Below are positions 1 through 64,000 of a DNA stretch of 64,000 bases, piece by piece; the first letter of the stretch is position 1; each line of letters starts with the position of its first letter. This DNA comes from Peronospora farinosa (taxonomy: Eukaryota; Oomycota; Peronosporomycetes; Peronosporales; Peronosporaceae). The stretch spans positions 124,001-188,000 of the forward strand of contig CANTFK010000173.1 of NCBI GenBank assembly GCA_947646735.1, read 5' to 3'. Under the pieces are notes generated by a model. That model saw only the letters and a list, made by a program, of their open reading frames with translations, did not search any database and was not told where the DNA came from. A program made the translations under genes and the position numbers.

Positions 1-315
1 AGTGATTTTGAGGGTGCTTTCAGCTTCACCAGCGAGTTTAGTGAGAAGATCAACATTTTGCTCTTGCAACACGAATAAGCCTATCTACCAGCTACTCAGA
101 AGCCGCGAAATCGATGGATCCTTGGATACCGTAAACGAGATCCTCTATCGTCAGCTCAGGTTCGCCATGGTCAGCCCGAAGAATTAGCGTGGCCGAGTTG
201 GGAGTGGAATTTTTGTACAAGCATCTTTCCAATCCCAACAGATAACCTTTTCTCATGCTGCCTACATCCAAGGCAACCTCCACCTGATTCGTTTTGGACG
301 CCCAGGCCGGTCACT

Positions 316-669
316 ATGGCGCAAATTGCAGCACTTTATGCTCAAGAACCGTGGAAATCTCTTGATACCTTGGTCACCCCAGTTTCATTTCCGATGACTG
401 GGTGGTTTGATAAGTTATATATACATTGTCTTGATTTTGAAGATCGGCACCAGCAAGCGCTATGGGAATCGACTCATCCGTTGTACCTATCGAAGGAGCA
501 GCGAGAGAGCGATCCAGAATTGCCGAAGTTTTACAGGGAGCGTAAACAGCGTCGATCGCGATCTGGGCCCCGTTGGAAAACAGTGCTCCGACTCGTTCTT
601 CGGGGAATAATCATGGGGCATTGCGATCTGGATATCATGTTCAACCCTTTTTTTCTCCATTTCCTTTAG
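316..669 (+). pseudogene. Element A opposite-strand ORF, C-terminal remnant
   Basis: This 117-codon frame runs on the plus strand, opposite the pol of element A, between the pol end (1074) and the missing 3' LTR. Its protein clearly matches the C-terminal domain of the opposite-strand ORF of element B (about residues 575-700): shared landmarks are a PW near the start, FPxxGWF, LWExxH, an RKxRR basic stretch and GHCDLDI followed by PFF. The match seems to continue upstream in broken frames from about 190. It ends early at a TAG where B goes on for about 60 residues. No function is known for this domain. Conservation between two diverged elements argues that it once encoded a protein. Confidence 0.75.
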
Positions 670-1073
670 CCCTCCGAAGCATCAGTGTGGTACCCCGGTT
701 TGGATTGTAAACCGAAAAACATCCCCCAACCTGATTACTGCACTGTCGTTACTGGATTCTGCGGAGCCTTGGCGGAACTAATATCGATCTTCAATCGCGG
801 ATCACCCCGGATCGTCCCTCGCCCATTTATCCAGTGTATTGTTTTCCAAATAGTATTCGTGATCCGATAACACTTCTTGATCGTTCAATACAATTTCATT
901 TGGTTTCTCCGTTTTGTTAATCTTCTCCAACATTGTCTTTTTTTGTTAAGCCTTTTCAGCCGCATTCCAGTCTCCCAGATCTTCGATCGCTATACTCATT
1001 ACACACAAATTTCCTTCTCACCATCTTATGCAACCTTCTTGCATATTGTAATACCCCTAACACCTGATCTTCG
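670..1073. other. Convergent interval between the opposite-strand ORF and pol of element A
   Basis: The interval has no credible gene. Weak plus-frame similarity to the last part of the B opposite-strand protein seems to continue through about 870, interrupted by stops. It corresponds to the 263-bp interval 18528-18790 of element B. Confidence 0.5.
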
Positions 1074-1478
1074 TTAGCAACCAGATCCTTCTTCATGTGA
1101 CTGCATCACTTCAAAACGATTTCGGCTAATTTCGCCACGTTCAAAATCTCGCAATAGTGAACCACAATGGAAATCGGCTTCATCCACCCAGGATGGGTCA
1201 GCATAACCTTTCCAGTAGACTTTGCATTGTCTATTTACTCGGCCAAAACGTGTCTTTCTATCAGATCGTACATCCACAATCTTTTCCACTTCGAATTCAT
1301 CATCTTCAAGATCGCCTTCGAGATTATCTTCTGTCGAAAGTGCTTCGTCAGAATCGAATCGATATTCTTCTTCGATTGTCAGCATTTTTTTTGACGTTCC
1401 GGGAACATCTTTACTTTCTTTAACTTAGATATATGTACGACGAGAAGTAATCGATATGGTGTACCAGCAATCTACAAG
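1074..1478 (-). pseudogene. Element A pol 3' end: integrase tail and chromodomain
   Basis: The protein read on minus ends in a chromodomain: an EVEKIVD start, an aromatic VYWKGY core and a WVDE helix start, followed by a tail almost identical to that of element B (FEVMQSHEE). Just upstream, to 1478, the frame still matches the integrase tail of B around VHISKLK. Chromodomains on Ty3/Gypsy integrases direct insertion to modified histones. Here the segment is cut from the rest of the integrase by the solo LTR at 1483-2612 and has at least one internal stop and a frame change near 1390, so it is non-functional. Confidence 0.85.
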
Positions 1479-1482
1479 CGTA
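1479..1482. repeat. Target-site duplication CGTA, left copy
   Basis: CGTA lies directly left of the solo LTR and is repeated at 2613-2616. Removing the LTR and one copy joins the integrase sequence of A so that it aligns with element B base for base without a gap. Confidence 0.85.
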
Positions 1483-2612
1483 TGTGGTGAAGTGCTGTTT
1501 TTGCGATGTGGGGACCTCATAATCTAGTTGGATTCGGAGTATAGACCGTGGATCAGGGACAGGAGACCAGAGAGACAGGGGCCTCGAAGGGGAGCGACCG
1601 TTGGTGGAGAACAATCTGGAGGACCCACAGAAGAAAAATCAGTATCAGGGTACCGGCTAACCGGTACCGAAGGGAGTTGACCATGGCCCTTCATTGATCG
1701 ACCTGGCCCCTCGTTGGTTGACACGGGTCTCTCATTGGTCAACTCGGTCCCTCGCTGGTAGACCTGGGTACCTCGTTGGTGTACCCGGTCCCTCATCGGT
1801 CGACCTGGGTCCCTCATTGGTCGACCCGGTCCCTCGCTGGTAGACCTGGGTCCCTCATTGGCCGACCTGGATCCCTCGTCAGTCGACTTCGGCCCCTCCA
1901 GGTTTAGCCACTCCTGACCAGTTAACACAAGGATCAGACCAGTCGACGCAAGGAGTCAGAGCTTCAGGCAAGAATAGAGTAAAGGAGGTAAAAGGATAGG
2001 ACTATATTAAATGCTACTCAATTTGCGATCTACGTGGCACGACTCCGTCACCCAAGAAGAACTTGCTCTAAGTTACTCACTGTTCCGGGAAGGGATATAT
2101 TTTGGCCCCCCATCGAAGACAGTTGTGTAGCGAAGTTCAAGTGCGAATAAAGCTCCAGGATACATTTGGCCTGTGAGCTCATTCGAGTAGCAACACCCCC
2201 CAAGACCCGCTATCGGAAGCGGTCTCCCTCACCTCAAGGTCCGGGAGCAACGTAAAGGTCAGGTGGTTAATACCCCTGAAACAGAAGGAAAAGGCCAGGG
2301 ACGACAAGCGCCCCTGAAGAATTTGGCTCTAAGTCCACTCTCGACAAGGTCGATCGAGTGGCCACCTACCGGCCCACCGAGTGAATCATACCCACTCGAG
2401 GCCTCCCATGTCTACCTCTTTCAAGGCAGACGTCTACATCCTTCCCAAGTCTTCCGAAGAGTGCAACCCGCCATCCGACAGGTACACAAGGTGATAAGAA
2501 GGTCCACACGGTTCATACGCGGCATCGGGGTACCCCCTCCGACAGTCGGCAGTCCGGCAAAGTAAGTGGTTTGGGGTCTCATCATACAATTTTGAGAACC
2601 CACTCCACCACA
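1483..2612 (+). repeat. Solo LTR, type G, inside element A
   Basis: This 1130-bp LTR starts TGTGGTGAAG and ends CTCCACCACA, the termini of the A/B lineage, but lies in the opposite orientation to A. It is flanked by CGTA on both sides and contains no internal element sequence, so it is a solo LTR left by LTR-LTR recombination. The U3 side holds a minisatellite (1690-1900). The ORF at 2263-2565 within it is repeated in the second G copy (60027-60410) but is most likely R/U5 leader sequence, not a gene. Confidence 0.88.
1690..1905 (+). repeat. Minisatellite in the type G LTR
   Basis: About ten imperfect units of roughly 20-24 bp built around GGTCCCTCATTGGTCGACC-like text. The second G-type LTR has diverged units of the same kind at about 59403-59665, so the repeat belongs to the LTR family. 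Confidence 0.8.
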
Positions 2613-2616
2613 CGTA

Positions 2617-3832
2617 CAGCGTGATCTCCACACATTTCTTTCACTCAAAAATGTCCATGCCACATAAGTGCTAGTTTTCGAGCGTACCCTTCTTTCACAT
2701 GATCCAAATATAACCAGACTTACACCCTTGGTTCAATTTTGTGAGACTTGAAATCTTCATTGTGGCGATCAGCACGTGTTTGGATCGCAGTCCTGAGTCT
2801 CTCATTTACTGCTTCTCTCGCCCGCTGATAATGCCGCTGCACATGATATCGCCACCTACGTGGATCGCGATCCCGACGCCTAGTACCTTTTAATGGTAAT
2901 GCGGCTTCCACCGTAGATTGCGGGTCTAACCATGAATCAAGAAAAATGGCGTGTCGCCGCGCACCCGATTTTGGGCGGTATTGATCGTGAAAGTTAGGCG
3001 CTCGCATAATCATCCCAATCTTGTTGATTAACGTCAGAGACATACATCTTTGAAGCACGAGTCATAGTTTGCACCATACACTCAGCAGCTTCATTTTCTT
3101 GAGGTCGATATGCCATCGTTGCTCTTTGCTTCTGTCCAACTTCGGTTAAATGCACAAAAAATCAGACATAAACCCGGGTTCTCGGTCACGACGTATTGCT
3201 TCACTAGCCCCAAAACGACGAAAGACACACTCTTCATAATATTCAGCGATAGTTTGGCCCGTTCGCGACGAACTTGCTTTGGCGATCACATAGCCAGAAA
3301 AAAAATTCACCCAGATAAGTAACGCGGTATTTCCTTTGAACGATTTGGGCAGAAAAGGGATATGATCCATGGCGATAATTTGAATAGGGTAGGTAGCCTG
3401 TAAATTCCCCGGTGATTCTCCATCAATCACGGGACGTCCCTTTCCAGTTTCACAATCTGTGCACTGATTCACATAGCGCTGTACAATTCGATATAAGCTC
3501 CTTAAGTGAAAATGCGCTCTAATCCGCTGGTAGGTTCTTCCAATTCCCTGGTGGGCCCCTTCCAAACTAGAATAATAGTGATGCAGAAAATCTTCCTGCA
3601 GATTTACGGGTACCATTAGACGAGCGATCTCATCTCGATCTTCGGATTTCGTTGTAATTCCAAGGCAAAAATATAACAAATTATCTTCATCCACTTCATA
3701 ATCATTAGCCATCTTGGCACATGATTTCGCTTCCTCGATCGTCAATTTCGAGATATCACCGACCAAGTATGTCTTCAGATTAGCAATCCAACATTCTTCG
3801 TCTTGAGCACGCTTCATGCGATCATTTCTCAT
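2617..3832 (-). pseudogene. Element A integrase (zinc finger, catalytic core, start of C-terminal domain)
   Basis: Integrase inserts element cDNA into the chromosome. Read on minus, 3832-3146 carries the zinc-binding segment (HH...CTDC), the first catalytic Asp in MDHIP and the second in RRDREP. The frame then breaks, but the third acidic residue can still be recognised near 3090 in AAECMVQT, and 3058-2720 gives the region matching TRRRD-DPRRWRY of element B. A TAA (coding strand) lies just after that and the G-type LTR interrupts the rest. The catalytic residues are partly present, but the gene is broken by at least two frame changes and stops. Confidence 0.85.
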
Positions 3833-4773
3833 CTACTGGACCATTTCTTCCTGCAAAACCTGTGGTTGTCGACGTTTTCTTCGTGGTGATCGGGTGATCG
3901 CCCCTACTTTAATTACTGACTTGGTTTTTTGAAGCTTCAGCAATACATCTAACCGATTAAGCGTAGTTGAATTTCGGCGATCCTCATCCGTAGTCACACT
4001 CGCCCCCTCTTCTTGTTGCAATGCGATACTAGCCAATCGATCAGCTCTCTGATTCCAATCGCGTTTAATATGTAAAAACTCATGAGCAGGCCACGACCGC
4101 AATCTATCCAACGATTTATATTGCAATAATTGTAGACCTGGCGCTTTACAATTAATATCACCACGCATTTGTCAACTCACCAAATTTGAGTCTCCGCAAA
4201 TAATGACTCGTCCCCTATTCTGGTTTGCGAGTAATTCAAAACCCAGTAACATGCCGTTATATTCTGCTCTATTCACAGTTAGATCCGTTGAATATTTAGA
4301 CACTGCCTCCAAAATTGTCAGCTCTGGTAAGTTCCATATGATAGCACTGTAAGCTTCGCCATTGCATTTTACACGTGCCGATCCATCGAAACTGACGACG
4401 AAAGGATCTCTTTTTTTACTACCGTAGGGGTCATACTTATGTTCCTTCTTGGCTGTTTTCGGGGGGCGATCGCAATTAGTACGTCATCGACTTCTTCATG
4501 GGGCGTTATACTTGCCGCCAAAGCTCCAAGTATTTCGTCCTCTCCTTTCTCGCATTTCTTAATCTCCAACGTCCAAGTCGATAATAATGCGGCTCCCTTT
4601 CCTAGCCTTCCATTAAGACCGGAGGATTGCACTAACCAGGCCAGCGTTGAGTAGCGCGCAAAAACCCTTCTTATCTCTCGCGAGAATAGCATAGAATAAC
4701 ACGAAACAAGAATCCGGAGAAGTGCTAACACTTCTTTCTCGACCATCCCGTAATTCATTTCATTCAGCTTCAA
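3833..4773 (-). pseudogene. Element A RNase H tether and second (archaeal-type) RNase H
   Basis: The 4773-4369 segment matches the end of the usual Ty3/Gypsy RNase H, but where an intact domain has TDH it reads ARYSTLAW, so a catalytic Asp is absent, as in element B. The 4380-3833 segment matches the second RNase H of B: the DGSA start (VSFDGSARVK on minus near 4370-4400), a NxAEY motif, CGDSN, and WNQRADRLAS near the end. Dual RNase H is known for plant Tat elements and retroviruses; it has also, as I recall, been reported for oomycete Ty3/Gypsy elements. Stops and frame changes break the segment. Confidence 0.75.
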
Positions 4774-6285
4774 CGTCCGACTTGAAAATGTTACCGGCCA
4801 ATTTACACCGTCAAATTCCTGCAGCCAAGCCGCAGAGATCGCTCATTTACTAGCGTAGACGACAATAACTTGAGATCGATCTGGAGCGAAATGTTTGAGG
4901 ATCGGGGTATTTGCGATCTTGGCTTTTCACATAGTAAACGCGATCGTCGATTTTTACCATCTAGTCCGACCTTCTCGATCTGGATCGCTCCCTCTACTAA
5001 AACTTCGATCTGGATCACCCCCTGTATCCGGGTCTCGATCTGGATTAAGTTAATTCGTTTCTTGCCAGTCATTCTCTCCAACATCTTCAGCCAGTGTATT
5101 CACCTTATCCAAACGGCGGATTTCATGGAAATCTGCTTCCCGTAATTTGTACAACACCGACGCGTAAATCGCAAAATCCTCGATAAATCGGCTATAGTAA
5201 TTCAAACTACCTAGAAACGATTGCATCGATCGTTAGGTTTTTGGGAATGGGATATTCACATGTGATCCTAGATCTTATGGATGTGCCTCTATTCCAGCGA
5301 GTGAAACTTGATGTCCCAGGTAATCTACCTTTCGTCGTCCCCAAAACATTTTAGTCAGGCTTATCGACAGATTCCATTCATCGCATACCTCTAGCAATCG
5401 TTTCACCTTATCATATAAGGAGGTCCACGATGTAGCTGGAATCAGTATGTCATCGATATATGATCTTCTACCAAGCACAGAGGGATTCTGGCTGGTATCC
5501 GGTTCTCCCTCCGTAAACACGTCAGCCAATCTTGGCGATCCATTCGTTGTGAATCTCGAATCTGGTGATTCTGCACCGATCGTAGTTGGACCTTTGCCGA
5601 TCTTGAGATACCCATACAACGCATTGTCTATAAGTCGCTGATAAATGTGCGGGGCGTTTTTCAGCCCAAACGGCATCCGCAACCATTCAAACAAACCCGA
5701 CGGTGTAATAAAAGCCGAAATCATTCTTGCTAGCTCCGTCATCTCCACGACCCAAAATCCACTGGCCATATCCAGAGAGCAATACCACATCGCCTTGTCC
5801 ACCATATCCTGTAGCAATTCAATTATCAAAGGCATGGGGTAAACCATTAGTCTCGTCAGTTGGTTAACGCGTTGATAGCTGATACACAAACGGATGTCGA
5901 AACCATCATTTTCAATGATCAAAACAATTGGCGAGGCCCATGGTGAAGTCGATGGTCGGATGAGTTTAGCTGATAATAATCCCTTGATTAGGTCAATTAA
6001 CTTCTCGCGAAATTTAGGCGCGACCGGTCGTACTCGTTGTGCGATCGGATGTGCTCCACCAAAATCTATGTCACATACAGCTCCATGTGCCGCTGGAGGT
6101 AAAGCATTTCCTTTGCCGATAAGCAAATGACGACCCTTACGAATCAGTTGTCGTAGTCCTTCTTGGTCTTCAGTTAGGGGAACTCCCGGATCGCTCACTT
6201 GGATGTCATCAATTGTGACTTCGGCTGTAGATGAACCATTTTCTGGCAGAACTGCCATATGTTGATCTACATCCTCGGCATACAA
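4774..6285 (-). pseudogene. Element A reverse transcriptase
   Basis: Reverse transcriptase copies the element RNA into DNA. The open segment 6285-5275 (336 codons) has the fingers segment (VRPVAPKFREKL), LCISY where the family and element B have LCIDY, the palm motif SLDMASGFW with its catalytic Asp, the FGLKNAP motif and the catalytic SYIDDIL. Downstream (5274-4774), connection and first RNase H sequence continues in broken frames, with VVYAS where a catalytic TDAS is expected. Although more decayed overall, A keeps the palm Asp that the more complete element B has lost. Confidence 0.85.
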
Positions 6286-6389
6286 CTCTCCGCTTTCATA
6301 CTAATGAGTTGGACTCTCAAGCTTCACATCTTTATTTTCCGTCAAATTTCTTCCTCGTTTTCCACATCTGAACTATTGTCCAGCTTTCG

Positions 6390-6720
6390 GAATTGTGGAT
6401 CGCGATTTTTTATTGCTGAATCGCGATCTACAAAATCGATAATTGCCGAATCGCGATCCGCAGAATCACAATCGAGGATTGCTAGATCGCGATCTACACC
6501 ATCAATAATTGCTGGATCGCGATCTACACAGTCAAAAATTGCTGGATCGTGATTTATAATTGCCGGATCGTGACACAGAATTACAATCAATAATTGCTGG
6601 ATCGCGATCTACACAATCAATAATTGCTGGATCGCGATCTAAAATTGCCAGATCGTGATCTACAAAGTCGCGATCTATAATTGTCGGATTGCGATCTCCA
6701 TAATCATGATTAACGAAATC
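6390..6720 (-). repeat. Minisatellite in the protease-RT linker of element A
   Basis: About ten imperfect repeats of roughly 28-36 bp alternate GATCGCGATCTA-type words with AATTGCTG-type words. In protein terms the linker becomes runs of DRDPAIID and similar. Element B has an unrelated minisatellite (GGTGGACCC words) at the same place, 22785-22885. Confidence 0.8.
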
Positions 6721-7097
6721 CAAATAGTGATCAGTAAATTTTGAATTGCGGCTCTCGTTGTTGCGTGCTTCCTTGAGTGGTGCATCCTTTACTTGATCTA
6801 CTTCTGGCGTCCCTTTGATCACATTAATTATAAACGGCGAACGTGCTGATTGTTGATGTTCATCCTTGATCCTCTTATCTTCTACAATTTCATCATCGAC
6901 TTCACTTATTGTACTACGTTCATCATTGGATCGTGACGCGAGTTTCACCGTTTCCGTGGTCTTATTTCTGCTTCCTCCTTTGAACGTGTAAATATTCTCT
7001 TCGGCGTAGGGTATGAAGGATGATCCACTAGCGGTCCAGTATATTCTTCCGGTGGTTCTTCTTCCCGATTCCCTGTCGCTTCGAGCGCTAATGTCTG

Positions 7098-7977
7098 CTA
7101 TTCGTTATACCGACGCGATCCCACCGAGACATATCCTGGGGACCGAGATATCATATCAGCGACCATCCACCAGCCTAATGGCGGTCCATGACTTAAAGTC
7201 ACTTCTTGATCGCCGATATTAGTCAGCTGTAGATACTTGATCTGACCTGGTCCCGTAGTTACTGTAGGTACCCACTTCGGATCGCGCCTCACCCAAATCT
7301 TGGCTTTAGGAGGACAAACCCCGATCTTCACTTCAGTCGATTTACCCACTGGGATCACCATATATTGATCTGGAATTGTGATCGCTTGTATGGTCGCCCG
7401 GTAAGGAGGTCTTCGTCCAATTCAGAAGTATCCTGACCTCATCAGGCAAACAAAGTGTTCCATCGGGTAAATTCAGGCGTATTCCAGCCGGTACCATGAG
7501 ATCCATTCCGAGGATCGCGTCTTGACCTACTTGATCTCCTACCCAAGCATCGAAATAATAGACTAGTGATCCATTCAGCGTAATCTTGATTCTTGTACGA
7601 CCGTCCGTCATGTATGTGTTCTCACCAATCCCAACACATTCTTGCCTCTGGCTCTCGTCAATAACACATCCTACCTTACGAGCAAAGGTGGTGTCGGCGA
7701 TTGAGACTTCGGCTCCAGAATCAAATAGCATAGTCTCCTTTTCATTGTTGGTTTAACTCGTTGCTTTGGCTTGCTTGAACCATTTTCCTGAGGTATGATA
7801 TTTCCAATATTCCCGTGATCCACCTGGTGCTAAGTCGAGCTCCATTTTAGCAGGCGATCGGGCATATTCGTCAACTCTTACGACACTTGATATTGAACGC
7901 AGAAATTTTGAATCTTCACATGTATTAGTCGGGTCGATCCAAGTGTTAACACCTTGATCTGTTGATCTTCTTTCCAC
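7098..7977 (-). pseudogene. Element A aspartic protease region
   Basis: The retroviral-type protease cuts Gag-Pol. On minus, 7731-7342 contains MLFDSGAEVSIAD, the DSGA active-site motif, and downstream AILGMDLMVPAGIRL, closely matching element B (VLLGMDFMVPAGIRLD). 7361-7098 carries the segment after it in another frame, and 7977-7753 the N-terminal linker (CIYAFVE...GYWKYH in B terms). The segments are separated by frame changes. Confidence 0.85.
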
Positions 7978-8022
7978 AAATGCATAAATGCAGAGCCTAG
8001 AACGCTCTGCTCGTACCAGCTT

Positions 8023-10263
8023 CTAACCTGGCGAGCGTCCTAGCTTAACATTTCTTGTGCCTTCGGGCGGAAGCCTTCCAGCATGCTTGGTTGGAACATA
8101 CCACTTGCGTATCATGTTGTAGAATTCTTCCATCCGACACTTTCCACTCTCATGAACATCTACGCAGGAAGCACAGGTGTAAAAACACTTGTCCGAAGGA
8201 TGTCCCTTACGACAACAGTTTCGACACGTTTGTCTCTTCCAACATCCACGATCATCATGTTTCTTCGATCCACAATGGGCACAAGCCTTCTGATTCCCCA
8301 TGCGATCCGGACCGCGATCTTGATCAAAATTGTCCGATTCAGCACGTTGATCAATGAATTTCTTCACGCGATCCGGTACTGTAGCCACACAAATCATGCA
8401 TCTGTCATTTTTCGTCGTCTGATCCACTAAGATCCGAGTCTGACTCACTGCTACTGCCTTCCAGACGAATCGCTCTCACGGCACGAGTTGGTTTCGAGGG
8501 TGCCGGAGTGGATGCCGACGCAGATCGCTGACGAAATTTGCTTGACCCCATTGCACTCGAATACTGTCTTCCCTCCATGCGTTGATATGTTCGCAGAGTT
8601 TCTTCCATATCATCGGCGTCTCCAAGGCGTAACAACGTCAACTGCTTAGCCAGATCGCGATCATCAAGTGTACCAATGAAATGCTCCACATATTCTCGGC
8701 GAATTGAAGGCGATCCTTCCCGAATGGGAATTTTTGCTCGGATCGCGGCTACATTCAGCCGATGCAAATATTCCAATGGCGTTTTATCGGATCGCTTCTT
8801 CGCATGGTAATATTGTCTCCCGACAGACATACCATATCCACAATACTAGATCATGAAGGTTTCCAGCAAAGAATTCCAAGAGTCCGAGTGGATCGGCTAA
8901 GCTGGATGTACCAATTTCGCGCCGGGCCTGTGAGTAAGTCACCAAATACTAGACATTTTTCATCGTCCGGGGCTTGATCGCGTAAGAATGCAGATTTGGC
9001 CTTGTTGACCCAGCTTCTCGCCCGATCTTCGTCCTTTTCCCGTCCTGCGAATTCTTTCAGGTCTGCGATCGCAGATATTCGAATCCGCTGCGTGACAAGT
9101 CCACCATTAGGTACAGTGCCTGCACTTGCGACTTGTGGTCGTCTTTTATCCTCCAACCCCAAATCGTCTGTATCGTAATTATTGGATCGCGATTGACGCG
9201 ATCCGGCCGATTTCATGTCCACGTCCGAGATGCCGACTTTTAAGGTATCTATGGAGATCGCGGATCGACTAGCGATCATGCGAGCTTGATCCTGTTCATA
9301 CTTCCTCATAGCAGCTTCAAAGTAGGACTGCAGCTGGCCTGATCCAGTCACACACGTATCTCCAGCTGCGGATTTCGTTGGCGACTGCCCTTCAGCCTAA
9401 ATTGGTACGAGTCGTTCACGAATGTGTGCTGCACCAGCCGGTCCAAGTGACATTCGCTGAATGTTGATCGAGGCATCCGACTCCCCTTCAGATTCCGCTG
9501 ACTTATATTGTGACGATCCAGTATGATAACCTTTTGGAATATCTACGATCGGTTGGATCGCCTGATCTACTGGATCGCATTCTCCAATTAGCGGAACTAA
9601 CTTCGAAAACAGAGATCGCCCTGCATGGATCACACGATCATGATCGCATTCCAGCAGCACCTGTTCGTCAAAAGCTCCAGCGGTGAACCCAGCGGTTTGG
9701 AGCAACTCTAAAGCCGACGGATCGCTTCCAACTGGTTCGGTGTCGGAATAGGAGCTGAAATTGGTCCTCGTAGTGATCCAATCAACTTCGGTTTCAAAAT
9801 CTTTAGAACGGGATCGCTTGACAACAGATCTTTAAGCGCCTTCCAATAAAAACACCATTCCAGCTGATCCAGTTGCCATCCTTTCGCCTTGTCTTCCTCA
9901 TGCGCTGGCTTCACGTCGATATCATCATGATCCGACTCAGGCGCCTTCATCTTCACTCGAGATGGCTTCGAATTCTTCTTCTTCTTCGAATTCGGCATGG
10001 TTTTGGATAAATTTCCCTCGGTTTTAACCGAAGGATTTTTATCCAGCGGATCGCGTTTTGCAACGTGATCCGCAGGGGCCTCGAAAGGACCTGGGGAGAG
10101 GGTAGAGGTTTTTCTTCCAGATCAATTTCTTGATCTTCCTCTTTGGTTTTCTTTTCGTCTGCGCCCCTCCCAAAACGCTGATGATACGGAAATCTTTTTT
10201 CTTCACACGTCTGCGGTGATCCCTTTGCCGCTGACGCTTCAATCCCAGGTCACACTTTGACAT
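8023..10263 (-). pseudogene. Element A gag
   Basis: Gag forms the particle and binds RNA. Four broken segments (10263-10039, 9998-9397, 9351-8851, 8830-8023) match the single 843-codon Gag of element B in order: a Lys-rich N-terminus, a capsid-like core around SWVNKAKSAFLRDQAPDDEK, and at the C-end zinc knuckles (CAHCGSKKHDDRGC and CRNCCRKGHPSDKC, both CX2CX4HX4C). The end (THVKLGRSPG-like) runs in the same frame toward the protease, separated by one TAG at about 8026. In B the corresponding junction is a -1 frame change. Confidence 0.85.
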
Positions 10264-10311
10264 TTACATCTTCTCTCAGGGACTCACGGTAAAATCCCGA
10301 GTCACCACAAG

Positions 10312-10329
10312 ATCCGGGCACGCGCATCA
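10312..10329 (-). promoter_or_regulatory. Primer-binding site of element A
   Basis: One base inside the 5' LTR, the plus strand reads ATCCGGGCACGCGCATCA, matching at 17 of 18 positions the site in element B (26585-26602), which ends in CCA like a tRNA 3' end. On the element strand this is the expected position of a minus-strand primer site. The CCA to TCA change suggests decay. The tRNA was not identified. Confidence 0.65.
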
Positions 10330-10330
10330 T

Positions 10331-13201
10331 TGTGGTGGAGTGGGATTTGCAAAATTGCTGATGCGATTCCAACTCTCTACTTGCGCCCGGACGACCGACT
10401 AACGGAGGGGGTACCCCGATTCCGTGTATAAAGCCTTCCTCACCTTGTGTACCCGTCTGTAGGGCGGGTTGCTCTCTTCTCGGTGGACTTGAGTCGATGT
10501 TGATCCTAATTGGGTTAGGAATAGGGGATTTGGTTATCTTGTGGAAATCTTCACAAGATAAACCGAGTACTATATGTGATTTTCCCAATTGATCACTGTT
10601 ATCCAATAAAACGAAGCTGGAATCTTCTGACCACTTGAGCAGAACCTTCTGACCACTTGATCCGTCCTGCACTTGCTTCGCCTTGCCCTACGTGTTTTAT
10701 CTGCGTCCGATCGCAGTTGAGTTGTGTTGAGAGTTCTTGCAGTCCCTGGCCAAACAATCCAAGGATATGACTTGCGTAGTGTGTAGGCTTCCTCGAGACA
10801 TCGGGTGGCCAAAGAATCCAGCCCGGAAGAGAAGTCGACACGTGTATTAGAAGTAAAATTGAACTCTGTTTAGTGTTAACCAATCAAAACTCGAAACCTA
10901 CAATTCTGCCTATCTGTATTCCAGGATCTATCACCACATGTCACCCTTTCAGAAAAAAATCAGATCTCGACATGTGGTCCACCCCAAATGCCTTTGCCAT
11001 CCCGATCCATCGGCGATCTTGCCTTATCCTTGGATCGCGATCCGAATCAGATCGCGTATCAGCTCAGGATCGCGGTCAATCCATAATGCGTAATCTTTGT
11101 GAGTTGGATCGCGATCTAGGTCGGATCGTGGATTTACGTTGGATCGCGATTCTGAGTCGGATCGCGCTATACCTTGGATCGCGGTTCTGAGTCGGATTGC
11201 GGTTCTGATTCGGATCGCGATCTGCCTTGGATCGCGCTCAGCCTTGGATCGCGGTTCTGATTCGGATCGCGGTTCTCAGCCGGATCGCGGTTCTGAGCCG
11301 GATCGCGGTTCTGAGTCGGATCGCGGTTCTGAGTCGGATCGCGCTCAGTCTTGGATCGCGGTTTTGAGTCGGATCGCGGTTCTGATTCGGATCGCGGTTC
11401 TGATTCGGATCGCGGTTCTGAGCCGGATCGCGGTTTTGAGACAGATCGCGGTTATGAGTCGGATCGCGGTTCTGATTCGGATCGCGATCTGCCTTGGATC
11501 GCGCTCAGCCTTGGATCGCGGTTCTGATTCGGATCGCGGTTCTGAGCCGGATCGCGGTTCTGAGCCGGATCGCGGTTCTGAGTCGGATCGCGGTTTATCT
11601 TGGATCGCGCTCAGTCTTGGATCGCGGTTTTGAGTCGGATCGCGTTTCTGATTCGGATCGCGGTTCTGATTCGGATCGCGGTTCTGAGCCGGATCGCGGT
11701 TATGAGTCGGATAGCGGTTCTGAGCCGGATCGCGGTTCTGAGTCGGATCGCGGTTCTGAGTCGGATCGCGGTTCTGAGTCGGATCGCGGTTCTGAGTCGG
11801 ATCGCGGTCTACCTTGGATCGTGGTCAACCTTGGATCGCATTCAGCCTTGGATCGCGGTCCTGATTCGGATCGCGGTTCTGAGTCGGATCGCGCTCAGCC
11901 TTGGATCGCGGTTCTGATTCGGATCGCGGTTCTGAGTCGGATCGCGGTTCTGAGTCGGATCGCGGTTTACCTTGGATCGCGCTCAGTTTTGGATCGCGCT
12001 CAGTCTTGAATCGCGGTTCTGAGTCGGATCGCGGTTCTGAGTCGGATCGCGGTTCTGAGTCGGATCGCGGTTCTGATTCGGATCGCGGTTCTGAGCCGGA
12101 TCGCGGTTTTGAGTCAGATCGCGGTTCTGAGTCGGATCGCGGTTCTGATTCGGATCGCGGTTCTGAGTCGGATCGCGGTTTACCTTGGATCGCGCTCAGT
12201 TTTGGATCGCGCTCAGTCTTGAATCGCGGTTCTGAGTCGCATCGCGGTTCTGAGTCAGATCGCGGTTCTGAGTCGGATTGCGGTTCTGATTCGGATCGCA
12301 TTCAGCCTTGGATCGCGGTCCTGATTCGGATCGCGGTTTTGAGTCGGATCGCGCTCAGCCTTGGATCGCGGTTCTGATTCGGATCGCGATCTGCCTTGGA
12401 TCGCGTTCAGCCTTATATCGCGGTTCTGATTCGGATCGCGATCTGCCTTGGGTCGCGTTCAGCCTTGGATCGCGGTTCTGAGCCGGATCGCGGTTCTGAA
12501 TCGGATCGCGGTTCTGAGTCGGATCGCGGTTTACCTTGGATCGCGCTTAGTCTTGGATCGCGCTCAGTCTTGAATCGCGGTTCTGAGTCGGATCGCGGTT
12601 CTGAGTCGGATCGCGGTTCTGAGTCGGATTGCGGTTTTGAGTCTGATCGCGGTTTACATTGGATCGCGCTCAGTCTTGAATCGCGGTCAATCTTGAATCG
12701 CGGTCCTGAGTCGGATCGCGGTTCTGAGTCGGATCGCGGTTCTGAGTCGGATCGCGGTTTACCTTGGATCGCGATCTACCTTGGATCGCGGTCCTGATTC
12801 GGATCGCGGTTCTGAGTCGGATCGCGGTTTACCTTGGATCGCGCTCAGTCTTGGATCGCGCTCAATCTTGAATCGCGGTCCTGAGTCGGATCGCGGTTCT
12901 GAGTCTAATCGCGGTTCTGAGTCGGATCGCGGTTTACCTTGGATCGCGATCTAACTTGGATCGCGGTTCTGATTCGGATTGCGTTTCTGAGTCGGATCGT
13001 GCTCAGCCCTGGATCGCGGTTCTGATTCGGATTGCGTTTCTGAGTCGGATCGCGCTCAGCCTTGGATCGCGGTTCTGAGCCGGATCGCGGTCTACCTTGG
13101 ATCGTGGTTTACCTTGGATCGCGATCGATCCTGAGTGTGTGGTCCACATAACTTGGATCGCGATCTCCACCTCACGAAATTTGTTTATCCGCTCTTCCAC
13201 A
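10331..13201 (-). repeat. 5' LTR of element A
   Basis: It runs from TGTGGAAGAG at 13201 (minus) to the complement of TGTGGTGGAG at 10331, the same termini as B. A second, shorter copy lies at 57502-59383 in the other orientation; the two match in the first 40 bp, in a block around 10900-10990, and in the last 150 bp. Most of the 2871 bp is minisatellite, so the LTR is about twice the length of that copy once its own insertion is removed. Confidence 0.85.
11024..13135 (-). repeat. Large minisatellite in the U3 side of the element A LTR
   Basis: About 2.1 kb of 17-18-bp units, mostly GGATCGCGGTTCTGAGTC with variants such as GGATCGCGCTCAGCCTT and GGATCGCGGTTTACCTT; roughly 110-120 units by length. 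Variants recur in higher-order blocks: a pattern of CTCAGYCTT units followed by GTTCTGATTC units reappears several times. The array is open in several frames on both strands and gives SDRGSE-type ORFs, which are by-products. Confidence 0.9.
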
Positions 13202-13754
13202 TAGTTATAGATGGTATGTCTAAGAGTACCATCTTTTCGTCTATGGACCTGATGGATGGTTTCTATCAGATCCTAATGCGTGAACGGGACATTCCGTACA
13301 CAGCAGTGAGCACTCCCAGTGGTATGCTCTGGAAATGGTTGGTGATGCCGCAAGGGCTTAGTAATGCACCAGCCACATTCAATAGATGTGTTTCACATAT
13401 ATTGAGACCGGTGCGCGAATTCGCACCGTTTAACTTCGATGATTTGTTCGTCCATAGCCCGGCTATGGACGGGAAAAAGACGTGGAAGTCCATAGACTCC
13501 ACGTCCGTAAGGTTCTTACACTTATGCGCGAGCATAAGTTGTACGCCAACCTCAAGAAGTGTATATTCGCAGCTAGCAAAATACCACTTCTTGGGTGCAT
13601 CGTCGGAAAGAACGGCGTACGCCCTGATCCAGAAAAGATCAAGGCGATCACCGACTGGCCAGTGCCAGTCGATGTCAAGGGACTAAGGAAGTTCCTTATG
13701 CTAGCGGCGTACTTGCACAAGTACTCGCGCACTCGTGCAATTACGCCGAAATGA
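13202..13754 (+). pseudogene. Element C reverse transcriptase, 3' two thirds
   Basis: The frame opens at GMSKSTIFSSMDLMDGFYQ, with the palm Asp in MDLMDGF, continues through the FGLSNAP-equivalent QGLSNAPATF, and reaches the catalytic site, which reads NFDD instead of YFDD. A frameshift near 13480 follows, and the thumb and connection resume in another frame (CIVGKNGVRPDPEKIKAI, AYLHKYS) to 13754. The Tyr to Asn change in the YxDD box and the frameshift indicate an inactive enzyme. Confidence 0.85.
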
Positions 13755-14212
13755 CAGTACATCTTTCTTGTTTACTCAAGAAAAATTTAAAGTGGAATTG
13801 GAACGCTGACTGTCAGCGTTCCTTTGAACGTATCAAGCAAAGCTTGATGCAATCGACAGTATTGGCGATTGCCGATCAAGACAGACCATTTCATATGGTC
13901 TGTGACGCCAGTGATTTTGCAATCGGCTGCGCACTGATGCAATATGATGCAGACGACGCAGAGCGTGTCGTCTGTTATCAATCGCGTCAGCTGCAACCGG
14001 CCGAGCGCAATTACCCGGTGCATGACAAGAAGCTCCTTGCCATGAAGTATGCACTGGCTAAGTTTCGCGTCTATCTCTTAGGAGATAGACCGTTCATAGT
14101 GTATACAGATCATGCGTCACTACGCACGGCTGCAAACAGTCCACAGCTCTCGAAACGAATGGCGAAATGGTTGTCGCTCTTCGCGGAGTACAACTTCTCC
14201 GTGGAGTATTAA
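13751..14212 (+). pseudogene. Element C RNase H
   Basis: A single Ty3/Gypsy-type RNase H with all expected acidic motifs: VCDASDFAIG, a central KKLLAMKYAL where the family has DKELLAMKYAL (a Glu changed to Lys), and YTDHASLRT. It ends at an in-frame TAA at 14210 inside SVEY, where relatives read EYKPGK. The following 110 bp to the integrase continue in degraded form. Confidence 0.85.
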
Positions 14213-14326
14213 CCGGGACGACTTAACGTCGTCGTCGATGCTCATTTACGTCGGCCTGACCTAGAGCCGACTGCGCAATCCGACAGTGATGTAAACACCT
14301 CTGTCGCCACGCTGAGTACCAGCGTC

Positions 14327-14688
14327 TTGTCGTCGATTTTACTCGACGACATTAGAATGGCATGCGCACAAGATAATGATCTTGTACGCCTGATGGAGTA
14401 CCTCAAGGACCCATCTGAGCAAGCTAAGAAGCGCTTGCCTGCCATGTATCGATCTTCTCTAGATCGATACACCCAGCGGAACGGCTTACTGTACTACACA
14501 GCCGTCAACAACGACACGCCTCGTGTCGTTGTACGACCACAACATAATCTCAGGTTACGGATCATGTTTGAATGTCACGATGAACCAATAAGTGGGCATC
14601 GCGGCCGTGAGAAGACTTACCACACGGTCAGTCGCGACTTATATTGGTTACACCAGTATAAGTTCGTGCGCAAGTACGTGCGTGCTTG
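14327..14688 (+). pseudogene. Element C integrase N-terminal part
   Basis: It carries the linker and the start of the zinc finger (ECHDEPISGHRGREKTY gives both His), and ends at the first Cys of the finger, where element B is inserted. The second Cys and the catalytic core lie at 27962 onward, in frame after removal of B and one CTTG. Confidence 0.88.
14685..14688. repeat. Target-site duplication CTTG, left copy (element B)
   Basis: CTTG flanks the 3' LTR of B here and the 5' LTR at 27958-27961. Removing B plus one copy restores the integrase frame of C across the zinc-finger cysteines. Confidence 0.92.
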
Positions 14689-16110
14689 TGTGGTGGAGTG
14701 GATTCTCAAACAACGTAGGAGATCCACAAACACACACAGCGCCGGACTGCCGACTTACGGAGGGGGTACCCCGATACCGTGTCTTGTTGGCCTTGGGTCT
14801 CACCTTGTGTACCCGTCGGCTTGGCTGGTGTTGCTCCTCGGTTGACGTAGAAGACTTAAACTTGGTCTTTGTATAAGACTTGGACTTGGTGGTCCCCGAG
14901 TGGATATACTTCACTTGGGACCGGGTTTCTTGGGCTCAATTGACTTAGTCGAGAGCGATGCACCTGGTACTATGTACCCCTTTGGTGGCTGACTGTTCTT
15001 GGTCCTTGGACCCCTTTGTGTTCTTCCCCGTAGGGAAACCGCTTCCTGTAGCGGGTCGTAGAGTCTTGACACTTACTTGACACCTCAGGCCAACTATCCT
15101 GAGGGTCAACTTGCGTTGCTTGAGCCGTCTAACACCTGCTGGACGTCGGGGGGCCAAAGGGTATCCCACCCGGAAGAGGTGTAGCGACGGAGAAGCTTAG
15201 GAGGGGCGCTTAAAGCTACCACGTATAATGCAAATTCGAGTGTGTTTATTTACCTTATTCTCTGTATGCTTTTCTTGCCTAACCCTAACCCTTTGATCTG
15301 GAAAGTGCCACTTGGAGGAAGGACTGGCTCCTTTAGTACCCTGTACTTTCTGTAATCTTCGATATTCTGTGTACCGGTTCTGCACCCTCGGACATTGGGC
15401 CCTGGTCCCCCTGGGCCTCGGTACCTCTGGGCCTCGGTACCCTGGGCCCTGGGCCCTGGCACCCTTAGGCCCCGGTACCCCAGGGCCCCGGTACCCCGGT
15501 ACCCCGGCACCCTTAGGCCCCGGTACCCCTGGGCCCCGGTACCCTGGTACCCTTAGGCCCCGGTACCCTGGTACCCTTAGGCCCCGGTACCCCGGTACCC
15601 TGGTACCCTTGGGCCCCTGGGCCCCGGTACCCTGGTACCCTTAGGCCCCTGGGCCCCGGTACCCTGGTACCCTTAGGCCCCTGGGCCCCGGTACCCTGGT
15701 ACCCTTAGGCACCTGGGCCCCGGTATCCTGGTACTCTTAGGCCCCTGGGCCGCGGCACCATGGCACCCCTGGGCTCCGGTACCCTGGCACCCCTAGGCCC
15801 CTGGGCCCTAGTATCCTGGTACCCCTGGGCCCCTGTTACCTGGGGTCCTCATGTTGCTACCCCCCCCCCTGGGTCAACCTGTTGCCTGGGGTCCACCGGT
15901 CACCTGGGGTCAACTTAAGCTGTCCTAGCAGCACTGGTCCTTTGGTCTGTAGTGTAGGGCATCCTAGTATCTTCTCCGAACTCGGGACCTTGGACCAGTT
16001 CGGGACCCTGGTCACTCCCTGTCACTCATTCAAGAGAGTGACCGAGATCTTTCCCGCCAGTTATTATAATAACTGCGAAGGGCCCCCCATTCCTCTTGCA
16101 CTTCTCCACA
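14689..16110 (-). repeat. 3' LTR of element B
   Basis: On plus it begins TGTGGTGGAG and ends CTTCTCCACA, giving the usual TG...CA ends. It differs from the 5' copy mainly in the number of GC-rich minisatellite units and in a short C-run region near 15861. A short purine run (GCAGGGGACAG, read on minus from 16111) lies next to it and may be the polypurine tract. Confidence 0.93.
15390..15850 (-). repeat. GC-rich minisatellite in the 3' LTR of B
   Basis: Units of about 25-40 bp built from CCTTAGGCCCC, CTGGGCCCCGG and TACCCTGGTACC words. The 5' LTR has a shorter version at 27305-27635. This is the main length difference between the LTRs. Confidence 0.88.
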
Positions 16111-16247
16111 GCTGTCCCCTGCGCGCTGGTCTTCCGAACTGCGGCAAGACCCCGTGCATCCTTGTCCCGTCTCCTTAACAGATAAGTAGGTGTCCATGTG
16201 CTTGACGATATTTCGTATTCACCAACTCACCCACCCTTTATTTACCA

Positions 16248-18527
16248 GTGGCCTCTTCCAGTTCTTTCTCCGACGAACCCCCAGCACCTGGCCGTTTGTC
16301 TACCCCTCCACTGCCTGGACCTGACCCTGCCTTGTTCATTCCGACTGTCGACCTTGTCGGAGAGCCCCCCGATTATGCGAGTGTTCCCCGAGCGTGGGAA
16401 GCGATCCAGCTGGCGATGGAACGAGCCCAGGTTATGGAGACCCTTGCTGACAATCATAGGGCCCTCCAGCAGGCCTATCAGGCTGAGCATCGCCGGGCCC
16501 AAGACTTGCAGAGTCGCATGGACGAGGTCATTCGATTTGGGAAAGTTGATCTTCCCCGGATCGAGGCTCGAATTCGGAAGCTCGTCCGCGATCATGAAAC
16601 CGACCAGCTAACCATTGCGGAATACCGAGATGCGCTTGCCACCCGGAAGGATTATCGGCTGGAAGTTGAAGCGTCTCGGTCCAAGATTCGGTACTGGAGG
16701 GGCCAGTATGAGGCCACGGTGACGAGCTTCACACTCCAGATAGAAGAGCTGGAGGCCAAGTTGGATACCACCACGGCCGATCTTCGGTCCACTGTATCTC
16801 AAGTGTCACTACTTCGAGATGAGCTGGCCCGCTCTAAATCTCTCGTGAAGCAAGTCGCCTGCCAACGGGACCAACTCCAGAAACAGCTGGCCGTAGCTCG
16901 GAGCGCCTCGGATAGATCTGCCTTGCCTAAGACTAAGGTCCCAGGACCTTCCAGGGCTAAAAGATCTCGGTCTCCTGCTGCCGAAGTTCCAGCCCCTTCC
17001 TCATCGAAGAAGCGTCGGACCACCCGTGCCCCAAGTTCCCCTGAAGACGAGTCCAGTAGCAGCGATGAGTCTCTGCTAGCGGCGATGGCTCGGTCACGTG
17101 CCTCTCGTCGTCGTGGTAGCCCGGTGACTTCCGCAGGGAAACCCGCTCCAGAGGTGGTGGACTTATCTCGTAAAACGACATCCGGCCCTTCTTCGACGTC
17201 CGTGGGATCTACTGGGACATCCAAGTCCGGTCCTCTCCCAACATCAACGGAGTCCAAACCGGCGGGGTCCACTGGGAAACCAACGTCTAAGTCTCTTCCA
17301 AAACCGGCGGGGTCCACTGGGAAACCAACGAAACCGGCGGGGTCCACCGGGAAACCAACGTCCAAGTCTCTTCCGAAACCAGCGGGGTCCACTGGGAAAC
17401 CGACGAAACCGGCGGGGTCCACTGGGAAACCAACGTCCAAGTCTTTTCCAAAACCGGCGGGGTCCACTGGGAAACCAACGAAACCAGCGGGGTCCACTAG
17501 GAAACCAACGAAACCGGCGGGGTCCACTGGGAAACCAACGTCCAAGTCTCTTCCAAAACCGGCGGGGTCCACTGGGAAACCCATGGCCAAGCCTCCTCCC
17601 GAAGTACAGACGTCACCTGCTGCTTCTGCCAGCTCGGAAAAAACGCCCACGCCTCCTTCCGACCTGTTCATCCAGCTTTTCGGTCCTTCTGAATCCGATA
17701 CTGAGAGTCTCGACTCTGATGATCAAGGGGTGCCAGCATCCAAAGGTCCCGCTGGTTCCAACGCCTGGTGCCCATCCATTCCGGGATATGCCCAGCCAAG
17801 TTTGTTCAAGACCGAAGACGTTGCCCCATGGCCCGTCTCTATGGTGGGCCCCCTTGCGATCTCGCAATTGAGCGTGAAAGACCTGTGGTCCCGCATAACC
17901 CTTCCAGCTTCGTGGATGGGTCCGGGCCCCCCTTTAGACAAGAGATCCAAGGACCGCCTGGGCGAGACTAATAGTCTCGTAACGGAGTCTCAGCTCCGAC
18001 TGTTGATGAACTCGCGCCCATGGGAGCAGCAGACGAAGTCCGAGTATCCTCTCTCGTTCCCCGTAAACGGCTGGTTTGTTGGACTGGTGGAGCTCCACGA
18101 TGCCTACGTAGACGCATCGCGCCAGAGTTTGTGGGAGGACCGGCACCGTCTTCATTTCTCCATAGCTCTTCGTTCCGGCAGTGCGTACATCTCCCGCATT
18201 TACAACGCCCGGAAAAAACGACGGGCCAAGGCGACACAGGCTTGGATGGGAGTGCTGAAGAAGGTCCTGCAGGGGATGGTAGCAGGTCACTGTGACTTGG
18301 ACATCCTGCTGGACCCCTTCTTCCAGCCCGTTACCCCCACGCGTCAGCTGTCTTACTGGACCCCAAGGGTCAACCAGGAGAGCTCTCAACCGGGGCTTAT
18401 GGCGGCGTTGCAGGTGGTGGATGATGTCGAACCGTGGCGCATCTTTTACCACAAGAACATCCACGAGCATCCTGCTTTCGGGATTCCCCGTCTCCATGGC
18501 AAGTTTTCTCCATCCGACACCGCCTGA
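16248..18527 (+). CDS. Opposite-strand ORF of element B: coiled-coil, repeat and conserved C-terminal domain
   Basis: A 759-codon intact frame that starts 137 bp from the 3' LTR and runs against pol, ending 263 bp from the chromodomain stop. Residues about 45-220 are Glu/Arg/Leu-rich and look like a long coiled coil. About 235-260 are basic (KRSRSP, SSKKRRTTR) and may be a nuclear signal. About 338-444 are a tandem repeat (KPAGSTGKPTK). About 575-700 form a compact domain with GWF, LWEDRH, RKKRR and GHCDLDILLDPFF, also present in element A (316-669). I recognise no known family. Antisense ORFs at this place are known in some plant Ty3/Gypsy elements (Grande, RIRE2). Transcription would have to start in or near the 3' LTR in the antisense sense. 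Confidence 0.75.
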   Translation: MASSSSFSDEPPAPGRLSTPPLPGPDPALFIPTVDLVGEPPDYASVPRAWEAIQLAMERAQVMETLADNHRALQQAYQAEHRRAQDLQSRMDEVIRFGKVDLPRIEARIRKLVRDHETDQLTIAEYRDALATRKDYRLEVEASRSKIRYWRGQYEATVTSFTLQIEELEAKLDTTTADLRSTVSQVSLLRDELARSKSLVKQVACQRDQLQKQLAVARSASDRSALPKTKVPGPSRAKRSRSPAAEVPAPSSSKKRRTTRAPSSPEDESSSSDESLLAAMARSRASRRRGSPVTSAGKPAPEVVDLSRKTTSGPSSTSVGSTGTSKSGPLPTSTESKPAGSTGKPTSKSLPKPAGSTGKPTKPAGSTGKPTSKSLPKPAGSTGKPTKPAGSTGKPTSKSFPKPAGSTGKPTKPAGSTRKPTKPAGSTGKPTSKSLPKPAGSTGKPMAKPPPEVQTSPAASASSEKTPTPPSDLFIQLFGPSESDTESLDSDDQGVPASKGPAGSNAWCPSIPGYAQPSLFKTEDVAPWPVSMVGPLAISQLSVKDLWSRITLPASWMGPGPPLDKRSKDRLGETNSLVTESQLRLLMNSRPWEQQTKSEYPLSFPVNGWFVGLVELHDAYVDASRQSLWEDRHRLHFSIALRSGSAYISRIYNARKKRRAKATQAWMGVLKKVLQGMVAGHCDLDILLDPFFQPVTPTRQLSYWTPRVNQESSQPGLMAALQVVDDVEPWRIFYHKNIHEHPAFGIPRLHGKFSPSDTA
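17261..17585 (+). repeat. In-frame tandem repeat in the opposite-strand ORF of B
   Basis: Units around GGGGTCCACTGGGAAACC (with AACGAAACCGGC or AACGTCCAAGTCTCTTCC spacers) repeat about ten times without a frame break, coding KPAGSTGKPT/SKSLP. Every unit contains GGTCC, the word enriched throughout B. Confidence 0.9.
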
Positions 18528-18790
18528 GGGTTATCACTAGCTTTAAGTGCATCCTTGATAAGCCGAGATAATGCCATTTCACCTCGAGATCCCTAGCACA
18601 TTCTCAATTTTCCTCTTTGGTGCCATATCTTGGGTAGGTAGTCCCTTGGTGTCCTCTACCGGTTAGCAATACTTCGCTCTTCTTGTTCTGCTGCACTTCT
18701 CGAATACATGACTTGACCAATCTCTGTGCATGCAACACATACCACCTCCTTCTTGCATCATCTTGGCCTTCCCAAGACAAACTCTCCCCT
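18528..18790. other. Convergent interval between opposite-strand ORF and pol of element B
   Basis: The two genes end tail to tail here. I see no gene, and no recognisable poly(A) signal or terminator stood out. Confidence 0.5.
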
Positions 18791-19507
18791 CTACTCCTCA
18801 TGGCTCTGCATCACCTCAAAACGGTTCCGAGTGACTTGCCTGCGTTCGTAGTCCTCAAGTAGTCCACCGCAATTGAGGTCCACCTCGTCTACCCACGACG
18901 GATCGGAGTATCCTTTCCACTGCACCAGATATTCACATTGAATACGACCATACCGAGTTTTTCTTCCCATGCGCTTGTCAAGAATCATCTCCACTTCATA
19001 CTCATTGTCTCCCAACTCCGCATCCCAGCTATCCTCTGGTAGCAGGGCTTCGTCAAAATCCACTCGATCTGTTTCGTCCACCACCAACACCGTATTCGGT
19101 CTGTCGGGATATTGCCGAACTAGCTTCAACTTCGAAAGGTGCACCAACGGGTAAATGCGGTAATCGGTCCCACTGATATCCAGGCGAGCCGCATGATCCC
19201 CCACCATCTCTCGTACTCGGAATGGGCCATGCCATAGGTGGGCCAATTTTCGGGCATAGCCTTCCTTGACCCGGTCTAAATACAACCACACCTGAGATTC
19301 TGCCTTAATCATGCTATCCGCCACATCTTCCATTGTGGATCTCGGCTCGACTTTCCATTGCCGATCGCAATAACTCGTTGACTTGTTCCCTTGCCCGGCG
19401 ATACTGCCGCTGTACGCCATATCGCCACCGGCGGGGGTCACCGTCACGCCGCCTGGTATTACCCAGCGGTATTGTGGCCTCCAACGTGCTTCGTGCGTCC
19501 CAACCAT
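18791..19507 (-). CDS. Element B integrase C-terminal domain and chromodomain
   Basis: True coding sequence probably starts near 19335, where the integrase frame breaks; the N-terminal 55 codons of this frame are a shadow of the integrase. From there it reads the integrase C-terminal part (HLWHGPFRVREMVGDHAA, the GPF motif) and a chromodomain near the end (YEVEMILDKR, LVQWKGYSDPSWVDE). A single extra G relative to element A, in CAATGGAAG at about 19328-19336, explains the shift from the upstream frame. This is one of two pol frame breaks in B. Confidence 0.88.
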   Translation of the reverse strand: MVGTHEARWRPQYRWVIPGGVTVTPAGGDMAYSGSIAGQGNKSTSYCDRQWKVEPRSTMEDVADSMIKAESQVWLYLDRVKEGYARKLAHLWHGPFRVREMVGDHAARLDISGTDYRIYPLVHLSKLKLVRQYPDRPNTVLVVDETDRVDFDEALLPEDSWDAELGDNEYEVEMILDKRMGRKTRYGRIQCEYLVQWKGYSDPSWVDEVDLNCGGLLEDYERRQVTRNRFEVMQSHEE

Positions 19508-20627
19508 GCACCAGGTAGAATGGAGTCTCCTTTCGGACCCGGTCCTGCGCCGTGTTCAGCGCAAATGTGAGCCGTTCCGCATATGTATCCCAATCTCTTT
19601 GGTCCACCTCCGACACATACATCTTGATAGCTCGGGTGATCGTCTGTACCATCCTTTCCGCAGTTCCATTGGCCTGCGGCCGGTAGGCCATTGTGGCCCG
19701 CTGCTTTTGCCCAATCATGCGGTTGAAAGCGCGAAAGAAATCCGACATGAAACTTGGTTCCCTGTCGTGTCGGATCGCCTCACTGGCCCCAAACCTTCGA
19801 AATACACATTCTTCGTATCCTTCTGCCACGGTTTGTGCCGACCTCGACGAGCTGGCCTTAGCAATTACATAACCAGTAAACAGGTCCACCCAGATCAACA
19901 GCTCCGTGTTTCCCTTAAACGACTTGGGCAACGATGGAATATGATCCATCGCGATGACCTGAAATGGGTAGGTTGCCCGAACATTTCCTGGGGTCTTCCC
20001 TCGTAAGGTGGGTCCACCTTTTCCGGTCTCACAGTCGACACAAGTACCAACGAAGCGCTGTACACTTCGAAACAACCCTCTCCAATGGAAATGCCTTCGT
20101 ATCCGCTGGTATGTGCGGCCGATTCCTTGGTGTCCCCCTTCAAGACTCTTGTGGTAATGGTGCAGGAAATCTTGTTGTAGGCTTTCGGGTATCACTAGCC
20201 GGATCCACCCATCGCGATCCTCTTCAGCTGTCCCCAGACCCGGGCAATACAATAGAAGTCCGTCCTCATCCAAAGCGTAATTCGTCTCGATCTTGCTGCA
20301 TGCCAACGCCACTTCTGCGGGTAAACCGCTCCATTCACCCCGTAAATAGAGCTTCAAGTCGCGTATCCACATTTCTTCGTCTTGGGCAGCCGAAATTCGC
20401 TCAATTCGTATCCGTTGCACCACCTCTTCTTGCACAACCTCTGTCGGCATCCTGGACCGGACCCGAGACCTCGTGACAGCCATAATTCGCATTGCTGGGC
20501 TGGGATTCTTGGGTACCAAGAGTTCAGGCAGGCGATTAATCTCTTTGAGGTCTTTCCACTCTTCCTCAGGTATTATTTCGACCCCCCCGTTGTTGTTGCA
20601 GGGCCGCGTTAGCGAGACGGTCTGCAC
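19314..20627 (-). CDS. Element B integrase (zinc finger and DDE core)
   Basis: 437 codons on minus. The zinc finger has HHYHKSLEGGHQ and CVDCETGK; the catalytic triad is MDHIP, HDREP and GTAERMVQ. A region rich in Arg (TRRRDGDPRRWRY) follows. The start is not real: it overlaps the preceding pol frame by 62 bp, and the shift falls at a run of seven C on plus (20581-20587). That shift could be a mutation, a sequencing error in the homopolymer, or less likely recoding. The end at 19314 is due to the second shift. Confidence 0.9.
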   Translation of the reverse strand: MQTVSLTRPCNNNGGVEIIPEEEWKDLKEINRLPELLVPKNPSPAMRIMAVTRSRVRSRMPTEVVQEEVVQRIRIERISAAQDEEMWIRDLKLYLRGEWSGLPAEVALACSKIETNYALDEDGLLLYCPGLGTAEEDRDGWIRLVIPESLQQDFLHHYHKSLEGGHQGIGRTYQRIRRHFHWRGLFRSVQRFVGTCVDCETGKGGPTLRGKTPGNVRATYPFQVIAMDHIPSLPKSFKGNTELLIWVDLFTGYVIAKASSSRSAQTVAEGYEECVFRRFGASEAIRHDREPSFMSDFFRAFNRMIGQKQRATMAYRPQANGTAERMVQTITRAIKMYVSEVDQRDWDTYAERLTFALNTAQDRVRKETPFYLVHGWDARSTLEATIPLGNTRRRDGDPRRWRYGVQRQYRRAREQVNELLRSAMESRAEIHNGRCGG

Positions 20628-23600
20628 TCTGGTTCCATTCGCGCTTCATGTGTAGAAACTCGTGAACGGGCCAGGACCTGAGTTTTTCCAGGGCCTTCGC
20701 CCGTCGTACTGTCAGGCCCTGCGCCTTACACTCGATTTCTCCTCGCATCTGTCGCACGACCAGGTTAGAATCTCCACACACTACTAGACGTCTACGCTCC
20801 AGGTTCTCCAGTAGAAGGAAGCCCAACAATAGGCCTTCATACTCTGCCTCATTTACTGTCGCTTCAGTCAAATACCGGGAAGCAGCGGTGACTACCGTCC
20901 ATTCCGGGAGTTGCCACACAATAGCACTGCAGGCTCCTCCCCCACGCTTAACTCGTGCGGACCCATCGAAACTGACCACGTACAAGACTTCCTCAGGTTC
21001 GACTGTAGGAGGAACCACCGTGATAGCTTGGCGCGGATGCCTCTTGGGGGCGATTGAAGATAGAATAGAGTCCACATTTTCGCGAGGCGTAATGCTTGCC
21101 GCTAATGTTCCCAGTATTTCATCTTCGCCCTTCTTGCACTTAACCACTTCTAACGTCCATTGAGACAGGAGTGCAGCCCAGTTTCCCAGGCGACCTTGTA
21201 GACCCGGTGACCGGACTATCCACGCCAGCGTTGAGTGTCGGGTCAAGACCTTAAAAGGTCGGGTGACCAGTGACGTGTAGCAAAGGTCTAGTATTCGCAA
21301 TAGCGCCAGCACTTCCTTGTCCACCAGCCCATAGTTGATCTCATTTGGCTTCAAAGTCCGACTCGTGAAAGTTACCGGCATATACACCCCCTCATATTCC
21401 TGCACCAGAGATGCCGAGATGGCCCACTCGCTAGCATAGACAATAATGACGGGTTCCCGGTCTGGATCAAAATGGCGGAGGATTGGGGCAGTGGCGATCT
21501 TATTCTTTAACATAGCAAATGCTACCTGCACCCGGGCCCATCGGTCCTCCTCCTGGTCATCTCCCTGTATGTCCCCAGTCCTGCTTATCCGGTTTCGTAA
21601 TACGTGGTAATCAACTTCCCTTAATTCGTACAGGATGGATGCATAAATGGCGTAGTCCTCCAAGAACCGACTGTAATAGTTAAGACTCCCGAGAAACGAC
21701 TGCATAGCTTTCAGGGTAGTGGGCAACGGTAAGTCCACCAAGGACTGAAGGTCCTTAGGGTGGGCCTCCAGCCCTTCCGCTGATACTTGGTGGCCAAGGT
21801 AATCTACCTTTTGACAGCCCCATGAGCTCTTAACCGCGCTGATCGATAAGTTCCATTTGTCACACACCTCCAAAAGTCGTTCCACTTTCACGCATAAGTC
21901 ATCCCATGACTCCGAGGTCACCAAAATGTCATCGATATAGGACCTACGTCCTAATATAGACTTTTTGAGGTCTCCCTCTGGATGGCCCACCTCGAACAGG
22001 TCCTCTGGTTTGTCAGAGCCCGGCTCGGAGGAAATCGTAAGAAACCCATATAAAGCATTATCCAACAGTCGCTGATAGATCTGCGGTGCATTCTTCAGTC
22101 CAAACGGCATTCGTCTCCACTCAAAAAGTCCGAGCGGGGTTACAAACGCCGAGATTAAACGGGCTCGTTCGGTCATACTGACCACCCAAAAACCGCTAGC
22201 CATATTCAGTGAGCAGTACCACAGGGCCTTATCTAGGTCTTCCAACAACTCATTCACGAGAGGCATAGGATATACCATAAGCCGCGTTAAATCATTCACC
22301 ATCCGGTAGTCAATGCACAGCCTTATATCCACCCCATTCTTCTTAACAATAATTACAATTGGACTGGCCCATGGGGAGGTGGAATGCTGGATTATCTTGG
22401 ATGACAAGAGGCCTTTTATCAGGTCTGCCAGCTTCTCTCTAAATTGAGGGGCCACTTTCCGTACCCGTTGGGCGATTGGCCGTGCGTTCCCAACATCAAT
22501 GTCGCACACTGCTCCTCGAGCCGCCGGGGGTAATGCATTACCTTTTCCCATCAGCAAATGTCGTTTTCTCCATATAATCTGGCGGAGGCGGTCCACCTCC
22601 TCCTTCGGGGTATCACCGGGGTCTGGGATCTGGATGTCTTCCAACATAACTTCATTTGTAGATGGGATGACCTCAGGGATAACAGACCAATTTTTGTCGA
22701 TATCTTCGGCACATAAATCTCCACTCTCGTGAACACAGACTTGGTCATCAGGAGTATTTACTTCAGCCTTGATGACCGGTGGACCCTCTGCTGGGTGGGC
22801 CGGTGGCCCTCCTCTGGGTGGACCGGTGGACCCTCCTCTGGGTGGACCCTCCCTGGGTGGACCCTCCTCTGGGTGGACCCTCTCCATGTCGGTCCTATCC
22901 TTCGATGATACTTCGTTGCCCACGCTAGCTCTAGATGGTTGACCTCCATCGAGGGCCTCCCCTCCAGATTCCTGATCTGATGGCAATGACTCAGGGTCCC
23001 TCATAACAGACTCGTGCACCGCGTTAATCACTGGCACTTGGGTCCCCGTCCGTAGCAACATTTTATGTGGAGTCGCGTACTGAGGGTTCTCGACCATCGG
23101 ACCTTGGTATACTTCTTCTTGAGTGGTCTCTGCATCCTCCTCGTCGGTGGTTGCTTGGTAGGCTAGATCTTTCCATTCAGCGTACCTCCTAGAACCCACT
23201 GACACAAACCCTTGGGCCCGGGGAACCCGGTCCTTAGCCAGCCAAATGCCCAGCTTGGTATCCTCGTGTAAGATCAGGTCCTTGTCACTCACATTGGTGA
23301 CCCTCAAGAATTGACGATGTCCGTGTCCTTGGATCATCGTAGTCACCCATCTGTCTCCACGGGTCATCCATAATTTCCAATGGTCCGACGTAACCTTCTT
23401 CAGCGGAACCTCGACATATTTTGTTGCCGGTAAATTCACGTACTGGCCCAATTTTACCTCAGAAATATGGCCACTATACAAGGTCTTGCGACCTGTCAGC
23501 TGGATTCGAACTTCGTCTGGCAAGCAAATAGTTCCATCCGCCATGTCCAAACGAATTCCAGCTGGCACCATAAAGTCCATTCCTAGTAGCACATCCTGGC

Positions 23601-24216
23601 CGGCCATGGACCCGACCCACACATTGAAGAAGTATACTAATACACCATTCAGCGTTATCTTAATCTTCGTTCGCCCTTCCGTGGTGTAAACTGCTTCTCC
23701 AATGCCCACGCACTCTTGTTTCTCGCTTGTGTTAATCTGGCAGCCTGCCTTACGAGCAAAGGCGATATCCAAAATAGATATCTCGGCACCAGAATCAAAC
23801 AGTAGATTCGCACGAATATTGTTAACTTTCCCAGAGGCCTTGGCTTGTTTAAACCACTTTCCTGGGGCATGGTGTTTCCAGTATCCTCTTGACTCTCCCG
23901 GCAATAAATCCAATGTCATCATAGTCTCCTCTCGGGAATAAACGTGAGGCATACATGCATTGGCCACAGCAGCAACAGAATTAATGCAAAAGCCCGATGT
24001 ATTTCCAATCAACTCATCCAACTTATCGACCTTCTCCACGGGGTGTTTCTCCACAAATGCATAAATGCAACAATTAGAACGCTCGGCTCGTACCAGATTC
24101 AAACCTGGCGAGCGTTCTAATTTAACATCTTCTCCGCCGCCTCGGGCAGCTGCCCTGCGTGCTTGGTCGGGTTGTACCACTGGCGAATCAGATTGTAGAA
24201 CTCTTCCATCGGGCAC
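20566..24216 (-). CDS. Element B pol: protease, reverse transcriptase, two RNase H domains
   Basis: 1216 codons. Protease: LLFDSGAEIS at about residues 138-147. A Pro/Gly-rich repeat linker follows near 425-460. Reverse transcriptase about 560-790: LCIDYRMVN, then SLNMASGFW where the palm Asp is Asn (codon 22204-22206), FGLKNAP, and SYIDDILV near 757. First RNase H about 900-1010: VYASEWA and LTRHSTLAW replace the catalytic TDAS and TDH, so it is a degenerate tether. Second RNase H about 1065-1205: SFDGSA, NEAEYEGL, CGDSN, WNQSADRLAN, all catalytic residues present. This order resembles retroviruses and plant Tat elements. Pol is in the -1 frame relative to gag. Confidence 0.92.
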   Translation of the reverse strand: MPDGRVLQSDSPVVQPDQARRAAARGGGEDVKLERSPGLNLVRAERSNCCIYAFVEKHPVEKVDKLDELIGNTSGFCINSVAAVANACMPHVYSREETMMTLDLLPGESRGYWKHHAPGKWFKQAKASGKVNNIRANLLFDSGAEISILDIAFARKAGCQINTSEKQECVGIGEAVYTTEGRTKIKITLNGVLVYFFNVWVGSMAGQDVLLGMDFMVPAGIRLDMADGTICLPDEVRIQLTGRKTLYSGHISEVKLGQYVNLPATKYVEVPLKKVTSDHWKLWMTRGDRWVTTMIQGHGHRQFLRVTNVSDKDLILHEDTKLGIWLAKDRVPRAQGFVSVGSRRYAEWKDLAYQATTDEEDAETTQEEVYQGPMVENPQYATPHKMLLRTGTQVPVINAVHESVMRDPESLPSDQESGGEALDGGQPSRASVGNEVSSKDRTDMERVHPEEGPPREGPPRGGSTGPPRGGPPAHPAEGPPVIKAEVNTPDDQVCVHESGDLCAEDIDKNWSVIPEVIPSTNEVMLEDIQIPDPGDTPKEEVDRLRQIIWRKRHLLMGKGNALPPAARGAVCDIDVGNARPIAQRVRKVAPQFREKLADLIKGLLSSKIIQHSTSPWASPIVIIVKKNGVDIRLCIDYRMVNDLTRLMVYPMPLVNELLEDLDKALWYCSLNMASGFWVVSMTERARLISAFVTPLGLFEWRRMPFGLKNAPQIYQRLLDNALYGFLTISSEPGSDKPEDLFEVGHPEGDLKKSILGRRSYIDDILVTSESWDDLCVKVERLLEVCDKWNLSISAVKSSWGCQKVDYLGHQVSAEGLEAHPKDLQSLVDLPLPTTLKAMQSFLGSLNYYSRFLEDYAIYASILYELREVDYHVLRNRISRTGDIQGDDQEEDRWARVQVAFAMLKNKIATAPILRHFDPDREPVIIVYASEWAISASLVQEYEGVYMPVTFTSRTLKPNEINYGLVDKEVLALLRILDLCYTSLVTRPFKVLTRHSTLAWIVRSPGLQGRLGNWAALLSQWTLEVVKCKKGEDEILGTLAASITPRENVDSILSSIAPKRHPRQAITVVPPTVEPEEVLYVVSFDGSARVKRGGGACSAIVWQLPEWTVVTAASRYLTEATVNEAEYEGLLLGFLLLENLERRRLVVCGDSNLVVRQMRGEIECKAQGLTVRRAKALEKLRSWPVHEFLHMKREWNQSADRLANAALQQQRGGRNNT
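22785..22885 (-). repeat. Minisatellite in the protease-RT linker of element B
   Basis: About six units of GGTGGACCCTCCTCTG type on plus. The position matches the GATCGC minisatellite of element A (6390-6720) and the 90-bp repeats of element E (54250-54560), so the linker is prone to repeat growth. Confidence 0.85.
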
Positions 24217-26603
24217 TTGCCGACGTCATGAACCTTGCCACAACCGCGACACACAAACAGGCAGTGGTCGGCTGGGTGACCCTTCCTTCCACAGCACTCG
24301 CAAACGATCCGCTTCCAACAGTCCAGATCCACATGCTTCCTGGATCCACAATGGGTACACTTTACCACGGGTAACCCTGGAACCACCTTTTGTCCAGTTC
24401 CCTCTGCCATGCGTCTACCTCGGTCTGGCTCTGGGTCCTGATGGTCCTGGGGGTCATCTGCGTTCCTCACCCTACCAGTGTAAGGTTTACTCGCTGCCGC
24501 ATAAATTCTTCTGAGGTCACCTTCTCCCTCAGACCCACTGGAGCTGGACCCTTGGTCATTTTCACTTTCAGAAGTGGCTCGGATGACTTGGACAGGTCTT
24601 CTCAGCTGACTCTTGGTGTGGTCTGGAGTGGTTGGGGCCTTCTGGCGAAACTTGCTGGAACCGAACAAAACCCTTCCTTGACGCGTCTTCGCTCTCTGAC
24701 GAGCCAGCAGGACTTCCTCCAGGTCGTCTGCATCCGAAAGTCTGAGCAATGTAAGCTGGTCCGCTAATTCTCGATCATCCAAGGTTTCCACGTAATGGTC
24801 CACGTGTTCACGCTTTACACTGGGGGGTCCACCCTTAATATCTAGCTTGGCCCTGAGCCCTGCCACGTTCAAACGGTACAGATATTCCAAGGGTGACTCG
24901 TCGGTCCTCTTTCTGGCGTGATAATATTGTCGGGCCACTGACACCCCCAAGCCGCAAAATTGTGCTTGGAACTCTCGCAGCAGCAGTTTCCAATCAACGC
25001 GCACTGTTCGACCGAGCTGTCGGTACCAATTCTGAGCTGGACCTGTGAGCAGGGACCCAAAAATGAGACACTTCTCGCTGTCTGGTGCCTGGTCTCGGAG
25101 GAAAGCCGACTTTACCTTGGTGCTCCAGCTTCTGGCACGATCTTCATCGCGGTCCCTTCCGCTAAATTCCTTCAGATCCGACGAGGCCGATACCCTAATG
25201 TGTGGAACAACAGTAGGGGGTCCTCCTGCCGTAGCCGTGGCCACAGTCGCTCGCGCTGAGGTCATCGGGAACGCCAAGTCATCTGGGTCATATTCATCAT
25301 GGGTTGACCCCACAGATTCCATGTCCACATCAGGGATATCGCCTAGTGGTTCTAGGCGCTCCATCTGCTGGGAGGACCTGGGGTGAACTGGCCCTTGACC
25401 CCTCGTGGTGTGTCCCCTGTCCACTGCAACTTTTGTGGAGCCTTGCTCTTCAAGGAACTTGGTCATCGCCTTATCAAAGTACGACTGGAGCGCGCTAGGG
25501 GAAACTGACTCAGCCTTTGTTTCCTGGTCTGTTTTTGTCCCCATTAACCTTGGTTCCACTTTGCACCGGGCTTCCGTCTCCTCCTGTGCTTGACGCTGGA
25601 CCCATGGGGTTGTTGTGTCCATATGACCAGCTTCACGAATTCGTGCTTCCAACAACGCTGCACCAGCTGGACCCAGTTGCATTCGGTCCACCGTATCCAT
25701 AAGGGCCGACATCATAGATGAGGTGGCTGATTCGTATTGAGACCTTGGTGACGATTCACCGAGTGACCCAGCAGGAGAGCCCACACCAGGATCCACTACT
25801 CCTCCATCTTGACGGGGTACTTCCTTTGGGGGGAACTCCCCCACTAACGTCTTGAGGTGACCATGCAGGGTCACTAAGGTCTTCTTCAAGGTCTCGAACC
25901 CGAAATCGAAGAGGGTCTCAGCAGTAAAGTTCCCAGCAGCCATCCCAGCTTCATGTAGTAGATTCATTACGGCCTTGAGGATCTCCAGGTCTGTGGTCGT
26001 GGTGGGAAGAGCCGTTATCGGACCGTGGACCTGGTCCAGAAGCTTGACCTTGAGCGCCTTCATCACCGGGTCCTTTCGAAGAAACTTCTTCAATTTATTC
26101 CGATGATAGGCTTCTTCCAAATCTTCTTCTGTCCAGTCTTTACTGGCCGCGCCTTGGCTCTCTCCCGACTCGTCCGTCGTGTCTCCGCCTCTCGGTGCCT
26201 TCAACTTGGTATGCTTCTGCTTCTTTTGCTGCTTGTTCTTGGGCACCTTTGGCTCTTGAGTGGTAGGTTGGGAGACTTGTTTCGGGGTCCCTTGTTTTTT
26301 AGCTTTCGCTGTCAAACTTTGCACCCCTGGACCATAATGTTGATTATGGCCCATATTGTCTTCTTCAACGAAGACATAAGGGGGAGGATTTGGTGGTTTT
26401 TCTTCATATTCCACCTTGAACTCAACAGCAGAGCTCCTCCCCGGGCTCCGCAGGTCATCCGATCCTTCTTCCTTCTTGATCACTGGCGATCCGGTTTCCA
26501 GTGTCTTGGTTGTCCCTTGGTCTATCTTGACCGATGTCTTTTCTTCTTCGTGGGACTCACGGTGAAATCCCGCGTCTCCCGAAGATCCGGGCACGCGCAC
26601 CAT
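24117..26603 (-). CDS. Element B gag
   Basis: About 828 codons if started at the ATG at 26603, which overlaps the primer-binding site directly after the 5' LTR; the frame is open further upstream into the LTR, so the true start is uncertain. The N-terminus is charged and Lys-rich. The middle has a capsid-like helical region (SWSTKVKSAFLRDQAP, YRQLGRTVRVDWK). The end has zinc knuckles: CTHCGSRKHVDLDC and CECCGRKGHPADHC (both CX2CX4HX4C) and a third variant CRGCGKVHDVGKC. Gag overlaps pol by about 100 bp. Confidence 0.88.
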   Translation of the reverse strand: MVRVPGSSGDAGFHRESHEEEKTSVKIDQGTTKTLETGSPVIKKEEGSDDLRSPGRSSAVEFKVEYEEKPPNPPPYVFVEEDNMGHNQHYGPGVQSLTAKAKKQGTPKQVSQPTTQEPKVPKNKQQKKQKHTKLKAPRGGDTTDESGESQGAASKDWTEEDLEEAYHRNKLKKFLRKDPVMKALKVKLLDQVHGPITALPTTTTDLEILKAVMNLLHEAGMAAGNFTAETLFDFGFETLKKTLVTLHGHLKTLVGEFPPKEVPRQDGGVVDPGVGSPAGSLGESSPRSQYESATSSMMSALMDTVDRMQLGPAGAALLEARIREAGHMDTTTPWVQRQAQEETEARCKVEPRLMGTKTDQETKAESVSPSALQSYFDKAMTKFLEEQGSTKVAVDRGHTTRGQGPVHPRSSQQMERLEPLGDIPDVDMESVGSTHDEYDPDDLAFPMTSARATVATATAGGPPTVVPHIRVSASSDLKEFSGRDRDEDRARSWSTKVKSAFLRDQAPDSEKCLIFGSLLTGPAQNWYRQLGRTVRVDWKLLLREFQAQFCGLGVSVARQYYHARKRTDESPLEYLYRLNVAGLRAKLDIKGGPPSVKREHVDHYVETLDDRELADQLTLLRLSDADDLEEVLLARQRAKTRQGRVLFGSSKFRQKAPTTPDHTKSQLRRPVQVIRATSESENDQGSSSSGSEGEGDLRRIYAAASKPYTGRVRNADDPQDHQDPEPDRGRRMAEGTGQKVVPGLPVVKCTHCGSRKHVDLDCWKRIVCECCGRKGHPADHCLFVCRGCGKVHDVGKCPMEEFYNLIRQWYNPTKHAGQLPEAAEKMLN
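26585..26602 (-). promoter_or_regulatory. Primer-binding site of element B
   Basis: The plus strand reads ATCCGGGCACGCGCACCA one base inside the 5' LTR. It ends in CCA like a mature tRNA 3' end, so the element strand is complementary to such a tRNA. Element A has the same site with one change. Confidence 0.75.
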
Positions 26604-27957
26604 TGTGGTGGAGTGGATTCTCAAACAACGTAGGAGATCCACAAACACACACAGCGCCGGACTGCCGACTTACGGAGGGGGTACCCCGATACCGTGTCTT
26701 GTTGGCCTTGGGTCTCACCTTGTGTACCCGTCGGCTTGGCTGGTGTTGCTCCTCGGTTGACGTAGAAGACTTAAACTTGGTCTTTGTATAAGACTTGGAC
26801 TTGGTGGTCCCCGAGTGGATATACTTCACTTGGGACCGGGTTTCTTGGGCTCAATTGACTTAGTCGAGAGCGATGCACCTGGTACTATGTACCCCTTTGG
26901 TGGCTGACTGTTCTTGGTCCTTGGACCCCTTTGTGTTCTTCCCCGTAGGGAAACCGCTTCCTGTAGCGGGTCGTAGAGTCTTGACACTTACTTGACACCT
27001 CAGGCCAACTATCCTGAGGGTCAACTTGCGTTGCTTGAGCCGTCTAACACCTGCTGGACGTCGGGGGGCCAAAGGGTATCCCACCCGGAAGAGGTGTAGC
27101 GACGGAGAAGCTTAGGAGGGGCGCTTAAAGCTACCACGTATAATGCAAATTCGAGTGTGTTTATTTACCTTATTCTCTGTATGCTTTTCTTGCCTAACCC
27201 TAACCCTTTGATCTGGAAAGTGCCACTTGGAGGAAGGACTGGCTCCTTTAGTACCCTGTACTTTCTGTAATCTTCGATATTCTGTGTACCGGTTCTGCAC
27301 CCTCGGACATTGGGCCCTGGTCCCCCTGGGCCTCGGTACCTCTGGGCCTCGGTACCCTGGGCCCTGGGCCCTGGCACCCTTAGGCCCCGGTACCCCTGGG
27401 CCCCGGTACCCCGGTACCCCGGTACCCCGGCACCCTTAGGCCCCGGTACCCCTGGGCCCCGGTACCCTGGTACCCTTAGGCCCCTGGTACCCCGGTACCC
27501 TGGTACCCTTAGGCACCTGGGCCCCGGTATCCTGGTACTCTTAGGCCCCTGGGCCGCGGCACCATGGCACCCCTGGGCTCCGGTACCCTGGCACCCCTAG
27601 GCCCCTGGGCCCTAGTATCCTGGTACCCCTGGGCCCCTGTTACCTGGGGTCCTCATGTTGCCTGGAGTCCACATGCCACCTGGGGTCCACCTGTCACCTG
27701 GGTCAACCTGTTGCCTGGGGTCCACCGGTCACCTGGGGTCCACCGGTCACCTGGGGTCAACTTAAGCTGTCCTAGCAGCACTGGTCCTTTGGTCTGTAGT
27801 GTAGGGCATCCTTGTATCTTCTCCGAACTCGGGACCTTGGACCAGTTCGGGACCCTGGTCACTCCCTGTCACTCATTCAAGAGAGTGACCGAGATCTTTC
27901 CCGCCAGTTATTATAATAACTGCGAAGGGCCCCCCATTCCTCTGGCACTTCTCCACA
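26604..27957 (-). repeat. 5' LTR of element B
   Basis: 1354 bp, TGTGGTGGAG to CTTCTCCACA on plus. It should hold the promoter for the minus-strand transcript. A GC-rich minisatellite lies at 27305-27635, and a 12-bp AT-rich palindrome-like stretch (TTATTATAATAA) near 27909, in U3. Confidence 0.93.
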
Positions 27958-27961
27958 CTTG

Positions 27962-28521
27962 CGAGGTGTGTCAACATGTGAAGCCTAGTCCTTCACTCCG
28001 TGCATCATTGCAGCCTCTACCTGTTCCGGTAGAGTGCTGGGAATCCGTATCCATGGACTTCGTCTTTGGGTTTTCCAAAGACGCTCACGGGAATAATGGT
28101 ATTCTCGTGTTTGTAGACAGGTCCAGCAAGATGGTTTATCTTGTTGCTGTACCTGAGTCGATCACAGCAGAGAGCTGTGCTCGAGTGTTTATCGATACAA
28201 TCTTTTCGATTGCACGGTTTACCCCGTGAACTTGTGTCCGATAGGGTCCCCCGGTTCACGGCTGAGTTTTGGCGTTCCGTGTTCCAAACACTTGGAAAAC
28301 GGCTCACAATGTCTACTTCTGACCATCCAGAAACTGATGGTCAGACTGAACGCGCTAATCGCATCCTCGAAGAGATCCTTCGAGGGCACGTCCACTCGTT
28401 TACGAGTTGGAGTGAGTTCTTTTTGATGATCGAATTCGCCATCAACAACTCCGTGCATGCCTCCACGACGCATACACCGTTCTACGTGAATGGCCTTCGC
28501 CATCCACGGCCCCCGCCTTAG
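27962..28521 (+). pseudogene. Element C integrase catalytic core
   Basis: It starts with the second Cys pair of the zinc finger (EVCQHVKPS). The first catalytic Asp is in SMDFVFG. A frameshift near 28205 changes frame, and the second Asp (SDRVPRF) and the Glu (ETDGQTERANR) follow in the new frame. The core then runs into INNSVHAS and YVNGLRHPR, typical of this lineage. All three catalytic residues are present but not in one frame. Confidence 0.9.
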
Positions 28522-28861
28522 TAGAGGGTGACTCTAATCTAAGAGGGGGGGGGGGAGGACTCGCTCGAGCGAGAACCAATCTGGCTCTTGCTCATCACGC
28601 GACGACGTTATGGTCGACGCGAAAGTAACCGAAGTCGTACCATTCAATTTCGGTGAAGAGGAAGAAAGTAAGAGCGATGGAGCTCTTACTGATAACGTTG
28701 CTGAAGATATCAGCATTGTCCGAGGTATCACAAGTGAGGACAGTAATGTTCTCACTGAATTAGTAACCGATATCTCTGCAGTGCATTCATAATGCACTGC
28801 AGCCAAAAGCAACGAGTCAGCTGAGGATTTCCTGCTGACTCGTGAAGCGGTAGTCCGTTTC
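28522..28861 (+). pseudogene. Element C integrase linker
   Basis: It corresponds to the variable linker between catalytic core and C-terminal domain. An acidic 60-codon frame at 28610-28792 continues in the frame of the next segment and is closed by one stop. A run of ten or more G lies at about 28541-28553. Confidence 0.65.
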
Positions 28862-29233
28862 GTGCAAGACTCCATCGCAGAAGCGGTGGATAAGCAAAAG
28901 CGAAACGCAGACAATAATGGAAGGGCAAATGCTCAGACATTTATTGAAAGTGATTTAGTTTTACTGTTAACAGTAAACCTACCTAAACATGTAGTGACTA
29001 ACGTGGGCAGCAATAAATTGTTGCCCAAGTACATCGGCCCGTTTCGTGTATTGCGCCGCCTAGGCAACGCATACACGATCGAGTTGTCACGCAGGATGCG
29101 TACGCATCCTACGTTTTACGTGGGACGTCTTCGTCCTCACGTTCAGTACGCGGCTTCTTTGAACGACGAAGCTAGTCACCACGCTCAAGAATCCCCTTCA
29201 GATTCTTGTTGTCACGAACCAGATTCGATGTAG
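28862..29233 (+). pseudogene. Element C integrase C-terminal domain
   Basis: It has DKQKRNADNNGRAN, YIGPFRVLRRLGNAY (the GPF motif) and THPTFYVGRLRPH, matching elements D and E. It ends at a TAG, and the chromodomain follows in another frame that starts in this region. Confidence 0.85.
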
Positions 29234-29770
29234 AGATGAGATCGTCCCATGATGTTGGACGATCTCCTGACGAGCTGTCTCCAGCTCGTTACTTGGATAA
29301 TGAAGTCGCCGTTCATTCTCCAATAGTGCGACAGAATTGTTTGCCCGAGACTTCTCATAGTCAAACCCAAGCTGTCGCACAATGTCCTCTAAGCGGCGAC
29401 GCTTATCCCGTTCGTGACCAACATCACAACGTAGCTCACGATTTACACGGGCAAACCCGTCTAACTCAGCAGCCAAGTCCGATGAAAGAATCGGACAGGG
29501 TTTTCCCTCCACTACCGCATCCGCTGGTGGACTCTCATGGTAGGAAGCGCTTTCTCGTGGAACGCTTGCTAGATCACCGTGACGTGAAAAAACGTCGGAC
29601 GGGTTATCTCGTACGGTGGCGTGGCTATCCGCCCTCGGTGGATAGCTGGGAATCTCGGGCCCAACTGATGGCCGACGTTTCCGGCCTTGTCGAACAGTAC
29701 GACAAGGGGCACCCGATGGTGAAGGACCATCGGAAAACGAGCGCCCAGCGCGTTCGTAAAGGGATTGCAA
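29198..29770 (-). CDS. Element C opposite-strand ORF with coiled coil
   Basis: 190 codons opposite the chromodomain and its linker. Residues about 98-185 are Glu/Arg/Leu-rich with heptad-like spacing (RLEDIVRQL, NELETARQEIV) and look like a coiled coil; the N-terminal half is Pro/Ser/Arg-rich. Layout and character match the opposite-strand ORFs of D (36133-37519) and E (49767-51050), with the coil always antisense to the linker before the chromodomain. It may continue upstream in broken frames to about 29934. No known family. Confidence 0.55.
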   Translation of the reverse strand: MQSLYERAGRSFSDGPSPSGAPCRTVRQGRKRRPSVGPEIPSYPPRADSHATVRDNPSDVFSRHGDLASVPRESASYHESPPADAVVEGKPCPILSSDLAAELDGFARVNRELRCDVGHERDKRRRLEDIVRQLGFDYEKSRANNSVALLENERRLHYPSNELETARQEIVQHHGTISSLHRIWFVTTRI

Positions 29771-29856
29771 GTAGCAATCCCTTCACGCATCTCAGAAGAG
29801 ATGCGAGCCCTCCACCAGGGCTCAGTAAGGAGGTACGCCTCCTTAGGCGCTCTTGA
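29206..29856 (+). CDS. Element C chromodomain
   Basis: 217-codon frame. The chromodomain is at about residues 114-168 (FLVERLLDHRDVKKRR, YLVRWRGYPPSVDSWE). Before it lies the linker whose other strand encodes a coiled coil; after it lies a basic tail. It should be fused to the integrase, but a stop and frame change separate them. The tail is the densest run of inverted repeats seen: five consecutive hairpins in 29759-29845. Confidence 0.8.
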   Translation: MLSRTRFDVEMRSSHDVGRSPDELSPARYLDNEVAVHSPIVRQNCLPETSHSQTQAVAQCPLSGDAYPVRDQHHNVAHDLHGQTRLTQQPSPMKESDRVFPPLPHPLVDSHGRKRFLVERLLDHRDVKKRRTGYLVRWRGYPPSVDSWESRAQLMADVSGLVEQYDKGHPMVKDHRKTSAQRVRKGIASSNPFTHLRRDASPPPGLSKEVRLLRRS

Positions 29857-30000
29857 CGAGGTGCTCAGGCACCCCGGGCATGGATCGCTCCAAGAGAGGC
29901 ATAACAGGCCTGCCTCTCTAGATAAGCGGTGCAAACGATAGCATGCACCGGAAGTACTTCGTTTCTCAAACTTATTGCGGCTAGCATAAAGTCTTTAAAA

Positions 30001-30459
30001 TCAAGCCTCTTTTCCAACGTCTAAAACGTTGGTGATCAACGCGTTCCAAGATTGGAGGAACGCGTCAGCCTCAGGCTTCTTGTGAGACCGATGTGGATAT
30101 GTGATCTCTTCTGGATCAACATACCGTTTCAGGCGACCCACGTAAAATACAGGGTGCGTCTTCATATACGGTGGGAGAGTGAGCCTATAATTTAGGTCTC
30201 CAACTTCTTCAACCACTGTAAAGGGCCCACTGAATCGGCGCAATAGCTTAGTAGTACCACCAGGTAGTACAGAAATTGCATGTTTAGGTAGGGTAGCAGT
30301 ACTTAATAGCACTTTGTCCCCCACACTAAAGTGTTCATTGTTTTTGCGACCATGCTGGTCTGCATATTGTTTTTGCTTATCCTGTGCGCTTGCCATCGCG
30401 TCACGGACTTTACGTGTGATGGCTAATCGCTCATACACAAAGTGCTGAGCTTCGCTCAC
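30001..30459 (-). pseudogene. D1 integrase C-terminal domain
   Basis: It contains KQKQYADQHGRKN, the GPF motif in RRFSGPFTVVEE, and THPVFYVGRLKRY. After THPHRS-equivalent sequence at about 30085 it departs from D2 and D3 and ends in 28 unrelated residues, so the 3' end of D1 is replaced by other DNA, probably part of element C. Confidence 0.85.
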
Positions 30460-30516
30460 GCTTTTAGTATCCAGCTCGCCAATGAAGCCTCCAAGAGGTC
30501 AACGCTGTTGATAACA

Positions 30517-31410
30517 CTATAGTGTCATCATCAAGGAGCACTGGCATTTCTTGCCGTGCCTCCTCTGTGATGACGTGACCACTGCTAAATTAGCAGTGTC
30601 ACTAGGGCAACCTTGGCCCTCTTCGGCATTCGCACCGAGCGAAGTGAGGGGCCCTCCCCCACTAAGACTCGGGCTGCGTACAAACGAGACTGGCGTTCGA
30701 GGATGACGCAGTCCGTTAATGTAAAACGGTGTTTCACCCGTACTGGCGTGAACACTATTATTAATAGCGAACTCCGCGAATAATAATTGCTTGCTCCATT
30801 CTTCGGGAGTCGATACTGTACGCAATACATCCGCCACGACTCGATTGGCCCGTTATTTTTGGCCATCGGTCTGGGGATGATCAGCGGTTGACATGTGGAG
30901 TTCGATACCCAGCAACTCAAACACATGACGCCAAAAACCCGACGTAAAACGCGGATCCTGGTCCGATACTATGGACTCGGTTATCTCGTGTAGTCGATAC
31001 ACGTGATCCAGAAACAAGAGGGTAGCCTCTTTTCCTGAGATCTTGGTGCTACATGGTGCTAAATGCACCATCTTGCTTAGTCTGTCTACAAAGACGACGA
31101 GCCCCGTCCCGCCTTTATGGTCAGGCGGTAAGCCAAACATGAAGTCCAAACTGACCGACTTCCAACATTCAGTTGGAATCGGCAGTGGCTTCAGTGGCGC
31201 ACTGCTAGAAGGTGCAGGCTTTATGCGCTGGCACTCTTCACAAGAGCGAATATAGTTATCCACGCACCGGTATAGTGGGGGCCACCAAAATTCCTCTGAC
31301 ACTCGTAAGAATGTCTTTTCACGGCCCAGATGCTCACTAGATGGCGCATCATGGCACTCGTGAAGTATCATCAGCTTGAGATCTGTGTCATGAGGGACAT
31401 AGATTCTCAA
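30517..31410 (-). pseudogene. D1 integrase core
   Basis: The zinc finger is at the start (HECHDAPSSEHLGREKTF, CEECQRIKP). The first Asp is in SLDFMFG and the second in SDQDPRF. The expected TDGQTER reads TDGQK followed by TAA at about 30853-30855, so the catalytic Glu and frame are lost. The same defect is in D2. Confidence 0.88.
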
Positions 31411-31562
31411 GGGATCACAAGGTGACAGTTGATGCCATAACAGGCCATTACTGTAACTAAAGCGATTTAGTTTCGCTTTGAGGTGCGACGGAAGGGTAGC
31501 TGTTCGTCCACCAAAATGATCCAGCAGCAGGCGACAATGTTCGTCCTGACTGTAACACTCCT

Positions 31563-32365
31563 TTATATCGAAGCCATTGAGCTCGTCACATGGTAGGCCT
31601 TCATGGCTGCCAATGTTGACGACTCACCTTGTGCTTTCGCACGAGACACACTATACTGGTGTCTTGCCTCGAAGTCTAGTCTGCGTGATAACGCGTCAGC
31701 CAAGACATTCGACTTACCTGGCTTATATTCAACTTTGAAGTTAAATCCAGAGAAGAATTTATCCATCATGCCATTTTCGGCGAGAGGTGCGGTGAATTTA
31801 TAGCGGTCCGCAGTGATGCGTGATCTGTATAAACCACAAAAGGTTCAGTGCCCAAGAGGTGCACCCGAAACTTTACAAGGGCATACTTAATTGCAAGCAG
31901 CTCCTTGTCATGCACAGGGTAATTCAGCTCTGCGGCTTTCAAAAGCCAAGAATGATACGAAATGACACGGTCAACGCCGTTGTCATCCTTCTGCATGAGC
32001 GCGCTGCCGATTGCAAAATTGCTTGCATCGTTGACGACGCTTAAGGTCTTATCTGCGTCTGGAAATGCCAAGACCGGTGCCTCTACAAGAAATTGCTTCA
32101 CTAAATTGAACGCATCTTCTTGTTCCTTTGACCAAGTCCATTCTGTATCCTTTTTAAAGAGATCAGACAATGACTTAGTCTGCTCCGCATAATTCTTGCT
32201 GTACTTATGCAAGTAATTAGCGAGCCCAAGGAATTGGCGCAGATCCTTCACATTACGCGTACTGGCCATTCCTTTACAGCCTTTACCTTTTCTGGGTCTG
32301 CTCGTACACCGTGTGCACCTACGATGCAGCCCAGTACAGGTATCTCGGGGACCCCTATTACACAC
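31563..32365 (-). pseudogene. D1 RNase H and RT connection
   Basis: It has VNDASNFAIG where relatives read CDASDFAIG, DKELLAIKYAL, YTDHASLRT, and after a frame break VEYKPGKSNVLADALSRR. The connection segment LGLANYLHKYSKNYAE precedes it. Confidence 0.85.
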
Positions 32366-32489
32366 TTTGCAAGTTCACGTATAATTGGGCGTCACCCAGA
32401 GTCTGCAACACAGCGTCCAAATGACGCTTGTGCGACTCTATCGCGCTCAGACCGTCTTCCGCCCTACTATGCACGAATACATCGTCAAA

Positions 32490-34188
32490 TTAATGGGGCG
32501 CGTAGGCACGGTGCTGACGCATCACGTGAGCAAACACTCGGTTGAATGTTGCTGGAGCATTTTTCAACCCTTGTGGTATCACAAGCCACTCCCATAGCAT
32601 ACCGCTTGGGGTGCTTACTGCCGTCTTGGCTACATCAGTATCTCTCATGAGAACCTGATAGTAGCCATTCTTCAGATCCAGCGCGGAAAAGATAGTTGAC
32701 GTTCCCATGGATTTCAACAAAACATCTTTCCGCGGGATCGGCGTTTGAGCCGGAATGGTGGCCGTGTTAAGCTTATTATAAGCATGAACCACTCGCCATC
32801 CACATGTTGCTTTACGCACACAGGAGGTTGGGCTGAAGTGAGGTGACTTGCTCTCACGTACATGTCCCGCCTTGGCTCGCTTGTTGAAGTACTCATCGAT
32901 GTAATCGACTTGTTCCTTCGACAACGGCCATTGCCTGGTCACACAATACTTGGTGCCAGGTTCCAGGTCAATCTCGTGCCTGATGCCCCTATCGGCCGGT
33001 AGGCAGCTCGGCACTTCTGCTGGAAACACATTACGGTGTTTCCACAGAACATCATAGAACGGGCTGTCCTTCAAGGCTTCCCAGCCTTGAGCAGCGAACC
33101 GTTTCTCTTTGTCGGTCTCCAAGACGCTCTCATCCATTGTGGATGAAGAGCAACAGTCCACCACGTTCTCTTCTGAAACTGGTGCGACTATCTCGTGGAT
33201 CTTTCCTTCCTTTAGTTCGGACAGGAACGGATCCCACGTCATCTCCGAGAGATTTACTATCTCCTCCTCAGATGCCAAGACAAATTTGAGCACCTCAAAT
33301 GAGGATGCCTCCGGCATTTTGTCTTCGACGGCCTCGAACAACTCGTTCGTAGGTCCGTCCTCTTGGACCGAGACTGATCCAAGGGTCACTCGTTTCGACG
33401 TGCCCTTGATCGTCTTAGTTATTCTGGTGCTCGTTCTTCGAGTCACCACGACCTTTGAACTGGAAGAAGGTGTCGTTGCTATCTCAGCTAACGCACTCCT
33501 TCCAACCGCACCAGGTTCTTGGCTCTGTGCCGGTTCTTGTGACGCTTGACTTCCTATCAGTCCACCATCAACTACCACAGGCTCTCGGCTCTGTGCAGGA
33601 CTATTGGACGCATGACTACCTGTCATCGCCCCATTCACTACGCCAGTCCTTTCGACTTGGGTAGGAATATGTGTCACCTGGATTTCCGCCAGTGCACTTC
33701 CAACTACACCACTCTTTTCAAACTGGGTAGTTCCTGGTGTCGATTGACATACCGTCATCGCACCCTCGACTGTGTTGGATACAGCGTCAGCCACATAAGC
33801 CTCTCGCAAGAGCACACCCTTTCCGGTGTCTTGCGTAGAGCTAGCGACTGTGCGTGTACGCCAGTCTATCCATAGTTGGTGTTTAGCCAACCAAGGAATT
33901 CCTAGGATGAGTTCATACGGACTCTCCATACCTAGCACTGTGAGCTTATCTTTACAAAAGAAGTCACTGAAACCGAAGGTGAGTTCAACTTGAACTCCCT
34001 CCGATTCAACGAGCGCGCCGTTCGCTAAACGAACGATCGCCTCTTCTCGCCTGCCATCCTGGTAAATCGACTCCATTTGCCGGAATCTTTTTCAGACCCG
34101 CGAGTTTCGCAAAGTTTTGTGATGCACCCGAATCCACGAGAAGGTTCATCACTTGGTCATAGCCTCGTACCCGAGTGCTATAGACCAA
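32490..34188 (-). pseudogene. D1 protease and reverse transcriptase
   Basis: Protease: LLVDSGASQNF near 34150, then a 528-codon frame from 34076 through the rest of protease (LILGIPWLAKH), a long Ser/Thr-rich linker, and RT fingers and palm (IRHEIDL, SALDLKNGYYQ, QGLKNAPATF). The frame stops exactly where YFDD should stand: a TAA replaces the Tyr codon and FDDVFVHS follows. Both catalytic Asp codons are still present. Confidence 0.88.
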
Positions 34189-34234
34189 AAGGGTTGAGCT
34201 CCGACCTTTCGGGACCTGGTACCCATTTGTTCGA

Positions 34235-35383
34235 TCACTCTGAACTTAGGGGTAGATTCAGAGTCCGCGACAATTGAGCATCCCGCCCCAACTGCTCTCC
34301 CGCATTTCCCGACTTGTCGGGGGTCGAATCTGAATTCGTGCGACGTGCACGATTCTTCGCACCTCCCTTCGGGTTGGGAGACCTTTTGCTGGCTATCTTA
34401 GCACCAGCAGCTACTTTGGCATAGCAGCGAGCCATCATATGGCCTCGCTTGCCGCACTTGTAGCAGACCACGTCTGCACTGCCTAACTCCATAGGAGTGG
34501 TATCAGATCTTTCGGTCGACGGCCTGTAATAGGCTGTCGCCAAGGCGCTGATGTAGGATTGCTCCTCAACTAAGGCAATGTCAATTCCCTCTTCTATCGT
34601 CGCTGGCACCTTTCTAAATAAGGCCTGAAGCTATGGGCCGTGCCTAAGTCCATTCATGAACGTAGCCACCTTGATACGTTCCGGTATCGGTTCCCCATTA
34701 ATGGACGCCGACAGCGAACGCATCTCCTGCACAAATTATTGCAGAGATCGTTTCGCCTGATGCGCTCCAAAGAAGCGCGCCATAAGCAACACTTCGTTGT
34801 TAGGCGGATGATACATGGCGCGAATCTTTATATTTAAGATCGCCCATGATGGAAATGCATCAGCATTAGCCATCAGCGCAGAGTATGCCCACTCTGAAGC
34901 TTTTCCACGCAAGTTGGACATGGCATACGACACCATTCTGGTGTCGTCTTCGATGAGCTGCGCCACTCCACATTGCTTAACTGCTAATAGCCAGTGAACA
35001 ATTGTATGTGGTGTAGTTCCATCGAACTTCGGAGGTTTCATCCGAATGGGCCTCGGTTGAGTAGACCGGACAGAGGGCGTTTCAACAGTTCTGTTGAGCG
35101 CCTCATTACGTGCCTGCTCAAGCCTAAGCTCATCCTGAGTCTTAGTGATGGACTCATCCGTGGCTTGGCTGTTTACCTCGGACGCGTTTCTACGCTGTCC
35201 GGGCACAAACGCCTCAAATTGCTCCAGCTGAGCAACATGTTGCTCAGAAGGACAATGCAAGAGGTTGACCAGGGCATGTTCATCAAGTCTCTGCGCCATA
35301 TGCTCTGCTAACTCCCTATGATGTTGGGAGAGGTGAGGGAAGTCACTCCATTCCATATTAAGGACCCTGTCAACCACACGCAC
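34235..35383 (-). pseudogene. D1 gag
   Basis: Two segments, 35383-34736 and 34609-34235. The first has the capsid-like core (RPIRMKPPKFDG, ASEWAYSALMAN); the second has one zinc knuckle CYKCGKRGHMMARC (CX2CX4HX4C) and a Lys/Arg-rich end. A stop and frame change near 34620-34736 separate them. Confidence 0.85.
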
Positions 35384-35409
35384 GCTCAGAGAGACGGGTC
35401 GTGAGAAGG

Positions 35410-35425
35410 ACTACTAGTGCTACCA
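35410..35425 (-). promoter_or_regulatory. Primer-binding site of element D
   Basis: The plus strand ACTACTAGTGCTACCA lies two bases outside the LTR, ends in CCA like a tRNA, and is identical to the site of element E (56300-56315). It differs from that of A and B. Confidence 0.75.
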
Positions 35426-35427
35426 AG

Positions 35428-36031
35428 TGTAAACGGGCACTTCTACGAAGTTGCCTCGTGGTACTTAGCACACACCTTCAGCATAAGCGAGGAAGCAGTT
35501 AGACCGTCTTACCTTCGCGTGCGAGGGTGGTGAGGAGGTTGGTCGATTGCTTAAGCAGTCGTACCACCAGTTGCCTCTCGCTTAAGTGAGAGTGCAACGA
35601 ACAACTAACAAGTGTTCTACTTACGTCACGCAGAATCTTTCTCAGCTTCTCGTGCGCAGTAGGCAGTATGTAGTAAATTCAAGACTGATTTATATTTAAT
35701 GAATTATAATTAAATATAAACTTAACTACGGATTGGCTATATATATATATATATAGATCGGATACGCGACTCTTTAGAAGCGTATCCTGACGCATGAACT
35801 TAAATATAGACTTAATCTTGCGAATGACGTCCTTCTGAGACGTCGCGATGCCTAGCTTCAACTAGCGTCATCCCTTCTCATGTGAATCCATCAATGGGTA
35901 TCACATTCACGAGGGTGGATCACATTTTTGTATCGCACCCAAGTGACAGGTCAAAAGTAATCATTAATACTTTTAGACCAAACATTAAGTATATTACTTA
36001 ATGTTTGCGTGAAAATAGATGCCCTGTTACA
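35428..36031 (-). repeat. LTR shared by D1 (as 5' LTR) and D2 (as 3' LTR)
   Basis: 604 bp, TGTAAACGGG to CCCTGTTACA on plus. gag of D1 starts on one side and the opposite-strand ORF of D2 on the other, so one LTR serves two partial elements, as expected after LTR-LTR recombination between neighbours. An inverted copy is at 41995-42589. An AT dinucleotide run lies at about 35740-35755. The sequence is full of inverted repeats, e.g. ends of 35759-35788. Confidence 0.88.
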
Positions 36032-36132
36032 CCATCTTCCGTGTTAGAACGATTTTAATTTGTAAAACATCGCCAAGGAGACAGAGAGACTGCGAGCCGT
36101 TACAAACGCGCCGCTTGGTCTACTCAATTCTC

Positions 36133-37519
36133 ATGCCACCGAAACGTGGTAAGGCTGATGGGTCGTCTGCAAAAGCGCCCATGCAGTCCAACACTAAGCG
36201 CACGCGCCGCGATTTATCGCAGCCGTCGCAAAGTGCTTCAGGCACTGAGGTGAATCTTCCATCTCCCTATAATGTGGATGAAGATCCATCTCTCATTGGA
36301 GACTACAATGAGAGTACGCCATTGCCATCACTCCAAAGTGGAGATGAGCAAAGCGCATTGATGGGACATATTTCCCCATCATTTGAGGAACCCGTACTTG
36401 AGGGAAGCTTCTATGCTTCCTGCAAGCGAAGGTAAAGCCTCGTCGCCTGCGCCTACGAGCGCAGCGACTAAGACTGAGCACGCTACTTCGAAAGGAGTAG
36501 TCGCGACTCAGTCATATGTGACTTCTCATGCTGATGTCTTGACAATCCATAATGGAGAGTCAGACTCAGGTGAGTGTGAGCTTAAAGCTCCACCAAGTAC
36601 ACCGTCGGCCTCACTAGCCCGCCGTCGCGAGGGCGGCTACGTGAGTGGTGGCTTGCCACCAATGCCACCTCCATCTGAGTGGATGAACTCGGATGGGTCT
36701 AGTGCAGCGCTTTTGCAGCGTGCAACTATTGACGCTAATAAGTTTTATAGCGTCTTTCCCTTGTGGAAAAAGCAGGGCAAAGCACTTGGTCGTGCTTTTC
36801 CAATTCCAATCGTGCTGCGTTCTAACGAAACAGCCGACGAATATGAAGCTGAACTTCGGCGCCGTGTTACCTTGCATGTAGATGCAACGAAACAGCGGTC
36901 GCAGAGAATCATCTTCGCCATGACGCGTGCGAATGATATCTTGGGCGGTAAGCGACCCCCAATCGATTCTCACCACGCTTCTTCTGCTAGTCCGTTCGGA
37001 CCTAGCAGAAAGGCGACAGCTGGTGCTGCTTCACATAAGCAGCCACCAGTCCAGGCACGTCGACGCTCAAGGCTTCAACATGGTCCCATGAGTAAAAGCT
37101 CGTTGGGTAACCCTTCCAATGGACCAGGATTTGGAGCTTTCGCTTCACAAACCGGCGGGCCAAAAGCCTTCCAAAAAGGAAGCACGTATTCCCTTCCGTG
37201 TCCACCAACACAGGTGGCTCCCGATAGGAGTGGCGATTACGCCCCCCTACTCGCGGCTTCCTACGCTGCTGCTGTTCAGTCTCAGGCTGAGTCCGCTGCG
37301 CTGGAGAGGCAGATGGCAGATCTCGAGAGTCAAGTCTCGCTACTGACTGTGGATTTGCGCGATGTGAGGACGAGAGACCGTCAGGGGTATGACCGCTTGA
37401 AGACCCGTTTGGACATCTTAGAGCGACTGGTGATGAGAGACCCGCGTCAAGCGCGGAGTCCTCCTAGATCACCGAGTCCTCTAACGCCTCGTTCGTATAC
37501 GGGCTTCCTCGTCGCCTGA
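36133..37519 (+). pseudogene. D2 opposite-strand ORF
   Basis: It starts with MPPKRGKADG about 100 bp inside the LTR and continues to 36435; the second part, 36383-37519, is in the +1 frame. The inverted copy in D3 has the same break, so it predates the duplication, or the protein uses frame change or splicing. The N-terminus is basic and Ser-rich, the middle has an ETADEYEAELRRRV segment, and the C-end is a coiled coil (MADLESQVSLLTVDLRD, LKTRLDILERLV, about 37312-37440) followed by RSPPRSPSP. The last part overlaps integrase and chromodomain on minus. Confidence 0.6.
37002..37211 (-). pseudogene. D2 chromodomain
   Basis: It reads GNTCFLFGRLLARR and LQILVHWKGYPTSFYSWDHVE, a chromodomain with the WKGY and SW landmarks. 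It lies within the opposite-strand ORF. It is cut from the integrase by a frame break. Confidence 0.8.
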
Positions 37520-39251
37520 TCGGTCGCGACACTCGACTCACAGTCGACGTCACCATCGGTCTCGTTAGACCGATGTGGATATGTGATCTCTTCTGGATCA
37601 ACATACCGTTTCAGACGACCCACGTAAAATACGGGGTGCGTCTTCATATACGGTGGGAGAGTGAGCCTATAATTTAGGTCTCCAACTTCTTCAACCACTG
37701 TAAAGGGCCCACTGAATCGGCGCAATAGCTTAGTAGTACCACCAGGTAGTACAGAAATTGCATGTTTAGGTAGGGTAGCAGTACTTAATAGCACTTTGTC
37801 CCCCACACTAAAGTGTTCATTGTTTTTGCGACCATGCTGGTCTGCATATTGTTTTTGCTTATCCTGTGCGCTTGCCATCGCGTCACGGACTTTACGTGTG
37901 ATGGCTAATCGCTCATACACAAAGTGCTGAGCTTCGCTCACGCTTTTAGTATCCAGCTCGCCAATGAAGCCTCCAAGAGGTCAACGCTGTTGATAACACT
38001 ATAGTGTCATCATCAAGGAGCACTGGCATTTCTTGCCGTGCCTCCTCTGTGATGACGTGACCACTGCTAAATTAGCAGTGTCACTAGGGCAACCTTGGCC
38101 CTCTTCGGCATTCGCACCGAGCGAAGTGAGGGGCCCTCCCCCACTAAGACTCGGGCTGCGTACAAACGAGACTGGCGTTCGAGGATGACGCAGTCCGTTA
38201 ATGTAAAACGGTGTTTCACCCGTACTGGCGTGAACACTATTATTAATAGCGAACTCCGCGAATAATAATTGCTTGCTCCATTCTTCGGGAGTCGATACTG
38301 TACGCAATACATCCGCCACGACTCGATTGGCCCGTTATTTTTGGCCATCGGTCTGGGGATGATCAGCGGTTGACATGTGGAGTTCGATACCCAGCAACTC
38401 AAACACATGACGCCAAAAACCCGACGTAAAACGCGGATCCTGGTCCGATACTATGGACTCGGTTATCTCGTGTAGTCGATACACGTGATCCAGAAACAAG
38501 AGGGTAGCCTCTTTTCCTGAGATCTTGGTGCTACATGGTGCTAAATGCACCATCTTGCTTAGTCTGTCTACAAAGACGACGAGCCCCGTCCCGCCTTTAT
38601 GGTCAGGCGGTAAGCCAAACATGAAGTCCAAACTGACCGACTTCCAACATTCAGTTGGAATCGGCAGTGGCTTCAGTGGCGCACTGCTAGAAGGTGCAGG
38701 CTTTATGCGCTGGCACTCTTCACAAGAGCGAATATAGTTATCCACGCACCGGTATAGTGGGGGCCACCAAAATTCCTCTGACACTCGTAAGAATGTCTTT
38801 TCACGGCCCAGATGCTCACTAGATGGCGCATCATGGCACTCGTGAAGTATCATCAGCTTGAGATCTGTGTCATGAGGGACATAGATTCTCAAGGGATCAC
38901 AAGGTGACAGTTGATGCCATAACAGGCCATTACTGTAACTAAAGCGATTTAGTTTCGCTTTGAGGTGCGACGGAAGGGTAGCTGTTCGTCCACCAAAATG
39001 ATCCAGCAGCAGGCGACAATGTTCGTCCTGACTGTAACACTCCTTTATATCGAAGCCATTGAGCTCGTCACATGGTAGGCCTTCATGGCTGCCAATGTTG
39101 ACGACTCACCTTGTGCTTTCGCACGAGACACACTATACTGGTGTCTTGCCTCGAAGTCTAGTCTGCGTGATAACGCGTCAGCCAAGACATTCGACTTACC
39201 TGGCTTATATTCAACTTTGAAGTTAAATCCAGAGAAGAATTTATCCATCAT
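37447..39251 (-). pseudogene. D2 integrase and RNase H end
   Basis: Three frames, 37941-37447 (C-terminal domain with GPF), 38892-37999 (zinc finger and core) and 39251-39045 (RNase H end). They are virtually identical to D1, including the TAA at the catalytic Glu (near 38335). The C-terminal part extends 48 residues past the point where D1 is truncated and overlaps the end of the opposite-strand ORF by 73 bp. Confidence 0.88.
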
Positions 39252-39740
39252 GCCATTTTCGGCGAGAGGTGCGGTGAATTTATAGCGGTACGCAGTGATG
39301 CTTGATCTGTATAAACCACAAAAGGTTCGGTGCCCAAGAGGTGCACACGAAACTTTACAAGGGCATACTTAATTGCAAGCAGCTCCTTGTCATGCACAGG
39401 GTAATTCAGCTCGGCAGTTTTTTAAAAGCCGAGAATGATAAGAAATGACACGGTCAACGCCGTTGTCATCCTTCTGCATGAGCGCGCTGCCGATTGCAAA
39501 ATTGCTTGCATCGCAGTCGACGCTAAAGGGTTATCCGCGTCTGGCAATGCCAAGACCGTTGCCTTTACAAGAGATTGCTTCACTAAATTGAACGCATCTT
39601 CGTTTTCCTTTGACCAGGTTCATTCTGTATTCTTTTTCAAAAGGTCAGACAATGGCTTAGTATGCTCCGCATAATTCTTGCTGTACATATGCAAGTAATT
39701 AGCGATCCCAAGGAATTGGCGCAGATCCTTCACATGACGT
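39252..39740 (-). pseudogene. D2 RNase H and RT connection remnant
   Basis: Degraded sequence matching D1 31800-32260 at visibly lower identity. It ends at about 39740, where D3 begins in the other orientation. Confidence 0.75.
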
Positions 39741-39745
39741 AGCAA

Positions 39746-40579
39746 TTGTTATTCATGGAGCTCGCTATTAATAATAGTGTTCACGCCAGTACGGGTGAAA
39801 CACCGTTTTACATTAACGGACTGCGTCATCCTCGAACGCCAGTCTCGTTTGTACGCAGCCCGAGTCTTAGTGGGGGAGGGCCCCTCACTTCGCTCGGTGC
39901 GAATCCCGAAAAGGGCCAAGGTTGCCTTAGTGACAGTGCTAATTTAGCAGTGGTCACGATTGTCACAGAGGAGGCACGGCAAAAAATGCCAGTGCTCCTT
40001 GACGATGACATTATCGTGTTATCAACAGCGTTGACCCATGAACGACCTCTTGGAGGCGTCATAGGCGAGCTGGATAATAAAAGCGTGAGCGACGATAAGC
40101 GCTTCGTGTATGAGCGATTAGCCATCACACGTAAAGTCCGTGACGCGATGGCAAGCGCACAGGATAAGCAAAAACAATATGCAGACCAGCATGGTCGCAA
40201 AAACAATGAACACTTTAGTGTGGGGGACAAAGTGCTATTAAGTACTGCTACCCTACCTAAACATGCAATTTCTGTACTACCTGGTGGTACTACTAAGCTA
40301 TTGCGCCGATTCAGTGGGCCCTTTACAGTGGTTGAAGAAGTTGGAGACCTAAATTATAGGCTCACTCTCCCACCGTATATGAAGACGCACCCCGTATTTT
40401 ACGTGGGTCGTCTGAAACGGTATGTTGATCCAGAAGAGATCACATATCCACATCGGTCTAACGAGACCGATGGTGACGTCGACTGTGAGTCGAGTGTCGC
40501 GACCGATCAGGCGACGAGGAAGCCCGTATACGAACGAGGCGTTAGAGGACTCGGTGATCTAGGAGGACTCCGCGCTTGA
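39746..40579 (+). pseudogene. D3 integrase 3' half
   Basis: A 277-codon open frame (start not real) that begins at AINNSVHAS, keeps the linker open where D1 and D2 are broken, and carries the GPF domain (RRFSGPFTVVEE) and THPVFYVGRLKRY. It shows the undamaged order of the D linker. Its end overlaps the opposite-strand ORF. Confidence 0.85.
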
Positions 40580-41893
40580 CGCGGGTCTCTCATCACCAGT
40601 CGCTCTAAGATGTCCAAACGGGTCTTCAAGCGGTCATACCCCTGACGGTCTCTCGTCCTCACATCGCGCAAATCCACAGTCAGTAGCGAGACTTGACTCT
40701 CGAGATCTGCCATCTACCTCTCCAGCGCAGCGGACTCAGCCTGAGAATGAACAGCAGCAGCGTAGGAAGCCGCGAGTAGGGGGGCGTAATCGCCACTCCT
40801 ATCGGGAGCCACCTGTGTTGGTGGACACGGAAGGGAATACGTGCTTCCTTTTTGGAAGGCTTTTGGCCCGCCGGTTTGTGAAGCGAAAGCTCCAAATCCT
40901 GGTCCATTGGAAGGGTTACCCAACGAGCTTTTACTCATGGGACCATGTTGAAGCCTTGAGCGTCGACGTGCCTGGACTGGTGGCTGCTTATGTGAAGCAG
41001 CACCAGCTGTCGCCTTTCTGCTAGGTCCGAACGGACTAGTAGAAGAAGCGTGGTGAGAATCGATTGGGGGTCGCTTACCGCCCAAGATATCATTCGCACG
41101 CGTCATGGCGAAGATGATTCTCTGCGACCGCTGTTTCGTTGCATCTACATGCAAGGTAACACGGCGCCGAAGTTCAGCTTCATATTCGTCGGCTGTTTCG
41201 TTAGAACGCAGCACGATTGGAATTGGAAAAGCACGACCAAGTGCTTTGCCCTGCTTTTTCCACAAGGGAAAGACGCTATAAAACTTATTAGCGTCAATAG
41301 TTGCACGCTGCAAAAGCGCTGCACTAGACCCATCCGAGTTCATCCACTCAGATGGAGGTGGCATTGGTGGCAAGCCACCACTCACGTAGCCGCCCTCGCG
41401 ACGGCGGGCTAGTGAGGCCGACGGTGTACTTGGTGGAGCTTTAAGCTCACACTCACCTGAGTCTGACTCTCCATTATGGATTGTCAAGACATCAGCATGA
41501 GGAGTCACATATGACTGAGTCGCGACTACTCCTTTCGAAGTAGCGTGCTCAGTCTTAGTCGCTGCGCTCGTAGGCGCAGGCGACGAGGCTTTACCTTCGC
41601 TTGCAGGAAGCATAGAAGCTTCCCTCAAGTACGGGTTCCTCAAATGATGGGGAATTATGTCCCATCAATGCGCTTTGCTCATCTCCACTTTGGAGTGATG
41701 GCAATGGCGTACTCTCATTGTAGTCTCCAATGAGAGATGGATCTTCATCCACATTATAGGGAGATGGAAGATTCACCTCAGTGCCTGAAGCACTTTGCGA
41801 CGGCTGCGATAAATCGCGGCGCGTGCGCTTAGTGTTGGACTGCATGGGCGCTTTTGCAGACGACCCATCAGCCTTACCACGTTTCGGTGGCAT
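40507..41893 (-). pseudogene. D3 opposite-strand ORF
   Basis: Mirror of the D2 ORF: ATG at 41893 (MPPKRGKADG), break near 41600 between the two frames, and one extra stop at 40714-40716 just before the coiled coil (MADLESQV), where D2 reads Gln. It is otherwise nearly identical to D2. Confidence 0.6.
40815..41024 (+). pseudogene. D3 chromodomain
   Basis: Identical in protein to the D2 chromodomain (VHWKGYPTSFYSWDHVE), in a different frame from the integrase segment before it. Confidence 0.8.
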
Positions 41894-41994
41894 GAGAATT
41901 GAGTAGACCAAGCGGCGCGTTTGTAACGGCTCGCAGTCTCTCTGTCTCCTTGGCGATGTTTTACAAATTAAAATCGTTCTAACACGGAAGATGG

Positions 41995-42589
41995 TGTAAC
42001 AGGGCATCTATTTTCACGCAAACATTAAGTAATATACTTAATGTTTGGTCTAAAAGTATTAATGATTACTTTTGACCTGTCACTTGGGTGCGATACAAAA
42101 ATGTGATCCACCCTCGTGAATGTGATACCCATTGATGGATTCACATGAGAAGGGATGACGCTAGTTGAAGCTAGGCATCGCGACGTCTCAGAAGGACGTC
42201 ATTCGCAAGATTAAGTCTATATTTAAGTTCATGCGTCAGGATACGCTTCTAAAGAGTCGCGTATCCGATCTATATATATATATATAGCCAATCCGTAGTT
42301 AAGTTTATATTTAATTATAATTCATTAAATATAAATCAGTCTTGAATTTACTACATACTGCCTACTGCGCACGAGAAGCTGAGAAAGATTCTGCGTGACG
42401 TAAGTAGAACACTTGTTAGTTGTTCGTTGCACTCTCACTTAAGCGAGAGGCAACTGGTGGTACGACTGAATCGACCAACCTCCTCACCACCCTCGCACGC
42501 GAAGGTAAGACGGTCTAACTGCTTCCTCGCTTATGCTGAAGGTGTGTGCTAAGTACCACGAGGCAACTTCGTAGAAGTGCCCGTTTACA
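41995..42589 (+). repeat. 3' LTR of D3
   Basis: 595 bp, TGTAACAGGG to CCCGTTTACA. It is the inverse of 35428-36031 and lacks nine bases (GCTTAAGCA region, near 42468). It marks the end of the D complex. Confidence 0.9.
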
Positions 42590-44631
42590 TATTGTGCAAA
42601 GCTGATTTTTCTTGTGTGTCGTAACGAACTTGCTTAACCTACATTTAGCTACACGCCAGAATGAAAAGATCAACGCATAGTTTTTTTCTAGGTGTTACTG
42701 TAGCTGTACTGCGGGCTTTTAGAGAAGGAGGAAATGCTCACATCGCTGTGTGAAATCGTGCGACAAGTTGCCTTTCCACAAGAGATAAAAAAAATTTGTA
42801 TGATGTTAAAATTTAACGATGCGAGTGTGCGCTGAGAAAGCCGAGTGCAGATGAAAGCACGTAAGCCAGAATCTTCGCTCTCGGGTTAAGCAATTAGAGC
42901 ACTGCAAGCTATCCCTGACGTAGCAAATTGATGCGCTTGAGGAAGGAAAATGCAACTTGAAAATACACATTTGGCCGATCTATCCTCAAGCAAGAGAACC
43001 CCTTCCACCTTGGCCGATTACCCGGATTAACAAGTACTGAATCACACATAACTCACAAACGTCCGTATAAGCTTAAAGCGTTGCCCTCCTCTTCTATCAA
43101 ATCATGTATGTGTTCATCTCGTTTTTCTATCGCCAGAAGAGCTGAGTATTACCATTTTGTGGTGCAGCATGCACGTATTTCTCAATTTTTAGTTTTGGCA
43201 AGGATAGGTTCAGCACCTATTATAACGCGGCAGCACAAAAGCCAGCTCCAGTGAACCAATACATATTAAATCATGTAGGATGTGTTGTGGACTATAACTT
43301 GCATCGTGTTGATTTTATACCACATACACATTACGGTCAAGTATTAGTCAGCCTATCCTCAGCCCTCATCACGGGAAATTCTGTCTCATAGGAGCCGAAG
43401 TGGATGGGGACAATGTCTCACCATGCTTCTCCCGCAACCACCCGGTATGTGACCGACAGACTGAGGGACAATACTACGGGCTGGCGCGTGGACGCACCAC
43501 GAGAACACCGCTTTACAAGTCAGTTTGACGGACCGCTTATTGCAAGCGGTCATTCTAGTTAGTCCTTGCAACGAAAATGTTTCTGGATGCCATTTTCAAC
43601 CAGCAGCCGGTTGGCATAGCCACCGTAGCCGACAGGATACATCGCGAGGGGTACTGGACTATTTAGAAGTCTTGTTAATTAATAGACACCACAATATTCC
43701 CTATTTAGAGATCAGGAAATCTACTTATGATTAGAAAAAAGCGAAACCTATACAATGCCTAGAGCAAAGTACGCGGACATATAAACTGTTACACAACCGC
43801 ACATTACTTGATTTTTCAAAAAGTTTTGGAAGTTTCATGCCAACAGTTACCGCATGTCACCAACCAGCAAAACTCGTGATGTACCAAGTATTAATAATTA
43901 GATTTTGATAAGAGATGTTCAGCACTGAAGCATGTGTACATATCAAAGAATATGTCGTGATTAACCAGCAGCCTGATACTTGTACGTGCGCGCCATTTCT
44001 TTCAGCACGTTTACGACGTTGTCGTTTTGTGCATCGCGACGTCACCATATTACTTGCCGTTTACGAAAGGCTGATTTAATTTCGACTCCTTTCACCAGGG
44101 ATGTGCAATCATTTTTGTGAGCTAGCAAGTGCCTGCATCAGCAATTTCTATAATACAAATTACCATAATATGCACATTCGAACATTTCGCACATCTATAG
44201 AAGCTCATCAGAGCCACAGACTAAAAAATATGTTCATTTAACACATGTGTGCGGAATTTTAGTAGGCGTAACGAATAAATAGCCTTTCAGCCAATCGTTA
44301 TCGTTCATATAAGCAGACTTACATAAACAATGCGAAAACTGGCTCGCAACCTTATACAACAGCCAATAAAAACGCTCGATAATCGAGCCAGGTACGACGC
44401 ACGACCGGTATAGACAAAGGAAGGCTCAGTGCACACAAACTGCAGTCAGTCGCAGCCCACGACTATTATCGGCAGCTGTCCCTCTTTATTACGAAGCGCT
44501 TGGCTTCTGCATTGTCGTGGTTTAAACCAGAGACAAATAGACACAAAGAGTGACGAGTTAAGCAAAGAAACGAAAACTGGACGTCGATACTACAGATCGG
44601 CACTAGCGCAGGCAATAGATTGTTTAAAGTG
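42590..44631. other. Host intergenic DNA
   Basis: About 2 kb of AT-richer sequence without long frames, LTR ends or repeated blocks. I see no gene in it. It probably contains the promoter of the gene at 44632. Confidence 0.6.
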
Positions 44632-45832
44632 ATGCAATCATCTTTGTGGTTTCTCGTTGTATTTGTGGCATTTACTGGTACGTGTTTGCAATTGTGGAAG
44701 ATTCTTGTACTATTGTGATTCAATTGACATTTTAATTCTTGTATTATTACTATGAACAGGTACACAAAGTAGTGATGCAGCCAAATCGGTCTTTGCAGCT
44801 AGCACGTCACAATGTTCATCCGTAGCCACTTGTTATGCAGGAGGCGCATCTTCAACACCATGTACAATCTCCGATGGTGGTTGTCCTCCATGTGTCACAT
44901 TTTCAGATGACGGGTGTTACGTCAAAGTGAATGGGGCGTGTCCATTTGGTAGCGACTGCACATCCGTTTGGGCCGGAGCTCCTACGCCCACTTCTGATAA
45001 CAGTATTACGCCATCCACTCCCACCACTAACTCTGATGATTCTACGACGAGCACCAGTACGACGACACCAAGCATTAGTACGACGACACCCAGCATTACA
45101 CCCTCATTACCGTCAACTCCAGCAGAATTGTCTCCTACGGCGTCGTTAAACACGAAGGACACAGCCGACATGACCCCTAGTTCCACATCGCCCAGCACTT
45201 CAAACAGCGGCGACTTAGCAGTTGAAAAACCGAGCACTAGCCGCTCAGACATGAGCGTTGTGTTTGCCATTATCGGTGCTGCAATCGGTGTTATTGCTGT
45301 CGCTGTGATCTTTCTGACGCTCGTGCGACGATCCAATGCTGCGCATGACGAGGATGAGGATGTTATATCTAATACACCGCCTGCTTTCTCTAAGGGACCG
45401 ATGGCGCACACATCTCACAACACTACAGGCGCTGCCACGTACTCGAGCTACAACGGAACACCCGGCTTGAGCTCTGGCACGGGTGATGAGGTTGGAATGG
45501 AGGCGTCCAAGGGCGTTTCCATGAATGCCGTAAGCTACTACAATCAGCAACCCATGCACAATTCTGCAGCACCCTCGCCTCATGTTGCAGGACGGGCCAT
45601 CCCGTCACAACCGGTGGGGATGAACGCAAGCTCCAGTATGGCCCGACCTTATGGCGGAAGTCAGAACTTTGGCGTTTCTGGTGTCGGTGTCACTAGTGGA
45701 TTCGGCACCTCAGGTTTTGGACAGGCTGGCGTTGGGGTTAATAATCAGGCACCACCGACACCGATGCAGCACCTCTCGACGGGTGGCGTGGCACCTTCGC
45801 CGCACTCGCGGAGAGAATCGTACGAGTTCTAG
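44632..45832 (+). CDS. Secreted-type Cys-rich, Ser/Thr-rich single-pass membrane protein (two exons)
   Basis: Exon 1 is 44632-44677 and exon 2 is 44760-45832; the 82-bp intron has GT at 44678 and AG at 44759. The joined frame gives 372 residues. Residues 1-16 or so are a hydrophobic signal peptide (MQSSLWFLVVFVAFTG). Eight Cys lie at 34, 40, 50, 57, 60, 68, 76 and 82 and suggest a disulfide-bonded outer domain. About 85-175 is a Ser/Thr/Pro stalk likely to be O-glycosylated. About 182-204 is one membrane helix (VVFAIIGAAIGVIAVAVIFL) followed by RR, and the tail is Gly/Ser/Tyr-rich (GFGTSGFGQ). It resembles a surface sensor or adhesin-like glycoprotein. I do not recognise the family and assign no function. 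Codon use differs from the elements. Confidence 0.85.
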
Positions 45833-47219
45833 CTGAACGCGGTTAGGAACACTAGAGAGTTGAGAGCTCATGTACAGACACACAGTGGATGGAGCAGGGT
45901 GATGGCACTTCTTTGGCCTGGAAGAGCGTGGCTTATTCAATATGGATAGATTGTGAAGAAATGTGCATTCCGAGTGAATATTACTCAGCTTTATCGTTTG
46001 CCAGACGTGCAGATGTAGCGTTGAGGTTGCTGTCGTAAAAGGTCGCTTTCATATAACGCATGTACTGCATTTGTGTACCTGGTTAATAATGCAAGAATTT
46101 TGTAGCCACATTGCAGTTCTTCAAGGTCTTGGTCACTTCTCGTACACTACAGAAAAAAAACCATTGGTGATTTGAATTACGTCGTTCCATCGGCATGTAA
46201 TTTAAATGGTATGATATTGCCTATGCGAGATAAAAGGCAGACCGAAACAAGTGCATTTTTGCCAACAATGAGAATTGAAACGTTGGTAGCAACAAATTAC
46301 CTTGTGGCATCTTCTTATAGTGAAAAAAAACGATTAGCATCAGTAATAGCTACGAGTTGGAATATCCATATTTGCGGCAAGCAAATGCTGAAATGCTGAA
46401 ATCCGTGCTTTCTCCACATCCAGAGCGTCAAGACGTCAATATACTTGTCATTCATTAGGAATTGTATACTTTGGTCAAAATGAACAAAGCTGCAAAGCTA
46501 CTAAGGAAGACAACTGCAATGAAATGCGCAGCATGTATAAGTGCGAAGCGCTTGCATCACATCGCAAAAGTTCTGCTCTCGTCATCGCAATATACATTAT
46601 AGCCATCACTGCAAGTCGAGATCGTGTGAAAGCCGATCGTCATAAGATATGCTCGGCAAACACCACCAAAGGAGTCCACGGCGCATAGATCTTCACTTAT
46701 AAACACCATTTTTTCAATATAGTGCCACGTCAACTTTTAACTTGATCTCACCGGTCCGGTGGCAAGCAAATATTCCCTTATATAAATCTCAACATTCACG
46801 ACATATGCCATCATTGAAACGATGTACGATAGCAGTGCTAACTAAATAGCAATATTTCTTCTTCGATAAATGCCAACCACAATAATATGGACAGTGTGTT
46901 TTAACGTCAGCTCCCGCTTATTGCATCTTTACTTGCCATTTCCTTCCATACAATCTTCACGCAACACTTGCATAAAATATTTCTTGAATTTTCTGCTAAA
47001 ATTCATGTCCGCCTTTGTGCACTTTATATCTTCATTAAGCCGAGCAAACAGAATAACTGCACAAATTGAGACATCATGATAACATGTGCTCGAACGACGA
47101 CTTTGTAATTATGACGTGGTAATTTGGCCAGCAATCTAATATTTGTTTGAAGAGCTGCAGCGCGGTCGTTCAATCAACTTCACACATGCACGATACATGT
47201 GTAGCTATCGTTGGCATGT
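45833..47219. other. Host intergenic DNA between two convergent genes
   Basis: The two host genes converge here. I see 3' untranslated sequence presumably, and no other gene; the longest frames (about 75 codons) have no recognisable features. Confidence 0.6.
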
Positions 47220-48115
47220 TTATTGCTCAAATGGATTCGAAAAAGCCTGAGTTGCACTGCATCCGACCAATGTTTTCTTCGCCAATTTCTTTGTGCCAAA
47301 TTTCATTCCAAAGCCACTTTTTGTAATAATTAGAGAATTCTCACTGTTCTTTTTCACAGCAGTGATAGACTTTATCTTGTTCGTTGGTTGGTGCGTAACT
47401 TGCTTTTGTGCAGCTATTCTTCGCTGCAGCATTAAACGTTCCATTTCGTGCTCTTTTTCACGCATGACACTTTGTTTTTCCTGTGTTCCCACCCGTCGTT
47501 TTTGATATTGTAATTCTTTCAATCTCTTCGTATGATGATGATCATATGAACTCAAATGATTCTCCATCTCCGTTACCGACTTGTACTGTTTCCGACAATC
47601 ACAGCAGTAAAAAGCTGCTTGCATAATTTTCACTTCCTCTTTCAATTGCTCCTTCTTTGCACCTTTAGCTTCCCGACAAGCAATTTCTTCTATTGTCTCT
47701 TGCACTTCTGCATCCATTTTACGACGTACACTTGTTGTCAAGTGCGTCACTTTGTCGTACTCCTCCTGCAAAAATAATGAAAATATTAATTTGTCAATGT
47801 GTCAATAAATTGGCCTTATCACAAACGAAATAGAGTCTTTAAAGTATTTACCGCTTTGCCGAGACCAAGATGGACGAGGTTTTCCTTCATTTTAATAGGT
47901 TCTACGATACCTGCATGAAAAAATAGATTTTTTTAAAGAGTTCGTAATTAAAATGCTAGTATATACAAACTATGTAGCAACTGACCTTGCTCGTGTTTAC
48001 CCAAGCCAAAGCCAGAACGCCAGCCCATCTGACGTAACAAGCGATAACCGCGGTTTGATTCGTCCAATGCACGCTCTGTCCCAGGGACGTAAGGTTCATT
48101 CTCGTTATTTTTCAT
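47220..48115 (-). CDS. G-patch and C2H2 zinc-finger protein (GPATCH8-like, three exons)
   Basis: Exons on minus: 48115-47986, 47910-47852 and 47765-47220. Each intron has GT...AG ends (75 and 86 bp) and phases match; the product is 244 residues. Residues about 18-63 are a G-patch (RLLRQMGWRSGFGLGKHEQG, then LGLGKA). About 115-142 is a C2H2 finger (FYCCDCRKQY ... NHLSSYDHHH) of the type in GPATCH8. The rest is Lys/Glu-rich and helical, with a short C-end. G-patch proteins usually activate DEAH RNA helicases in splicing or ribosome assembly; nuclear RNA processing is inferred. The start is set by the first ATG before the G-patch. Confidence 0.88.
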
Positions 48116-49011
48116 TTTTAACTAAAAAAGTTTTGATAAGAATATGGTGCGTTATTTTTTGACTGGATCGATAATATTATATATTTTAGGGAGAGAACAT
48201 AATCGCGATGTAAAATAAATACCTCTTTCGACGGTTTATCATATAGTCAACAGTAGGTTTCGTGTCTACATACTATACTTGATATACTAAGCTTCCTATT
48301 ATTAATAACATTCGCGAAGTTAATGAGCGTTTTGTAAATCGTACCCATGATTTATTCAATCAAGACCCGCACACACAATCAAAAGCATTAAAAACTTAAA
48401 TGGTTGACAGGCTAATAAAGACACTTTTAAAATGTTGCCATTTGATCTTCAAGATATCCGCTTATAAGGAACTTTCGATGGAAGCTTAAATTAAGGGTGA
48501 CACTTAAAAACGAATAGCAGGCAAGTGTTCTTGAATATACAGCAGCGTGAACGTAGATTACGCTGCGGGCTACGGGGACCGTAAATCTGTAAGGAGAGGA
48601 ATGATATTCTAGAATGGTATGTGTTTTCGAGTCGATAACAAGCGAGTGTGGCTGTATTTACCATGGTGGCCGAGTTTGTAGCAGCACTAATGGTGGCGAG
48701 CGACCTGCTAGGGCTGAATGTGTAAGAGTGGGGTGAAGTAGTGGTGCACTTGTGCACGTAGAGGTAAAAGTAAAAGTAAAATATATTAAGCATTAACTAC
48801 TCTCCTTCGCTAGGGCTTTAACATGTACGATAGACTCAACTGCGACTATACCATGTCTAGTCTGTAGTCTTCGTCTATCCCGCTTCGCCACATCTGTTAA
48901 GATGACACAACATTAGCCAATTCGGATGCGGTCGCAACTTACCGAGCACAGGGTATATCCCTTGCCTTCAACACCTTGCAACCTGTCAAAAACGATCGTT
49001 TCTAACAGAAT
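48116..49011. other. Host DNA upstream of the G-patch gene
   Basis: No gene is visible. It should contain the promoter of the minus-strand G-patch gene. The ORF at 48491-48793 (minus) is Ser/Thr/Tyr-rich without features and is not supported. Confidence 0.5.
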
Positions 49012-49016
49012 GAACT
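49012..49016. repeat. Target-site duplication GAACT, left copy (element E)
   Basis: GAACT before the left LTR equals GAACT at 56958-56962 after the right LTR. Confidence 0.93.
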
Positions 49017-49655
49017 TGTAGCGGAGCTGCACAGCTCTTTAGCCAGAGGAAGACTTTCGGCTGGAAGCCTCTTAGTTCGAGAGAACTAAATAGAGTTAAG
49101 GCTAAAAGCCACTTAGTTCTAAGGAACTAATTAAACGACTGAAAGTAACCCTGTTCTAAGGAACTAGGAGAGAGACTTTAGTCAGTCAAGCAATAAGCTT
49201 AAGGTTCAGAGAACCAACGCACAGGGTGCAAGAACAAGCTAGAAGCTTAGAGGTTCAGAGAACCAACGCACGAAGTGCACAAGAGAACAAGTCAGAACGA
49301 CTTGTGATCTTAAACTCAAAAGGAGAACTGATTTTATTTATGCTTTAAGATTTTATGAATAGTCCTACTCTAAGTACACTACACTAGATTAATTACTATA
49401 ATAGTAATTATTATATGCAGACTTTGCTATTGGACGACGTATCGTCTAAACATCTGTGTATGATGTACTTAGTACAGCGTTATCGATTATCGAATCCTAA
49501 TCGATAAGATACGGTATTACCGAATACCGTATCTTTAACGCTTATACTTAATACCTCTCTAAAGAGAAGTATCATAATGCATTACATGCAATACAAGGGG
49601 AGTTTAACCGTAAACTCCCGGAAAGACGCTACAACCGTCGTGTAACCCCGTTACA
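49017..49655 (-). repeat. 3' LTR of element E
   Basis: TGTAGCGGAG to CCCGTTACA on plus. Nearly the whole LTR consists of short inverted repeats, for instance 49508-49517 with 49524-49533 and TTAGTTC/GAACTAA near 49073-49090. Confidence 0.95.
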
Positions 49656-49668
49656 CCCTCCCCCACCA
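49656..49668 (-). promoter_or_regulatory. Polypurine tract of element E
   Basis: Read on minus it is TGGTGGGGGAGGG directly before the 3' LTR, the expected primer for plus-strand DNA synthesis. Confidence 0.8.
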
Positions 49669-49766
49669 GACTGACGTTCCCATAGAATGTCACTCGACAT
49701 TTTTCCTCTTAGAGGTAGTGCTTTAGCGAACGTTTAAAACCTCACGGTTTGTTCACGGCACACAAC

Positions 49767-51050
49767 ATGACGCCTCCCGGCAGTGAGTCACAGACTCTTA
49801 GGGACCTTATTGAGGACGACCTTGAAGAAACGGTTGATTACGAAAGTGACACCGTCTTTGTGGGACCCGATGGGTCCCCTTTAGCCACCCTCACGGGTGA
49901 AGATGACACTCGTCATGCACCGAATCCGTTCCCTGAACGTGGTGCAGCAGATGCGCTAACAGCGTTACGTGACCCGCCTGAGGTATCATCAACGGTAATG
50001 GTTACCAACCCACTCGACGAGCAGCAACAGCGGTCCATCGACCAAGAGGAAGGCGCCAAGCGCCGAACGAAGAACATGACGCGGCTGAAGGATCACCGAC
50101 AGTACAGGTTCAAGCCACCTACGGTGGAAGAACGCCTAAAGGAAGCATCTGGGCATTCCCTTTCTGGTTGGACCATTGGGCCTGAGGCCATTTCGCCTGA
50201 GGATGTTGCCACACGCACGGCACTTCGACAACGATATCTGGAGCCCCATATCACTACTCAAAGCCAATACTTGGCACGCCTTAATAGGCAAGTGCGCGGT
50301 GCGCCAGTTCCTCCGATGAAGGGTGTTCCCATCCTTCTGTTCGCGGGGGAAACCGAGAACGAAGAAGACACGGCTTTCAGCCGCTGGGCGCATTATGCGC
50401 GACGTTTAAGCAGCATGTGGGCCCTACGGGCAAGCGCCGATGTGGCAGATGTTCGACTTGAGCGGAAGATGCGTTATGATTACGCTAAATTGAAGGCCCG
50501 GGGAAAGTTGAAATCTCAACGAACGCATTATGCGCCTGCTACCCAGCAGCCCAATGTTTCGGCTACCCCTGTAGCCGCGAGTTCACGACAGCCCGAGGCC
50601 GCTAACCCGCCTACCCTCACCATTACTGGTGAGAAGCGTCAGCGCCAACAGGCAGACCCTGCGCACGACGCTCAAAAACGTCCACGGCGTATGGGCAGTC
50701 CTGCCGAAGGGGAGTCTCAAACTCCCATGAATTCCATGATTCGGGATAACCCCGCCATTTCACCAGATACTGGTTTTGACCATGGCGGCGACGCTTCTGC
50801 AGTAGACGTTCCACATGGAACTGCAGGTTCCCCTGAGCATCGAGCAAAGGAGGAGGAGGCCGATGTATCGGCACAAGCTCATGCCGAGCTTGTTCAGGAG
50901 GTACGGTCCCTTCGTGAGGAGAGGCAGACGATGAACTCCCGGCTTGCGTCCCTGGAAGAGAGTCGGACCCGAATGCAGGGTCAGCTTGACATGTTGGCGC
51001 AGATGCTTCGTCCCGCGACAATGCCAATGGGCTCGGCGCGAGCGCCTTAA
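49767..51050 (+). CDS. Opposite-strand ORF of element E
   Basis: 427 codons from MTPPGSESQ, 111 bp inside the 3' LTR; the frame is open from 49749. The N-terminus is acidic; about residues 85-215 are a moderately conserved-looking region with RYLEPH, RQVRGAP and ETENEEDTAF, in part reminiscent of the D ORF. A basic segment (QKRPRRMG) follows, and the C-end is a coiled coil (ELVQEVRSLREERQTMNSRL, about 50880-51010). The last 428 bp overlap pol on the other strand, with the coil opposite the linker before the chromodomain. The frame is fully intact. Function unknown; the heptads suggest self-assembly. Confidence 0.7.
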   Translation: MTPPGSESQTLRDLIEDDLEETVDYESDTVFVGPDGSPLATLTGEDDTRHAPNPFPERGAADALTALRDPPEVSSTVMVTNPLDEQQQRSIDQEEGAKRRTKNMTRLKDHRQYRFKPPTVEERLKEASGHSLSGWTIGPEAISPEDVATRTALRQRYLEPHITTQSQYLARLNRQVRGAPVPPMKGVPILLFAGETENEEDTAFSRWAHYARRLSSMWALRASADVADVRLERKMRYDYAKLKARGKLKSQRTHYAPATQQPNVSATPVAASSRQPEAANPPTLTITGEKRQRQQADPAHDAQKRPRRMGSPAEGESQTPMNSMIRDNPAISPDTGFDHGGDASAVDVPHGTAGSPEHRAKEEEADVSAQAHAELVQEVRSLREERQTMNSRLASLEESRTRMQGQLDMLAQMLRPATMPMGSARAP

Positions 51051-53931
51051 TGTTTACTTGGGACGGATCCCGATAAGGTTTCAACATGGCGACATAGAAC
51101 ACAGGATGTGTACGCAATTTGCGCGGCAAGTTAAGCGTATACGCTGTGCCTTTCTTGGCAATGACCTTAAAGGGTCCGATAAATCGTGGGCGCAACTTCG
51201 TCTTAAAGACAGCGGATACTACATTGGTAGGTAGATTTTTAGCATTTAATAATACTTGGTCTCCGACCTCATAATCATTAATACAACCTCTGCCTTTCGC
51301 ATCTGCATATTCCTTTTGTTTATCTTGACTATCAGCCATTGCATCTTGCACATGTCGTAAGACATTCAGTCGCGTTGCGAGAAACGCATTTACCTGTTTC
51401 TTAACAGTATTAGGGCTGACATCAGCAAGCCGATCGGCAACCTCTCCCCCACCAAGCCCTGAACCACTCGGTGGTAGCGTTAACGGAACGCGTGGGTGTG
51501 TGAGACCATTGACATAGAACGGAGTGTAGCCGGTGGAGGCGTGCACGGAATTATTGAGTGCAAACTCAACTACAGGGAGCATAGAGCTCCAACGCTTAGG
51601 CGTTTCAGCACAAACGCTGCGTAGGATATCTTCAACAACGCGATTTACGCGTTCGGTTTGACCATCGGTCTGCGGATGATCCGCCGTGGACATGTCCAAA
51701 CGGGTGCCCAGCACCTGGAAGACGGACTTCCAAAATTTACTCGTAAAACGAGGATCACGATCAGAAACAATTGCCACTGGCAAGCCATGTTGGCGAAACA
51801 CCCGATCGATAAACAGCTCCGCTGTACCCACACCATCGATCGAATCTGGCACAGCCGCTAAGTGAGCCATCTTGCTCAAACGGTCAACAAAGACCACAAT
51901 ACCTGTATTGCCATGCGAATCTTTCGGTAGGCCAAATACAAAGTCCATACTAATGGACTCCCAGCACCCAGTGGGAATAGGCAAACTAGCCAGCGGCGCT
52001 GCCGAATGGGGCGAGGGTTTCACCCGCTGACACATTTCACACGTACGCACATATGTGCTCACCCATTTATATAGTTTGGGCCACCAATAACTTTGGCATA
52101 CTGCCCCATAGGTCTTTTCACGACCCAAATGACCACCGATGGCGGTGTCATGTACCTCATAGAGGATACGATGTTTCAGGTCCTCGTCATGAGGAACCAC
52201 AATACGCGGAGGATCCGCCACATCTGTACGATAGTACAACAGCCCCTCATCGATAGAATATCGATGGAGGCTTGCACGCAATCGTGCCGACAATTTAATG
52301 TCCGAGTCTTTAAACTCCTCACTGCCAAGAGCATGTAGCAACGCTATACAGTGATCATCTTTAGCATACGCCGTACGAATGAGATCGGTGATAGAAGACG
52401 ACAACATCGTCACATGAGCAAGCTCATAATCAGGTCTGCGTGACAACGCATCAGCCAAAGCATTTTGCTTGCCCGGCTTATATTTCACCTCGAAGTTATA
52501 TTCGGCAAAGAATGACAGCCATCTGGCCATTCTCTGCGAGAGATGCGGCGACTGAGTCGCAGTGCGTAACGACGCATGATCGGTATAGATCACAAAAGGC
52601 TTTGAGCCCAGCAGATGAACTCTGAATTTGACCAGGGCATACTTCATCGCAAGTAGCTCTTTGTCGTGAACTGGATAGTTCTTTTCTGCAGCTTTCAGCT
52701 GGCGGGATTCAAAAGCGATTACACGCTCACGGCCTTCATCATCTGATTGTAACAGAGCACTGCCAATGGCAAAATCCGATGCGTCACAGACGACGCTAAA
52801 CGGTCGGTCAGGGTCTGGCAAAGCCAAAATAGGAGCATGTAGAAGGCTTGCCTTCACTGCTTGAAAAGCATTTTCGTGTTCGGCATGCCAACACCATTCC
52901 ACATCCTTTTTAAGGAGATTGGATAACGGCCGAGCCATATCAGCGTAATTTTCGCTATACTTGTGTAAGTAATTGGCAAGGCCAAGCCATTTACGCAAGT
53001 CCTTCTGAGACTGTGGAACAGGCCAATCGACTATGGCTTTGACTTTGGCGGGATCCGCTCGTAGTCCCCGCTTCCCAATGAAGCACCCTAGAAAGGGAAT
53101 TTCTTCGGCCCCGAAGATGCACTTAGATGCATTAGCATATAATTTATTAGTGCGCATGCACTCGAGCACTGCTCGTAAATGAACAATATGGTTCTCAATA
53201 TCTGACCGACCATGTTCAGCTCGACTATGGACAAAAATGTCATCAAAATACGTCTGTGCATAACTTCGATGGGGTCGAAACAATTGCGTCACCAAACGGT
53301 TAAACGTAGCCGGAGCATTAGATAGCCCTTGGGGCATCACTAACCACTCCCAGAGCATACCGCTCGGAGTACTAACAGCAGTAAGCGGAATATCACTAGC
53401 TCGCATGAGCAATTGGTAATAACCATCGACTAAGTCGAGCGCACTGTACATGATACAACCGACCATATTGTTCTGAAGAACATCCTTTCTGGGTATCGGT
53501 GTCTGTGCAGGTATAGTGGCCGCATTGAGCTTATTATAAGCATGAACAATACGCCATTTACCATTTGGTTTCTTGACACAGAAAGTGGGTGTCGAGTGCG
53601 GAGATTTACTTTCACGCACCATGCCCGCCGCGTGCTTTGCACGAAAGAACTCGTCAATGACGTCACACTGTTCTTTGGGTAAAGGCCACTGCCGTGTTAC
53701 ACAGTATTTGGTTCCGGGAACCAAGTCAATTTCATGACGTACGCCCCTATCAGGTGGTAGAACCGACGGTGGATCGTGACACACCACGTCCTGGAATTCC
53801 TTTACCAAAGGATAGTAGGGATCTGAAGGGTCCTTTAGAATAGATGCCCCACTACGTGCACTTAGTGCCGCTTTGGTATCTTCAAGGACTGTCTCATCGA
53901 CAAGCGAGGATAAGTTCAGCTCGAGGTTAGG
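50623..53931 (-). CDS. Element E pol: RT, RNase H, integrase, chromodomain
   Basis: Open from just after a TGA; the first Met is at 53808 (1061 residues from there). RT: SALDLVDGYYQ, QGLSNAPATF, TYFDDIFVHS. RNase H: CDASDFAIG, DKELLAMKYAL, YTDHASLRT. Integrase: HDTAIGGHLGREKTY and CEMCQRVKP (zinc finger), SMDFVFG, SDRDPRFT and TDGQTERVNR (DDE), RFIGPFKV. Chromodomain: FHVERLLQKRRR and YLVKWRGYPESWNSWE, residues about 995-1055. All catalytic residues are present. The 3' end overlaps the opposite-strand ORF. Confidence 0.95.
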   Translation of the reverse strand, partial: PNLELNLSSLVDETVLEDTKAALSARSGASILKDPSDPYYPLVKEFQDVVCHDPPSVLPPDRGVRHEIDLVPGTKYCVTRQWPLPKEQCDVIDEFFRAKHAAGMVRESKSPHSTPTFCVKKPNGKWRIVHAYNKLNAATIPAQTPIPRKDVLQNNMVGCIMYSALDLVDGYYQLLMRASDIPLTAVSTPSGMLWEWLVMPQGLSNAPATFNRLVTQLFRPHRSYAQTYFDDIFVHSRAEHGRSDIENHIVHLRAVLECMRTNKLYANASKCIFGAEEIPFLGCFIGKRGLRADPAKVKAIVDWPVPQSQKDLRKWLGLANYLHKYSENYADMARPLSNLLKKDVEWCWHAEHENAFQAVKASLLHAPILALPDPDRPFSVVCDASDFAIGSALLQSDDEGRERVIAFESRQLKAAEKNYPVHDKELLAMKYALVKFRVHLLGSKPFVIYTDHASLRTATQSPHLSQRMARWLSFFAEYNFEVKYKPGKQNALADALSRRPDYELAHVTMLSSSITDLIRTAYAKDDHCIALLHALGSEEFKDSDIKLSARLRASLHRYSIDEGLLYYRTDVADPPRIVVPHDEDLKHRILYEVHDTAIGGHLGREKTYGAVCQSYWWPKLYKWVSTYVRTCEMCQRVKPSPHSAAPLASLPIPTGCWESISMDFVFGLPKDSHGNTGIVVFVDRLSKMAHLAAVPDSIDGVGTAELFIDRVFRQHGLPVAIVSDRDPRFTSKFWKSVFQVLGTRLDMSTADHPQTDGQTERVNRVVEDILRSVCAETPKRWSSMLPVVEFALNNSVHASTGYTPFYVNGLTHPRVPLTLPPSGSGLGGGEVADRLADVSPNTVKKQVNAFLATRLNVLRHVQDAMADSQDKQKEYADAKGRGCINDYEVGDQVLLNAKNLPTNVVSAVFKTKLRPRFIGPFKVIAKKGTAYTLNLPRKLRTHPVFYVAMLKPYRDPSQVNIKALAPSPLALSRDEASAPTCQADPAFGSDSLPGTQAGSSSSASPHEGTVPPEQARHELVPIHRPPPPLLDAQGNLQFHVERLLQKRRRHGQNQYLVKWRGYPESWNSWEFETPLRQDCPYAVDVFERRAQGLPVGADASHQ

Positions 53932-55503
53932 TCAAATGACCACCATATCGGACAGAGCACCTGCCTTCAAGGCCTGATGAAATTCATCCACAGACATTTC
54001 GCCTAGCTCTAAAAGAGCATTTAATGATGGGAGGGCCTCAAGGTCAACCTCACCATCTACATCACCTGTCACTCCGTTGACCAGGGTGTACAACTGGTCA
54101 TTGACATTACTATGCGATAAAACAGACGCTTTGCGCCTCGCAGCCGCCATCTGGCAACGCTGCCGTCTCATTGACGAGACCGTACTCTTTACAGTACTTG
54201 GGATGTTATCTTCCCCAAGGTCAACAGACCCCTTGTCGTTTACCTGCCCTATGTAAAGGCCGATGTCATTACCGACACCCAATGGGTCACTAGTACCAGT
54301 GACTTCACTAACAAGGTCATTGACCTTCACTCGCTCTATACGAGAGCCGATGTCATTACCGACACCCAGTGGGTCACTAGTACCAGTGACTTCACTAACA
54401 AGGTCATTGATCTTCACTCGCTCTATACGAGAGCCGATGTCATTACCGACATCCAGTGAATCGCATTTCCAGCCAATATCACTAACAAGGTCATCGACCT
54501 TAACTTGCTCTATACGAGAGCCGATGTCATTATCGACATCCAGTGAATCGCATTTACAGCCAATATCACTAACAGTATCACTTAACGGAGTACGTGCCGT
54601 TCCACTAAGTGTCATTGAGCTCTGCTCGACACTATTATTGTTGACATCGGAGTTTATCAACTCAGACACTCCAATGTCCAGCACATTAACTGAATCAGTT
54701 AATGGCTCGCGCCAATAGCACTTTTGTTTTCTAGCGAAGGTGGGTTCATGACTCTCCAAAGCCTCGCTAGGAACATTGCGCGTTGCGCCTAAAGTTTTGG
54801 ATCTCCAATCGATCCACGGCTCATGGCGTTCCAGCCAGGCCATACCGAGAATGAGATCATATCTCGAGTCCAAATCTAGGACAAGACAGCGTTCAACGCT
54901 ATTGAAATCTAAAAATTTCACACCTAAGTTCAACGGAACTTTAGGAACGGTGACACGTACACCAGTCGCGAGACGTACGGTTATACTGTCACCCTCTTGC
55001 GCTTCCAGCGCCTCAGCATACAGCTGACTCCCCTCAAGGGAGCGACGTCGGACATAATTCCCTGACGCCCCTGAGTCAATTAAAATTGACCAGGGTTTCT
55101 CAAAACCCTTAACGGTTGCCGACACAACCAACAAGCCTGGCTTGTAATTTTGTTCTATGGGAGCATCCACAGAACCACCTGGGGCTAAGCCCTGTTTACC
55201 TTTACCTCCTAAAGATTCAACTGAACTTAGTTCTTTCCCAGTAGGGCGCCCCGCGCCTACTGGGAGTTGACGTTTCCCCTGCGGTGCTCGCCTTTTGGCT
55301 AGGAGCAGGGTTTCGGCTTTGCCGATTTGAACGTTGCTTTCGCAACGGACAGCTAGGGCGGAGATGTCTAGTGCTTCCGCACATGTAACATCTACGGATG
55401 TTACCTTGCTGCTCAGCTGCTTGAAGCTCAGCTTCTTCAGCATGGCTGAGGTCCATGGGTTCCGCCCTATTAGAGGTATTTGATTGATACCAGGGCAGAC
55501 CAT
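53932..55503 (-). CDS. Element E protease and linker
   Basis: 523-codon frame, +1 relative to gag and overlapping it by 287 bp, so real coding begins inside that overlap. Protease: [14 protein letters not shown], then [17 protein letters not shown]. The rest is an acidic linker with four copies of a 30-residue repeat. It ends at a TGA (53932-53934) after DMVVI, and RT continues in the same frame. The TGA is either a mutation or a readthrough codon. Confidence 0.9.
54250..54565 (-). repeat. 93-bp tandem repeats in the protease-RT linker of element E
   Basis: Between three and four units code for [21 protein letters not shown] blocks. The first units are almost identical, the outer ones diverged. 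The frame is kept. Each unit contains hairpins such as GTCACTAGTACCAGTGAC and AAGGTCATTGACCTT. Confidence 0.9.
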
Positions 55504-56263
55504 ATCGAGCAGATTTAAAATTAAATTCAGCGTTAAATGCTACGCTTACTGCCTCCTCAAAAGTTGAAGGCTGGACACGGAAAACTTCCGTCCTGGCGAC
55601 CCCAGTGCGAAGTCCCTCCATAAAAATGGTTACTCGGACTTCCTCTGCCAGTGGGTCCTGCTGCATAGCAGCAATGAGAGTTCTCAACTCTTGGACATAG
55701 TCCGACAGTTCTTTCTTACCCTGTCGGGTAGCTAGGAAGCGTGAGCGCACACGATAAGCCTGATTAGGCGGTGCAAACACACAAGTTAATTGCTTTTTAA
55801 GCATCTCCCATGTGGGAAATGCAGCATTTACAGAGACATCGCTCGTTAGAGCCCACTCCCTAGCTCTTCCACCGAGCTTAGAAATGGCCAAGCCAACTCG
55901 TTGCTTATCGGATGCAAGCATGGCGGCATCCATTGCCATTTCAACTTCTCGGATCCAGAGGAGAAGGTTCTCTCCCTCCTTCCCCTCGAAGGTCTTGACA
56001 CTTAAAACAAGTGGACGAGCCTTTGGCTCTGCATCGGGCACAGGTACCGGGATGTACTGTGTAGGCGCTGCTGACGCTGCCTGGTCATGGACCTGCCCGA
56101 GGAGCGTTGCTTCATAACGCATAAAGGCCTCAAGACGAGCATTTAGAACCTCGGGGCCTTGGGCCAAAAGGGCCTCGATTTGATCAGGCCCGACGAACGC
56201 AGATAATTTATCTAAGGCGAGTCGTTGTGCCTCAGAGAGGTGATTTTGATTCTCCATTCTCAC
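55217..56263 (-). CDS. Element E gag
   Basis: 348 codons. A capsid-like helical domain lies in the first 240 residues ([43 protein letters not shown]), then one zinc knuckle [14 protein letters not shown] (CX2CX4HX4C) near 295 and a basic tail. The start is 54 bp from the LTR, behind the PBS. Confidence 0.92.
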
Positions 56264-56299
56264 AGATGGTCAGTCTTTAAAGACTCAGGTGTAGGATTG

Positions 56300-56315
56300 A
56301 CTACTAGTGCTACCA
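56300..56315 (-). promoter_or_regulatory. Primer-binding site of element E
   Basis: ACTACTAGTGCTACCA on plus, two bases from the 5' LTR; identical to D. Confidence 0.8.
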
Positions 56316-56317
56316 AG

Positions 56318-56957
56318 TGTAGCGGAGCTGCACAGCTCTTTAGCCAGAGGAAGACTTTCGGCTGGAAGCCTCTTAGTTCGAGAGAACTAAATAGAGTTAA
56401 GGCTAAAAGCCACTTAGTTCTAAGGAACTAATTAAACGACTGAAAGTAACCCTGTTCTAAGGAACTAGGAGAGAGACTTTAGTCAGTCAAGCAATAAGCT
56501 TAAGGTTCAGAGAACCAACGCACAGGGTGCAAGAACAAGCTAGAAGCTTAGAGGTTCAGAGAACCAACGCACGAAGTGCACAAGAGAACAAGTCAGAACG
56601 ACTTGTGATCTTAAACTCAAAAGGAGAACTGATTTTATTTATGCTTTAAGATTTTATGAATAGTCCTACTCTAAGTACACTACACTAGATTAATTACTAT
56701 AATAGTAATTATAATATGCAGACTTTGCTATTGGACGACGTATCGTCTAAACATCTGTGTATGATGTACTTAGTACAGCGTTATCGATCTATCGAATCCT
56801 AATCGATAAGATACGGTATTACCGAATACCGTATCTTTAACGCTTAGACTTAATACCTCTCTAAAGAGAAGTATCATAATGCATTACATGCAATACAAGG
56901 GGAGTTTAACCGTAAACTCCCGGAAAGACGCTACAACCGTCGTGTAACCCCGTTACA
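56318..56957 (-). repeat. 5' LTR of element E
   Basis: 640 bp, same ends as the 3' copy. Single-base differences were seen near 56712, 56789 and 56847, so insertion was recent. Confidence 0.95.
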
Positions 56958-56962
56958 GAACT

Positions 56963-57213
56963 GATTGGAGATTTTAAAATGCGTGTGACCAAGCCGATGC
57001 TGATGCACGTCAATGATTAGGATGCAATTTAGCATATAAGAGGTATAGACTGCGGAGGTCGAGTAAAGCACATCGATGTACGCCTCAACTTCATCAATAA
57101 TTGTAGCAAAAGGAAGTAATCGGAAAGATATCTTAGGAGTCGCGAGTTATGCAAGCTGATATTCCGCGCCGCAATTAATTAATCTGTGTAAACTAATCTC
57201 GCTGATGTGATAA
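56963..57213. other. Host or old LTR sequence right of element E
   Basis: No gene. The last part (CTGATGTGATAA at 57202-57213) resembles a block of the D-type LTR that resumes after 60363, so part of it may be the start of the LTR of element F. Confidence 0.4.
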
Positions 57214-57501
57214 TGTGGTAAAGTGCTTTCCAAAATTGCGAAGGACTTATAGGACAGTGGAAGGACCAAAGGACCAGGAAATAGAACCGAAAAAAAGGAG
57301 ACCACGGGGGTAAGGGACCGTAAACTGGAAATAACTTGAAGGATTGCAACGGGGAGATCATCATCAAGGTACTCATAAAATAATATCAAAAGAAGTCGAC
57401 CCGGCCCTTGACCCGAATGCCCAGTCCAACATTCAAAGACCCAGTCTCTACTAACGGTAGAGCCCAGTGTCTCAATTGTAGACCTGTTTTCTCAGTGGAA
57501 G

Positions 57502-59383
57502 TGTGGCGAAGCGAACGAATGAATTTTGTGATCATGATTTTTGGTTAAGTATGAAATTGTTAAAAATTGATGAATCGCGATCCAGCATTAAAAGTCTCGA
57601 GACGTTACAAATGAAATGTACAACAGTGAATGGTGGTGGTCACAGTATTTTGTTGAATTATCTGCGGCCTAGAACCACGCAACTGCGATCCCCAGTATTT
57701 TTCGATGCCAATCCGCGTGAGCGCGATCGCTAAGATGGAGCATTAGTAAGATTAAGTATGTGGAATACGGTTTGGTGTAAACTACATCACGCCGGAGGAC
57801 TGGAATGTGGTGGACATGAGATATCATGTATGTAGCGGAGCTGCACAGCTCTTTAGCCAGAGGAAGACTTTCGGCTGGAAGCCTCTTAGTTCGAGAGAAC
57901 TAAATAGAGTTAAGGCTAAAAGCCACTTAGTTCTAAGTAACTAATTAAACGACTGAAAGTCACCCTGTTCTAAGGAACGAGAAAAGAGACCTTTAGTCTG
58001 CAAGCAATAAGCTTAAGGTTCGGAGAACCAACGCACAGAGTGCAAGAACAAGCTAGAAGCTTAAATTTTCAGAGAACCAACGCACGAAGTGTACAAGAGA
58101 ACAAGTCAGAATGACTTGTGATCTTAAACTCAAAATGAGAACTGATTGTATTTATGCTTTAAGATTTTATGAATAGTCCTACTCTAAGTACACTACACTA
58201 GATTAATTACTATAATAGTAATTATTATATGCAGACTTTGCTATTGAACGACGTATCGTCTTAACATCTGTGTATGATGTACTTAATGGAGCGTTATCGA
58301 TTTATCGAATCCTAATCGGTAAGATACGGTATTACCGAATACCGTATCTTAACGCTCATACTTAATACCCAAACTAAAGAGAAGTATCACAATGCATTAT
58401 ATGCAATAGAAAGGGGAGTTCAACCGTAAACTTTCGGAATGATGTTACAACCGTCGTGTAACCCCGCTACAATGTAGATGGAACATTTTACATGATTTGG
58501 TGAACTGTGAAGGTGACAAGCCGTGATCCGGCGGACCGCGATCCGATACTAGCTATCAGAACGCGGTCCGATATTAGAATGAGTACCGCAATCCGATAAT
58601 AAAATGAGTATCGCGATACGATACAAATCGATGACCGCGATTCGATACAAATCGAGTACCGCAAATGATAATAAAAAAGTACCGCGATCCGATACTAATA
58701 TCGTATCAAATCCGATCGAGGTAGCAATCCAGATCGCGGCTATATTAAAGTGGGCCACATGAAAAGATCTGATTTTTCCGATAGGTGATACGTGGCAATA
58801 GATCCTGAGCTACAGATAGGCAAGATCATAGGTTTGGTATATGATTAGTTCAACTTAAACAGAGTTTAATTTACTTCAAAAGTAACAAGTGTCAGCTTCT
58901 CCTCCGGGTTAATTTCTATAGGTGCCCGGCGTATCAAGAAACTCGACCCCCCTTGCAGTTGTACGCTTGGATTGTTTGGCCAGGTGCGTCAAGGACTCTC
59001 AAGACACCCTAATTTGCGATTAGATGCAGAGGACTAAGAAGTCCAGATAAAAGATCGCGGGACAGAAGGCAAGCGCATCAAGTATCGACCACTTGGACAA
59101 GGCGATCTCAAGGTAGCTCAGGGCGACCCAAATAGAGCACCCCCAAGAACTACTGCGATCGTGTTAGGAATTTCACTCGATCGCTCCCCACCTTAGCATA
59201 ACATAATCAAGTTCAACATCGACTGAAGTCCACCGAGATGAGTGCAACCTGCCCAACCGACGGGCACAACGTGAGGATGGCTATATACACGGATTCGGAT
59301 TACACCCTCCGTAAGGAGGTGGTGCGGGCGCTAGTGGAGAATCGAGATCACATTAGCAATTTTGTATACTCCACTCAATTACA
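57502..59383 (+). repeat. A-type solo LTR inside the type G LTR
   Basis: It starts TGTGGCGAAGCG and matches the inverse of 10331-13201 at both ends and around 58760-58880. It ends near ATTACA at 59383. The flanks GAAG and GTAG may be a decayed 4-bp duplication. It has only about six units of a GCGATCCGATA repeat (58520-58700), where element A has over 100. Confidence 0.75.
57826..58476 (+). repeat. E-type solo LTR with 5-bp target duplication
   Basis: LTR 57831-58471 (641 bp, TGTAGCGGAG to CCCGCTACA), flanked by ATGTA at 57826-57830 and 58472-58476. It is older than the LTRs of E: many substitutions are visible, for example near 57968-57990. Confidence 0.9.
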
Positions 59384-60363
59384 GTAGATCCCGGTTTCTT
59401 ATTTGTAGACCTGTTTCCTCAATGGAAGACCTCGGCCCCCATTGGTAGACCTGGTCCCTCATTGGTGGACCGGGTAGCTCATTAATTAACCTGGTTCCTT
59501 ATTAGTGAACCTGGTCCCTAAACAGCGGACCTCGGACCCTCATATGGTAGACTTGAATTCTTTTGAATAAACCTCGGTCTCTTGTCGGTGGACCATGAAC
59601 TCGTTAATAGACCCGGTACATCATCGGTATACCCATTCCCTCATCTGCTGACCTGGTCCCTCCAGGTTTAGCCACTCCTACCCAATTGACACAAGAATCA
59701 GACCAGTCAACGCAAGGAATCAGAGCTTCAGGCAAGGATAGAGTAAAAGAGGTAAAAGGATAGGACTATATTAAATACTACTCAATTTGCGATCTACGTG
59801 GCACGACTCCGTCACCCAAGAAGAACTTGCTCTAAGTTACTCACTGTTCCGGGAAGGGATATTTTTTGGCCTCCCGTCGAAGACAGTAGTGTAGCGAAGT
59901 TCAAGTGCGAATAGAGCTCCAGGATATATTTGGCCTGTGAGCTCGTTCGAGTAGCAACACCCCCCAAGACCCGCTATCGGAAGTGGTATCCCTCACCTCA
60001 AGGTCCGGGATTTAAGTAAAGGTAAGGTGGTTGATACCCCTGAAACAAGAAGGAAAAGGCCAGGGATAAGCTCCCTGAAGAATTTGGCTGTAAGTCCACT
60101 CTCGACAAGGTCGATCGACTGGCCACCTACCGGCCCACCGAGTAAAGCATATCCACTCGAGGCCCCCCAGGTCTACCTTCCTCAAAGCAGTCGTCTACAT
60201 CTTCACCAAGGCTTCCGAAGAGTGCAACCCGCCAGACGACGGGTACACAAGGTGAGAGAAGGTACATACGCGGCATCGGGGTACCCCCTCCGACAGTCGG
60301 CAGTCCGGCATAGTGAGTGGTTTGGAATCTCATCATACGCTTTTGAGAACCCACTCTACCACA

Positions 60364-60775
60364 CTAGGTGTACCACATTGATGGGGATGATACTAGGCGC
60401 CATCAAATGACGTCAGTAATTTACGTTGTAAGCGAGCTTATATATATACCAAGCTTGCACGCTGGGATGCGCTTCTACAGAGATGGTATTCATAATTACA
60501 TATTAAACAATCAGTAATTAGAGTTACTTGTAGTAAATTTTAAAAACTTTAAATCAGTTTCAAATTTACTACATCAAATTCATTGCGCAAGGAAAGACCG
60601 GAAACAGCTTAAGTGGCGCAAGTGGGTGCTCGTCTTAAAAATTTGTTGCACGGATCGCTTTAAGCGGCCGACCACCACCACGACACGTGGAGGTAAGACG
60701 GTCTAACCGCTTCCTCACGCTGCTAGAAGGTGTGTCACATGGCAGTTCTTGATACGCCTAATCACACAGAGCAGA
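60364..60775 (+). repeat. Partial 5' LTR of element F
   Basis: It shares with the D LTR the block GGTAAGACGGTCTAAC followed by GCTTCCTC (60692-60720; 42514-42540 in D3), an AT repeat, and the CATTGATGG region. The left end is cut off by the type G LTR and the exact right end is uncertain. Confidence 0.6.
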
Positions 60776-61500
60776 ATGATCAGAAGAAGGAGGACGAAAA
60801 ATCTCGTGTTCGTGCAGATGGGTGTAACTCATGACCATCACTACGTTAGAAGGGTGCGATTACGAATATTTTGGTGGCATCAGCAAAGGCCTTCGTCACT
60901 ACAAAAAAATGCATGGTGGCATCAGCAAAGGCCTACGTCACTAAAAAAATGCATGACGGCCTCCCGACAGGGGCTGTTACCGATGATCGGGCGGACGTTT
61001 ATAATACGAGAATCGAACATCCTAGTGGCGATGGCCCCACCACGAAATAATGATTGTATTAGTAAATATTCTCCGAAGAAGAACGCCAACATTTTATCAT
61101 AAAGTAATAATAAGTTAATGAAATAACAAGATGCCGCCATCTCTGGATGATGTAACAACGTCTTGTTTATTGTTGCAGGAAATGCTTCAGGCGGTCTAAA
61201 AATTCGAATAGCCAATTTAAACGGATCTTGCGGGAGGATGCGAAAGTCGTGTCTACATTTTCGAACGAAACCGGCTCAAAGTAGCGCTCATTTACATCTG
61301 CCGCTATGACCTTCCGACCGAGAATGTCCCAAACATCATCGCAAAGCCATATTTTATGTAACGGGGTGAGCCCGTTACACAATATTGACATTTATATGAA
61401 GCGTCAATTAAAATATTATTATAACTAATAATATTTGACAATATTATCTTTTCTTCTAATATTGTTCCTAGATCTCCTTGAAGTTGGAGATGCCCTCTCA
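60776..61500. other. Leader region of element F without recognisable gene
   Basis: It holds a duplicated 38-bp stretch (GGTGGCATCAGCAAAGGCC, at about 60872 and 60914) and a 23-bp palindrome with LTR-end sequence at 61357-61379. No tRNA-like primer site was found. Short frames look random. Confidence 0.5.
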
Positions 61501-62393
61501 TTGGTTGATGTGGGCCATCATATCACCCAAGGCGCTGACCAATGACCGATGGACACGCGCAAAGAGCCCTTGAAGATTGATGTCTCCAAGTACAAGGCAG
61601 TCGAAAGCGACTCCTTGTTAAGATAGTTCGTCGAGCTCGACGATGCCATTGAGGCTCGCCTCATCGATGACGTTGCGATGAAGGTCAAGTCCGCCATGTC
61701 GAACTTGGCAGGACGTGCCAAAGCTTGGGCCTTAGGGCTCAAACTGCATGACCCATACGTTTTCTCAACGTATGACGTCTTCAAGGCGCAGCTCAAACAC
61801 AAGTTTGAACCGCCTCGCGCCGAATTCAGGGCTCGGGCTGAGATCCTGGATTCGAAACAGGGTAAGCGTGATATACACACCTACGCCCAACACGTACGAT
61901 ACCTCGTTAGCTGTATAGTGCTAAACTCAATCGATGAACACACGCAGGTTATGTGTTCATCAAGGGTCTGACGGACGATCACGTCAAGACCCACCTGTTC
62001 CGCTTGGAACTAGAATCGCTGGATCAAGCGATCTGTGCAGCGGAACAGGAGGACTTTAGCCTACAACAGGCTCACGTCCACTCGGGGTCCTATCGTCCAC
62101 CGAGACGACAGGATGGCGGAGGTCCAGAACCAATGATCCTCTCCTATATAGAGAGCGAGCGACCTCGCTCTCCTGGGTACAAGCGATTGCAAAAGTGCAA
62201 TCGATGTCAGAAGTTGGGCCACTACGCTTATGAGTGTAGTGCCCCACGCCCAGTGTCTCGTAACACTGGGAGTGACGATCGATCGTCTGCCAAGAAGGGC
62301 CAGAGACGTGGGTCCCACGTTGCTGCGAAATCGCAACAACGTGGTGGACCATCAAAAATGGTCGGGGTCAGTAGGGGCGGAGCGCCCTACTGA
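61500..62393 (+). pseudogene. Element F gag
   Basis: Two frames, about 61560-61971 and 61953-62393, with one earlier stop (near 61619). The capsid-like core has LAGRAKAWALGLKL and the end has a knuckle CNRCQKLGHYAYEC (CX2CX4HX4C). It stops after GGAPY, as gag of E does near GAPY. Confidence 0.82.
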
Positions 62394-63142
62394 TCCAGCA
62401 ACGTCAAGAGAGTTCGCGGGACTCTTGACGAAGGTTGCTCCCAACACACAGTCACTGTGTGTTGCCGCTCCCAGTGATGAGGTATCCCTAATCACCTCGA
62501 AAATCGAAGTGACAAAGAACATGTCACTTCGCGCCCTAGCTGATTGTGGGGCTTCGAACAACTTTGTTCGACGCCAATCGCTAGATGATCGTAGGCTCAA
62601 ATATATTGAGCATGAGACCCCTCCAACGAGGATGACGGTGCGCATTGCAACTGGCGCATCCGTAACAGTAAAGAAACGTGTAGTACACTCTTGGAGGCAA
62701 AAAGTACGATGATAATTTCATCGTACTTGATTTGGATGAAAAATTTGATGTCATCCTAGGATTACCATGGCTCAGATGGTATGAGTCATGGGTCAGCTGG
62801 CAGCATCGAACCGTGAAGATGCCTGCCGCTTGTTCATCAGATGGCCATCTGATGAACGTCTTGGAGCTTTCACAAGCGTGTGAATGTACTACGAGTGAGT
62901 GCGATGGCCTCACTTGTGGTTCGGTCGTTAGTACGACTGCACAAGAACTCGGCGTGACAGACAGTCACGCTGTGGAGCAAGCTACCGGCGGCTATGCACA
63001 AGCACAGGCAGCTCCCAAGGTCCACCACTCGAATAAGTCGAGTGGACCGGGACATGAATGCTCGCCTAGAGGACAGCATTCGCCGAAGATTAGACCGGTT
63101 GCCCAGAAGCGGCAACACGTTAGTCCTAGATTAACTGGATAG
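62394..63142 (+). pseudogene. Element F protease
   Basis: The active site reads LADCGASNNF, DCGA instead of DSGA. ASVTVKK follows, then in a new frame VILGLPWLRWYESWVSW. The Ser to Cys change next to the catalytic Asp and the frame break near 62700 are unusual. A linker of low complexity follows. Confidence 0.82.
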
Positions 63143-63280
63143 TTGATCGTAGAGGATCTCGCTGTGGTTGCTCCACCACAGTTAGAGGAAGTCGATGAAA
63201 TAAGTTCCATCGAGCCTGCGGGAATAAGTCCCCAGGAAATAATCACTGAGGGAATAAGTCCCCAGTAGGTAACCGAGACG

Positions 63281-63664
63281 ATGAACGTCTTGGTTAATGA
63301 CGGATCAAACGTAGGCGCTTATACGCTTGATCTGATCGCGATTCCGAAGTTAACTTCGGAGATAACTCAGTTGTCTACGCTAGAACCTAAAAGGTTCTTG
63401 CGTGATCTGCGTAGTGGCAAAGTCAAGCAGATCTGTATGCTCGTCGCAGAGGAAGAGTACATGACTGGCATTCGGTCAGCAACAGTTTTTGCCGAGAACG
63501 AACAGGTTCTCAGCAGCTCATCAATGGACGAGAGTGTCCTTGATGAGAAGACTCGGATTGAACGATATACATCGCAATCCTGGGAGTCACTGAAGTCAAA
63601 TCCTTTGTATAAGGATTTGGTCGAATTCAAGGATGTATTCCCTGAATCCGTTCCGTACGAGTAG
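63281..63664 (+). pseudogene. Element F protease-RT linker
   Basis: 128 codons with SSSSMDESVLDEKTRIERY, which matches D1 (STMDESVLETDKEKRF). It is closed by one TAG (63662-63664), and RT continues in the same frame. Confidence 0.8.
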
Positions 63665-64000
63665 CCTAAGGATAATGGTACTCAACACGAGATCGACTTT
63701 TTTCCTGGCACAAAATATTGTATCATGAAGCAGTGGCCACTGCCTCGGGAACAGGTCGAGGCGATCGAGAAGTTCTTTGCTGATCGCTTAGCAGTGGGCC
63801 ATGTGAGGGAGTCAACTTCACCTCATAGCTCTCCGACCTCCTGTGTACGCAAGGCCACAGGAGGGTGGCGGATAGTGCACGCGATCAATAAGTTAAACGC
63901 TGCAACGATACCGGCACAAACGCCGATACCGAGAAAGGACGTAATCATAGATGGTATGTCTAAGAGTACCATCTATTTCGTCCATGGATCTGATGGATGG
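63665..64000 (+). pseudogene. Element F reverse transcriptase, N-terminal part
   Basis: It contains QHEIDFFPGTKYC, KQWPLPREQVEAIEKFF, SPHSSPTSCVRKATGGWR and IPRKD, the fingers of RT. One extra base near 63972 shifts the frame before the palm. The rest is outside the window. Confidence 0.85.

Follow-up and report, generated by a model that had tools for sequence, protein, structure and literature searches.

Short perfect hairpins are in excess in E-related Ty3/Gypsy elements and may arise through recurrent quasi-palindrome correction

One group of elements in the window analyzed here (the whole stretch of DNA, 64 kb) contains a large excess of short perfect inverted repeats, and this excess is real and includes coding DNA. 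In the sampled genome, it tracks Ty3 elements related to one of them, element E (Tf2-like SH3 and chromodomain). The pattern resembles hairpin-perfecting copying somewhat more than selection for folded RNA, and we tentatively suggest that E-related Ty3/Gypsy elements may gain and keep perfect hairpins through recurrent quasi-palindrome correction during element replication. Elements and hairpins of the window are as follows.

2613..9000, minus strand: element A, hairpin-poor control with matches to RVT_1 and to the integrase zinc-binding domain
13131..14690, plus strand: hairpin-rich fragment with RNase H and integrase zinc-binding matches, DNA similarity of 74% to C/D
20566..26669, minus strand: element B, hairpin-poor control with protease, RVT_1 and RNase H matches plus an additional RVT_3 match
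27962..30077, plus strand: chromodomain-ORF fragment (ORF 29176-29856), with the highest hairpin density
29759..29845, no strand: four perfect hairpins in succession, with arms of 10, 8, 7 and 8, starting at 29759, 29786, 29805 and 29826
30078..36031, minus strand: element C, rich in hairpins; in sense, the 5' end of the LTR is near 36031
35228..35247, no strand: 20-nt palindrome CTGAGCAACATGTTGCTCAG, present in 8 of 8 aligned C-type loci
35979..36007, no strand: LTR hairpin, arms of 13
37560..42589, minus strand: element D, C part 30078-32257 near-copied (98.2%) and joined to the 35428-38273 inverted copy
49017..56957, minus strand: element E, hairpin-rich Ty3 chromovirus-type LTR retrotransposon, 5-bp repeat AGTTC flanking both ends
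49017..49655, minus strand: E 3' LTR, sense start TGTAACGGGGTTACA, a terminal hairpin
49506..49535, no strand: E LTR hairpin, arms of 13, loop of 4
50623..53931, minus strand: E pol ORF, RT, RNase H, integrase, SH3 and chromodomain matches
53932..55539, minus strand: E protease-match ORF (domain match)
56318..56957, minus strand: E 5' LTR, TTGGTAGCACTAGTAGTC downstream in sense
57831..58471, minus strand: extra E-type LTR, ~93% identity to the E LTR
60401..64000, plus strand: element F, truncated where the window ends, with a Ty3-type protease match
62832..62857, no strand: 26-nt palindrome of element F, a perfect inverted repeat

Element E had domain matches to gag, protease, RT, RNase H, integrase, Tf2-1 SH3 and chromodomain; in its pol ORF, RT, RNase H and integrase follow the Ty3/Gypsy chromovirus order, with the chromodomain at the C-terminus. 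Its two LTRs are 99.5% identical, have the ends TGTAAC..CTACA and are bordered, on the two outer sides of the element, by the AGTTC target repeat. The PBS-like stretch TTGGTAGCACTAGTAGTC after the 5' LTR, which C-type copies also have, is a putative tRNA primer binding site. Named protein matches of the pol ORF were from Phytophthora, Peronospora and Globisporangium (among the 120 of 2920 matches listed). Element C is related to E at the DNA level (31679-31941 vs 52434-52697, 73.5%). A chromodomain was not seen in the scanned ORFs of C, D and F. The part of F inside the window showed neither RT nor chromodomain, so any clade assignment of F would be tentative; its zinc-knuckle matches were weak and below the cut-off.

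In region 27962-64000, 26 perfect inverted repeats with arms of at least 10 and loops of up to 10 were counted, compared to 0.37 (maximum 2) in 60 dinucleotide shuffles, although the 26 include repeat copies of single hairpins (e.g., E-type LTRs, 49390/56691/58204) and some AT-only ones. The original prediction had put chance at 0.3 per 30 kb, which was correct, and had claimed at least seven such cases. Arms of at least 8 numbered 81 (6.1 in shuffles), and arms of at least 7 with loops of up to 12 numbered 153 (23.0 in shuffles). All nine hairpin places that had been listed were perfect inverted repeats, several with longer arms than given (14445-14455/14461-14471, 14508-14518/14522-14532 and 49506-49518/49523-49535), and the reported five in a row in 29759-29845 came to four with arms of at least 7. 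Protein-preserving codon shuffles confirmed that hairpins are fitted into codons (43 vs 4.0 in 16 ORF pieces of affected elements), and six other ORFs gave 1 vs 2.4. For single ORFs, arms of at least 8 numbered 8 vs 0.18 in ORF 29176-29856, 3 vs 0.63 in the E pol ORF and 3 vs 0.64 in the E protease-match ORF.

The share of bases in arms of at least 6 was 0.146 in E, 0.144 in C, 0.106 in D, 0.197 in F and 0.238 in the 13 kb piece, compared to 0.029-0.036 after shuffling, and arms covered 26% of bases in 28000-30077. It was low in A (0.043), B (0.044) and the 44-48 kb part (0.047); the absence of an excess in A and B, near their shuffles, was as predicted. The description of whole sequences as tiled held for the high hairpin density and was too strong in extent, as 76-89% of bases of the hairpin-rich elements lie outside arms of at least 6. 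The excess is also patchy: 42590-48990 is at chance (arms of at least 8, 2 vs 1.4), and an excess occurs outside 27962-64000, at 13-15 kb, with 20 vs 4.7 such arms over 1-27961.

Elsewhere in the genome, eight C-type loci, 30 E-type loci and locus L068 were hairpin-rich, and 29 other RT loci (L039-L067) were near chance. So were four of five random stretches (L070-L073); the fifth (L069) also has a chromodomain match, and its strongest excess is in the Tf2/chromodomain part (arms of at least 8, 8 vs 0.43). The assembly contains at least 150 E-like RT matches. A scan of viral and genome contigs with the E RT found no relative from other species.

Positions of LTR hairpins are fixed while both arms change. 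Compensatory changes between related copies were found in 10 pairs, corresponding to 35 cells, whereas slid partners gave 0-3 pairs (0-9 cells); 8 of the 10 doubly changed pairs mark one single subfamily split. For example, the counterpart of the LTR hairpin at 35979..36007 in the other subfamily is altered in both arms (CCCGTTAAGTAT/ATACTTAACGGG). Among 371 evaluated single-copy substitutions in E, arms of at least 8 were created 11 times vs 3.6 expected, in only seven events, and arms of at least 9 were gained 8 times vs 1.7, in only five events. One T.G mismatch in E was repaired to C-G in one copy (L036) and to T-A in another (L025). In two gained stems (L012 and L025) both arms were altered within one copy, and therefore single-arm copying does not explain these stems. 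Single-copy substitutions in C-type LTRs showed no excess of gains of arms of at least 8 (3 vs 2.0) and 21 stem losses vs 20.8 expected; these hairpins decay neutrally by single-copy changes. The control family f1 gave 2 gains vs 2.8 (679 of the first 700 events), but it is a weak control, as two of the 11 loci in it have only ~50% identity and are unrelated. Control family f2 showed 13 apparent gains that were discounted, at least 10 of them being in one locus (L052) with an unrelated flank as its upstream part.

More direct signatures of template switching were only partly present. Multi-base clusters explicable by an inverted copy were slightly in excess of controls overall: 13 vs 7 and 1 in E (of 1693), 14 vs 12 and 4 in the C LTR (of 624), and 3 vs 0 and 0 in the C internal part (of 129). 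One clear fold-back copy, 22 nt long, was seen at locus L081 and is described below. Loop inversions were absent among 493, 183 and 2173 loop differences, and intramolecular fold-back need not produce them. The direction of correction, judged by eye, favored neither arm and was not used as evidence. The loop analysis covered 207 independent hairpins, AT-only ones being excluded; loop lengths were enriched at 0-10 and 12 and near chance from 13 upward. Beyond perfect arms of at least 7, pairing after the mismatch was at chance (23-29%), and only 1 of 227 hairpins had at least 4 more pairs past the first mismatch. Two further observations count against the correction model: stems of at least 10 pairs with one inner mismatch were over-represented (61 vs 7.0), and so were one-base bulges (17 vs about 1.5). 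The frameshift cost of indels is an insufficient reason for the persistence of bulges, because the LTR, which is non-coding, has bulged stems too.

In such correction, a growing DNA end would fold back onto complementary sequence close by, with a loop of at most about 12 nt, copy a few bases and then rejoin the template. Chance short repeats would seed new stems, which would then be perfected, and stems re-perfected after mutation would persist in position while both arms change together. Protein sequence would restrict the sites at which stems may form. Since the excess is restricted, in the sample, to one element group, the agent might be the element's own RT. Correction would be located in the element cycle and would outweigh selection. 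A precedent for creation and maintenance of hairpins by template switching is described in the available part of PMC8794818.

The second possibility of the original prediction, selection for a folded genomic RNA whose hairpins protect, package or regulate element RNA, is disfavored and appears unlikely. It would account for the covariation at fixed LTR positions, the loop peak at 4-5 nt and the local folding energy, which was well under that of dinucleotide shuffles, with mean z values of -1.3 to -3.2 for the elements of the window. However, the antisense strand folds like the sense strand (sense/antisense z, -2.30/-2.34 in C and -2.21/-2.38 in F). G-T and A-C mismatches were also about equally frequent: 37 vs 42 at the outer stem ends in the set of 227 hairpins, 16 vs 18 within stems of at least 10 pairs, and 4 vs 4 in 21 mismatched stems common to at least half of copies. 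"C" in the folding and 227-hairpin sets also takes in 27962-30077, which has a plus-strand ORF; with the two treated separately (stems of at least 10 pairs), the mismatch answer was unchanged. The equal folding of both strands and the similar G-T and A-C counts show that the property being maintained is not wobble pairing in RNA. Double transversions, which do not need a G-U intermediate, made up 5 of the 10 doubly changed LTR pairs, and zero-loop palindromes (14 of 207) and 1-nt loops (12 of 207) exist, which also argues against folded RNA.

Selection is better served by the fate of stems. Substitutions shared by few copies rarely break arms of at least 8 (by subtraction, 6 vs 15.4 in 2-3 copies of the C LTR and 3 vs 7.8 in 2-5 copies of E), whereas C-type LTR singletons show no such scarcity; this scarcity would equally come from purifying selection. 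Divergence was lower in stems than in non-stem positions in 14 of 20 comparisons (10 of 14 LTR and 4 of 6 coding), and structural selection is therefore kept as a candidate. Only in LTR pairs at the greatest distance from each other were the two alike (mean 0.19 vs 0.21, n = 10), and an argument for correction from stems diverging as fast as elsewhere was dropped, as it fails in most comparisons. These data also bear on selection for DNA or single-stranded cDNA structure (cruciforms, stalling sites, chaperone or integrase contacts), in which G-T and A-C would be equally bad. Strand symmetry, exclusively Watson-Crick pairing, depleted shared stem losses and lower stem divergence agree with this explanation, which we consider improbable: a function would be required for dozens of stems that are unrelated to one another and lie in both LTRs and coding DNA, and no loop was preferred among those listed.

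Short-range template switches by host DNA replication might occur genome-wide, the elements merely displaying them. Such mutations are known from genome replication (available parts of PMC8794818 and PMC7202029), and one locus (L081) has a 22-nt exact reverse-complement copy at the LTR terminal hairpin that spans target DNA and LTR; since the copied stretch contains target DNA, this event was post-integration and did not occur in reverse transcription. However, a host-wide process was rejected as the main cause, given the near-chance values of A, B, the 29 other RT loci, L070-L073 and 44-48 kb. The restriction to one element group already weighs against it, as does the loss of C-type LTR stems by single-copy changes at the expected rate, and host replication is thus very improbable. 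Chance, base composition or a low-complexity artefact can practically be dismissed: TA runs account for some zero-loop matches in the C-type LTR, but dinucleotide and codon shuffles refute it and the 207 independent hairpins are left once AT-only ones are removed.

Quasi-palindrome correction thus fits better than RNA selection, and the original two-way interpretation is, as a whole, partly supported. A stronger version, in which the group's elements, through the machinery that replicates them, keep converting their own genome into short perfect palindromes, and copying bias rather than selection shapes LTRs and coding DNA and imitates RNA-structure covariation, is conceivable but rather doubtful. 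Functional RNA is usually recognized by covarying stems. If template-switch bias alone makes and keeps such stems in coding elements, covariation evidence needs a check of strand symmetry (e.g., G-T vs A-C). If true, these elements, for which a single assembly has at least 150 E-like RT matches, would also be a natural experiment on the frequency of fold-back in reverse transcription.

Element E shares its domain set, chromodomain and LTRs with Ty3/Gypsy chromoviruses (Tf2-type) of oomycetes. Some RNA viruses have genome-scale ordered RNA structure, and the excess of folding energy along the element is shared with them; the elements described here differ in being strand-symmetric, without G-U preference, and in having short and perfect stems. 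No account of hairpin tiling in Ty3/Gypsy chromoviruses was found in the literature searched; a term search of PMC5348765, a paper on oomycete retrotransposons, gave 0 hits for hairpin, palindrom and inverted repeat. A cross-genome survey that counts perfect inverted repeats (PMC13155455) mentions, in its available part, TIR DNA transposons and MITEs as the transposable elements showing enrichment, and a term search there gave 0 hits for retrotransposon. Compared with quasi-palindrome and short-range template-switch mutation, the present elements showed no loop inversions. This mutation is known from genome replication and RNA genes, whereas here, in our sample, the pattern occurs in one element group and across coding elements. 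Perfect inverted repeats, mismatch fixing and double changes without a G-U step are likewise features of this mutation in the available parts of PMC8794818, PMC7202029 and PMC7954356.

The hairpin excess is genuine and strong, and within our sample it is specific to one group of elements. The elements and fragments of the 64 kb window (contig positions 124001-188000) that bear on it are as follows:

2613-9000, minus strand: retroelement A, a hairpin-poor control
13131-14690, plus strand: hairpin-rich RNase H/integrase zinc-binding fragment, matching C and D at 74% DNA identity
20566-26669, minus strand: retroelement B, a hairpin-poor control
27962-30077, plus strand: fragment with a chromodomain ORF
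30078-36031, minus strand: hairpin-rich element C
37560-42589, minus strand: hairpin-rich element D
49017-56957, minus strand: hairpin-rich element E, LTRs 99.5% identical, 5-bp AGTTC repeat on both flanks
60401-64000, plus strand: hairpin-rich element F

Element E gave domain matches to gag, protease, RT, RNase H, integrase, a Tf2-1-like SH3 and a chromodomain, and the named relatives of its pol ORF protein among 120 matches listed were from Phytophthora, Peronospora and Globisporangium, which points to an oomycete. C and D partially match E (73% DNA identity over ~250 bases). F, which the window end truncates and which is therefore placed in no clade, matches a Ty3-type protease and, weakly, zinc knuckles. 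RVT_1 and other retroelement domains were found in A and B. C and D are also involved in an inverted duplication (35428-38273 / 42589-39741) with 2.85 kb arms that are 98.3% identical and ~1.5 kb apart. Other repeats include a large tandem array at 11100-13109 (~18 nt units based on GGATCGCG, 78% matches) and two related CCCCGGTA-type tracts (15396-15843 and 27311-27758), which sit inside longer similar stretches (14689-16110 and 26604-27957, 90.6%).

Perfect inverted repeats were present at all nine places named in the original prediction. Between 27962 and 64000, we counted 26 hairpins with arms of at least 10 and loops up to 10 (0.37 in 60 dinucleotide shuffles) and 81 with arms of at least 8 and loops up to 12 (6.1 in such shuffles); the count in 42590-48990 was at chance level by the same kind of control. 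The proposal that hairpins are fitted into codons held when each ORF was shuffled 200 times with its protein and codon usage retained: the affected elements, in 16 ORF pieces, had 43 arms of at least 8 (4.0 expected), and in 10 of these pieces the observed count was reached by at most 5 of 200 shuffles, the remaining 6 having no such arm at all. A and B had been described as free of tiling, and the six control ORFs (two of A, two of B, 16206-18527 and 44756-45832) indeed had 1 arm of at least 8 vs 2.4 expected. The 773-aa frame at 16206-18527 (plus strand) has 30/45-nt coding tandem repeats at 17256-17599 and no Pfam match. The 358-aa frame at 44756-45832 (plus strand), also with no Pfam match, is rich in Ser/Thr in its middle and has a hydrophobic segment close to the C end; from these sequence features it resembles a secreted or membrane protein of the host.

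From the same assembly (46.85 Mb, 274 contigs), 68 loci were fetched by similarity, together with five random 6 kb stretches. Arms of at least 8 numbered 11-22 per 3.3 kb in eight C-type loci, two of them overlapping (0.6-1 shuffled), 8 in locus L068 (1.2), 2-6 in 30 E-type loci (0-1.4) and 0-3 in 29 loci with RVT_1 model matches, L039-L067 (0-1.8), where two of four checked had an endonuclease domain, as in LINEs. Four random stretches (L070-L073) were near chance and the fifth, L069, was rich: 8 vs 0.43 in its Tf2/chromodomain part (4500-6000), 2 vs 0.87 in a copia element (9 vs 3.9 for arms of at least 7) and 2 vs 0.17 in the first 1475 bases, to which no element was assigned. Judging by these locus and random-stretch counts, the excess for the most part tracks a single group of elements.

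In 228 distinct hairpins with arms of at least 7, pairing past the first mismatch was 23-29%, which is chance, and a mismatch followed by at least 4 further pairs, likewise at chance level, occurred in 1 of 227, while one-base bulges followed by at least 4 pairs were in excess (17 vs ~1.5). Such bulges in otherwise perfect stems were seen in L002, L005, L006 and the window elements C, D and E. Enrichment covered loop sizes 0-10 and 12, peaking at 4-5, and those of 13 or more were near chance (207 sequence-independent hairpins); no prominent motif was seen by eye in the loops inspected.

In 28 C-type LTR copies, hairpin positions are fixed and arm sequences vary: AAACATTAAGTA/TACTTAATGTTT in 11 copies and CCCGTTAAGTAT/ATACTTAACGGG in 5, palindromes beginning GATCTTAAAT or GCGAGCTTAAA, stems ATCCAT..ATGGAT or ATACAC..GTGTAT, and, in the distant copy L093, GCAGGCCTAA/TTAGGCCTGC in place of AAAAGTA/TACTTTT. 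On 17 of them, a structure of 16 helices (117 pairs) was 92.6% paired, a figure biased in favor of that structure, which was derived from the same sequences. Compensatory changes were found, with 10 pairs altered on both sides in 35 cells (0-3 pairs and 0-9 cells when partners were slid by 1-3 columns). One of the 10 involves a flanking target DNA base. Eight coincide with a single subfamily split (L075, L076, L077 and L088, or three thereof) and one marks a different group, so the covariation events are few. Against 500 shuffles, the number of such pairs was not unusual (equalled or exceeded in 84) and further pair types were rather few (equalled or exceeded in 478), but no shuffle attained the observed count of doubly changed cells or the covariation score.

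Our best explanation, which we hold tentatively, is that imperfect inverted repeats would be recurrently made perfect as the element replicates (quasi-palindrome correction, i.e. fold-back template switching). Were stems corrected by copying, hairpin gains would be expected among fresh changes. Among single-copy substitutions in E (371 evaluated of 385), eleven gains of arms of at least 8 were found vs 3.6 expected (seven events) and eight of at least 9 vs 1.7 (five events), with 4 losses vs 6.0 (arms of at least 8). Several private gains of E copies lie in or near an 87-nt tandem repeat (54233-54580) within one ORF of the element, where copy lengths also vary. C-type LTRs (25 copies, excluding L080, L086 and L093; 116 changes evaluated) showed no clear excess of single-copy gains of arms of at least 8 (3 vs 2.0) and 21 losses vs 20.8; a weak control family had 2 gains vs 2.8. 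By subtraction, changes shared by 2-3 C-type LTR copies broke 6 stems vs 15.4 expected, and those in 2-5 E copies broke 3 vs 7.8 (arms of at least 8). Thus, C-type single copies decay at chance whereas propagated lineages retain stems, a pattern that correction and selection both predict.

In one C-type copy, L081, there is a 22-base addition, the exact reverse complement of 15 target-DNA bases plus the first 7 LTR bases. It lies where fold-back would be primed by the LTR terminal hairpin TGTAAC..GTTACA. Since the copied stretch includes target DNA, the event postdates integration; it demonstrates that fold-back synthesis can be primed at a site of this kind and does not identify reverse transcriptase as the agent. 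L081 (1-781) is probably a nested insertion; by eye, the flank upstream of its element resembles the leader of its own family. General template-switch signatures were weak. Loop inversions numbered 0 among 493, 183 and 2173 loop differences. An inverted copy accounted for 13 of 1693 clusters in E (7 in reversed and 1 in complemented controls), 14 of 624 in the C-type LTR (12 and 4), several within TA runs, and 3 of 129 in C internal sequence (0 and 0).

Selection would also maintain stems, and stem divergence below that of non-stem positions in 10 of 14 LTR and 4 of 6 coding comparisons leans that way; for the LTR pairs furthest apart, stem and non-stem values were similar (means 0.19 and 0.21, 10 comparisons). 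Selection for a folded RNA is nevertheless unlikely, as G-U is not favored and double transversions, which cannot pass through a G-U intermediate, make up 5 of the 10 doubly changed pairs. Outer helix-end mismatches were G-T in 37 cases and A-C in 42. Stems of at least 10 pairs with one inner mismatch gave G-T 16 (1.0 expected from shuffles), A-C 18 (1.5) and other 27 (4.5), an excess that is partly trivial, because a perfect arm, a mismatch and two chance pairs suffice and related copies are included; the relevant point is the parity of G-T and A-C. In stems of at least 8 pairs, mismatches common to at least half of the copies were G-T 4, A-C 4 and other 13, and those found in no more than 10% of copies 12, 10 and 21, E leaning toward G-T (6 vs 1) and the C-type LTR toward A-C (4 vs 9). 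In these small samples, the G-U preference expected of a sense-RNA-selected fold was absent overall. The two strands gave similar mean folding z-scores (E -1.30/-1.59, C -2.30/-2.34, D -1.79/-1.89, F -2.21/-2.38, the 13131-14690 fragment -3.16/-3.00), controls ranging from -0.44 to +0.26, with L069 (-0.7/-0.8) and L068 (-0.8/-0.6) intermediate. Structural selection at the DNA level, to which the same stem divergence lends weight, is about as improbable. The wobble and double-transversion results favor recurrent correction.

Among the literature matches listed, titles and abstract beginnings contained no account of hairpin-tiled LTR retrotransposons. Control element B has, at 20566-24225 (minus strand), an extra RVT_3 match located after the usual RNase H, which recalls the oomycete elements with an archaeal-type RNase H described in PMC5348765.
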